In this document: positions 1-36,856 of the stretch, piece after piece
Layout of the letters: each line of letters begins with the position of its first letter
Numbering within the stretch: the stretch's first letter is position 1
IMG/VR virus record: IMGVR_UViG_3300046538_000096
Span: 1-36,856 of that record
DNA from: a virus
Direction: 5' to 3' (one strand)
DNA: 36,856 bases
Program-made: the position numbers and the translations under genes
The notes under the pieces: model-generated
What the model was told of the DNA's origin: nothing
The model's database searches: none
The model's input: the letters and a program-made list of their open reading frames with translations, nothing else

Positions 1-105
1 TTCGTCAACATGCGCAGCAACGTCCTCAGCCCTGTACCAACTACCGGCATCCTCTTGCACGGTTTCTACGTCGTGCCCGTAAACCTCAAATCGTTGCATT
101 GTCAT
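1..105 (-). CDS. Small phage protein, partial (runs off left edge)
   Basis: Only the first 35 codons lie in the window and the frame is open to the edge. The ATG at 105 overlaps the terminase stop (ATGA). A second ATG at 99 has the better spacing (6 nt) from AAGGGG, so the protein may start two codons later. The visible N-terminus includes YGHDVETVQ and SWYRAEDVAAHVDE, a style common in tiny phage proteins that carry a short coiled coil, but I recognise no family. It follows terS in the late direction, so large terminase is probably just beyond it to the left (inference). Confidence 0.6.
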   Translation of the reverse strand, partial: MTMQRFEVYGHDVETVQEDAGSWYRAEDVAAHVDE

Positions 106-863
106 CCCCTTGCGTTCTTTTTGATGAACTCCGCGTAAACGTTCGCGGCTTCAACCGGGTCAGCCGGCAGCGGCATAGTAGCAGTTACTAACGGCTCAGC
201 GATAAGCAATTTATCTGGCGTCATGCCGTGGAACTTGGCCAGGTTGGCAAGTGCTGCATCCTGATCGCGTGTCAGTACCTGCATCCCCTGCGCGGTCTGC
301 TTGACCCCTGCGTACAACCGGCGCCCTGCTCGGCTCAGTTTGCGGGTGTCTGCAAAGAACGTATCAAGGTGCCCCTCGCCTTTGCACTCGGTGCACTCAG
401 GATGCGGGCGGAACGTGAAGTTAAAGCCGTACCCGCCGTCATCGCTCGGGATGGGTTGGCGCGGCTCGCCCTTACCTGGCTTGCTTTTAAGCACCTGGCC
501 CAGCACGTATGCAAATTCCGCTTTGTCCTTCCACTGATAATGATGACCACGCCCGTAGCAATGTCGGCAACAGCGCCTCAAATTGCTCATCAGTTCATTG
601 GGATCAGCGGTCGCGATGTCCTGCCAAATTTCCAAAATTTGCTTAATTCCAAATTCAGCATCCTTGCTCACCTTTTTTTGCAACGTCTCAATAAGCTCTT
701 TGACCTGCTTGCGGTTCTTAATTTGGCTAGCCTTCTGTGAAATTTGGTTGCTCGTCAAATTTTTGAAGTCGTACGCAAATTTGAAAGCATCACTAGGTTT
801 GCCACACTCGACGTATTTTCGGGCAAATTCACCCTCTTGTTTTGAAATTCGACGCTTTTTCAT
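102..863 (-). CDS. Terminase small subunit
   Basis: Probable DNA-recognition subunit of the packaging motor. The N-terminal 70 residues (KKRRISKQEGEFARKYVE, then NQISQKASQIKNRKQVKELI) look like the helix-turn-helix region of Terminase_2-type small subunits. The middle carries a zinc-ribbon-like Cys set, CRHCYGRGHHYQW near residue 100 and CTECKGEGH near 155, seen in some phage TerS proteins. I chose ATG 863 over an in-frame TTG at 878 because the TTG has no ribosome binding site. The stop overlaps the next start by ATGA. The upstream region is not coding; it holds the GGTTACAGG repeats. Length 253 aa is slightly long for the family. The family call is by eye. Confidence 0.85.
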   Translation of the reverse strand: MKKRRISKQEGEFARKYVECGKPSDAFKFAYDFKNLTSNQISQKASQIKNRKQVKELIETLQKKVSKDAEFGIKQILEIWQDIATADPNELMSNLRRCCRHCYGRGHHYQWKDKAEFAYVLGQVLKSKPGKGEPRQPIPSDDGGYGFNFTFRPHPECTECKGEGHLDTFFADTRKLSRAGRRLYAGVKQTAQGMQVLTRDQDAALANLAKFHGMTPDKLLIAEPLVTATMPLPADPVEAANVYAEFIKKNARG

Positions 864-1187
864 AATCTCAGCTCTCAAATGTGAAAAGGTTACAGGGTTG
901 GGTTACAGGCCTGTAACCTCTACAGCCCTTGTATTCCGTGGCCTGTAGCAAAAAGGTGACGGGTTACAGGCTGAGTGAAACGCTATATACATAATATACG
1001 AGACATGCACACATCATGAATGATGACCACCTATACATACCCTTCAACTCTTGTGTAGCTAGATTTCTATTTATCCTTGAACCTGTAACCTAAAAGATAA
1101 GAAAGCTATATAAACCGGGGCTCTCAGCGGGTTACAGGTTGGGTTACAGGCTCTCTGACCGTGTAACCCCTGTAACTTGATCAATTT
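864..1187. repeat. Non-coding block with clustered GGTTACAGG repeats (candidate origin or pac/regulatory site)
   Basis: No gene is visible here. The 9-mer GGTTACAGG occurs exactly at 888-896, 901-909, 962-970, 1130-1138 and 1142-1150. Its inverse CCTGTAACC is exact at 910-918 and 1082-1090, and 8/9 at 1169-1177. Copies at 901 and 910 abut to make a perfect 18-bp palindrome. Two groups of repeats flank an AT-richer core (about 971-1120, containing TATATACATAATATAC). The block lies between the end of the primase-helicase gene and the start of terS. Clustered short repeats around an AT-rich core next to a primase-helicase look like an iteron origin (inference). TerS binding or late-gene control are alternatives. 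Confidence 0.8.
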
Positions 1188-3782
1188 TTAACCAGTTGCT
1201 GTGAGACTTGTCAGATGCTGAATTTTCGTCAGCTCCAACATCGACCGCAGTGTCTCGTTACTACTGCTAGCCACTGACCCCCGTCGCCACCAAACACGGT
1301 GCGCCTTACCGTCCCACTTCACCACGCCCTTTGGAGAGAACCCCATCCGGGTCAGCATGTGGTTAACGGTCGTAGATTTGGGAACGTCTATCCCATCCTG
1401 TACGCAAACGGTCCTCATAGCCGCTGTTAGCGCGCTGGAGCTTAAAACGAACTGACCGACACCCACGGCCCCGCTTTCGATACATTGACGCGCCACGGCC
1501 TCGTGAGCGTCTTCCCCGCCTGCTTGCATTTCACCCTTCTCATCGGTATGAGGGGCTTTCGAGTTTGGCTGGAAAGCATCACTCACAACGTACTCAATCA
1601 GGAACTTGCGCCACTCACCGCGCCTGGCATCCTTGAGGCTGTCGAATATCATGTCGAAGTGAGCGGTCAGCCCCTCAGACGTCAAACTCAGTGCCCCTGC
1701 TAATTCAGCCAAGCCGTTGAACGGGGAAAAGATCACCCACCAACGGCGGTCATGGTCCTCAAGCGGCACAGCGTCCACAAAGTTGGTGAAGGCGATATAG
1801 TTAGTGACGTTAATGATTGACGCACCAGCGGGGCGACCCTTGCGGTTAATCTTGAGCGTGTTGTTGGTGATCGGCTCTTTGATCGCGTTGGCCACGGCGT
1901 AGCGCTTGGCACCGGTAATCATCAGTTCCTCAAACGCGGTGACGCACGAGCCCTCTTGCCAGTCCCCGAAGTCGGAGCACACCAACTTGGCGCCCACGCT
2001 GGTGGCATTGGCAAACCCCATCACCGCTTGCATGACGTTAATGATGAGCGACTTGCCATCACCGGGCATACCTTTAATGATTGGCGCGTACCGGCATTTC
2101 TTGCCGGGGTTCTGCGCACACCAGGCCATCCAGTCCAGCAGGTTTAGATAGACCTCATTCCGGTTGCCGCACAGCGCTTGCAGGTGGCGCAAGAACGCTT
2201 GAATGGCATCAATACCACCTTGCGTGTAGCCGAGGGCGATTTCAGGCACCGTGCTCGGGCTGTAGAGGTTGGCGTACCAACGACCCTCATGGTTGAAAAT
2301 GCTCTCTTTGCCCGGTAGGTACATCGTGTCACCCACGGTGGCGGTGTTCCAACGCTGCAAGCACCACTTGGCTGCATCCTCACGGTCGCCGTTTGGCTTC
2401 TGAGGCATCATGCGCTCATATTGCGCATTGAACGCGGTGCGGCTCATCGTGCTGGCGGTCATCAGGTCAAAGAAGCAATCAGTGGCCATGACGTACACGT
2501 GACGGTTTGCCCACTCAGGAATGATCCCGCCGTCTTCGTCCTCAACCACCTGCAAGCGCACCATGGCTTTGCAGTCACTGATGCTGACCGGGAACCCCCA
2601 ATCGCTCATGCGCTTCTTTATAGCCGCTGCCAGCCAGTCACGATCGAGCATGGCAATTGAGCGGTCAGCGGCAATCTGCGGCACCACGTCATTGCGCAGG
2701 TCCGCGTCATCATTGCAGCTCATGATGAGGTCAAAGTATTCGCCACGCGTGGTGCCCGCCTCAATCGTCACAGCACTCTCAAGGCGCTGCACCGTCTCCT
2801 TGTCCTGGCACACGTTGCGGGTCTGCTCACAAGCCTTGCGCACGGTCAGCTCAGCCAGGTACGTGCGGTGGTCGGTCCACTTGGGGCGCACCAACTTTGA
2901 CTGCCACATAAGCCGCACCATGCGCTCAGCATCGCAACCCGTCCAAAAGGCCAGGTGGGAAGCTAGTGCGAAATCAACCCCGGTGCCGTCGTACGGCAAA
3001 TCATCAAGACGCTCATCAGGATAGTGCTCGGCCAGCACCTGCACATTACCGGTCCACAAATCCGCAAAGGTCGCCTTGCCACCGAACATTGCCCCGGCGC
3101 TGCGCGACTGCATCGCACGCCTGATCAGCTCATTGTCATCGGTGGGACCGTTCCAATCACTGCGCGGGCCATCGCCCTGCAAGACCGCCACGGCAGTGTC
3201 AGGGGTAAAGATGTTGGCTGCGATGTACTCGGCCTGATGTTGCAGGTGGGTGTCTGCTGATCCCCACGCCTGCCCGTTGGTGCCGAACGCGATACCGCGA
3301 CCGCTGGTGTAGAACTCAAGGCCAACGCCAGGGTTGTCAACAGTCCAAGCTTTGGTTGGTCGGGTGCGGTGACCGGGTGGCGGGCAACCTCGCCCTACGA
3401 AGTGAACGCCCTTGCCTGATGAACTGTACTCAAAAAAGGCGCCTGGCAGGTTTTGGTAGAACCACGCTCCCCATGGTGAAAGGCTACCATCAGTGTTAAC
3501 GCAATTATCGACATCAAGGAACCAGTAGCCACAGCCAGCAGTAACCATAAAACCGAGCGTGTAGCCATAACCGTCAAGCCTCCCCAGGTGAGCATTAAGC
3601 TGATCCGTGGCCATCTCGTGCGACGTCCAGTTCTCGGCAAGTTGTGCATCCATCGGTGCAACGCGACCGTCAGGGTAAACAGGTCGCTTTATGAATTTCC
3701 CCGGCTTCGTAGGGTCGGGGGTTAGCCGCCACACGAACCATTGATTAATGGCGGTCATTCCCGCCAAAGCTGTTGCGAGCAT
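1188..3782 (-). CDS. PrimPol-SF3 helicase fusion (primase-polymerase/helicase, NrS-1-like)
   Basis: Replication protein joining an archaeo-eukaryotic primase domain to a hexameric helicase. The AEP motifs are visible: LDVDN near residues 91-95 (metal-binding Asp pair), SSSGKGVHF near 122-130, and GLEFYTSGRG near 156-165. The C-terminal half has a superfamily 3 Walker A, GMPGDGKS (573-580), a Walker B-like CVTAFEEL (615-622), and an arginine-rich DHDRRWWVI that fits an Arg finger. The layout matches PrimPol proteins such as that of phage NrS-1, which prime DNA without a separate primase. I chose the second ATG (3782) for its 8-nt spacing from AAGG; ATG 3788 is also possible. The gene is preceded by a long leader hairpin and followed by the GGTTACAGG block. 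Confidence 0.88.
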   Translation of the reverse strand: MLATALAGMTAINQWFVWRLTPDPTKPGKFIKRPVYPDGRVAPMDAQLAENWTSHEMATDQLNAHLGRLDGYGYTLGFMVTAGCGYWFLDVDNCVNTDGSLSPWGAWFYQNLPGAFFEYSSSGKGVHFVGRGCPPPGHRTRPTKAWTVDNPGVGLEFYTSGRGIAFGTNGQAWGSADTHLQHQAEYIAANIFTPDTAVAVLQGDGPRSDWNGPTDDNELIRRAMQSRSAGAMFGGKATFADLWTGNVQVLAEHYPDERLDDLPYDGTGVDFALASHLAFWTGCDAERMVRLMWQSKLVRPKWTDHRTYLAELTVRKACEQTRNVCQDKETVQRLESAVTIEAGTTRGEYFDLIMSCNDDADLRNDVVPQIAADRSIAMLDRDWLAAAIKKRMSDWGFPVSISDCKAMVRLQVVEDEDGGIIPEWANRHVYVMATDCFFDLMTASTMSRTAFNAQYERMMPQKPNGDREDAAKWCLQRWNTATVGDTMYLPGKESIFNHEGRWYANLYSPSTVPEIALGYTQGGIDAIQAFLRHLQALCGNRNEVYLNLLDWMAWCAQNPGKKCRYAPIIKGMPGDGKSLIINVMQAVMGFANATSVGAKLVCSDFGDWQEGSCVTAFEELMITGAKRYAVANAIKEPITNNTLKINRKGRPAGASIINVTNYIAFTNFVDAVPLEDHDRRWWVIFSPFNGLAELAGALSLTSEGLTAHFDMIFDSLKDARRGEWRKFLIEYVVSDAFQPNSKAPHTDEKGEMQAGGEDAHEAVARQCIESGAVGVGQFVLSSSALTAAMRTVCVQDGIDVPKSTTVNHMLTRMGFSPKGVVKWDGKAHRVWWRRGSVASSSNETLRSMLELTKIQHLTSLTATG

Positions 3783-3806
3783 TGTCATTGCCTTATTTTA
3801 ACGAAA

Positions 3807-3877
3807 ACGCCCGATGCACTCTAGAATGGCTGCCAAGCTCCAAGGGTCAGTACCCCTGTCTAGAGTGCATCGGGCGT
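3807..3877 (-). other. Long leader hairpin (19-bp perfect arms) before the primase gene
   Basis: The arms at 3807-3825 and 3859-3877 are exact inverse complements (core GCCCGATGCACTCTAGA), separated by 33 nt. The loop can form a smaller GGGT/ACCC hairpin. In the direction of primase transcription the structure is followed by TTTTCGTT, so it resembles an intrinsic terminator or attenuator. It sits between a promoter-like element (3905-3933) and the primase start, so it should be in the 5' leader. It could instead be the body of a small RNA ending in its own terminator. Confidence 0.75.
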
Positions 3878-3904
3878 CTTACTGATTAGGTGAACTTGGC
3901 GGGG

Positions 3905-3933
3905 TGAGTAGACCACAAATTACGGGTATTAAA
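3905..3933 (-). promoter_or_regulatory. Promoter-like element with 17-bp operator, upstream of primase
   Basis: On the minus strand the 17-mer ACCCGTAATTTGTGGTC (3911-3927) is followed by TACTCA as a -10 candidate. The -35 position (TTTAAT) is poor. The 17-mer matches the best copy in the window at about 11 of 17 positions. It lies immediately downstream of the terminator at 3931-3958, as expected for the promoter of a new unit. The weak -35 suggests activator dependence, or that it serves only as an operator. Confidence 0.5.
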
Positions 3934-3958
3934 AAGCCCCGACAGTGCGGGGCTTTTT
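3931..3958. terminator. Bidirectional intrinsic terminator
   Basis: The stem AAAAAGCCCCG/CGGGGCTTTTT (11 bp, loop ACAGTG) gives a T-run on both strands. On the minus strand it ends the unit of the 93-aa membrane protein. Confidence 0.9.
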
Positions 3959-3979
3959 CAACTTCCAGGCTTCGTATGG

Positions 3980-4261
3980 TTACGCGGTGCGCCAGGTCTG
4001 GTGACCCTCAGGCTCAAGCGCCGAGCCCTGTCGGAACCCGTTACTTTCGCGGCGCATGTTGGCCAGCACGTCAGGGCTCAGCGACACCTTGTCACCGAAC
4101 TTGTGCGCCAGCTCCAAGTCCAGCTTTTTGATACCGCAGGCGGCGCGGTCGCAGGCATCGGCCAGGGTCCGCAGCACCGGGTATGCAATCAGCGAGCAGA
4201 CACCAAGTGCCAGGCCGCCGAGCATAGCGAGTGCCATGCCAATAGAACGAATGATTTTCAT
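3980..4261 (-). CDS. Small membrane or secreted protein, unknown function
   Basis: 93 aa from ATG 4261, which has AAGGA about 10 nt upstream; the longer frame lacks a ribosome binding site. Residues 6-30 (IGMALAMLGGLALGVCSLIAYP) form one hydrophobic segment, either a transmembrane anchor or an uncleaved signal. It is followed by a polar tail with ADACDRAACG and LELAHKFGDKV. The gene stands alone between an operator/promoter-like element (4304-4332) and a strong terminator (3931-3958), so it is probably controlled as a single-gene unit. No family recognised. Confidence 0.75.
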   Translation of the reverse strand: MKIIRSIGMALAMLGGLALGVCSLIAYPVLRTLADACDRAACGIKKLDLELAHKFGDKVSLSPDVLANMRRESNGFRQGSALEPEGHQTWRTA

Positions 4262-4303
4262 AGAGCAGTATCCTTGCAAGGGTGGGTAAGACAAATAGAG
4301 AAG

Positions 4304-4332
4304 CCAATAGACCACAAATAACAGACAAAGAA
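4304..4332 (-). promoter_or_regulatory. Promoter-like element with 17-bp operator
   Basis: The minus-strand 17-mer GTCTGTTATTTGTGGTC (4310-4326) matches the best copy at about 12 of 17 positions and is followed by -10 candidate TATTGG. The -35 position (TTCTTT) is weak. It lies directly after the terminator at 4331-4364 and about 45 nt before the 93-aa gene. Confidence 0.55.
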
Positions 4333-4364
4333 AAGCCCCGGCGCTGGGGAAAGCAACCGGGGCT
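4331..4364 (-). terminator. Intrinsic terminator
   Basis: Stem AGCCCCGG/CCGGGGCT with a 15-nt loop, followed on the minus strand by TTTCTTTG. It closes the long operon of small genes between 6965 and 4401. Confidence 0.8.
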
Positions 4365-4400
4365 CAGGTGTAGCCAAGCAATGACAATGCACGGGCGACT

Positions 4401-4583
4401 TTACGCACTCACCTTGGCACTGTCAAGCAGCTCTTTGGCTCGCAGGTCAATGGCACTGCTCGCGTCCTTGTAACCTTCCAACCAGTGACGGCGCTCCCAA
4501 TCCTTGCAGGCTGGTGGCGGTGTGCATGGCTTGCCGCTGCGGCGCTGACTGGCCCCGCCGTGATACCAACGTGTCTGAGTCAT
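4401..4583 (-). CDS. Small hypothetical protein (60 aa)
   Basis: The start overlaps the preceding stop by ATGA, indicating translational coupling. The protein is basic in its first half (WYHGGASQRRSGKPC) with a pair of Cys residues (CTPPPAC) and a helical second half. It is the last gene of the operon before the terminator at 4331-4364. No family recognised. The position and overlap support it more than its composition does. Confidence 0.6.
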   Translation of the reverse strand: MTQTRWYHGGASQRRSGKPCTPPPACKDWERRHWLEGYKDASSAIDLRAKELLDSAKVSA

Positions 4584-4765
4584 ACGCTGTCAAACCCCTC
4601 ATTCCAAAATTTAAATTCAACCGAGTCTTTCTTGTGTGGATTGGCATCACGTCGGCTGGTGTCTGAATCAGATTGAAAGCACCCTTGAGCCAAATGCCGC
4701 TTAGCCTTTGCAGCACCCGAATCAAAAGCACACTGTTCACGCGTGTTGCTGGGTTGCTTGCTCAT
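4580..4765 (-). CDS. Small hypothetical protein (61 aa)
   Basis: ATG 4765 has AAGGA 8 nt upstream; the in-frame TTG at 4768 is less likely. The product is polar, begins MSKQPSNTREQCAFDSGAAK and ends FKFWNEGFDSV. It resembles the short, loosely structured phage proteins that often fill early operons. It overlaps its upstream neighbour by about 29 nt and is coupled to the downstream gene by ATGA. Function unknown. Confidence 0.6.
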   Translation of the reverse strand: MSKQPSNTREQCAFDSGAAKAKRHLAQGCFQSDSDTSRRDANPHKKDSVEFKFWNEGFDSV

Positions 4766-4907
4766 CAATCAGTTCCTTGTCTTTATCGTTCCAGCCGGCC
4801 AACCACCAAGACCAGGCCCATTGCATATAAGCGTTCGGGTTCGTCAACTTCCCAACGCCGTCAAGTCTTGCTTTCACGCCCAGGTAATACTGTCGCGGTG
4901 GCCTCAA
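4737..4907 (-). CDS. Small hypothetical protein, RMF-like composition
   Basis: I prefer TTG 4907, which overlaps the preceding stop (TTGA) and has AGGGG 8 nt upstream. The GTG at 4949 has no ribosome binding site. The product (56 aa) contains YYLGVKARLDG followed by YMQWAWSWWLAGWNDKD. The pattern of aromatic residues followed by G-W-x-D is typical of small phage proteins that resemble ribosome modulation factor. That resemblance is weak and the function is unknown. Confidence 0.55.
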   Translation of the reverse strand: MRPPRQYYLGVKARLDGVGKLTNPNAYMQWAWSWWLAGWNDKDKELIDEQATQQHA

Positions 4908-5281
4908 ACCGGAAACCCCTTTGCAACGTTGGTGACCACGGCGTTGCACATCTGCAAGTGATACTCAACGTCGGTGCTCGGTGTGCGTGTCTCACTGTTC
5001 TCGCCAAAACCTGAAACGTACGAACTTGTGCAAATAGCTCCGTCTGCCAAAATCTTAAACCGCGATTCAGTATCAACAATCAACCGCACGCACTGGCCCC
5101 AATTGGTCAGCGGATAAAAGTGCTTGCCGTTCGCGAACACCATGAACTCATAGCGAATGTGGCGAACGTCCACAGTGTAACCAGCCGCCAGGGCTGCGCG
5201 TGCTTGCAGTTGTAAGTCAGCCTTTGGTAATGCTGCAACATCCTCAGCGGTCACAACTGGCTTGATAGTCCCAACGCTCAT
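4904..5281 (-). CDS. Hypothetical protein, possibly NinX/DUF2591-like
   Basis: 125 aa, with GGAGG 7-8 nt before ATG 5281 and an ATGA overlap with the previous gene. The centre contains HFYPLTNWGQCVRLIV, which recalls the P-S/L-T-x-W-x-Q...P/R-L-I signature of phage DUF2591 (NinX) proteins. The N-terminus includes an Ala-rich helical stretch (DLQLQARAALAAGYTV). The similarity is motif-level only. Nothing in the neighbourhood points to a specific role. Confidence 0.65.
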   Translation of the reverse strand: MSVGTIKPVVTAEDVAALPKADLQLQARAALAAGYTVDVRHIRYEFMVFANGKHFYPLTNWGQCVRLIVDTESRFKILADGAICTSSYVSGFGENSETRTPSTDVEYHLQMCNAVVTNVAKGFPV

Positions 5282-5814
5282 CGCACAACCTCCGTTCGCA
5301 GTGCAAAGTATTCGCGGCGCTCTTCGGCATCAAGACCAACCGAGCGGTTGCGGTCAGCCAGTTCGGCAAAGCGATCAACGCGTGATTTCTCGCCGGTTAT
5401 ATGGTGTTGAATCTTTGCACCGCTTGACTCAATCGTTTCAACGAACCCGTAAGTTGCGCCGTCAACACCAACAACCTTTTCGCGATGCACGGTAACTTGT
5501 GGTCCGTCAAACGGAACAACGGGCGCCATAGTGCAACCGAACCGCATATCACCATCAGCCCCAACTATCACGCGGCGACCCTTAGTGTCGAGGAATGAGC
5601 AATACCCTGCGCCGTTCTTGCGAATGTCTTCAACCTTTGCGTCTATCTCGGCTTCATACTCGTTGGACTTCTCAACCCGACCAGCCGCTTTACCTTCGCG
5701 GTATCCACGGTTGAACATTTCGGTTGTCGCAATCACGATCACATAGACCGGCAACCACAACCCACCAGTGAGCAGGGTCAACAAGATGTGCAGCCAGTGT
5801 TTTACCTTTTTCAT
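5278..5814 (-). CDS. Membrane-anchored hypothetical protein
   Basis: 178 aa with AGGAG 8 nt before the ATG. Residues 8-30 (LHILLTLLTGGLWLPVYVIVIA) form a transmembrane segment after a Lys-rich start, so the N-terminus is probably cytoplasmic. A mixed domain follows, with paired motifs VIVGADGDMRFG and VVGVDGATYGFV that look like beta-rich repeats, and then a charged C-terminal helix. No family recognised. It may act at the host envelope early in infection (inference). Confidence 0.7.
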   Translation of the reverse strand: MKKVKHWLHILLTLLTGGLWLPVYVIVIATTEMFNRGYREGKAAGRVEKSNEYEAEIDAKVEDIRKNGAGYCSFLDTKGRRVIVGADGDMRFGCTMAPVVPFDGPQVTVHREKVVGVDGATYGFVETIESSGAKIQHHITGEKSRVDRFAELADRNRSVGLDAEERREYFALRTEVVR

Positions 5815-5815
5815 T

Positions 5816-6010
5816 TCAAGCGCTCCTAATCATGTAGCGATAAAGTTTGTTGAGGTGTGCAGCCTTTGCGCCGGTAACTTTGGCGCGGTTGCGGGTCTTG
5901 TCGCTGTGCCAGAACTTGTGGATCAACACCCGGCGCTCAGCTTCCAAGTTCACCCAGTATTGATAATCGCCTTTGCGATCAGTTTTCAACGTTCCCCATT
6001 TCGTAAGCAT
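5816..6010 (-). CDS. Small basic hypothetical protein (64 aa)
   Basis: ATG 6010 is preceded by GAGGGG at 8 nt; an in-frame GTG at 6013 overlaps the previous stop. The protein is strongly basic (MLTKWGTLKTDRKGDYQYW, HKFWHSDKTRNRAK, NKLYRYMIRSA), which would suit nucleic-acid binding. The stop is one base from the next gene's start region. Function unknown. Confidence 0.65.
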   Translation of the reverse strand: MLTKWGTLKTDRKGDYQYWVNLEAERRVLIHKFWHSDKTRNRAKVTGAKAAHLNKLYRYMIRSA

Positions 6011-6360
6011 CACTCATACCCCTCAGAACATTCTAAACAGACGTCACCCAGGTCTTTGCAGATGCTGCACTCGGGTGCCTTACCAACCTTGCGCAACTGC
6101 TTCTCGCTTGGAACAAACCCACACTTTGGAATCTTGGCGAGCACAGTGCCCTCAGGCCCCGCAGCGTGGGCAACACGAACCATATTGATCAGCAGTTCCC
6201 GCCAGTCAGTGAACGCGTGCCACTTGCACAGGTCTTGGATCATTGACCAGATGCTCAGCGGGATCGGCGTCACAATGTCACGCTCGCCCAAAGCCTCTTG
6301 ACGTGCCTTCTTGCGCGCCAATTGATCGGCTTTGTATTCAGCGTTGGACTTCTTAGCCAT
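6010..6360 (-). CDS. Hypothetical protein with C-terminal Cys cluster
   Basis: 116 aa from MAKKSNAEYKADQL; the longer frame (to 6396) overlaps a small upstream gene and has no ribosome binding site. The N-terminus is a charged helix. A central part (WSMIQDLCKWHAFTDWREL) is helical. The end has CSICKDLGDVCLEC, a C-x2-C...C-x2-C set that could bind zinc. It is part of the operon that starts at 6965. Function unknown. Confidence 0.7.
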   Translation of the reverse strand: MAKKSNAEYKADQLARKKARQEALGERDIVTPIPLSIWSMIQDLCKWHAFTDWRELLINMVRVAHAAGPEGTVLAKIPKCGFVPSEKQLRKVGKAPECSICKDLGDVCLECSEGYE

Positions 6361-6361
6361 T

Positions 6362-6484
6362 TTAAAAGGCCACCGACCAGAAACCCCAAGAACCAATCAG
6401 CACCCAAACGTACCAAAGGTGTGCCGCGTCGGGCTTGAACGCAATTGCAATCATTAAAGCGAGCCCTGCGATTGTCTTAGCCAT
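6362..6484 (-). CDS. 40-aa double-TM membrane peptide
   Basis: This very short gene begins ATG-GCT at 6484, 7 nt after the previous stop, and ends in TAA 2 nt before the next ATG. It encodes two hydrophobic segments, TIAGLALMIAIAF and LWYVWVLIGSWGFW, separated by KPDAAH. That would make a hairpin in the membrane. It fills the gap between neighbours exactly, which supports it as real. Role unknown; toxic or signalling membrane peptides of this size occur in phages. Confidence 0.6.
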   Translation of the reverse strand: MAKTIAGLALMIAIAFKPDAAHLWYVWVLIGSWGFWSVAF

Positions 6485-6490
6485 GGCAGA

Positions 6491-6859
6491 TTATTGCCCC
6501 ATCCCGAATACTGCCATGGCTATCAGCGACACCGCTAACACCAGCCCCGCACCGTACCAGATGGCCCGAACACGGCTGATGCGGTGGGTTGGGCCAAAGG
6601 CGAGCGGGGTTCCGCAAGCACGCAGTTCGTCGCGGGTCATCGGGCGCGCCATTGGCTGCAAGGTGCGATCAACTTTAGGCAGGTCGTCAAGGCTGGCGAG
6701 TAACTCACAGTTGCAAGCCAAGCGACCCTGATTGCAGTTGCACAGCGCGTGACGAGCCTGGCGGTCTTCGAAGGCTTTACCGCAAAGGCGGTTCCAACGA
6801 AACGCACGGGCTGCAAAATCTTGGTCTGTTTCGTCAGCGCGGCGACTGATGATCATCAT
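6491..6859 (-). CDS. Hypothetical protein with Cys cluster and C-terminal TM
   Basis: 122 aa with GGAG 8 nt before ATG 6859. An N-terminal region has HALCNCNQGRLACNCELL, four Cys in a C-x-C...C-x-C arrangement that could bind metal. The last 22 residues (IWYGAGLVLAVSLIAMAVFG) form a tail-anchor transmembrane helix, so the soluble part probably faces the cytoplasm. No family recognised. Confidence 0.7.
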   Translation of the reverse strand: MMIISRRADETDQDFAARAFRWNRLCGKAFEDRQARHALCNCNQGRLACNCELLASLDDLPKVDRTLQPMARPMTRDELRACGTPLAFGPTHRISRVRAIWYGAGLVLAVSLIAMAVFGMGQ

Positions 6860-6860
6860 G

Positions 6861-6965
6861 TCAAATGCTCCGTAGTGCTTGAGCGTTCAACACAGCCGCT
6901 TCCTCAGCGGTTGGATAACGCGGCTGACCCGCAAGCTTTCGCAAAATTGCTTTTAACAGTTTCAT
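6861..6965 (-). CDS. 34-aa leader gene of the small-gene operon
   Basis: The frame runs ATG 6965 to TGA 6861 and encodes an N-terminal amphipathic basic helix (MKLLKAILRKLAGQPRYP) followed by TAEEAAVLNAQALRSI. It is the first coding sequence after the promoter at 7000-7028, about 28 nt from the predicted transcription start. Its stop lies 1 nt from the next ATG, and the next gene's GGAG lies within its last codons, a typical coupled arrangement. GGGGCAGGAC precedes its ATG at short spacing. Function unknown. Confidence 0.55.
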   Translation of the reverse strand: MKLLKAILRKLAGQPRYPTAEEAAVLNAQALRSI

Positions 6966-6999
6966 GTCCTGCCCCGTGCTGTTCGTATTTGTAGGGCGA

Positions 7000-7028
7000 A
7001 CGATAGAACTCTATTAACGGTCTGTCAA
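7000..7028 (-). promoter_or_regulatory. Sigma-70-type promoter with 17-bp operator in the spacer
   Basis: On the minus strand: TTGACA, then GACCGTTAATAGAGTTC (17 nt), then TATCGT. The -35 is consensus and the spacing ideal. The spacer 17-mer matches the copy at 10942-10958 at 15 of 17 positions. It drives the operon beginning at 6965. Confidence 0.85.
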
Positions 7029-7033
7029 CAATT

Positions 7034-7059
7034 AAAAACCCCGCCAGTATCAGCGGGGT
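7034..7059 (-). terminator. Intrinsic terminator
   Basis: Stem ACCCCGC/GCGGGGT with an 8-nt loop, followed by TTTTTAATT on the minus strand. It ends the single-gene unit 7069-7590 just before the next promoter. Confidence 0.85.
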
Positions 7060-7068
7060 GATTGACCA

Positions 7069-7590
7069 TCAGGCAACAAGTCGCAACTCAGGTGGGGCTT
7101 TCTTCACGTACTTATCAAGCAGGCGTTGCACTGATGCCTCAAGGGCCTGTTGCTCTTCTGCCGGGATGCGTTCCCACACCACGAGGATGTCATGCCACAC
7201 CGCGCCGTTAAGGCTGTTGGTTGCTGCCACCTGCACACCCTTAAGCTCAGGTGGTTGTGTGGTTTGATCACCACGCGGCTTGCGCATCGCTCGGCGGATT
7301 TCTTCCATGTTGTTCAGCTTGAGTACCTTGATCCCCATCCGGTACGCACGGCGCAGCGTGGACACATAAACCTGTACGGCAGAAGGCGCCGAGATATCAC
7401 CAGGCCGTGGCCGACCTTGGCGGCTTGACCAACCGTTACGGTCGTACGCTGCTGCAACCAGGGTGTTGAACTTGTCCAAAGAGTTTGCGTCGTTAAGCTT
7501 TACAACCTCAAGAATCTGAGCGGCGCAAGATTCCAGGCCCGCATGGGCTTTGGTGATGCGGTTAAAGATTGTCGCGAGTTCAAGGCGCAT
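7069..7590 (-). CDS. Hypothetical helical protein, single-gene unit
   Basis: 173 aa from the second of two tandem ATGs (ATGACAATG; AGGGG is 9 nt from the second). Mostly helical. The centre holds NGWSSRQGRPRPGDISAPS and VSTLRRAYRMGIKVLKL, which would suit a DNA-binding or regulatory protein, but I recognise no domain. It has its own operator-type promoter (7644-7672) and its own terminator (7034-7059). That isolation suggests dosage-sensitive control. A transcription regulator or host-takeover factor is a guess. Confidence 0.75.
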   Translation of the reverse strand: MRLELATIFNRITKAHAGLESCAAQILEVVKLNDANSLDKFNTLVAAAYDRNGWSSRQGRPRPGDISAPSAVQVYVSTLRRAYRMGIKVLKLNNMEEIRRAMRKPRGDQTTQPPELKGVQVAATNSLNGAVWHDILVVWERIPAEEQQALEASVQRLLDKYVKKAPPELRLVA

Positions 7591-7643
7591 TGTCATTTAC
7601 CCCTACTGTCAGGAAGCCGGCGCGAATCGCCCGCCTGCTTACA

Positions 7644-7672
7644 AGACTAGTATGTTATTGACGGTCTGCAAC
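7644..7672 (-). promoter_or_regulatory. Promoter-like element with 17-bp operator
   Basis: Minus strand: GTTGCA, then GACCGTCAATAACATAC (17 nt), then TAGTCT. The -35 looks like TTGACA with one base lost. The spacer matches the best operator copy at about 11 of 17 positions. It sits about 54 nt upstream of the gene at 7590. Confidence 0.65.
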
Positions 7673-7691
7673 ACCATTCATCGGACAGTAA

Positions 7692-7715
7692 AAAGCCCTC
7701 AAATTTGAGGGCTTT
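7692..7715. terminator. Intrinsic terminator
   Basis: A perfect 24-bp palindrome, AAAGCCCTCAAA/TTTGAGGGCTTT. The minus strand continues with further T (TTTTTACTG). It ends the operon 10903-7723. Confidence 0.85.
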
Positions 7716-7722
7716 AGGTCAA

Positions 7723-7914
7723 TCAGGTGTTGGTTACTTCCTCATCCAGCACGTCCCTGATGTCTTGAATGAAGCCAGGCGCATCGCTGTACACCAAAGC
7801 GCCAGGGTCGAAGGCCAAGCCACGCACCAGCTCAAGCTTTTTGACCAACTTGTACAGCTTGGCCTCTGCGCGCTCACAACGACCAGATAAACCACCTTCC
7901 TCGCAAAGTCCCAT
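7723..7914 (-). CDS. Small hypothetical protein downstream of ParB-like gene
   Basis: 63 aa; its ATG overlaps the ParB-like stop as TAATG, so it is translated from the same message. The product is acidic and helical with CERAEAKLYKLVKKLELV followed by DPGALVYSDAPGF and an acidic C-terminus. It may be a partner of the ParB-like protein, judged only from the coupling. No family recognised. Confidence 0.65.
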   Translation of the reverse strand: MGLCEEGGLSGRCERAEAKLYKLVKKLELVRGLAFDPGALVYSDAPGFIQDIRDVLDEEVTNT

Positions 7915-8747
7915 TACGCTCGCACCTCATCAACCTCGGCCAACAACGCCTCGCTAACCGACACGTCATAGCCGTGCGCTTTCAAGTTCACGGCGAGTGT
8001 TCTGACCCGTTCAATCAGACGCTCTACCAGGGCCTCAGGGATGCGCTTAGGTTTGAGCACGGCGTTGGTCACCCGAGTCTTGCCAATCGCCTTGGCCTCA
8101 ACGAGAGCTGCACCCAGCACCGCCCCAGCCTTGTCGCCGTGAGTCTTCACAGCCTGCGCGGCAATAGTTGGCTTGACCTCACCGGCCTTGACCATTTCGT
8201 GCACGTCGGTGTTGCCACCGGCCAGGGTGAGAATGCGTTGAATAGTTGCGAGCGGCTTGCCGGTGCGCGTGGCTATCTGCGCAGGTGTCCAGTTCAAAGC
8301 CAGCAAGGCCGAATAGATACGACCGCGTGCCAGGTCGCCAGGGTCTTTGCGTTGTGAGCTGGTATCAAGGCGCAAGATGCGCTCAGCGTCATTGCCAATG
8401 AATGGCGTGACGTTCACCCACGCCTCAAGCACCTCGGCGTTATCTTTGTTCGGTGTGCGTGGCAGGTCGCCACGGTTATCGAGCAGCCGCAGCGCACGGC
8501 TACGCAAGTGCCCATCAACCAGCCACACGCCACCCTCAGCACGCGGACGCACTTCCAGCGCCGGATAGACGCCACCGGCCTTGATGAACGCGGCAAGCTC
8601 TTCAATGGCCTGCTCATCGCTGGCGTCATAGTCGCGGGCCAGTTCGTTAAAGCCTGGTTCCTCGTGAATGTCTTCCAGCCGCACGCTGTTAGCTTCACCG
8701 CGTTTGATCGCACCGTCACGGCGCATGGATTTAAAGGTTGGTTGCAT
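7914..8747 (-). CDS. ParB/Spo0J-like nuclease-domain protein
   Basis: 277 aa with AAGGA 8 nt before the ATG. The N-terminal part has the ParB fold hallmarks: VRLEDIHEEPGF at residues 22-33, then WLVDGHLRSRAL (75-86), a version of the G-E/H-x-R-x-R-A nucleotide-binding loop. Residues 152-176 (NWTPAQIATRTGKPLATIQRI... ) form a helix-turn-helix like the KorB/ParB central domain. No ParA is nearby, so plasmid-style partition is unlikely. Phage ParB-like proteins act as DNA-binding, nuclease or modification-linked factors. The exact job here is unknown. Confidence 0.82.
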   Translation of the reverse strand: MQPTFKSMRRDGAIKRGEANSVRLEDIHEEPGFNELARDYDASDEQAIEELAAFIKAGGVYPALEVRPRAEGGVWLVDGHLRSRALRLLDNRGDLPRTPNKDNAEVLEAWVNVTPFIGNDAERILRLDTSSQRKDPGDLARGRIYSALLALNWTPAQIATRTGKPLATIQRILTLAGGNTDVHEMVKAGEVKPTIAAQAVKTHGDKAGAVLGAALVEAKAIGKTRVTNAVLKPKRIPEALVERLIERVRTLAVNLKAHGYDVSVSEALLAEVDEVRA

Positions 8748-8762
8748 TGTCAGCGTCCTTAG

Positions 8763-8921
8763 TTAAATTTCATCGCAGCAAATTTGGGTGCACTCAGAAC
8801 AGCAGTTGCACTCAACGTCACAGTCATTTATTTCACTTTGATACGGGCAAGTGTGTAAGTCACCTGACCCTGATTCATCCCCGCACTTTTGACACTTTGA
8901 CATATCAGGTGTCGGTTGCAT
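8763..8921 (-). CDS. Cys-rich putative zinc-binding protein (52 aa)
   Basis: Starts at the second ATG of an ATGACAATG pair, giving 8-nt spacing from GGA; ATG 8927 is the alternative. The protein has CQKCGDESGSGDLHTC followed by CDVECNCCSECTQICC: 11 Cys in about 40 residues, enough for two metal sites. It overlaps the end of the preceding gene by about 17 nt. Family unknown. Confidence 0.65.
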   Translation of the reverse strand: MQPTPDMSKCQKCGDESGSGDLHTCPYQSEINDCDVECNCCSECTQICCDEI

Positions 8922-9339
8922 TGTCATGTTCCGCCGTGTCGCCAATAGGAAAGAAATCGTTAAGCAATTGAACTTGCTTCATTTGAAAACTATGTGACTT
9001 TTTGCAGTTCAGCAAACCTTCCCGAGCGCGCTCAATTTGGCGAGCGTCTTTCAACACCAACAAGCGGGCCTCATAGTGCGCAATACGTTTGCTGAATTCC
9101 AATACACCTTTCCAGTGATGCAACCGAAGAGCCCGCAGACCTTCAACAATATAAGGCTGTATGCTTGGGACTTCTTCGGTCGTGCAGCCGCCAGCAGCGT
9201 GGCTAATACCGAATTGCTCAGCAGCGTTAGACGTGCTGTAGTTGCCGCTCGTGCCCTTGCGCACTTCGTACGCTAGCTGCTGGTCGGTAGTTGCAAAGCC
9301 CTCAGTCTTTGCGTTGTTCCAAACGATCCAATGAGTCAC
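8905..9339 (-). CDS. Hypothetical protein (144 aa)
   Basis: GTG start overlapping the previous stop as GTGA. The N-terminus (MTHWIVWNNAKTEGFATTD) looks like a compact beta-alpha module, and the later part is a long amphipathic helix (LEFSKRIAHYEARLLVLKDARQIERAREGLL) that could form a coiled coil. No recognised domain. Fourth in the operon that begins at 10903. Confidence 0.7.
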   Translation of the reverse strand: MTHWIVWNNAKTEGFATTDQQLAYEVRKGTSGNYSTSNAAEQFGISHAAGGCTTEEVPSIQPYIVEGLRALRLHHWKGVLEFSKRIAHYEARLLVLKDARQIERAREGLLNCKKSHSFQMKQVQLLNDFFPIGDTAEHDNATDT

Positions 9340-9629
9340 TGCCGCAACCCCTGTATCTGGTTGAGGATGTTAGGCAACTGATTCAAAAGGTCAGGTTGCG
9401 CTTGCCTGGGTGTTGAGTACTCGTATTCAACCGGCGCATTACCAACAGCCTCACGGCATACGAAGGTGATACGGGTGCCAGCCGGTGCACGGCTACGCAC
9501 ACCCTGTTCAATGGCAGGCTTGGCGAGCTTACAGATATGCTCACCTACATCGTACTGCGGGAAGTTGGCCACGGTTTCGTTAACGCACGGCTGACCAACC
9601 AAACAATAAACCATCAGTAGTTCAAACAT
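9336..9629 (-). CDS. Hypothetical protein with hydrophobic N-terminus
   Basis: 97 aa. The first 12 residues (MFELLMVYCLVG) are hydrophobic, perhaps a short signal or membrane-associated helix. Four Cys (C9, C15, C33, C58) could pair in an oxidising compartment, and the end is Pro/Gln/Asn-rich (PDLLNQLPNILNQIQGLRQ). An exported protein is possible but unproven. Starts inside the end of the upstream gene by 8 nt. Confidence 0.65.
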   Translation of the reverse strand: MFELLMVYCLVGQPCVNETVANFPQYDVGEHICKLAKPAIEQGVRSRAPAGTRITFVCREAVGNAPVEYEYSTPRQAQPDLLNQLPNILNQIQGLRQ

Positions 9630-9885
9630 TTTCGTAGTCCTGAGCGATGCCGTAAATTTGGTTTAGAGCAACTTGCATATCATGGTTCTGCTGCGCCAGT
9701 TGCTCTAACTCGTTCTTGAGTTCTTCAACCTTCGCGCACTGCGCCTGTTCATCGGTGACAGCCTTGAGCCGCACAAACTCAGCCTCGTACGCAGCAACTG
9801 CTTGTTTGTACGCGGTGTAATAAACCAACGGGCCATCAGGTGCCAACAGCAACTCACCCTTTGAATTTGTAGTCATCCTATTCAT
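9622..9885 (-). CDS. Coiled-coil hypothetical protein (87 aa)
   Basis: ATG 9885 has GAGG at 9 nt; the longer frame to 10008 lies within the preceding gene and is not supported. After a short N-terminal region (NSKGELLLAPDGPLVYY) the rest is a heptad-like helix running KQAVAAYEAEFVRLK to ELEQLAQQNHDMQVAL, suggesting a coiled-coil dimer. Function unknown. Confidence 0.65.
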   Translation of the reverse strand: MNRMTTNSKGELLLAPDGPLVYYTAYKQAVAAYEAEFVRLKAVTDEQAQCAKVEELKNELEQLAQQNHDMQVALNQIYGIAQDYENV

Positions 9886-10903
9886 TGCGCAACGCCTCAA
9901 CAAGTTCGCTGATGATTTCGCCGGCTTCGGTGTAGCTGCAACCGATGAGCACAAGGTTCTGCGCAAGTTGATCTTTGATTGGTTTATCGTCGCCAACATA
10001 GCGCCCAAGTTTGAACGCCGCTGTATTGGTGTACTGCCGGATCAACTCTTGCTTTAACTTTTCGTTGCGTTGGCTAGCGTCCATTGCTTGATGAATTTCA
10101 GCTCCAACCATTGCCGCAGTCTTGCCACCGCCAACCGATGGGCGTTCAATATCGCACTCATACCGCCGACCTGCTGCGAACCCGGTGATATCGGCAACCC
10201 GTGGCTGACTGCCAACATTGGCGCGCACCAAAAACCCGCGCTCTTGAAGTTGCTTGGTCATTTCGCGAGCTGACAACACCGCGTCACCCGAGCAACTACC
10301 CCGCATTGGCATAGCGCTCGGCTTCAAGCTCTTGCCAATGGTACTGGTTGGAAGCTTGAAGTGATCAGCCGGGAACTTGGCCATTTCCTGCGCCAGCTCA
10401 AGAGGGGTGCAGCCAATAGCTTTGGCGTGTTCGCGGAACTGGCAGCAGCCAGGACACTCACAGGCCAGCACATAATCTTTTCCATCGTGAGGGATGTTAG
10501 GTATTACCGCCCTCATTTTACGCAAGGCTACGGTTAGTGAAGTGCCGTAGCCAACATTAGCTATAAGCGAGCCAACAGGCACACCGTATTCAACGAACAG
10601 CGCTTGCGCTGCATCAGCTTCGATAGAGTCGCGTTCACTGGTCATGGTCATAGTACCCAAGTCCAGCACCCCTGAGCGCTTATGTAGCGGCTCAATAACT
10701 TCGCCGGTTTCGATGTTGCCCGACATCTGCACGAACGACATTGGCACCTTGTTGGCATCACTGCGGCGCCACGCTTTGCAGTTGTCACACTCGCAGCAGG
10801 GCCAAGCGTCGGAGCCATCGTGAATAGGGTTGCGCACCTTATCAATAAATGCCTGATGGCGAATTGCGGCGCAGTCTTCGCAGTAGCAGTTGGTGTCATG
10901 CAT
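9878..10903 (-). CDS. Large Cys-rich hypothetical protein, first gene of operon
   Basis: 341 aa from the ATG at 10903 (GGAG spaced 8 nt). ATG 10909, part of the same ATGACAATG pair, is the alternative. The N-terminal half has clustered Cys motifs CYCEDC, CCECDNC and, near residue 155, CECPGCC, a likely set of zinc sites. The C-terminal half is helical and includes MTKQLQERGFLVRANVG and a Gly-rich SVGGGKTAAMVGAEI. The latter superficially resembles a P-loop but lacks the usual preceding strand, so I do not call an ATPase. The gene follows the best operator-type promoter by about 25 nt. Function unknown. Confidence 0.7.
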   Translation of the reverse strand: MHDTNCYCEDCAAIRHQAFIDKVRNPIHDGSDAWPCCECDNCKAWRRSDANKVPMSFVQMSGNIETGEVIEPLHKRSGVLDLGTMTMTSERDSIEADAAQALFVEYGVPVGSLIANVGYGTSLTVALRKMRAVIPNIPHDGKDYVLACECPGCCQFREHAKAIGCTPLELAQEMAKFPADHFKLPTSTIGKSLKPSAMPMRGSCSGDAVLSAREMTKQLQERGFLVRANVGSQPRVADITGFAAGRRYECDIERPSVGGGKTAAMVGAEIHQAMDASQRNEKLKQELIRQYTNTAAFKLGRYVGDDKPIKDQLAQNLVLIGCSYTEAGEIISELVEALRNE

Positions 10904-10935
10904 TGTCATTGCTCCGTGTGCGTTCAAGTGTGCGA

Positions 10936-10964
10936 ACAATAGAACGCTAATAACGGTCTGTCAA
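10936..10964 (-). promoter_or_regulatory. Strong promoter with 17-bp operator in the spacer
   Basis: Minus strand: TTGACA, GACCGTTATTAGCGTTC (17 nt), TATTGT. Consensus -35, ideal spacing and a good -10. I use this as the reference copy of the operator. It lies directly after the terminator at 10972-10994 and drives the operon 10903-7723. Confidence 0.87.
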
Positions 10965-10971
10965 CAGGTAT

Positions 10972-10994
10972 TAAAAAGCCGCAATTAAGCGGCT
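10972..10994 (-). terminator. Intrinsic terminator overlapping the TetR-type gene stop
   Basis: Stem AGCCGC/GCGGCT with a 6-nt loop, followed by TTTTTAATACC on the minus strand. The TAA stop of the preceding gene lies in the loop. Confidence 0.8.
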
Positions 10995-11500
10995 AGGATT
11001 TCACGGGCTCGTGTCACAAGGTCCGGGGGCACGTGGTGCATGTTCATGTCCAGCTCAATGGCATCGGCTACAACGTCAACGTGCTGGTTCACCACAGCCT
11101 TTGCAAGCACCGCATCACGCAACCCGAGCACCGTACCAAAGTAGCGGCTGATCAACCCGTCACTGATGCCCAGCGCGGTTGCCACGCTGGCGCGGGTGAC
11201 CTTCGACAACCCATCAGCAACAGCCTGATCGAACGCATGGTCGAGGATTTCATTCTTGCGGTCAGCAGGGCTGAGGCGTGGACACCGTACAGCCAAATCA
11301 GCAGCCATGGTGCCGTTCTTAACCCCGTACTCTTTCACCGCTTCCCGAAAGCTGGCAATGCTGCCGTAGTGATTGGTCACGGCAAAGTGATAGAAGCCGG
11401 TTGCGTCACTCATAACCTTGCTGGTCAGGTGGCCCAATCCGTGTACCAAGGCCAGCGCGTGCCCCTTGATCAGTAGTTCCTGTTTCGTGTCGCGTTGCAT
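10985..11500 (-). CDS. Tandem TetR-type helix-turn-helix regulator
   Basis: 171 aa from ATG 11500, with AGGAGG at 7 nt; longer starts lie inside the nuclease gene. Residues 85-133 are a classic TetR N-terminal HTH: ILDHAFDQAVADGLSKVT, then ASVATALGISDGLISRYFG, then LRDAV. Residues 9-56 align with it without gaps: LLIKGHALALVHGLGHLT, SKVMSDATGFYHFAVTNHYG, SFREAV. The protein is therefore two TetR-like DNA-binding units in one chain, with almost no ligand-binding domain. It could bind a quasi-palindrome as a pseudo-dimer. A copy of the 17-bp operator sits in its own leader, so autoregulation is likely (inference). It is the best candidate regulator of the operator-type promoters. Confidence 0.78.
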   Translation of the reverse strand: MQRDTKQELLIKGHALALVHGLGHLTSKVMSDATGFYHFAVTNHYGSIASFREAVKEYGVKNGTMAADLAVRCPRLSPADRKNEILDHAFDQAVADGLSKVTRASVATALGISDGLISRYFGTVLGLRDAVLAKAVVNQHVDVVADAIELDMNMHHVPPDLVTRAREILAA

Positions 11501-11514
11501 CGCGCAACCTCCTA

Positions 11515-11531
11515 GTGCATTAATTACGGAC
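11515..11531 (-). promoter_or_regulatory. Operator copy in the leader of the TetR-type gene
   Basis: The minus-strand 17-mer GTCCGTAATTAATGCAC matches the reference operator at about 11 of 17 positions. It sits between a weak promoter candidate (TTGCAA, 15 nt, TATAAA, within 11534-11560) and the AGGAGG of the gene. In this place it would act as a roadblock rather than overlap the polymerase contacts. Confidence 0.45.
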
Positions 11532-11534
11532 ACT

Positions 11535-12017
11535 TTATAGACTACCTGGCCCAGTTGCAAATAACGCCCTACCGCCACCGGCAACGACCAACTCACCCCA
11601 GGTCTGTTGGGCCAACTCATGCTCATCGCCAGTGAACACCCATCCCTCTTCCTTGACCTCAACACTCAAGAAGCGGGCAATAAAATAACCTACCATCCAC
11701 TGCTCAATCTTGACCTTCTCCCAACCGATAAGGTCGGCAGACTTGATCAAATCGTTTTGCTTCTTTGACTCGTTGGCCAGGCCATAGCGCACGTAGCGCC
11801 CGCCCTTGTCAGGAAGCGCACCCACGTTGTTGCGGAATAGGTGAATGTCCTTCTGACCAGCCTCAAGCAGAATGAGGGACTGTTGGCGCCCCTCGCTGCC
11901 TAGCTGGTGATCGTCAGGGTTTGGGGTAGGCGCGTGCGTAACGCCCATCAGTGTTTCAAGTTCAAGGATGGCCCCGAAGGGCACCCCATGTCTTGCCGCC
12001 CAACTGCGCAGGATCAC
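11535..12017 (-). CDS. VRR-NUC family nuclease
   Basis: 160 aa; GTG start overlapping the previous stop as GTGA. The PD-(D/E)XK core is visible: NNVGALPDKGGRYVRYGLAN (residues 63-82), SADLIGW with D95, SVEVKEEGW with E120 and K122, and a Gln pair near 137 (ELAQQTWGELVVAGGG). This is the phage stand-alone VRR-NUC layout, a structure-specific nuclease usually encoded beside helicases and replication genes. Here it lies downstream of the SF2 helicase and may process branched DNA in replication or recombination. Confidence 0.85.
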   Translation of the reverse strand: MILRSWAARHGVPFGAILELETLMGVTHAPTPNPDDHQLGSEGRQQSLILLEAGQKDIHLFRNNVGALPDKGGRYVRYGLANESKKQNDLIKSADLIGWEKVKIEQWMVGYFIARFLSVEVKEEGWVFTGDEHELAQQTWGELVVAGGGRALFATGPGSL

Positions 12018-12889
12018 TTAGGTAACTCACCAAAGATTGCGGTGTATTGAACGCACGTCAATTGAGTGCTGTTATCAGGGTTGTAAATGCTCAGCAGCGC
12101 TCGGGCGCGTGCTTTAGCTTTCATCAACACTCGGCGCTGACGATTCAGTTTCTTTTCCAGCTCTTCAACGCGGTCATACCAACCGTGCGGTTCATCGACA
12201 CTCAAACCTGGCGCCAGCGCACCCGACTGGTAAGCCTTTTGCAGCTCGGGTGATGGCCACGGTTTCTCGTTGACAGGCTTGCCCTCATCCGGCTCAAGAC
12301 CATCGACACTCAAACCCGGCGCCGGGTAGTCAACGTTGAATTCCGGCATTGGTGGTGCTGGCCACGCTGGTTGCGCAGTTGGGGCAGTTGGGGCAGTTGC
12401 CGAGCGTGTGCGTTCGATAGAGTGCGTGACGCCATCAACCTCAACGACGTACGAGCGGCGCGGCATAGGGCCATCCTTGAACAGATCAAACCACACTACC
12501 CCGAATTGATTCACCGACACATAGTTTTCAGCAGGTAGGGCAAAGTCCCACAGCTTGCCGTTCTCAGCTTCCTCGGTGGTGATCGTCAGGGCTTGCTGTG
12601 CTGGTGGTGCTGGTGGTGCACCGGGCAACGAAGGAATGCCCATTCCAAACTCATCGGTGCTGTACGAAGGCCCGTTGCTGAAATCGGTGCGCGCCCACGA
12701 TGTGCGTTCTTCCTGCGGCTGCATGGTGTCGAAAGCGTTTGCCCGAGCGTTTAGAATTTGTTGGTGCTTTGCCTGCGAGCCGGCGTTAGGTTTGTAGGTG
12801 TGCACCCAGGCAGCGCCAGCTTTATCAACGCTCGCCCAAGTCCAGTTAGCGCCAAAAGCTTTAAAGATGTCTTGCGTTTGCATAGTCAT
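12014..12889 (-). CDS. Pro-rich hypothetical protein with repeated PGLSVD motif
   Basis: 291 aa between helicase and nuclease, overlapping both by 4 nt. Residues 1-60 and 105-155 look like small folded modules (WASVDKAGAAWVHTYKP; YVSVNQFGVVWFDLFKDG), perhaps a duplication, since both read Y/A-x-V-(D/N)-x-x-G-x-x-W. They are joined by Pro/Ala-rich linkers. The motif APGLSVD occurs twice (DNA near 12199-12219 and 12305-12325, with a nearly identical flanking sequence). The C-terminus has a basic coiled coil (RVEELEKKLNRQRRVLMKAK). Function unknown; the position suggests an accessory replication role. Confidence 0.72.
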   Translation of the reverse strand: MTMQTQDIFKAFGANWTWASVDKAGAAWVHTYKPNAGSQAKHQQILNARANAFDTMQPQEERTSWARTDFSNGPSYSTDEFGMGIPSLPGAPPAPPAQQALTITTEEAENGKLWDFALPAENYVSVNQFGVVWFDLFKDGPMPRRSYVVEVDGVTHSIERTRSATAPTAPTAQPAWPAPPMPEFNVDYPAPGLSVDGLEPDEGKPVNEKPWPSPELQKAYQSGALAPGLSVDEPHGWYDRVEELEKKLNRQRRVLMKAKARARALLSIYNPDNSTQLTCVQYTAIFGELPK

Positions 12890-14664
12890 GCTGCTTGTTC
12901 CTGTTGGTTGGTGTCGGGGAATGGTAGGTCATTAATAACGTATCCCGCAAGCAGCATTTTAGCTGTGATGCGTTCGCGTAATTCTTTGGCGTCTTGCGCT
13001 TTCAAGCCCATGGCTGCCAGCACGTCAAGTTTGAACGTGTGATAGAAGCGCATGGTGCAGCTTTCAATGTCCTCAGCCGGGAACATGCCCGCCCAACAGT
13101 TCATGCTGTGCCGCAGGTTGCGTTGCTCGCGTTGCAACTCGGCCTGCATGTTAGCGATGTTGCGGCCTATCGCGGTCCCCTGATGCTGCTGCGCGATGTA
13201 CTGCGGCTTGTCGATCTTGTTGGCAGCAGTGCGCAGGGCTGCGAGTTCCTCATCGCTGTACAGATAGATGTCACCGTCCACCACTTGCGGGCCACTGGCC
13301 TCAGTCGGCGGTGCAGGGTCTTGGCGCTTACCGCAATAGGGGCACGTGTGCTTGATGCGCTCAAAGTGCTTGGCGCACAGCGGGGCCTTGTTGTCACACG
13401 TGCGCAGTGGGATACCGTCGTCAGCACCCCCACGGCTACGGCTGGCAAGGCTCCAAAGCTTGTCTTGGTCTGGTGGCCCACCGTGGCGTATCAAGTTGCC
13501 TACGTGGTCATGGATCACCCCACGCGGCTTGTCAGACTGGCTGATCAGCATCAAGCGTTGTAGTGGTGTGTAGGTGTCCCAGGCTGCGGCAAGTATTGGG
13601 CTGATCATCAGACGCAGCACACGACCCCACTGCTGAGCGTATAGAGAGAACGAAGCGGTTGCCCTGGCCATGATGACAATCTCAATGGCCGGCAGGTCGA
13701 AGCCCTCACCGAACAGGTCAACGTTAACCAGCATCAACAGCTCACGGGCACGGAACCTGCGCAGGATGTTTCGGCGCTCGGCGCTCGGCGTGTCGGCGGT
13801 CACCAGGGCTGCGGGTACACCCGAACGGTTAAACTGGTCGGTGAGCTTCTGAGCCTCTTCAATGTTCTGCGCGAAGCAAACCCCCAGCTTGCCCATGGCC
13901 TCACTGACGTACGTCCCGACAACCTCACCAACAAAGTATTTGGAGCTACGCATCAGCGTGGCTGCTTCCTCTTTGCTCAGCTCACCTGTTGATGTCGTCT
14001 TGACTTTGGCCAGGTCCAAGTCACGAACCTTGAAGCCACGATAGTCATAGTCGGTCAGATAGCCGTTGTCGATGCACCAGCGCATGCCGGGGCCTTCAAT
14101 CATTTCGTCAACGATACCGTCAAAGTCTCGACCGAGCCCCTTGCCATCAGCGCGGCACGGCGTGGCGGTGTACAGCAGGCCGGCAACCTCGGGGCTGAAA
14201 TAATTGAAGACCTCACCCCACTTGTTTTTCTTGAGCGCGTGGTGCCCTTCGTCGATCACCCCGAGCGTTGCGCGCTTGAAGCGTTCACCCCAATCAGAAT
14301 TTTTGGACTTCACGGTGTCCACGCTGGCGATGGTCCAATCAGCTTTATTCTGGTTGATATAGCTGCGCCCGAACTCCTCATAGTGCTCGGTCTGGATGTC
14401 GGCAACCGTTGCCTTGGGTGCTGCCACCGAATGCACAATCCCCTCACGCGCAAAGGCTTTTGAGATTTGACCCACCAGCTCTTTGCGGTGGGCCATCGAT
14501 ACGCCCCAACCGTCGTGATGACGCGCCATGTCGCCCATACAGACGGTTTTACCGCCACCCGTGGGAATCACAACCATCACGTTGCGCTTGCCCCTTGGCA
14601 GCGTTCGGTGAGCGTGCCGGGTCTTATCGTTCGCTTCTTGTTGGAAGCCCCGTAAATTCGCCAT
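12886..14664 (-). CDS. Superfamily 2 (DEAD/DEAH-type) helicase
   Basis: 592 aa from MANLRGFQQE. The motor motifs are clear: Walker A IPTGGGKT (33-40), AHRKEL (58-63), DEGH (138-141), TATP (166-169), GEGFDLP (319-325), and motif VI QQWGRVLR (344-351). A C-terminal Cys set (C423, C430, C441, C444; last pair CPYC) may bind zinc. This is the type of SF2 helicase seen in phage replication modules, comparable in role to T4 UvsW. It is divergently transcribed from the plus-strand replication genes and starts the operon that ends with the TetR-type gene. Confidence 0.9.
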   Translation of the reverse strand: MANLRGFQQEANDKTRHAHRTLPRGKRNVMVVIPTGGGKTVCMGDMARHHDGWGVSMAHRKELVGQISKAFAREGIVHSVAAPKATVADIQTEHYEEFGRSYINQNKADWTIASVDTVKSKNSDWGERFKRATLGVIDEGHHALKKNKWGEVFNYFSPEVAGLLYTATPCRADGKGLGRDFDGIVDEMIEGPGMRWCIDNGYLTDYDYRGFKVRDLDLAKVKTTSTGELSKEEAATLMRSSKYFVGEVVGTYVSEAMGKLGVCFAQNIEEAQKLTDQFNRSGVPAALVTADTPSAERRNILRRFRARELLMLVNVDLFGEGFDLPAIEIVIMARATASFSLYAQQWGRVLRLMISPILAAAWDTYTPLQRLMLISQSDKPRGVIHDHVGNLIRHGGPPDQDKLWSLASRSRGGADDGIPLRTCDNKAPLCAKHFERIKHTCPYCGKRQDPAPPTEASGPQVVDGDIYLYSDEELAALRTAANKIDKPQYIAQQHQGTAIGRNIANMQAELQREQRNLRHSMNCWAGMFPAEDIESCTMRFYHTFKLDVLAAMGLKAQDAKELRERITAKMLLAGYVINDLPFPDTNQQEQAA

Positions 14665-14691
14665 CCTTTGAAATCCCCGTGAAAATAATAT

Positions 14692-14720
14692 TTGCAACCG
14701 GCGTTAATTATGCTTAGTCT
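14692..14720 (+). promoter_or_regulatory. Candidate promoter for the plus-strand replication operon
   Basis: TTGCAA, a 17-nt spacer, then TAGTCT, about 35 nt upstream of the first plus-strand start. The spacer contains GCGTTAATTATGC, only loosely related to the 17-bp operator. The same region must also hold the divergent helicase promoter, perhaps using TATTAT on the minus strand near 14685, but I see no good -35 for it. Confidence 0.5.
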
Positions 14721-14755
14721 TGCCCAACTTCACAACCACCCAGGAACACAAAGCA

Positions 14756-15697
14756 ATGCAAATCTCACTTACATTTAGCCCAGCAGAAGACAACCACGTT
14801 GACGTCTCCCGTGTGGTCGATGCAGTTTACGGCGTTAAGAGTTCCCCAAAGCTGACACCGGCTGTAGATGCGCCTCATATTGCGCAACCTACGGCTGTCG
14901 TCGAACCTTCGCAGCCTTCCCCGGTGAACAGCCCTGCCCCGGTCGCTGAATTCCCAAACCCCTCGATTGCCCCTACAGTGGTGGTATTGGATACCCCTGT
15001 CGTGAATGGCCCTGCGGGTGTCGCGCTTGATAAGAACGGTATCCCGTGGGATGCGCGGATACACTCAGGTGGTCGTGACGAACAAGGCAACCCTAAAAAG
15101 AACGCTGACGGCTCGTGGGCCAAAAAGAAAGGCGTTGATGACCTGACCAAAGCCAACATCACCAAAGAGCTGCAAAACCTGATGGCCGCTCAGATTGGCC
15201 ACGCTGCGCCGCCTGCTGGCCTTCCTGCCGGTGGCGTGCTGGGTAACCCGGTAAACGAGCCGCATCAAGTAGCTGTTGCGCTACCGACCGACCCAAACGC
15301 CTTTGTTGCAGTCCCAATCGGTGGTGCACCGTCTGGTCAAGCAATTGCACCGATGCCTGCCCCGGTGGTGGAACCTGCGCCAGTTACATTGCAACCGCAA
15401 ATCGCGCCAATGCCAATGGCAGACGCCCCAACCCTGGCCCCGCAAATCGCGCCAATGCCAACGCCAATGCCTGCGCAGGCCGCAGCGCCGACAAGCTATC
15501 AAGACCTGGCCGTGTGGCTGGCTCCAAACCTGCAAGATTCAGGCGGTAAGCTGAGCACTGCGCACGTTGAGCACTTCTGCCGTCAATGCAACATCGTCAA
15601 CGCTCAAGGCGTCGGTGAGTTCGCCTTGGTCGCCAATCGTCCTGACGCAGTGGCCTGGCTGCACCAAGCGTTCACCGCTCAGATTGCGGCCTCCTAA
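14756..15697 (+). CDS. Pro/Ala-rich phage protein with WDxRIH motif
   Basis: 314 aa from ATG 14756 (AGGA about 10 nt upstream); the upstream TTG at 14720 overlaps the -10 and is unlikely. The conserved-looking core is PWDARIHSGG with NADGSWAKKKGVDD (about residues 97-130). It recurs in phage proteins encoded just before DUF2800/DUF2815 genes (recalled, not searched). A long Pro/Met/Ala linker follows, with repeated PQIAPMP. The final 65 residues (SYQDLAVWLAP to AVAWLHQAF) look folded. Probably an accessory replication or recombination protein. Function unproven. Confidence 0.8.
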   Translation: MQISLTFSPAEDNHVDVSRVVDAVYGVKSSPKLTPAVDAPHIAQPTAVVEPSQPSPVNSPAPVAEFPNPSIAPTVVVLDTPVVNGPAGVALDKNGIPWDARIHSGGRDEQGNPKKNADGSWAKKKGVDDLTKANITKELQNLMAAQIGHAAPPAGLPAGGVLGNPVNEPHQVAVALPTDPNAFVAVPIGGAPSGQAIAPMPAPVVEPAPVTLQPQIAPMPMADAPTLAPQIAPMPTPMPAQAAAPTSYQDLAVWLAPNLQDSGGKLSTAHVEHFCRQCNIVNAQGVGEFALVANRPDAVAWLHQAFTAQIAAS

Positions 15698-15699
15698 TC

Positions 15700-16857
15700 A
15701 TGGATACCCCACAATTCACTTTGCGCCCTAGCGCTGCTGGGTTGTGGGTTCGGTGTGCGGGCTACGCCACAATGGCCACCCGCTTTCCCGAACTCCCCGG
15801 CGACAATGAGGTACGTGAGGAAGGTACGGCGGGTCATTGGGCTGCGTTTGAAATCGGCAACAACCGACCAGTTCCAGAAGGTACGGTAGCGCCAAACGGT
15901 GTCACGCTGACTGAGGAAATTCTAGACGGTGTGGCCGAGTACCTGGCGGTCCTGCGGTCTTGGGGCTCCCCGATTTACCTTGAGTCTCAGGTTGCAATCC
16001 CAAGCATTCACGCTGAGTGCGGTGGCACCGTAGACGCGTGGTCATGGGATGCACCGAACCGCACACTGTACGTTGCAGATTTGAAGCTCGGGTATGTCCC
16101 GGTTGACCCTTTCGAGCTTTGGCAATTGCTCGCGTATTTCCGGGGGATTCTGGATTACCTGCAAGCGATTCACGGGATGTTCACCGAGCACTTCAAAGTG
16201 GTGTTCGTGATCGTGCAACCTCGCGGCTATGGTCACGACACCGTGAAGACTTGGCGGGTTAACAGTGAGCGCTTGATTCCGTACATGACCACGCTGCGCA
16301 CGGCTGCTCATAACGCAATCGCCTTTCGCGACGGTGAGTATGGTCAGCGTGTTGGGAGTGAGAAGGGTGCCTTTACGGCTGGCCCACACTGCGAGAACTG
16401 TTCAGCCAAAGCTGACTGTGCAACATTGCAAGCTGCATCACTGCAACTGATTGACGTGTCAACTGATCACGGCGCGCTTGAACTGACGTACGACCAAGCG
16501 GCTGCTGAGCTGCGCAGGTTGGACCGCGCAATCAAGGTGATGGAAGCTCGCCAGTCGGGACTTGAGGGCAAGTTGACTCACGGTATTCAGAAGGACGGAT
16601 TCATCCACCGCAATTTTGAAATGAGCGGCGGCAATGGCAAGTTGGCATGGGAAGACGGCAAGATGTTGCAGGCCATCGCCCTCGCTAAAGTGCTCGGCTT
16701 CGACATCGCAAAACCGCTACAGGCTTTGACACCAACCCAGGCAAAGGCCAAAGTTCCAGGCGCCGTACTTGACGCTTTCACGGTGCGCAAATCAGGCTCG
16801 CTTAAACTGCGCCGCCTGGCAGACAATCACGCTGACAAACTTTTCAATCAGGAATAA
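15700..16857 (+). CDS. DUF2800 PD-(D/E)XK nuclease with Fe-S cluster signature
   Basis: 385 aa, 2 nt after the previous stop. Nuclease motifs: EEGTAGHW (40-47), GGTVDAW with D112, VADLKLGY with D127 and K129, and ELWQLLAYFRG with Q142. This is the RecB/Cas4-type order. Cys residues C19 (LWVRCAGYA) and C231, C234, C240 (HCENCSAKADC) give the one-plus-three pattern used by AddB and Cas4 for a 4Fe-4S cluster. Probable role: exonuclease for DNA end processing in recombination-dependent replication, working with the SSB encoded next. The C-terminal part is helical. Confidence 0.87.
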   Translation: MDTPQFTLRPSAAGLWVRCAGYATMATRFPELPGDNEVREEGTAGHWAAFEIGNNRPVPEGTVAPNGVTLTEEILDGVAEYLAVLRSWGSPIYLESQVAIPSIHAECGGTVDAWSWDAPNRTLYVADLKLGYVPVDPFELWQLLAYFRGILDYLQAIHGMFTEHFKVVFVIVQPRGYGHDTVKTWRVNSERLIPYMTTLRTAAHNAIAFRDGEYGQRVGSEKGAFTAGPHCENCSAKADCATLQAASLQLIDVSTDHGALELTYDQAAAELRRLDRAIKVMEARQSGLEGKLTHGIQKDGFIHRNFEMSGGNGKLAWEDGKMLQAIALAKVLGFDIAKPLQALTPTQAKAKVPGAVLDAFTVRKSGSLKLRRLADNHADKLFNQE

Positions 16858-16863
16858 AAGACA

Positions 16864-18036
16864 ATGCCGATTAAAATGCTTTCCCCTACTGGCCGTATCG
16901 TTCAAGGCAACCCGCTGTTCAAGTCCCCTGTAATGGACGACGTGACCAAGCAACAGAAAATCGGCAAGGACGGTCAACCGTCGTTCAACTGGTGGATCAC
17001 TGTAGCCTTTGACAAGAAAGACCCGGCAACGTGGCCAATGATCTGCGCCATCAAGCAGGAAGCAGCAGCCGCATACCCTCAGTTGTTCCCTCAAGGCTGG
17101 AATCCGAACAGCCCCAACGAAGGTTGTGTGCGCCCTGACTTCGCGTTCAAGGTTGTTGACGGTGACGGCATGGACCTCAACGGTAAACCGCACAGCAACA
17201 AAGAAGGTTGGGGTGGGCACTACATCCTGAAAATCAGCACCTACGCAGGCACCATGAAGTGCTATGACGGTCTGCAAAACAACCTGCCAATCACCGACAT
17301 GGAAGCAATCCACACCGGCAAGTTCGTTCGCGTCTCGTTGGACATCAAGGGTAACGGCTGGACGGGTCAGGGCAACAGCAAGCCAGGTCTGTTTATCAAC
17401 CCTGATGGCGTGCAGCTCGTTGGCCACGGTGCCAAGATCAGCGGTGGTCCTGACGCTGAAACCATGTTCGCCGCGCCGGTCAGCACGTACGTTCCTGCGG
17501 GCATGTCGCTCACCGCACCGGTTGCAGCAATTGCCATGCCTGGCCAACCTATGCAGATGCCAGGTCAGGCCGCACCGCAGCCTCAGATGACCCCGGCGCC
17601 ACAACCGCAAATGCAGATGGTTGCCCCTCAGCCTGCCGCACCGGTCTACACCATGACCGCAGCAGCTCAGGGCTACACCCGTGAACAATGGCTCGCCAAC
17701 GGCCAGACTGACGAAAGCTTGATCGCTGCGGGTTACATGACCGTCAGCACCCCGGCGCCAGCGATGGTAGCGCCACAGCCTCAAATGCAGATGCAAACCC
17801 CTGCACCGATGGGCAACCAACCGCAGATGCAGGCGCCTATCGTGCAACAGGCACCAGCGCCTCAAGCACCCCCGGCGCTAGTGATGGCGACCCCTAACCC
17901 GGCGTTCACTCAGTCCGCCATTGCCCCAACCTACACCATGACCCCCGCAGCGCAGGGCTACACCCGCGAGCAGTGGTTGGCCAACGGTCAGACCGATGCA
18001 GCGTTGATCGCAGCGGGTATGATGCTCGTTGCATAA
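16864..18036 (+). CDS. DUF2815 single-stranded DNA-binding protein
   Basis: 390 aa. The first 200 residues match DUF2815-type phage SSBs: a start like MPIKMLSPTGRIVQGNPLF, then SFNWWITVAFDKKDP, GHYILKISTY, and FVRVSLDIKGNG...KPGLFINPDGVQLVG. The usual short C-terminal motif is present twice here, at residues 262-292 and 357-387, 27 of 31 identical, joined by Pro/Gln/Met linkers. Such tails usually recruit replication partners. The gene sits between nuclease and polymerase and ends just before a terminator, consistent with high expression relative to the polymerase. Confidence 0.87.
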   Translation: MPIKMLSPTGRIVQGNPLFKSPVMDDVTKQQKIGKDGQPSFNWWITVAFDKKDPATWPMICAIKQEAAAAYPQLFPQGWNPNSPNEGCVRPDFAFKVVDGDGMDLNGKPHSNKEGWGGHYILKISTYAGTMKCYDGLQNNLPITDMEAIHTGKFVRVSLDIKGNGWTGQGNSKPGLFINPDGVQLVGHGAKISGGPDAETMFAAPVSTYVPAGMSLTAPVAAIAMPGQPMQMPGQAAPQPQMTPAPQPQMQMVAPQPAAPVYTMTAAAQGYTREQWLANGQTDESLIAAGYMTVSTPAPAMVAPQPQMQMQTPAPMGNQPQMQAPIVQQAPAPQAPPALVMATPNPAFTQSAIAPTYTMTPAAQGYTREQWLANGQTDAALIAAGMMLVA

Positions 18037-18058
18037 CTGACCCCTCCCAACCTACAAA

Positions 18059-18083
18059 CCCCGGCGCGTCCGGGGTTTTCTTT
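18059..18083 (+). terminator. Intrinsic terminator between SSB and polymerase genes
   Basis: Stem CCCCGG/CCGGGG, loop CGCGT, followed by TTTTCTTT. It ends only 12 nt before the polymerase ATG and overlaps its presumed ribosome-binding region. Confidence 0.75.
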
Positions 18084-18095
18084 GAGTGCACCAAT

Positions 18096-20039
18096 ATGGG
18101 CAATTACTCCCAGGCGCCAACAGACGTTGAGTGTTATCGCAACTATTTTTTGATCAAAGCACCTGGCTACAGTTTCGAGGTTCGCCCGCATTGGCAGCTT
18201 CCAAACGTGATGGGCCTGCGGTTCTTCCTGGCCTCGCACGAAATCATCACGTTCAACGGCAAGAACTATGATGAGCCGATGATTGCTGCGTGCCTGCACC
18301 TCATCACGAGCAACCCGGCGATCACACCCACGCAGCTTTGCGCGGCGCTCAAGGCGTACAGCGACAGCATCATTGTTGGGCGTGTCAGGGGCTGGCAGTT
18401 CTACAAACAAAACAACATCCCTGAGCTACCATGGCTCAAGCACATCGACTTGTTTGAGGTGGCGCCAGGCGTGGGTATCGGCCTCAAAATGTACATGGGG
18501 CGCATGCACTCAGAAACCCTGCAAGACCTGCCAGTTGAGCCGAGTGCAAACCTGACTGAGCAGGAAATGAACATCCTTGAAAACTACTGCGGTAATGACC
18601 TGACCGGCACGCAAGGATTGAAGGATACCATCAAGGGTCGCCTTGAGTTGCGCCGCACGATCAGCGAAGACCTCGGCGTTGACGTCATGAGCAAATCAGA
18701 CGCCCAAATCAGCGAGTCAACCATTATCGCCAAACTCGGCTGGCGACCGCAGAAGGTCACCTATCCGCACGGGTATCAGTTCCACTACCAGGCCCCGCCG
18801 TTCATCAAGTTCAAGACTCAGCAAATGCAGCAGGTGTTGGCCACGGTGCTGACGAATGCGTTTACGGTCAATGATGTTGATCAGCTCAAGATGCCTGGCG
18901 AGGATGATGAGGTGTGTGACGCTGACGGACGCAAGATCAAAACGGGGATCATCATTCCCCCGGCGATCAAAGCCATCCGTGTTGCGATGGGCATCAGCGT
19001 TTACAAGTTCGGCATTGGCGGATTGCACAGCCAAGAGAAATCGATTTTTCACCTGACGGAACCGGGCAAGTGGTCGCTGTCAGACCACGACGTTGCGAGT
19101 TACTACCCGTCGCTCATCCTGCTGATGAACATGTATCCCGGCGCAATCGGTGAGGCGTTCATTGAGATTTACCGCAGGGTCTACACCGAGCGCTTGCACG
19201 CTAAAAACATGGCAGGCACGTGCAAGAAGGCCGGCGACAGCGAGGGTGCCAAGCGTTGGAAGACCATTGCCGACAGCTTGAAAATTGTGCTCAACGGCGC
19301 GTTCGGCAAACTTGGTTCGAAATACTCAATCCTGTTCGCCCCCGAGCTGCTTATCCGCACCACCATCACCGGCCAGCTCGCGCTGCTCATGCTCATTGAA
19401 GACATGGAACTTGCAGGTATCCCGGTCGTGTCAGCGAACACTGACGGCATTATCGTCAAGACGCCCCACGGCATGGAAGCGACCCGCGATGCCATTCTAA
19501 AAGCATGGGAAGCGGCCACCGGCCTTGAGACTGAGGAAACCAAATACACCGCCGTGTTTAGCAGGGATGTGAACAACTACATTGCGTTCAAGCCAGACGG
19601 CACCCACAAGGCTAAAGGGGTGTTTGGCGAGTCAGGCGTATCGCCCGAAGCCAGCCCAACCGGCAAGAACCCAGACATTGATATCTGCTCAGACGCGGTG
19701 ATCGCGTACTTGGCCAGGGGTACACCGCTTTATACAACCATCCGCAATTGCACGGACATTCGCAGGTTCCTCACCGTGGCCACGTGTAAAGGCGGCGGCT
19801 ATTGGGAAGGGACCGGTGAGGTGCTGGGTAAAACAGTTCGCTGGTATTACGGCAAGGGCTCAACGCACGCCATCAGGTCAACCAAGCTGCGTGCCGGCCA
19901 GACCATTGGCAACATGGTTGCCGGGAGTACCGGCAGTATTCCGTGCATGCGTCTACCTGCTCAGCTCCCGGCAGACATCGACTATGAGTTTTATGAGCGC
20001 GAAGCCTACAAGATGCTGGGAACAATTGGTGTTCGATAA
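18096..20039 (+). CDS. Family B DNA polymerase with 3'-5' exonuclease
   Basis: 647 aa from MGNYSQ; the frame is open further upstream but there is no good start there. Exonuclease motifs: DVECYRNYF (Exo I, D10 and E12), FNGKNYD (Exo II, N54 and D59), YCGND (Exo III, Y164 and D168). Polymerase motifs: DHDVASYYPSL (motif A, D332), KIVLNGAFGKLGS (motif B, 396-408) and SANTDGI (motif C, 447-452). Motif C lacks the first Asp of the usual DTDS but keeps the second. It is shorter than cellular family B enzymes, as is normal for phages. It probably replicates the genome from primers made by the PrimPol. Confidence 0.92.
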   Translation: MGNYSQAPTDVECYRNYFLIKAPGYSFEVRPHWQLPNVMGLRFFLASHEIITFNGKNYDEPMIAACLHLITSNPAITPTQLCAALKAYSDSIIVGRVRGWQFYKQNNIPELPWLKHIDLFEVAPGVGIGLKMYMGRMHSETLQDLPVEPSANLTEQEMNILENYCGNDLTGTQGLKDTIKGRLELRRTISEDLGVDVMSKSDAQISESTIIAKLGWRPQKVTYPHGYQFHYQAPPFIKFKTQQMQQVLATVLTNAFTVNDVDQLKMPGEDDEVCDADGRKIKTGIIIPPAIKAIRVAMGISVYKFGIGGLHSQEKSIFHLTEPGKWSLSDHDVASYYPSLILLMNMYPGAIGEAFIEIYRRVYTERLHAKNMAGTCKKAGDSEGAKRWKTIADSLKIVLNGAFGKLGSKYSILFAPELLIRTTITGQLALLMLIEDMELAGIPVVSANTDGIIVKTPHGMEATRDAILKAWEAATGLETEETKYTAVFSRDVNNYIAFKPDGTHKAKGVFGESGVSPEASPTGKNPDIDICSDAVIAYLARGTPLYTTIRNCTDIRRFLTVATCKGGGYWEGTGEVLGKTVRWYYGKGSTHAIRSTKLRAGQTIGNMVAGSTGSIPCMRLPAQLPADIDYEFYEREAYKMLGTIGVR

Positions 20040-20042
20040 GTG

Positions 20043-20071
20043 TTGACCGACCGTCATTAGTGGTCTATTCT
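20043..20071 (+). promoter_or_regulatory. Promoter with 17-bp operator on the plus strand
   Basis: TTGACC, GACCGTCATTAGTGGTC (17 nt), TATTCT. The spacer matches the reference operator at 14 of 17 and is the most palindromic copy (GACC...GGTC). It starts 3 nt after the polymerase stop and drives the small genes at 20109 and 20378. Confidence 0.85.
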
Positions 20072-20108
20072 TCAATTACTGAAACGAACAACCCCGGAGC
20101 ACGACGAG

Positions 20109-20309
20109 ATGACCAACGTATTGAACGCGCTGAAAATGCTCAAAGATGCGGACTATAAAGCACTGTCGATTCACGACCACACAGTTGTTGCCATAGACCC
20201 GGTGCAATGCAGTAGCGGCCAGCGCAAGTGGACAGAAGAACGTGAAGTGCCGATGAATGTAGCCAACGGTCTTGAGCGAGTTGCCCACTTCATCAGCGAG
20301 CGCGAATAA
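20109..20309 (+). CDS. Small hypothetical protein (66 aa)
   Basis: ATG about 38 nt after the -10 of the operator-type promoter, with GGAG upstream. The product (MTNVLNALKMLKDADYKAL, then HDHTVVAIDPVQC and an acidic helix) has no recognised domain. It is the only plus-strand gene directly behind the shared operator, so it should follow the same control as the minus-strand early genes. Confidence 0.65.
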   Translation: MTNVLNALKMLKDADYKALSIHDHTVVAIDPVQCSSGQRKWTEEREVPMNVANGLERVAHFISERE

Positions 20310-20326
20310 CCAACCCCGCCAACCGC

Positions 20327-20346
20327 AAGCCCCAATTAAGGGGCTT
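20327..20346 (+). terminator. Weak hairpin between two small genes
   Basis: Stem AAGCCCC/GGGGCTT with a 6-nt AATTAA loop, followed by only a short T-run (TTTGCC overlapping the stem). It may be a partial terminator reducing expression of the next gene. Confidence 0.45.
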
Positions 20347-20377
20347 TGCCAGCACCGACACCCAAAGGACACGCGCA

Positions 20378-20584
20378 ATGACCATGCCCGACCCAGGCCG
20401 TGCAATGATCCAAACCAAGCTAGACATGGCCTTGAAGACCCACGAGGAACGGGCGCAAGAGTTGTTCCGTGAGGTGTTCGCCATGCTGGATTATGCAATG
20501 GTTGTTGGTCACCTCAGCCCCGGTGAGTTCAGCAACTGGCGCCGGCTGGTTGATCTGCACAAGTTCAGGCGCCAGCACCAATAA
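20378..20584 (+). CDS. Small hypothetical helical protein (68 aa)
   Basis: AAAGGA lies 8 nt before the ATG. The product is helical: AMIQTKLDMALKTHEERAQELFREVFAML, then GHLSPGEFSNWRRLVDLHKF. Last gene on the plus strand; its stop abuts the bidirectional terminator. No family recognised. Confidence 0.65.
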   Translation: MTMPDPGRAMIQTKLDMALKTHEERAQELFREVFAMLDYAMVVGHLSPGEFSNWRRLVDLHKFRRQHQ

Positions 20585-20585
20585 G

Positions 20586-20612
20586 AAAAGCCCTCATTGC
20601 GAGGGCTTTTTT
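20586..20612. terminator. Bidirectional terminator between convergent units
   Basis: Stem AAAAGCCCTC/GAGGGCTTTT, loop ATTGC, with TTTTTT on the plus strand and TTTTC on the minus. It stops both the plus-strand early genes and the minus-strand lysis genes. The last codons and stop of Rz lie in the stem. Confidence 0.92.
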
Positions 20613-21094
20613 GTTTCCGCGTAAGCCTTGCACAGCCTGAGGGTGTTCAACTGCTCGGTGTACCTTCGTCGGAACTCCAAATAATCCGATTCAGCAGCGG
20701 CAGTAAGTCTTGCACCGGCTGCACTATCTCGTTGGGCACCGTCACCTGAGGCAGTGTTGGGCACGCTGGGGCACTTTGCCGCGACCCGCAACCCGCAAGT
20801 ACCAGACTTGAGGCAACGATTAAGGCGGTCAAGCTCAGCGGCTTGCAGCTCGGTTGCTTTTGCATTGTCTTCTCTCTGCTTGGATATGGCAGCCTCACCG
20901 GCCTGCACCTTCTCACCGGCTGCTTCCAGGGCTATCAGCACCGCAAGCGCTCGCTGTTCTGCATCCTTGGCCACGCTGGCCTTGTATTGCTCGTGCTCAG
21001 CGCTCAGCGCGTTGTCAGCAAGCCAAGCGCCCACCCCAACACCCAACGCAAGAAGCCCTGCGCAAAATGCAATCTGTAGCCATTGCCGCACCAT
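20594..21094 (-). CDS. Rz: Inner-membrane spanin (Rz-like)
   Basis: 166 aa from ATG 21094, which overlaps the endolysin stop (TGATG); a GTG three codons upstream is the alternative. One N-terminal transmembrane segment (IAFCAGLLALGVGVGAWLA) is followed by a long periplasmic helix (EHEQYKASVAKDAEQRALA and onward). The C-terminus ends YLEFRRRYTEQLNTLRLC, typical of Rz. It links to the outer-membrane lipoprotein Rz1 and disrupts the outer membrane at the end of lysis. Rz1 is encoded inside this gene. Confidence 0.85.
   Translation of the reverse strand: MVRQWLQIAFCAGLLALGVGVGAWLADNALSAEHEQYKASVAKDAEQRALAVLIALEAAGEKVQAGEAAISKQREDNAKATELQAAELDRLNRCLKSGTCGLRVAAKCPSVPNTASGDGAQRDSAAGARLTAAAESDYLEFRRRYTEQLNTLRLCKAYAETKKPSQ
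20647..20865 (-). CDS. Rz1: Outer-membrane spanin lipoprotein (Rz1-like), embedded in Rz
   Basis: 72 aa from ATG 20865 in another frame wholly inside Rz, with AGAGAGAAG upstream. The signal peptide ends in a lipobox, LVLAGC, so the mature lipoprotein starts at that Cys. The remaining mature part is Pro-rich and short (APACPTLPQVTVPNEIVQP), as in Rz1 proteins. The longer frame to 20916 adds residues before the signal peptide and is unlikely. Confidence 0.85.
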   Translation of the reverse strand: MQKQPSCKPLSLTALIVASSLVLAGCGSRQSAPACPTLPQVTVPNEIVQPVQDLLPLLNRIIWSSDEGTPSS

Positions 21095-21570
21095 CACGCG
21101 CACGCCAACACGGCAGCGTCATAGCGCGCTGGCCATTTGTCAGGGTGCGGCTTCCCAGGTCGCCAGACGCGCAAGTAAAGCTCCCAGGCCGCGTTGCACT
21201 GACCGACCGCAGGAAGCGCGAAGGGATCGCCGTACAGGTTCAAGCGGGCAAAGGCTGCGGCCAGAACATCGTCATGCTCAAGCTTGCCCCAAATGACCTC
21301 GCGATCCCACGGGGTGTTGCGAGCTGCGCAAATTTGGCGGGCCAGGTCACGCACGGTTTTCAGTGGGTGTTCCATCACGCCTTTGACCCCACCGTTCTTT
21401 TCGAACTGCCAGAAGCCGCGAGCGGGACCGTTACCCATCTGACGACGATAGGTGTAGTCCTGCGACTCTTGCGCACCGATGGCCAGCAACTGCACCAGTG
21501 CGGCACGCGTGGTCATCTTGGAAGGGAGTAGGCTCAGCGCCTCGTTGATAGCCAGAAGTGGATAGTTCAC
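21094..21570 (-). CDS. Endolysin (lysozyme-like fold)
   Basis: 158 aa; GTG start overlapping the preceding stop (GTGA) with AAGGAGG upstream. The motif IGAQESQDYTYRRQ (candidate catalytic E35) followed by NGPARGFWQFEKNGGVKGV has the lysozyme/transglycosylase superfamily look and is common in phage endolysins. I see no signal peptide, so release needs a holin. It lies upstream of the spanins and just after two one-TM proteins, the standard lysis cassette order. Confidence 0.83.
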   Translation of the reverse strand: MNYPLLAINEALSLLPSKMTTRAALVQLLAIGAQESQDYTYRRQMGNGPARGFWQFEKNGGVKGVMEHPLKTVRDLARQICAARNTPWDREVIWGKLEHDDVLAAAFARLNLYGDPFALPAVGQCNAAWELYLRVWRPGKPHPDKWPARYDAAVLACA

Positions 21571-21863
21571 TTGACCTCCTTCAACTCAATTGCTGCCTTG
21601 GTGGCATCGCCGGATTTAGAGGCCAGGCTTGCAATCTGATTCGTAAGGAAGGTGTTGCGCTCGGTGAGCTTGGCAACCTCGGCCTTATGGGCTCGGCGGA
21701 TGGATGCACGTTCTTTGCTGTAAATGTCGGCCAGCTCAACAGCGGCTTGGCGGTTTTGTGATGCGCTGATTGAGTAGCCGCATCCCATAGACAGCACGAC
21801 AGCAATTGCAACGTAGAAGGGGACCGCCGATTTGTTCCAAGCGTTACGAATTTGTTCGGGCAT
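21567..21863 (-). CDS. One-TM lysis-region protein (holin candidate)
   Basis: 98 aa, with GAGG 9 nt before the ATG. A single transmembrane segment lies at residues 13-33 (AVPFYVAIAVVLSMGCGYSIS), followed by a charged helix rich in Ala, Lys and Glu. One-TM proteins next to endolysins are often holins (class III) or antiholins. Its location directly before the endolysin makes it the first choice of holin, but the sequence alone does not prove it. Confidence 0.65.
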   Translation of the reverse strand: MPEQIRNAWNKSAVPFYVAIAVVLSMGCGYSISASQNRQAAVELADIYSKERASIRRAHKAEVAKLTERNTFLTNQIASLASKSGDATKAAIELKEVK

Positions 21864-22197
21864 TTTGCGACCTCATAAACTCTTGAATCTGTTGGGTTAG
21901 CTCACCATTGCGTTGACGCAAAGTGTCAAGTTGCTCACTCATGCGAGCGTTAGAAACCTTAAGCTCAGTCAAGTCGGCGTTGAGCTTGTTTACAGTTGAC
22001 CACGCCTGCTCAGCTTTTATCTCAAATGCCTCAGCTTTTTCTTTCCAGTCGTCGCGGTCGGCTTGAATGATCGCGACTTGGGTTGTCTCATTCTTTTGCA
22101 GGTCAAACCACTTATTGACCGCTGCCAACCCTACAAAGAACGTCGCAACGCCTGACGCAATGATTGGCGACAGTCCCTCAAAGGAAGGTGCGTCCAT
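21844..22197 (-). CDS. One-TM coiled-coil protein of the lysis cassette
   Basis: 117 aa. Residues 10-30 (SPIIASGVATFFVGLAAVNKW) form a transmembrane segment; the rest is a long coiled coil (ADRDDWKEKAEAFEIKAEQ, LNADLTELKVSNARMSEQL). It overlaps the next gene by 20 nt and follows the hairpin at 22217-22243. It may be a holin or antiholin partner of the 98-aa protein. Confidence 0.65.
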   Translation of the reverse strand: MDAPSFEGLSPIIASGVATFFVGLAAVNKWFDLQKNETTQVAIIQADRDDWKEKAEAFEIKAEQAWSTVNKLNADLTELKVSNARMSEQLDTLRQRNGELTQQIQEFMRSQNARTNS

Positions 22198-22216
22198 TGG
22201 TAACCCTCAGATATTA

Positions 22217-22243
22217 GAACGCCAGGCAAGGCGCCTGGCGTTC
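22217..22243. other. Strong intergenic hairpin between tail and lysis genes
   Basis: An 11-bp stem GAACGCCAGGC/GCCTGGCGTTC with a 5-nt loop. No T-run follows on either strand, so an RNA processing or stability element is more likely than a simple terminator. Confidence 0.6.
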
Positions 22244-22268
22244 AAAGGATACCACTCACCGCGTGATG

Positions 22269-22772
22269 TCAGGAAGCCTGCACCGGTTTGGCGACAGCCG
22301 ACACTGTGAGGTCCATGCCTTCTGTTGGTTGCGCCGGCCACACAACCGTTTCATACCAACCTGCTTGGGCTGTTACGCGCCCAAGCAGAGTTGCGTACCG
22401 TTTCCACGCTGCCAGTTGCGAGGTGCGGACAGGTAGTTCTGCTTCCTCGGCGGGCGTTACGTCACCAAAGTCGATGGCGTCATTGATTTGGCTGATGCGC
22501 TCAGTCAGTGCGTTCTTCTGCGCGGCTGCAAGTTGGATCGCAGCCTGCAACTTAGCGCTTTGACTGGCCAACACTTCCTCGGGGGTTGGTGGGATGACTG
22601 GCGGTTGAATGAATACACCGTCTACGTAAGTCCAGCCGATACCAGCATCGCCAGCAATCACCATAATGTAACCCTCAGGCGGTGCCCAAGTTTCAAGGTT
22701 GCCGTCCCACACAACCACGCTGTCAACCCGATTGGTTTCAACGTTGATCATCGCCCAATTATCAATAGTCAT
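22269..22772 (-). CDS. Tail fibre assembly chaperone
   Basis: 167 aa immediately after the tail fibre (TAAATG junction). The N-terminus (WAMINVETNRVDSVVVWDG, then WAPPEGYIMVIAGD) and the Pro-rich hinge PPVIPPTPEEVLASQ followed by a helix (AAAQKNALTERISQIND) match Caudovirales tail fibre assembly proteins. The C-terminal part contains WKRYATLLGRVTAQAGWYETVVWP, usual for tfa-type proteins. It helps the fibre trimerise or attach. Confidence 0.85.
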   Translation of the reverse strand: MTIDNWAMINVETNRVDSVVVWDGNLETWAPPEGYIMVIAGDAGIGWTYVDGVFIQPPVIPPTPEEVLASQSAKLQAAIQLAAAQKNALTERISQINDAIDFGDVTPAEEAELPVRTSQLAAWKRYATLLGRVTAQAGWYETVVWPAQPTEGMDLTVSAVAKPVQAS

Positions 22773-23789
22773 TTATTTGTATTCCCTGATAATTACGATA
22801 CCTGCGGCACCGTTGCCGCCTGCTTTTACCGCACTTGACACGCTATTAGCTGCACCGGCACCACCGGCACCCGGCGCTGTACCTGGCCCGCCAACCCCGG
22901 TGTTATAGCTACCACCGCCACCAAAAAAGCTTGGGGCGCCGCTGCCGCCATACGGTAAACCGCCAGCCCCTGACGGAACGAAAAGGCCGTACACGCCTGG
23001 CGTACCACCTGCGTTAATATCGCCAGTGGTACTAGCGATTGCACCAACCCCACCTGCTGCACCGAACGCTTGGTTAGATGGTCCCTGCGTGTTAGCACCA
23101 AGGCCACCAGGGGCAACAGCCAGCGAACCGAACGACGAGTCCGCGCCGGGGTTACTGCCGGTAGTGATACCAATGCCGCCTGCACCAACTGTTACAGTGA
23201 GGCCAGAAAAGGCAGATGTGATTTTCTTGCGCGTGTACCCGCCCGAGCTACCACCGCCACCAGCGGACGCAGTACCGGCACCAGTGGTTGGGGCGTAGCC
23301 GCCGGAACCGCCACCACCAACAACCTCAACATCGATATAGACAGTGCCTGCGGTCGGGGTGTAGGTGCCGTTGACCTTAAATATCTGCGTGCCAACAAGG
23401 ATACCGGACGCGCCACCTGAAACGTTTTCCCAAGACGTTGCACCCGCGCCAACACCTGGCTCATCAGAGTTGTTTGCGATCTTGGAGCGCCAAACAACGT
23501 CAGTGTGGCGAACGTAAGCGTTGATGCGGTACGGCACAACCAGGCCAGCAACAGCAACCCACTCAGGGAAGCCGATTGTTTGAAGCTCGACAAGCGCACC
23601 GGTGATGTCGTTTAACACCCCGTTCATTTCCTGGCGACCTACAGGGCGATACGCAGGGTCGGTATTGGGGAGTTGATACGCAGACGGCCAGCCTTGGGTG
23701 TAGCTGATTGCACCGCCAGGGTCGGTGGCGTCGGGGGTGACTGACTTATCGCCACCAGTGGCGAACGGAACAACAAAACGCTTAGCCAT
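22773..23789 (-). CDS. Tail fibre with glycine-rich receptor-binding tip
   Basis: 338 aa. The N-terminal 120 residues (FVVPFATGGDKSVTPDATD, RPVGRQEMNGVLNDITGAL) form the baseplate-attachment part common in Pseudomonas phage fibres. From about residue 150 the protein is Gly-rich with GGGGSGGYAPT, GAGGIGITTGS and FFGGGGSYNTG, and it ends IVIIREYK. This is the polyglycine-sandwich adhesin style of T-even gp38 and related tips. Host-range determinant. Confidence 0.87.
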   Translation of the reverse strand: MAKRFVVPFATGGDKSVTPDATDPGGAISYTQGWPSAYQLPNTDPAYRPVGRQEMNGVLNDITGALVELQTIGFPEWVAVAGLVVPYRINAYVRHTDVVWRSKIANNSDEPGVGAGATSWENVSGGASGILVGTQIFKVNGTYTPTAGTVYIDVEVVGGGGSGGYAPTTGAGTASAGGGGSSGGYTRKKITSAFSGLTVTVGAGGIGITTGSNPGADSSFGSLAVAPGGLGANTQGPSNQAFGAAGGVGAIASTTGDINAGGTPGVYGLFVPSGAGGLPYGGSGAPSFFGGGGSYNTGVGGPGTAPGAGGAGAANSVSSAVKAGGNGAAGIVIIREYK

Positions 23790-23791
23790 AG

Positions 23792-24454
23792 TTATGCACC
23801 AAAGTTCCCATTTCCAAAGTTTAGATGATTCGTTCCGAACCCAAAGGACGGGCGAGTTTGAATTTGATATTTGATTCCCACGCCTGCTGGTCGTGGCAGC
23901 AGGTCGTAATGATCAAGGATGAATTGCACCTGACTATTCGGGGCTTGCTCAAAAAAGTATGTCACAAAACTCATGTCGTATGGGTCTGTAACGAACACAC
24001 GGCCTTGGCCTTCGTCGGTGAATATCTGTTTTAGAAATCGGTTAGTTTCCGGCACCGTGCCGCGTGCAGTCAGTTTGAAATAGCGCAAGCGAATAACCAG
24101 CCGCTGCTGCTCTACCGTCAACCCAATGGTGTTGCTCGCCTTGTTGCCAAAGTTCCCGTTGCCAAAGTTTTTATTTGAGGTGCCAAAACCGAAAGCGTCC
24201 TTAGCAACGTCCGGCGCCGACGTAACCTGCATGGGTACGTCCAGAATACGACCCCACACAGCCAGGCCAAATTGGTTGGCGGTGTCGATGTTGAAGACGT
24301 CGCGCACCCAATTGTTCCAAAACTCGCTTTGGTTCTGCTCGTACCACTGCTGCTTGAGCGTGGCCAACAACACCAGCTTATCTGCACTGTCGTGTTGCCA
24401 AAGCAGCGCTTTAAGGACGTTGATGCTTGAATCAAACGCTTGAATGCGGCTCAT
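23792..24454 (-). CDS. DUF2612 baseplate/fibre-connecting protein
   Basis: 220 aa. The start SRIQAFDSSINVLKALLWQH and QFGLAVWGRILDVPM are typical of DUF2612, which follows gpJ-like proteins in small myovirus baseplates. Its role resembles gpI, linking wedge to fibre. The motif FGFGT...NFGNGNFG occurs at about residues 88-105 and again at the C-terminus. ATGA overlap with the gpJ-like gene. Confidence 0.82.
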   Translation of the reverse strand: MSRIQAFDSSINVLKALLWQHDSADKLVLLATLKQQWYEQNQSEFWNNWVRDVFNIDTANQFGLAVWGRILDVPMQVTSAPDVAKDAFGFGTSNKNFGNGNFGNKASNTIGLTVEQQRLVIRLRYFKLTARGTVPETNRFLKQIFTDEGQGRVFVTDPYDMSFVTYFFEQAPNSQVQFILDHYDLLPRPAGVGIKYQIQTRPSFGFGTNHLNFGNGNFGA

Positions 24455-25647
24455 GCGGCCACCACTAGAACCCGTGCAAGAGTAAGGTCCGCTTGCTGAT
24501 TGAGCGCAACGGCCAGCACGTTAGAGTTCCACGTTATGCCATCGGTCGACAGCTCAACCTTGGTTACCTTAATACGAGGCTCAACCTGATTGATTGCCCC
24601 CGCAAATTCCCACGGGCTCACCGACGCGCCAACGATCAACCCTGCGTCACCTTCAATCTCACCGGTTGCGTAGGCCATTACCGCGTTCGGAATGATCGTC
24701 GCGCCATCGGTGTTGTTGAACTTGGCGGTGATGCGAACAAATAGGGTGATGAGGGTTGGCCGGTCGAATTTGATCACATAGGTTTGGCCGCTTGACGGTT
24801 CAACCACACTGAGCGACACCGCGCCGTTATAGCCGCCACCAATACCTTTGGTTTCGAGCAGGGATTGCGCAATCTGCACATCAGACCCACCGCGCACGCA
24901 CACCCAAATACTATGTGCAACCAGCGATATGCCGTCAATGACCTGCGTTGTCGGCGCGATGTTCTCGCGGAACTGTAGCGAATCGACTTCCTCGATTGCG
25001 TACAGCCCTGAAATGATCGCCTCGGGCATTGCGATTGATTGCAGGGCCAGGGTAAGGCGACGGCGACGACGGCCAGCAACGTCAGACTCATCCAGCTTGC
25101 CGGCCACTGCCGGGTTCGGGTTTGTAACGGTTTCCCAACCAAGCACACCGGATGCGACCGCGTTGAGCCCACCGGCAATCACGCCGATAGGGCCGTATTC
25201 CTCGGCTATAAAGTCAACGGTTGCTTGACCTGGCGTTACCGCACCAATGACGACAGACGTAGTTGTAAAAAACCTGGCGCCCGAAGCTGTAACGACCGCA
25301 ACGGAACCCGCAAGAACGCTTGTTCCTGTTTGACCGCCGAGGATTACGCCCGCGATTGTGCTCCGCGTTGCACCTTTACGGCTCCCACGGGTAAGCGCCC
25401 AAACAGCATCAAGGAACGGACCACCCGAATAGTCGGGGTTGATCTGGTTGGCCACGGCTACGTTGTTGCGAACCGTGGCGTCACGAATCTCGGTGTCTTG
25501 AACAACGATCACACCTTGAGACGTTTCAGGCTCAAGGATTACATCCGCCCCATAGGCTTCGCGCCACTCATCCTTGACTTCTTCAAGAATTGTTGCGGTG
25601 TCGGGGACAATCAGGCCCGTTGCAACTACATACTCATAGTTAGCCAT
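24451..25647 (-). CDS. Baseplate J-like wedge protein
   Basis: 398 aa. Features of the gpJ/gp6 family: an N-terminal DTATILEEVKDEWREAYGAD, then SGGPFLDAVWALTRGSRKGA, a Gly/Val beta region (VILGGQTGTSVLAGSVAV), and a hallmark WETVTNPNPAVAGKLDESD before RRRRRLTLALQSI. It builds the baseplate wedge arms. It overlaps the gp25-like gene by 8 nt. Confidence 0.92.
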   Translation of the reverse strand: MANYEYVVATGLIVPDTATILEEVKDEWREAYGADVILEPETSQGVIVVQDTEIRDATVRNNVAVANQINPDYSGGPFLDAVWALTRGSRKGATRSTIAGVILGGQTGTSVLAGSVAVVTASGARFFTTTSVVIGAVTPGQATVDFIAEEYGPIGVIAGGLNAVASGVLGWETVTNPNPAVAGKLDESDVAGRRRRRLTLALQSIAMPEAIISGLYAIEEVDSLQFRENIAPTTQVIDGISLVAHSIWVCVRGGSDVQIAQSLLETKGIGGGYNGAVSLSVVEPSSGQTYVIKFDRPTLITLFVRITAKFNNTDGATIIPNAVMAYATGEIEGDAGLIVGASVSPWEFAGAINQVEPRIKVTKVELSTDGITWNSNVLAVALNQQADLTLARVLVVAA

Positions 25648-25984
25648 TAATGACTAGCTCCCCTTCGGTGGTGTCCAGGGTCGCAGTGTACTTTAAATCA
25701 TCACCAACCCTGATGATTTCAAACGCTGTGACGGCGGTGACAGTCGGGAGTTGCAGTAGGCGTGCACGCTGAGACACCTCAAATGCAGCCTCGTTGGGGT
25801 CAGCCGCCCACGCGATCAGCGCGTACGGTATACCCTCATCCCCCTTGTAAATCATTTCACCCTTGCGCGCTTGTGAGAACTGGCGCGCTGTCTGACTGGT
25901 CGCTGGCAGCGCGCCAATGATTGGGATTTGTCCATCGTCACCAATTACAAAGTTGTTGTTTTCATCGACCTGAAAAGTGCGCAT
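25640..25984 (-). CDS. gp25-like (GpW-type) baseplate wedge protein
   Basis: 114 aa. The central QARKGEMIYKGDEGIPY and the later EVSQRARLLQLPTVTAVT resemble the gp25-like lysozyme-fold wedge subunits, which lack lysozyme activity. Position between spike and gpJ-like gene is conserved in contractile systems. The start overlaps the spike stop as TAATG. Confidence 0.8.
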   Translation of the reverse strand: MRTFQVDENNNFVIGDDGQIPIIGALPATSQTARQFSQARKGEMIYKGDEGIPYALIAWAADPNEAAFEVSQRARLLQLPTVTAVTAFEIIRVGDDLKYTATLDTTEGELVING

Positions 25985-26706
25985 TAAACCGGAACCCCTG
26001 TAGGGCTGATTGGGCCAAGCGGTGCGGTTGGTGACCCGATGTGCGTGTGGGTATCGCCAACGTTCTTACCGTTGTGCTTGAGTGTACCAGGCGGGCTGAC
26101 CATGTTGATGCCTGCGGCTGTCAGCTCAATTGAAACGCCACCAACTGAAAGCTTTACGTGTGCTGCGGTGACATCAATAACGGCAGTCAGACGGTTAATC
26201 TTAACGCCGTTAGCACCAACAGCAATGCAGGTCTGGCCGTCCATGGTCTGCCATACGGCGTTGTCCGCGTTGGCCCCGTCAATGATCCAAGACTTGAGCG
26301 TGTCGGGGAAGAATACAGCGTCACTGAATTTGTGCAGCCGCTCGGTGTTCGGCCAATCCTCAACCCCGCCACCCTGCATGATCAAGCTAATATCGTTGTC
26401 GTTGGCTGCCAACCACCCCAGGTCGCCAGCCTTGAGCGGGAAGCGCATAAAGATACCCCCACCCCCGAAGCGGTACACCGGGATGTTGTGCACGTCGCCG
26501 CGCGGCACCTTGCTGCCGTCTGTGCCGCCCATCATGACGATAGGGTGCAGAACTGCGCGGTTGGTGGTGTCGTTGTAGCTGACCACGCGTGCGGGAACCA
26601 TGCCGTCAACCTCGTTGCGCAACCAGTTGTTCAAAAACTCGTTGGTTATCCCGCCCATGTTGCCGGTGTTGGCCTGCTGCGTGTTCGGCTTTTGAATGTC
26701 TGTCAT
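25984..26706 (-). CDS. Baseplate spike (Gp138/gpV-type)
   Basis: 240 aa. The N-terminal half (VPARVVSYNDTTNRAVLHP, VYRFGGGGIFMRFPLKAGD) fits the Gp138 OB-fold domain. The C-terminal half is a beta-helical tip ending in GDTHTHIGS, a His-rich motif that binds iron at the apex of gpV-like spikes. It pierces the outer membrane during contraction. Confidence 0.87.
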   Translation of the reverse strand: MTDIQKPNTQQANTGNMGGITNEFLNNWLRNEVDGMVPARVVSYNDTTNRAVLHPIVMMGGTDGSKVPRGDVHNIPVYRFGGGGIFMRFPLKAGDLGWLAANDNDISLIMQGGGVEDWPNTERLHKFSDAVFFPDTLKSWIIDGANADNAVWQTMDGQTCIAVGANGVKINRLTAVIDVTAAHVKLSVGGVSIELTAAGINMVSPPGTLKHNGKNVGDTHTHIGSPTAPLGPISPTGVPV

Positions 26707-27524
26707 GCTCGGGTCGCCAGTGCGGTGTAGTAGAACGGCGCGTCATGGGTCGCGACATCAAAGGCAAGTTGTGTAATCACGTAGTCACCATTGGCTGCCG
26801 GGTTGATCTGCGACACAAGCCGCAGTGCGCCACCGAGGACCGTATCAGCATCAATTAGAAAGGTCACTTTTAGACCCTTCTCCGTTGGCTTCGGAACACC
26901 CACCATGCCGCTGTTTTTATTCAGGATGCGTATCCGACCAGTGAGCGGCATACCTGCATCCTTTACAACTAGCTTGCCGTCATCAATGTAGGCGCTGACA
27001 CCCCCGGCCTGTTGCAACAGCTCAACCTGTTTAAGCTCGGGGCCGCTGTGCGTGTAGTTGCCAATGTTCTTGTCTTGTGCCTGAAAATCAAGAACGACCC
27101 CGATGTCATCAGCGATAGACTTGGCGATTGCGCTTAGTTTGCTCTGAGCCCCTGCGGACTTCGCTGAGAGCTTACCCTTGCTCGCGTTGGCGGTCTTCGC
27201 GGTGATGGTGAGTTCGATGTCTGGCGGCATGCTAGGCTCAGCCGCAGTGATATCCCCAACGAATATGCGAGTTAACCCCGTGGACACCCTACCAACCTCA
27301 AGGATTAAACGCTTGGGGGTCGGGTTGCTGTTGAAGGGGCTCGCCTCGGTCACCAGAAAGTCACGGGTCTGGCGCTTGAGGTTGGTGATGACCACGGTGC
27401 AATCGTTCTGCTCAGGGTTGGCGTATTTCGTGCCGGTTGCTTTGACCTTCAAACCCTCGTACCAGTTGATGCGCCCGCTCACCTCAATTCCAACGCGCAC
27501 ACGCCGCAAGTCAACAGCCCCCAT
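26703..27524 (-). CDS. Baseplate hub protein
   Basis: 273 aa from ATG 27524, which has GGGGAGG at 7 nt; the longer frame uses TTG 27530. The sequence has VGIEVSGRINWYEGLKV, an OB-like start, and later GPELKQVELLQQAGGVSAYI, a pattern of the gp27/gp44/gpD-type hub. It forms the trimeric hub under the tube and carries the spike. The hub call rests mostly on position and pattern. Confidence 0.8.
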   Translation of the reverse strand: MGAVDLRRVRVGIEVSGRINWYEGLKVKATGTKYANPEQNDCTVVITNLKRQTRDFLVTEASPFNSNPTPKRLILEVGRVSTGLTRIFVGDITAAEPSMPPDIELTITAKTANASKGKLSAKSAGAQSKLSAIAKSIADDIGVVLDFQAQDKNIGNYTHSGPELKQVELLQQAGGVSAYIDDGKLVVKDAGMPLTGRIRILNKNSGMVGVPKPTEKGLKVTFLIDADTVLGGALRLVSQINPAANGDYVITQLAFDVATHDAPFYYTALATRA

Positions 27525-27526
27525 TT

Positions 27527-27823
27527 TCAAACCTCCCCGAAACTCATGTAAATAAACTGTTGATCAACACCGAAACGGTCGTAATAGGGTAACTCATCAT
27601 CCTCGGTGAGAATCCAAAAGTTGCCGTCGTTCTGCATGTACTTGTACGGGATGAGTGGCGAGCCCGCGACAATGCGCTGACCCGACAAAAGAAGCACATC
27701 ATTCAACACCAGGGTGCAACACATCACCCCGTTGCATTCCTTAATTGTGATGTCCCAGCGGTTGCCGTCGAGCGTCACCGACAGCTCTTGGTTAGGGATA
27801 GCGTCAAGTGAAATAGTTCTCAT
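27527..27823 (-). CDS. Baseplate plug protein (DUF6983, Pam3 gp18-like)
   Basis: 98 aa. The fold signature ELSVTLDGNRWDITIKECN, then CTLVLNDVLLLSGQRIVAGSP, and a C-terminus with DGNFWILTEDDELPYYDRFG fits the small plug proteins described in the cyanophage Pam3 baseplate (recalled knowledge). ATGA overlap with the Dit-like gene and TTGA junction with the hub. Confidence 0.8.
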   Translation of the reverse strand: MRTISLDAIPNQELSVTLDGNRWDITIKECNGVMCCTLVLNDVLLLSGQRIVAGSPLIPYKYMQNDGNFWILTEDDELPYYDRFGVDQQFIYMSFGEV

Positions 27824-28368
27824 CCGTTGTATATCCCTGCCAGCACCGAGCCTTTGCGCTTGGTTGGTGCGTTGCTTTCGGTGGTCTGCACCTGACCCTT
27901 CTTAACAGTGCTCGCCTGTGACTTGTTGGCGACCTTGCTCGGTGGCAACGCACCGTACTCAGGTTTGATCGTATTGAAAACCCGCAGTTTGACTTGAATG
28001 ACAGTGCTGTTGCCCTGCTCGGCGTTCTCGTCATGCGGCATTTCGTAAATCAGCATGTCGGTGTAGGTGTCAACCTTGGTCTGCACCACCAAGCTTTTCT
28101 GCGTTTTCCACGCTCGCTTGAACGCCGCGTAAACGTTGCGCATGTCCTCGGTCAACAGGAACGGAATATCAATCTCGGTCGGCAAGTAAACGATATGGTC
28201 TGACTTCTCGCTACCGTCCTCAGCCGTGAAGCTGAGGGTTTTGGAAAGCTCGCGCACAGTGACCTGCATTGGCCCAGCGAGCGTAAACAATTGGGTCAAG
28301 TTATCAGCGTCAAGAATTGCGATCATGTCTTGGCTTAACGAGTTGACGTTTGTGTCAGTTGAAGCCAT
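27820..28368 (-). CDS. Dit-like distal tail/baseplate protein
   Basis: 182 aa right after the tape measure (TAATG). N-terminal ADNLTQLFTLAGPMQVTVRE and KSDHIVYLPTEIDIPFLLTED match the N-terminal domain of Dit-like proteins, which ring the tube tip. The last 50 residues are polar and Lys/Ser/Thr-rich (VANKSQASTVKKGQ). Position in the operon agrees. Confidence 0.72.
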   Translation of the reverse strand: MASTDTNVNSLSQDMIAILDADNLTQLFTLAGPMQVTVRELSKTLSFTAEDGSEKSDHIVYLPTEIDIPFLLTEDMRNVYAAFKRAWKTQKSLVVQTKVDTYTDMLIYEMPHDENAEQGNSTVIQVKLRVFNTIKPEYGALPPSKVANKSQASTVKKGQVQTTESNAPTKRKGSVLAGIYNG

Positions 28369-29927
28369 TAGCGCGCCCTCCCATTTGCCGAACTTTCCTG
28401 CATTGATTTGAGCTGCTTATCAAGGGCGTCGGTCGAGCCCTGCGCAATACCTGCCGCGTCTGTAGCTTGCGGGGCGTTTACGTTGAGTTCTCCAACGCTC
28501 AAATTGTTCTCAACCTTGCTGTTGCTGTTGGCGTTGCTGATTGCGCTGCTGGTTGTTGAATTGAGCGGGCTGGCACCGGCCAGCGCCAACTGCTGCTGAC
28601 CCATACGCACAGTGTCGTTGCCGGGTACGTCGCTCGCGTCCTGGCCGCTACCGCTGGGGCGCGCACGCCCTTCTGGCTCTTGTGGGCCTGCTTGCTCGTC
28701 ATCACCCCCACCGATACCGAAGAACTTAGCAACCGTGGACACCCCGCTAGCAATTTGCTTAATGCCCCGCATGATGAATTCAATCATCTGTTGGAAGCCA
28801 ACAGTGATCGCCCGCCAAACATCGCCCGCCATCTGACCGAGGAACTTGAAGGCTACTGCAACGCCATCAACGAGCGCCTTTACGAGCGGGTACTTTTCCA
28901 CCATCTGACCAATGAACGAATCATTACCGTCAATGAAATTCATGATGTCGTCATAGATCAGCGCAAACGCAGCAGCCGCAACTATAATAGCCGCACCGAT
29001 AGCGAGTATTGGCCAGGTTGCGGCTATGGTTGCGGCAGCGGCTGCCATCATTGGTGGCACGTACGCAACGGCGACAATCGCACCAATAGCGATAAAGAAG
29101 CCAGCTACCAAATCCTTGTGGTCTTCCAGCCAATCGAAACCAACAACCAAGGCGTCAATGGCCTTGGTGAAGTAGGGCATCAAGCCGGTGCTGATGCTCA
29201 ATCCTGCGCGGTCAAACCCAGCACTGAGTTCGTTCCAAGCGGATTTGAATTTAAGCGCCTGCTCGGCGTTCTCCTTGGTGACCACGCCCTGTTCTTTCTG
29301 CTTGGCAAGCAGGCGCTCAAGCTCCGTGCGACCCTTCAACAGCATTTCAACAGTGCGGTTGTCGGTGATGCCAAGTTCCTTGATTTTAAAAACCGCTTCG
29401 TTCTTCGGCAGCTTCTCAACGGCAGCCGCCAGGTCAAGCATCCCAGCTACCGCGCCCTTTGTGTTGCCTTCGGTGTCCTTGAGCCCAACGTGCAAAGCCT
29501 TGAAGGCCTTGGCCGCGCCCGACTCTGCGTCACTCATCGCCTCGCCCATTTTCTCAGCCAGGTCGGTCAGCGAGTCGCGGGCGCCCTGAGCGTCACCGCC
29601 AGCAGCCTCAGCCGCTTTGCCGAAGGCGTCAACGTTCTCAATCGTTTCGCCCAAGGCGTCTGACGTCTGCTGCAAAGCGACGATCATGGTGGCAGACTCA
29701 AACACCCCGCTAATGCTCGCCTTCGCAGCCAGGAAGCCCGCCAGCGCCCCGGCAGCCCCCGTGATAAAGCCCGCCATAGATGAGCCGGTTTTGGCTGCAA
29801 CCGTGTCCGTTGCTTTCAGTTTGTGGATAAGGGCATCAGCAGACAGGGCCGCTTTTTTATTGCCGTCATCAACCGACTTGGTGTCGGATTGAAAGACCGT
29901 GACCCAGGTGTCGAGAATGCCGCCCAT
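28368..29927 (-). CDS. Tape measure protein
   Basis: 519 aa, indicating a short tail. The N-terminal half is Ala-rich helices (QTSDALGETIENVDAFGKA, LTDLAEKMGEAMSDAESG). Residues about 273-325 are a hydrophobic stretch (FFIAIGAIVAVAYVPP, WPILAIGAAIIVAAAAF), likely inserted in the host inner membrane during DNA entry. The C-terminus is low-complexity, Gly/Asp/Gln then Asn/Ser-rich. The ATG overlaps the frameshift stop of the chaperone gene (TAATG), the normal place for a tape measure. Confidence 0.9.
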   Translation of the reverse strand: MGGILDTWVTVFQSDTKSVDDGNKKAALSADALIHKLKATDTVAAKTGSSMAGFITGAAGALAGFLAAKASISGVFESATMIVALQQTSDALGETIENVDAFGKAAEAAGGDAQGARDSLTDLAEKMGEAMSDAESGAAKAFKALHVGLKDTEGNTKGAVAGMLDLAAAVEKLPKNEAVFKIKELGITDNRTVEMLLKGRTELERLLAKQKEQGVVTKENAEQALKFKSAWNELSAGFDRAGLSISTGLMPYFTKAIDALVVGFDWLEDHKDLVAGFFIAIGAIVAVAYVPPMMAAAAATIAATWPILAIGAAIIVAAAAFALIYDDIMNFIDGNDSFIGQMVEKYPLVKALVDGVAVAFKFLGQMAGDVWRAITVGFQQMIEFIMRGIKQIASGVSTVAKFFGIGGGDDEQAGPQEPEGRARPSGSGQDASDVPGNDTVRMGQQQLALAGASPLNSTTSSAISNANSNSKVENNLSVGELNVNAPQATDAAGIAQGSTDALDKQLKSMQESSANGRAR

Positions 29928-30486
29928 TACTTGCCTCGCTCTCTTGCGTACTCAGCCGCCCGATACTCGTTGTAGCGATTGACCTGCACCATTTCCCACA
30001 GGTCAAACGCCTCTTCCATGTCTATTGAGGTTTTGAGGTCGGTGAAGCTGACAGATCCCGCGTGCCCGGTGAGGATGCATGCAACGAATCCGTCACTGTT
30101 TGGATAAGCGACGGTAGGTGCTTGGCAATCAATCCGCTTAAGAAAGTCGAGAGATCGCCTTGACCGAAAAAACTTGTGTTGTATTGCAACATTGCGTACT
30201 CAATGCGCAACAGTTGCTCACCGTCCACCACGTGGTTATTGATGAGCGCTTTGTTGACCAACGCAATCTCTTGACCATCATCAAGCCGAACCGCGACGTA
30301 TCGCATGAGCAGTTGCATTACCTCTTCGGAGACGTTGTATTCCCCGAGCTTAGGAATGTTGCTCACTGGATACTTCGCCATCACTTCCCGCATTGGGATA
30401 GCGGGAATCTTTGAAACGATAAACGTTTTCACGTCACCGTCAGAGTCCTTGATTTCTACGTCCTTCGGCTTGATGAGGTCAGACAT
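29927..30486 (-). CDS. Tail assembly chaperone, -1 frameshift product (about 186 aa)
   Basis: The long form of the chaperone, equivalent to lambda gpGT. The first 107 codons are shared with the short form. At TTTTTTC (30172-30166) a -1 slip enters a frame that is open for 79 codons to TAA at 29929-29927. The new C-terminus reads RSRRSLDFLKRID, then DGFVACILTGHAG, SIDMEEAFDLWEM and NRYNEYRAAEYARER, well-formed protein. It ends exactly at the tape measure start. No good independent start serves this frame. The long form would bind both tape measure and tube subunits. Confidence 0.82.
30022..30486 (-). CDS. Tail assembly chaperone, zero-frame product (154 aa)
   Basis: Begins MSDLIKPKDVEIKDSDGDVK; the helical core (SEEVMQLLMRYVAVRLDDG, GEQLLRIEYAMLQ) fits tail chaperones encoded between tube and tape measure. 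After the slippery site the zero frame continues for only 47 residues ending in low-complexity ASSPGTRDLSASPTSKPQ. It is the gpG-equivalent and would be made in excess of the frameshift form. Confidence 0.8.
   Translation of the reverse strand: MSDLIKPKDVEIKDSDGDVKTFIVSKIPAIPMREVMAKYPVSNIPKLGEYNVSEEVMQLLMRYVAVRLDDGQEIALVNKALINNHVVDGEQLLRIEYAMLQYNTSFFGQGDLSTFLSGLIAKHLPSLIQTVTDSLHASSPGTRDLSASPTSKPQ
30166..30172 (-). other. Slippery heptamer T TTT TTC (programmed -1 frameshift site)
   Basis: In the zero frame it reads AGT TTT TTC, so T-TTT-TTC fits X-XXY-YYZ. Both tRNAs can re-pair with TTT-TTT after a -1 shift. The new frame stays open to the tape measure start. Confidence 0.82.
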
Positions 30487-30488
30487 TA

Positions 30489-30950
30489 TTAGTTCCCCGT
30501 TGGCTTGGTTGTTGCGATGTTTTCGAATGTGAAGCTGTAGACGCTGTCTTTGTAACGACCTGCCGACGTTGCCGAGCGACCAGGCGTGTACGCGCCGCAG
30601 TGACCGCCTGAGAGCGTCACAGTACCACCATCAGGGTAGTTGCCGATGAATGACACCTCATCCCGTGCAACACGTTTGCCCTTGGCTGCGCGGTTGGCGT
30701 CAAAGCCGTATTGCAGCGCAATGTCGTCATCACTGCCAGGAACAACAGCAATCTTGATTGGGATGGGCTTAGGGGCCGACCAGTGCACCAAGGTGCCGTT
30801 GGCGGTCATGGCACTGTCAGCAATCTGCACCTCAGGGATGTCGAGCGGGTCAGTGCCGTCAGCAATCTCACTGATGGTTACCCCGCTCGGGTAGGTCTTG
30901 CTGAAAACAACGCGAAAGCTAATACCCGTCGAGCTGATATCTAGCGGCAT
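30489..30950 (-). CDS. Tail tube protein
   Basis: 153 aa between sheath and chaperone genes. Beta-rich with IADGTDPLDIPEVQIADSAM, TLVHWSAPKPIPIKIAVVPG and a C-terminal SVYSFTFENI. The DUF3277-type tube protein usually follows DUF3383 sheaths (recalled). It polymerises inside the sheath to form the DNA conduit. Confidence 0.83.
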   Translation of the reverse strand: MPLDISSTGISFRVVFSKTYPSGVTISEIADGTDPLDIPEVQIADSAMTANGTLVHWSAPKPIPIKIAVVPGSDDDIALQYGFDANRAAKGKRVARDEVSFIGNYPDGGTVTLSGGHCGAYTPGRSATSAGRYKDSVYSFTFENIATTKPTGN

Positions 30951-30965
30951 AATTAACGCTCCAAG

Positions 30966-32489
30966 TTATACGAGGTTGTGCGAGCCTTCAATTTTGCGCA
31001 CGACATCATTTTTCGAATAGACGAGAGTGTACACGGCTTTGTATTCCGTGGTGTTGCTCGGGCCAGTGTACGGAACAATCACAACGTCAGCCCAATAGCC
31101 GTTGGTTTGCACGTCGCGCCAGGCGTCAGTGTCGCCTGTAATCTGAGTCACGGCGATCTGTTGCAGTGCGGTGAACGGCTTGCCGATGCTGATGACACCG
31201 TTGCGTTTGGCTTGGATCACACGACCCAACAGCAGGCCCATGACCACGCCGCGCCCTGCGTCATCTGCGCCGATTTCAGCGAGGGAGAGTTGACCGCTCA
31301 GGAAGTCAGATTGCAGCGAGGATTTAAACCACTGCTCGTTGAAATGGACGTTCATGTCCAGTGGCGCAGTAGCACCGCCGAGCAAGTAACCGCGCTGGAA
31401 GAATGCGAGTTTCTGGCCGGCGTTGGACGTGGTGCCGTAGTAGTTCACACGCAACGCATCCATTGCGTTTGCGGTGGTGTCGTCGCTGACGTCGTTATCG
31501 TTCTCAAACGGCCCCTGACGATACATCACGTTGACTACGCAGTTGCTGCGGTTGTAGTCAATCGCTGCACCTACAGCAGCCGGCAGCGATTCTTTGTACT
31601 CGCCTGCAAGGCCGTTGAGAATCAAACCGGTCGATGCGTATTGCGACAACTGCGCGTACACCTGCGCCGCGTTGGCCAGGGTGACTTGATAGTAGAACTG
31701 ATATTTGACGTTCAAGCCGGCGTTATACAGCGCCACGGCTTCGGCTTGGTCAACGGTGACAGCACCCGCAGCAGCGTAAGAGAGGCTACCAAACGAATCG
31801 GTCACTTGCTCAGCAACTTGCAGCGCTTGCACAGGCTGCTGCGCTGCGGCACCAGGCGAGAAAATAGACAACGCAGCGCGCCAGCCGAGCAGTGTACCGA
31901 CGTCGCCAGCAACAGCAACGCCAAGAGCTACAGGCGCAACACCTGCTGCACCACCGACCAGATTGAACGCACTCGCAACAGCGTCATAGGTCACGGTTGC
32001 AGTCGCCCAAACAGGGGCAACGTTCGCTGCACGGATGGCAACTTGCAAGATGCTCGCAACGTCGGCCAGGGTCAGCGCCGTAGAGAAGTTCAAGCCCGCC
32101 AGCGACACCGAAACCGCGCCGAGGGTCAGTGGCAACGTACCCGTGGTGATAGCGGTGAAGTCGGCAAGCACTGGTTTGATCTTGCCGCCGAAAATGCGCG
32201 GTGCGCGAGCAACGTCAACATAGGCTGCAAACCGCAGTTCCTTTGCCTTGCTCGCAGGTGGGGGCGAGATATAGGCAGCGTACTGCGCAGCGTACTCAGC
32301 ATCAGGCGAGGAACTGCCGAACAATGCAGCGGCAAGGGTCGCAATCTCATCACTGAGGGTTACCACGCTGCCGGCTGGAACTTTCGGGTCAGTGGTGAAA
32401 CGAAGCCCGCAGCGCGAGCGCTCAGCGACAACCTGAGCGCCGACAACCCCGGACGCGATGGGAACGTAGCGGTTAATGCTAATAGGCAT
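30966..32489 (-). CDS. Tail sheath protein (DUF3383-type)
   Basis: 507 aa with AAGGGG before the ATG. Typical elements: an N-terminal SINRYVPIASGV, a middle TTGTLPLTLGAVSVSLAG with Ala-rich repeats, LGWRAALSIFSPGAAAQQP, and a C-terminal WRDVQTNGYWADVVIVPYTG followed by YKAVYTLVYSKNDVVRKIEG, which provides the intersubunit handshake strands. A sheath plus the wedge proteins establishes a contractile tail. Confidence 0.88.
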   Translation of the reverse strand: MPISINRYVPIASGVVGAQVVAERSRCGLRFTTDPKVPAGSVVTLSDEIATLAAALFGSSSPDAEYAAQYAAYISPPPASKAKELRFAAYVDVARAPRIFGGKIKPVLADFTAITTGTLPLTLGAVSVSLAGLNFSTALTLADVASILQVAIRAANVAPVWATATVTYDAVASAFNLVGGAAGVAPVALGVAVAGDVGTLLGWRAALSIFSPGAAAQQPVQALQVAEQVTDSFGSLSYAAAGAVTVDQAEAVALYNAGLNVKYQFYYQVTLANAAQVYAQLSQYASTGLILNGLAGEYKESLPAAVGAAIDYNRSNCVVNVMYRQGPFENDNDVSDDTTANAMDALRVNYYGTTSNAGQKLAFFQRGYLLGGATAPLDMNVHFNEQWFKSSLQSDFLSGQLSLAEIGADDAGRGVVMGLLLGRVIQAKRNGVISIGKPFTALQQIAVTQITGDTDAWRDVQTNGYWADVVIVPYTGPSNTTEYKAVYTLVYSKNDVVRKIEGSHNLV

Positions 32490-32499
32490 GGTGGCCCCT

Positions 32500-33039
32500 T
32501 TATACTCGGTGGATTGCGATATCTGCGGTCTGGATTATCGCAGACTTTTGGATTATTGAACGACGGTAACTCATAGTAAATTCAAACATCGGGCCAGCTT
32601 CAAACTGTGCGCGGTCGTTGACTACAAAGTTAGGCTTAGTTGACGGTATCTTTTCAATTCCCATACCGTTCGCTTTGAGCGCTTTGATGAACGGCGGGGA
32701 CTTCAACAACATCAGCGCCAACTTGACAACATCCCCCGCACGCAGCGCGGTAAGGTCGGTTTTGTTGACCGGCGCGAACCCCTGCACTTGATAGGTGATG
32801 CGCATCCGCTGGGTTGAGGTATCGACCGTTTGCCCGGTGCCGATGTTGTGCGTTGTGTTGTAGCCCTGCGCACCGTGCGGGTCATCAGCAATCTCAACGA
32901 AGTACAACACCGGGCCATCAAGGCGCCCTTGATTGTCCGTTTGAAAGCTGGCCGTTACGTCAATCTCAGGGCGCCCTTGCTCGGCCATCATCGCCAGCAT
33001 CTGCGCCCGAAAGAACGCTGCAATTTCGTTATTGTTCAT
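32500..33039 (-). CDS. Tail/neck terminator protein (LIC_12616-type)
   Basis: 179 aa just upstream of the sheath. Contains PVLYFVEIADDPHGAQGYN and TQRMRITYQVQGF, with a C-terminal AGPMFEFTMSYRRS. The pattern matches neck terminator proteins that cap the tube or sheath and join it to the head. Assigned largely from operon position and fold-like pattern. Start overlaps the preceding stop (TGATG). Confidence 0.7.
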   Translation of the reverse strand: MNNNEIAAFFRAQMLAMMAEQGRPEIDVTASFQTDNQGRLDGPVLYFVEIADDPHGAQGYNTTHNIGTGQTVDTSTQRMRITYQVQGFAPVNKTDLTALRAGDVVKLALMLLKSPPFIKALKANGMGIEKIPSTKPNFVVNDRAQFEAGPMFEFTMSYRRSIIQKSAIIQTADIAIHRV

Positions 33040-33413
33040 CAGTCCGCAACCCCAATGTCAACGAACATGGCTGATTGCCAACCATCTACGTCGTTCCACG
33101 GAACATCCGACACCGTGCTGTACTTGCGCCCGTTGCGCTCGGCCAGGTCGGGCGACTCGCCTCGGTTAATAGAGTTGATGCGCTCGCTCGCGTAGAACAT
33201 GAAATATTTCTTTGTCAGGTCCAACCCGAGGGATTCGTATTTTGTTTGGTCTACCGGCTGCCATGAGCCGTCAACAGGCACTTGCGCGGCATACGTGGTC
33301 ACCCACTCACCTATCGCGTTCTCTGTGCGGCCTGTGGCTCGGCTCAGTGCGATCTGCTGGGGTGCGATAACCGTGAGCGCGATGGATAAAAGGTTGCTGC
33401 CTGGCACGCTCAT
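33039..33413 (-). CDS. Head-tail joining (neck) protein
   Basis: 124 aa. Contains NAIGEWVTTYAAQVPVDGSW and GLDLTKKYFMFYASERI with VPWNDVDGWQSAMFVDIG, the beta-barrel style of small head-closure or stopper proteins. Lies between two other neck genes with ATGA overlap. The exact position in the neck is not clear from sequence. Confidence 0.65.
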   Translation of the reverse strand: MSVPGSNLLSIALTVIAPQQIALSRATGRTENAIGEWVTTYAAQVPVDGSWQPVDQTKYESLGLDLTKKYFMFYASERINSINRGESPDLAERNGRKYSTVSDVPWNDVDGWQSAMFVDIGVAD

Positions 33414-33910
33414 AGTGATGCATCCTTCTTGGTGGTCTGGTTGGTCAAGCTTGCCTGCATATACCCGGTGTCGTGCAACGGGTCTTTGTTCACTTCCTCA
33501 ACACTGAGCCCTCGTTTCCTTGCTCGTGCTGCAACTGTCGAGTCTGCGAGCTTTTCAAACGGCGCGGTGGCCAGGGTCTTGCGAATGTCGCCGGCCACCT
33601 GCAACCCAACAAGATCGTACATGTTGATTGCAGTGTGCTTGCCATCCATTACCGACTTGGCACCCTTGGCCAACAGCACGCTCCAACCCTTCTGTTTCTC
33701 GGTCTGCGTTGCGCGCACAAAGGAACGCGGTGGTTGCCCGTTCTCAGGGTTGCCAAACTCGCCAATAACAGCAGCGTACGCAACCGGCACGTTACTGTCA
33801 GGATATTTGGCAGTCGAGAACCAGCCGACCGCAGCCTGCTTGCTTTGAAGTTCAGCAAGCCGCTTGGCCAGCACCTGGCGCCCAACGCCCGCCCCTTTGC
33901 TAACGATCAC
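33410..33910 (-). CDS. Neck/tail-completion protein (HK97 gp10-like)
   Basis: 166 aa; GTG start overlapping the previous stop (GTGA). Motifs QAAVGWFSTAKYPDSNVPVA, VIGEFGNPENGQPPRSFVRA and DPLHDTGYMQASL match the gp10-like or Mu-type virion morphogenesis family; the P-x-R-x-F and L-x-D-T/S-G-x-x-x-x-S patterns are usual for it. It forms part of the head-tail interface. Confidence 0.8.
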   Translation of the reverse strand: MIVSKGAGVGRQVLAKRLAELQSKQAAVGWFSTAKYPDSNVPVAYAAVIGEFGNPENGQPPRSFVRATQTEKQKGWSVLLAKGAKSVMDGKHTAINMYDLVGLQVAGDIRKTLATAPFEKLADSTVAARARKRGLSVEEVNKDPLHDTGYMQASLTNQTTKKDASL

Positions 33911-34365
33911 CGTAAGCGCATCCGACCGCGAGGAACACCGAACGCACCACGGAACGCCAAGCCCTCAGGGGCACCACCGACGATGCCACCACCCCGCGAC
34001 AGGATGCGTAGCAAGGCCAGCAGTTGCTTGCCGTACGATGAGCTGTTGAGCCAATAGGCCCACGCGCTCTTGCTCTCAGGTGGCACCAGGCTCACCGATA
34101 CCTTGTCGATGGTGGCGCCAGCAACCGGGGCTGCGCTGGTGTTGCCCGCAATGATGAGCTGATTGAGCCACGTGAGGTGCGCGGTCATCAAGTCGAGCGC
34201 GAGTTGTAGTTGCGCCCCGCTCATGCCGCCCCAATCGCTTGGGAAAATGTACGCGGTCGCCATAGTAAAATACCCCGACAGTTGCCCATCGGGGTATTTG
34301 GTTGTGCTCGTGAACGCTGGGAACTGTTCGCGAAAGGCGACCGAATCAAAAATATGTTCGGCCAT
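33907..34365 (-). CDS. Head-tail adaptor (DUF4054-like)
   Basis: 152 aa. Begins AEHIFDSVAFREQFPAFTS and continues with GYFTMATAYIFPSDWGGM, then ALDLMTAHLTWLNQL, a helical connector arrangement typical of DUF4054 adaptor proteins that dock under the portal. The C-terminus is Gly/Arg-rich. Located between the capsid genes and the neck genes, as expected. Confidence 0.78.
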   Translation of the reverse strand: MAEHIFDSVAFREQFPAFTSTTKYPDGQLSGYFTMATAYIFPSDWGGMSGAQLQLALDLMTAHLTWLNQLIIAGNTSAAPVAGATIDKVSVSLVPPESKSAWAYWLNSSSYGKQLLALLRILSRGGGIVGGAPEGLAFRGAFGVPRGRMRLR

Positions 34366-34376
34366 GGTGCTTCACC

Positions 34377-34799
34377 TTATTTGCGGTTGCGACGTGGGGT
34401 GCCAGTTGGTGGCGGGGTGTCGAGCTGCACGGTGTTGACCACGGTGGGTGCTTTCAAACCCTCGGCGGTGTAATCCTGCTCAACGTCCGGTGCTGAGTCG
34501 TCGCGGCCTTCCATGTCGCTTGCAGCCAGGTCAGCGTCACGAATGTCCTTGACGCTGTCGATGGTGATGAAACCGTTGAGCTTGTGCATCTTGAACGTCG
34601 GGTCGGTTTCGAGGAACGCCAGTTCGTCGTCAGTAACCTGAGTGCCAACGCCACGCGGGGTGATGATGGTCTTGCGGTGCGCGACGTTGGCGCCACCATT
34701 GATGGTCACCGAGGCACCCGCAATGCTGAGCCCACCGGGAGAAGTTTTCCAGTCGGTGTAAGTTACTGCACCGGTCATGGTCGAAAAGAGTAGCGGCAT
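34377..34799 (-). CDS. Hypothetical head-region structural protein
   Basis: 140 aa with AAGGG 7-8 nt before the ATG. N-terminal 60 residues (FSTMTGAVTYTDWKTSPGG, SVTINGGANVAHRKTIITP) are beta-rich; the middle (DELAFLETDPTFKMHKLNG) recalls proteins found between capsid and adaptor genes in related phages. The tail is acidic then Pro/Arg-rich. No precise role. Confidence 0.65.
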   Translation of the reverse strand: MPLLFSTMTGAVTYTDWKTSPGGLSIAGASVTINGGANVAHRKTIITPRGVGTQVTDDELAFLETDPTFKMHKLNGFITIDSVKDIRDADLAASDMEGRDDSAPDVEQDYTAEGLKAPTVVNTVQLDTPPPTGTPRRNRK

Positions 34800-34825
34800 G
34801 TCAAAGCCCTTTTGTTTGTTGGTGT

Positions 34826-34851
34826 AAGGGCGCCCAACATAGCACGCCCTT
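34826..34851. other. Hairpin downstream of the major capsid gene
   Basis: AAGGGCG/CGCCCTT with a 12-nt loop, with no T-run on the minus strand. It may stabilise the capsid mRNA or reduce read-through. Confidence 0.45.
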
Positions 34852-34860
34852 GACGGTTTG

Positions 34861-35976
34861 TTAAACGCCAGTGATGCGGTACACGGCGAATGGACGGGTC
34901 ACCATCACACCGGCCAGGGCGTTGGTGTAATCCTCGACGGTGGTTTTAACGCGCTTTTCAATGCCCAGTGGGTGGACCTTGGAAGCGATCAGTTGTTGAA
35001 TCACCTGGCCTGCGTCATCACCGGTCGCGTCAACCTTCTCGACGTAGATATAGCAGACGTTGGCGCCGCCGTTGGCCGCGTCGAGTTCCGGCGCGTCTTC
35101 GGTGCGTACGTTCGGATAGTTCTCTTTCAGCCACTCGCCAACCGTGGTGGTGCCCAGGTCGTTGGGGATGCTCAAGAACTCGATGACGCTGGTGCCAGTG
35201 GCCAACGTGATTGGCGCTTTTTTCGGGTCGATGTTGCTACCCGAACGGGTACGCAGTGCAGCGAACGCGGTGCGCAGGTCTTTGATGATTTCGAGGAAAG
35301 TTTTATCCATCCACTTGGTGGAACCGCCAGCACCGGCAGGCACAGTTGCATAAGCCAACAGACCAGGCTCGTTGAGCAGACCGTAGGTGCGGTTGCTGCC
35401 ACCGTTGTAACCGAAGAAGCCCAGGCGGTTACGCGAGATTTCCAGCGCCATCATGGCCGCGTCACGCTTCTCGCCAGCCGCGTTGTCTTTCATCAGCGCT
35501 GCGCGGGCGTCTTCCAGTGCGCCGACTTGGAAACCTTGTTCGAAGCGCACAATGTCGCGCTCTTCGTACGTTGCGTTGTAGCTGGAAAATGGAACGTTAC
35601 CGTGGTCGCTGTAGATTTGCGCAGCGCCGACACTTTCCATGATCTTTTGAACAACGCTGCCCATTTCCCAGGAACCGACAACGCGCTCGCCCAACAGCTC
35701 ATCGATCTTGCGAGCCGAGGTGAGAACACGAATGGTGCCGGGTAGCCACGCTTGCGTGAACTGCAGCAAGGTCGCGGCGCTCGGCGGGGTGATCATCGCG
35801 GCGTCCATCGCGAAGGTCATGCGGCGGAAATCAGCCTCGGTCAAGTCAACGCCGATGGCGTCCAGGCCCAAGCCACGGATACCGTGCGAACGGATTTCCT
35901 CGGGGGTAATGTTCATCACGCCGACATTTCGGGCGTGGGTGGTAGAGCGGGTGCGGCTCGGTTGCAAGTGTGCCAT
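34861..35976 (-). CDS. Major capsid protein (DUF2184-type)
   Basis: 371 aa. Recognised by IRGLGLDAIGVDLTEADFRR, SAATLLQFTQAWLPGTIRVL (about residues 62-80), WEMGSVVQKIMESVG and RLGFFGYNGGSNRTYGLLNE, with a C-terminal TVEDYTNALAGVMVTRP. These fit the DUF2184 capsid family with an HK97-like fold. Surrounded by a decoration-like gene and the probable protease/scaffold. No cleavage site can be seen by eye. Confidence 0.85.
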   Translation of the reverse strand: MAHLQPSRTRSTTHARNVGVMNITPEEIRSHGIRGLGLDAIGVDLTEADFRRMTFAMDAAMITPPSAATLLQFTQAWLPGTIRVLTSARKIDELLGERVVGSWEMGSVVQKIMESVGAAQIYSDHGNVPFSSYNATYEERDIVRFEQGFQVGALEDARAALMKDNAAGEKRDAAMMALEISRNRLGFFGYNGGSNRTYGLLNEPGLLAYATVPAGAGGSTKWMDKTFLEIIKDLRTAFAALRTRSGSNIDPKKAPITLATGTSVIEFLSIPNDLGTTTVGEWLKENYPNVRTEDAPELDAANGGANVCYIYVEKVDATGDDAGQVIQQLIASKVHPLGIEKRVKTTVEDYTNALAGVMVTRPFAVYRITGV

Positions 35977-35990
35977 GTTCGCGGCGTCCC

Positions 35991-36512
35991 TTAGTTGGTC
36001 AGTTTGATGCAGATGACGTCGCCGCCAGCCAGGTCAGTGCCGATGCGATACACCACGGCGTTAGGCACAGCCAGGCTCAAGGCCGGTACTGCGGTTTCAG
36101 CAGGTACGGTTGCGATCACACCGGTAGCGATGGTGTAAATCACCTTGTCGCTGATCTGCGCAGGGGCTGCAACGCTGACCCACACGAAGCCCATTTCGAA
36201 GAACGTAGCGATGCTACCAGGCTTGACCAGCAGGCTTGGGGCCAGTGGGCCACCGGCTGCGGTGCCGTAGTTGATCAGCTCTTTTGGAGTACCTGCAATA
36301 CCACCAAATTGCAGGTCGACGTTGCCAGCAGTGTCGCCACCAGGCCCATAGAGCAGAGTGTCGCGGTTCTTGGTGAAGTAGCGGCCAAGCACGCAGTTGG
36401 CTGCGGTAGCGGTTGGGTCGATGGTGCCAGGGGTCGCACGCAGCGGGCCGTCAAATGCCAGCTCGCCTGGAATGCCTGCGCCAATGTCTTTGTTCACGGT
36501 TTGCTGAAACAT
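35991..36512 (-). CDS. Probable capsid decoration/structural protein
   Basis: 173 aa just before the capsid gene. Begins FQQTVNKDIGAGIPGELAFD, with RATPGTIDPTATAANCVLGR and a C-terminal VVYRIGTDLAGGDVICIKLTN. Small beta-rich proteins with the VNKDxGxGIPGELAFDGP start occur beside DUF2213/DUF2184 genes in many phages and are usually annotated as structural or cement proteins (recalled). Overlaps the next gene's stop by one base. Confidence 0.72.
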   Translation of the reverse strand: MFQQTVNKDIGAGIPGELAFDGPLRATPGTIDPTATAANCVLGRYFTKNRDTLLYGPGGDTAGNVDLQFGGIAGTPKELINYGTAAGGPLAPSLLVKPGSIATFFEMGFVWVSVAAPAQISDKVIYTIATGVIATVPAETAVPALSLAVPNAVVYRIGTDLAGGDVICIKLTN

Positions 36513-36856
36513 TATGCTTTGCTCCGTTCGGCTTGCTTGAGTTGCATCAGAGTCGGCTTACCGTCTGCTGCGTCCATTGCGTCAACAGTGCTGTTGCGCA
36601 CGGTGGCGTCTTTGCTTGGGTCGCCCTTGGCGAGCAGCCAACCCTTGAGGCTGGAAACCTCAGTACCCTTGTCGACGTTAAGACCAAGCTTTTTGACACC
36701 GTACAGGGCAATCTGAGCTTCGGTTTTGTTGGAGTGATCGAACACGCCGACGTGAGGTTTCAGTTTCTTGGCCAGCGCCTCGCCTGCTTGCAGGGCTTTG
36801 AACTGTGCCAATACACGGGAGTTGACAGCGGCGTCCATCGCTTCGACGGTTACCGG
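36512..36856 (-). CDS. Prohead protease/scaffold protein, C-terminal part (partial)
   Basis: The frame is open to the right edge, so the ATG at 36838 is probably internal. The visible 114 residues are PVTVEAMDAAVNSRV, a helix, LAKKLKPHVGVFD, then EAQIALYGVKKLGLNVD and a C-terminal basic end. This resembles the C-terminal scaffold-like part of DUF2213 proteins, whose N-terminal protease domain would lie beyond the window. The position before decoration and capsid genes agrees. Moderate confidence only. Confidence 0.55.
   Translation of the reverse strand, partial: PVTVEAMDAAVNSRVLAQFKALQAGEALAKKLKPHVGVFDHSNKTEAQIALYGVKKLGLNVDKGTEVSSLKGWLLAKGDPSKDATVRNSTVDAMDAADGKPTLMQLKQAERSKA

Follow-up and report, generated by a model that had tools for sequence, protein, structure and literature searches.

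A 17-bp element within phage promoter spacers is probably an operator bound by a phage-encoded TetR-type protein with two helix-turn-helix motifs

A 17-bp element recurs in promoter spacers of the window (the whole 36,856-bp stretch of DNA analysed, an IMG/VR virus record that represents an incomplete dsDNA tailed-phage genome) and of its relatives. Our comparisons suggest, with a probability of about 0.7, that this element is an operator lying in sigma70 phage promoters and bound by a phage TetR-type protein, which would act as a promoter block. The system is a candidate master switch of early transcription in phages; our search, confined to the open literature, located no description of the phage regulon.

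Results

The phage, its relatives and its gene layout

Seven relatives (G001–G007; 32–45 kb) are 68–87% identical to the window over the aligned parts. Among named phages, Pseudomonas phage Psp6 has the closest DNA polymerase (50% identity), and megablast of the window against phages gave zero matches. The replication genes are divergent from about position 14,700: helicase, nuclease, TetR-like, ParB-like and primase genes are on the minus strand, with all structural genes that could be assigned, and the genes for exonuclease, ssDNA-binding protein and DNA polymerase are on the plus strand. No integrase was found among the 30 proteins scanned from this incomplete record. A search for the regulator in genome contigs returned zero relatives, and no host was therefore assigned.

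Table 1. Coordinates of the sites, proteins and RNA considered in the window
Feature	Position	Strand	Remarks
Site ACCCGTAATTTGTGGTC	3905–3933 (17-mer 3911–3927)	-	just after terminator U-tract; extended -10 TG-G-TCTACT; structured RNA and primase downstream
Site GTCTGTTATTTGTGGTC	4304–4332 (17-mer 4310–4326)	-	just after terminator U-tract; extended -10 TG-G-TCTATT
Promoter TTGACA-GACCGTTAATAGAGTTC-TATCGT	7000–7028 (operator 7006–7022)	-	upstream of ORF 6859–6491 unit
Weaker site GACCGTCAATAACATAC	7644–7672 (17-mer 7650–7666)	-	-35 TTGCAG, 16-nt spacer, -10 TAGTCT; upstream of ORF 7596–7069
Promoter TTGACA-GACCGTTATTAGCGTTC-TATTGT	10936–10964 (operator 10942–10958)	-	upstream of ORF 10939/10899 to ParB-like unit
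Candidate autoregulatory site GTCCGTAATTAATGCAC	11515–11531	-	15 nt upstream of TetR-like ATG
Divergent promoter TTGCAA-CCGGCGTTAATTATGCT-TAGTCT	14692–14720	+	between helicase (-) and exonuclease/ssDNA-binding/polymerase operon (+)
Promoter TTGACC-GACCGTCATTAGTGGTC-TATTCT	20043–20071 (operator 20049–20065)	+	upstream of small ORFs 20109–20584
Structured RNA, primase leader	3801–3900	-	covarying; directly downstream of site 3911; about 100 nt
ParB-like protein	7914–8747	-	phrog_1033, E 2.3e-52
TetR-type tandem-HTH protein, 171 aa	10985–11500	-	no ligand-binding domain; in helicase operon

Three copies of the element stand on the window alone

The first-pass annotation had proposed that six promoters share a 17-nt quasi-palindrome (sites are named here by the first coordinate of the 17-mer; Table 1). 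All six 17-mers were confirmed with their positions and strands, and a recount gave 11–15 identities out of 17 with the best site. The copy then described as the most symmetric, GACCGTCATTAGTGGTC, is not, since it pairs at 5/8 positions versus 6/8 for GACCGTTATTAGCGTTC.

Leave-one-out matrices were run against 40 Markov shuffles, and the result was expressed as the number of equal-or-better matches expected per shuffled genome. With the spacer only, this number was 0 for each of 7006, 10942 and 20049, 0.33 for 4310, 1.9 for 3911 and 10.4 for 7650; with the flanking hexamers added (29-mers), it was 0 for the same three sites, 0.05 for 4310, 0.08 for 3911 and 0.48 for 7650. Site 10942 scored 38.6 bits as a leave-one-out 29-mer and was unmatched in shuffles. 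The proposed enrichment over shuffled sequence was thus observed for 7006, 10942 and 20049, which stand on the window alone; it was borderline for 4310 and, with the window spacer only, was not observed for 3911 and 7650, which need the relatives. These last two sites fall short of significance when only the spacer is scored, and are backed by their orthologues.

Similarly, hexamers framing all six copies were recovered only in part. A -35 and a -10 separated by 16–18 nt around the site are present at 7006, 10942 and 20049, where the element fills exactly the 17 nt between TTGACA or TTGACC and TATNNT. At 7650 the spacer is one base short, and at 3911 and 4310 the terminator U-tract (TTTAAT and TTCTTT, respectively) occupies the place of the -35.

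Two further sites were found. The one that precedes the TetR-like gene scored 15.2 bits with the 17-mer matrix, compared with shuffle maxima of 13.2 +/- 1.9. The divergent site at 14692–14720 is degenerate, shifted by 1 bp and under the matrix threshold; it is almost invariant in G000–G007, and Psp6 carries CGTAAATTATG at the equivalent position.

Other matches were set aside. The match at 34836–34864 (minus strand), conserved in G001–G004, G006 and G007, overlaps by eye an AAGGGCG...CGCCCTT hairpin and the capsid stop codon, and was therefore attributed to conservation of the hairpin. The match at 12047–12075 (plus strand) is antisense within a gene and unseen in relatives, and was treated as a chance match. 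Separately, ATACGTTATTAATGACCTACCAT at 12921 (minus strand) is conserved and, in the window, falls at the 3' end of the helicase reading frame, where coding constraint may contribute.

The element is conserved with one polarity in the relatives

Orthologues of sites 7006, 7650, 10942 and 20049 are present in G001–G004, G006 and G007, as well as in L046 for 7006 and in G010 for 10942. A matrix refined on G000–G007, with a background of 0.13 above-threshold matches per shuffled genome, detected 41 sites (31 distinct 17-mers) after two probable false positives were dropped. They occupy equivalent promoters, with six sites in G001, six in G006, seven in G007 and lower numbers where a record is partial or among the most distant. 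All share one polarity, nearly all are at promoters, and positions T6, A8 and C17 never vary. Spacer conservation extends across unrelated promoters and across relatives, with variation where the consensus permits; orthologues vary mainly where paralogues vary, which indicates selection on the motif rather than recent copying.

In the lineage with the tandem-HTH protein, the sites average 4.5/8 paired positions and their left half departs from the right at positions 3, 5, 6 and 7 (permutation p 0.0002–0.001). This polarity set derives from a directed matrix, and no promoter-framed site of reverse polarity was detected in matrix scans of the window and relatives. The asymmetry could be due in part to overlapping promoter constraints.

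The fixed distance to the -10, the single polarity and the placement at promoters would also suit an extended promoter, with no operator, read by an RNA polymerase carrying a phage-made or phage-modified specificity factor. Sites 3911 and 4310 would agree with it, as they fit an extended -10, TGnTCTAnT, that persists where the rest decays. The right end of this class is TGnTCTAnT in every relative listed, position 21 being always T and position 23 variable. In G005 the left half of the 3911 equivalent has decayed and TGnTYTACT is retained; the primase promoter of G005 and of the more distant G014/G015 has kept TGATTTACT/TGATCTACT with a changed left half. At these two sites the promoter role may come before the operator role, with conservation mainly as an extended -10. 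However, the strong sites have ordinary TTGACA and TATNNT hexamers, and the distance between the -35 and the element can shift by one base, being longer at the 20049-type element in G002 and L002 (TTGACA-G-GACC) and shorter at 7650; the element and the -35 are thus separable. Furthermore, the near-perfect palindromes of related phages, present in both polarities (see below), suit a symmetric dimer better than sigma, and the 30 window proteins scanned gave no match to a sigma or RNA polymerase family. An extended promoter lacking an operator is therefore improbable.

The TetR-type protein contains two diverged HTHs

The start of the TetR-type protein was placed at a conserved MQRD at 11500, the ORF called from 11665 being over-extended. 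Its two halves align ungapped (HHalign P 7.6e-7) with a local score of 66; the best of 2000 shuffles reached 51. In an AlphaFold model built on a 9-sequence alignment (pLDDT 86, pTM 0.62), the HTH helix pattern is repeated at residues 28–45 and 103–121 and followed by two short helices; these units make up the 171 aa, and the C-terminal helical domain for ligand binding and dimerisation is absent. The Pfam TetR_N match falls on the second HTH, not on the N-terminal one, and scores 21.9 bits in the window (cut-off 24), 31.5 in G005 (L053) and 43.9 in SppYZU01. In a Foldseek search of the PDB, TetR HTH matches ranked top but were weak, nothing being below E 0.001. Judged from its sequence, the phage protein is TetR-type but not an ordinary TetR, and carries an internal duplication of the TetR HTH; it could dimerise through the C-terminal helices.

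The closest solved structures to the second HTH are those of LuxR/HapR/SmcR, and TetR proteins of the LuxR/HapR type can both activate and repress. The TetR-type protein might bind the sites as an activator, or as a roadblock or insulator after terminators, and not repress promoters. A stem-loop or U-tract does precede the minus-strand sites, and 3911 and 4310 are devoid of a -35. However, a site that fills the -35/-10 spacer is in the position that sterically suits repression for most regulators, and we consider activation or a roadblock unlikely.

A site-like palindrome precedes the TetR-like gene in every genome

A site-like palindrome is located at -31 to -8 of the TetR-like start codon in 15/15 genomes. 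The background fraction of such a leader palindrome is 0.0004 in the window and 0.0004–0.017 across genomes, which are related and not independent. The leader site is imperfect, and some genomes give it a low score (4.7 in G011, 7.0 in Psp6). A TetR-like protein is encoded by every site-bearing genome and is absent from the site-free G008 and G009.

These results bear on two other candidate binders. The ParB-like protein could bind the sites, like KorB-type ParB relatives on plasmids: it is of a DNA-binding type, is encoded within the regulon and is conserved in close relatives. However, no ParB-like protein was found in G012, G013 and G015, which have clear sites, and this assignment seems very improbable. 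TetR-type operators are common in bacteria, so that the phage might borrow the operator of a host TetR-family regulator, its early genes then tracking the host state. Against this, the site sequence differs by phage lineage (GACCGT.., AACCGT.., AATCAT..), and the phages always encode a TetR HTH of their own, whose gene is preceded by a site; we regard a host binder as extremely improbable.

The initial proposal of a spacer operator, a phage regulon and a TetR-type protein accounts better than these alternatives for the conserved spacers, the palindromes of distant relatives, the co-distribution and the site before the TetR-like gene.

Homologues with a single HTH are associated with symmetric sites

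The homologues of Psp6 and G011–G015 (98–111 aa) have one HTH, and those of SppYZU01 and Scuro have two. In G013 the palindrome AACCGTTAWTAACGGTT is present in three perfect copies; G012 has palindromes of the AACCGTTAGTAACGGTT type, Psp6 and G011 have AATCATAAWTTATGATT, and G014 and G015 have AATCRTAATTAACGATT. The palindrome pattern gave 11–21 matches per genome in five IMG/VR phages versus 0–1 for a reversed control, in counts that cover both strands, so that one palindrome may count twice. Many palindromes of single-HTH phages are flanked by a -35-like hexamer and a TA.. box, for example TTGTCA-AACCGTTATTAACGGTT-TACTAT and TTGACA-AATCATAATTAACGATC-TATACC. The best sites pair at 7–8 of 8 positions; the symmetric matrix used to refine them favours symmetry, although the raw pattern search had already returned the perfect copies. 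Both polarities are represented among the imperfect sites, such as AATCGTTAATTATGATT and AATCATAATTAACGATC, which precede -10 boxes in G014.

The family does not share a single operator, as four homologue-bearing phages (KsaM-C1, PLPE, SppYZU01 and Scuro) share a different element, TTGACRnnnnYGTCA, which overlaps the -35. The simplest reading of these sequences is that a symmetric homodimer site turned asymmetric once two heads were fused and diverged. More generally, we give even odds to the proposal that early transcription in a large phage group is under the control of an inducer-free, reduced TetR HTH, which was duplicated to a single-chain pseudo-dimer with two diverged heads in some lineages, whose operators lost symmetry and gained a fixed polarity.

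A structured RNA follows the primase promoter

The covarying RNA of the primase leader has nine double-changed pairs, eight in the long stem and one in the apical stem, with 100% of cells paired; its covariation score was reached in 0/500 shuffles. An invariant 9-bp complementarity links the 5' end, GCCAAGTTC, with the apex, GAGCTTGGC; this pairing is suggestive of a pseudoknot, which, being invariant, would give no covariation signal. The RNA matched no Rfam family and gave zero matches in the phage collection; among the IMG/VR contigs found, it is confined to this phage group.

Discussion

We propose that the TetR-type protein, on an operator embedded in the spacer, would block host-type (sigma70) RNA polymerase. 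This protein, with a site upstream of its own gene, is the most likely binder. Having two diverged TetR HTHs in one 171-aa chain, it would be a covalent pseudo-dimer that reads an asymmetric quasi-palindrome (left GACCGTNA, right GAMCRYTA) in a fixed direction. Host polymerase would fire the early promoters, the regulator would accumulate, and the early promoters and its own gene would then be shut. As the protein has no ligand pocket, the usual TetR induction would be impossible and protein concentration would be the signal, in a negative-feedback timer for which an inducer is unneeded. Protein binding, repression, timing and the use of one chain per site are what we infer from the comparisons above. 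Judged by gene order only, the regulon would cover most early units, as first proposed, and these units are presumed to be early.

The natural series from single-HTH proteins with symmetric sites to tandem-HTH proteins with asymmetric sites renders regulator-operator co-evolution after domain duplication directly testable. Small, single-chain, inducer-free TetR-type DNA binders are also potentially useful parts.

Several known systems can be compared with this one. Like TetR/AcrR repressors, the phage system combines a TetR_N-type HTH with palindromic sites of about 17 bp in promoters; unlike them, the protein is phage-encoded, has tandem HTHs and is devoid of the C-terminal ligand-binding/dimerisation domain. 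L5-type mycobacteriophages have stoperators, many short asymmetric sites of one polarity for a phage regulator, scattered within genes, whereas the window sites are within promoter spacers. The HTH is homologous to those of small phage TetR-like proteins (Psp6_00026, SppYZU01_43, Scuro_24, KsaM-C1 and phiPLPE_14), whose records name no operator. The gene order helicase ... TetR-like ... primase is common to the window and several phages with such proteins, most of which, unlike the window protein, have a single HTH and about 92–111 aa.

The precedent for two TetR heads in one chain is Mce3R of Mycobacterium tuberculosis, a double TetR-family repressor with two non-identical HTHs per chain, a non-palindromic operator and autoregulation; it has 21 helices, a ligand-binding domain and 25-bp sites (PMC11667970). 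Compared with Mce3R as described there, the phage protein is smaller (171 residues), has 17-bp sites and shows neither a ligand-binding domain nor a four-helix-bundle core in its model; it resembles Mce3R in its two non-identical HTHs per chain and, by analogy, would resemble it in its asymmetric sites and the site before its own gene.

Structured RNA and promoter-like elements

The structured RNA downstream of site 3911 (a predicted 17-bp operator-like element) was found in about ten contigs, all belonging to the window's phage group, and it matched no Rfam family. It possibly contains a pseudoknot, in which GCCAAGTTC would pair with GAGCTTGGC. This RNA may be a primase leader or attenuator, or else a small RNA. 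A very short RNA could also be produced from the sigma70-like promoter, as a terminator ending near 4327 lies ~65 nt downstream of it.

Features besides the main operator-like sites
Feature	Position	Strand	Location
Structured RNA, ~100 nt, covarying	3801-3900	minus	between site 3911 and primase start
Sigma70-like promoter, TTGACA-17-TAAAGT	4398-4426	minus	at end of ORF 4401-4583
Site-like ATACGTTATTAATGACCTACCAT	12921-12943	minus	helicase coding sequence 3' end, just before next gene
Strongly conserved element	34836-34864	minus	end of major capsid gene

The site-like sequence in the helicase gene is kept in the relatives G004, G005 and G007, and its G005 counterpart is preceded by TTGACG. The capsid gene element, which overlaps the hairpin AAGGGCG...CGCCCTT, scored 30 bits with the promoter matrix (17-bp spacer sites plus flanking hexamers); this match is probably due to chance.

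Promoters of phages encoding regulator homologues

Homologues of the TetR-type regulator are encoded by Scuro (L079), SppYZU01 (L059), KsaM-C1 (L060) and phiPLPE (L061). In these phages several promoters have in common TTGACRnnnnYGTCA, overlapping the -35 and followed in Scuro by TTAAGRAATA; this is a separate, lineage-specific spacer element.
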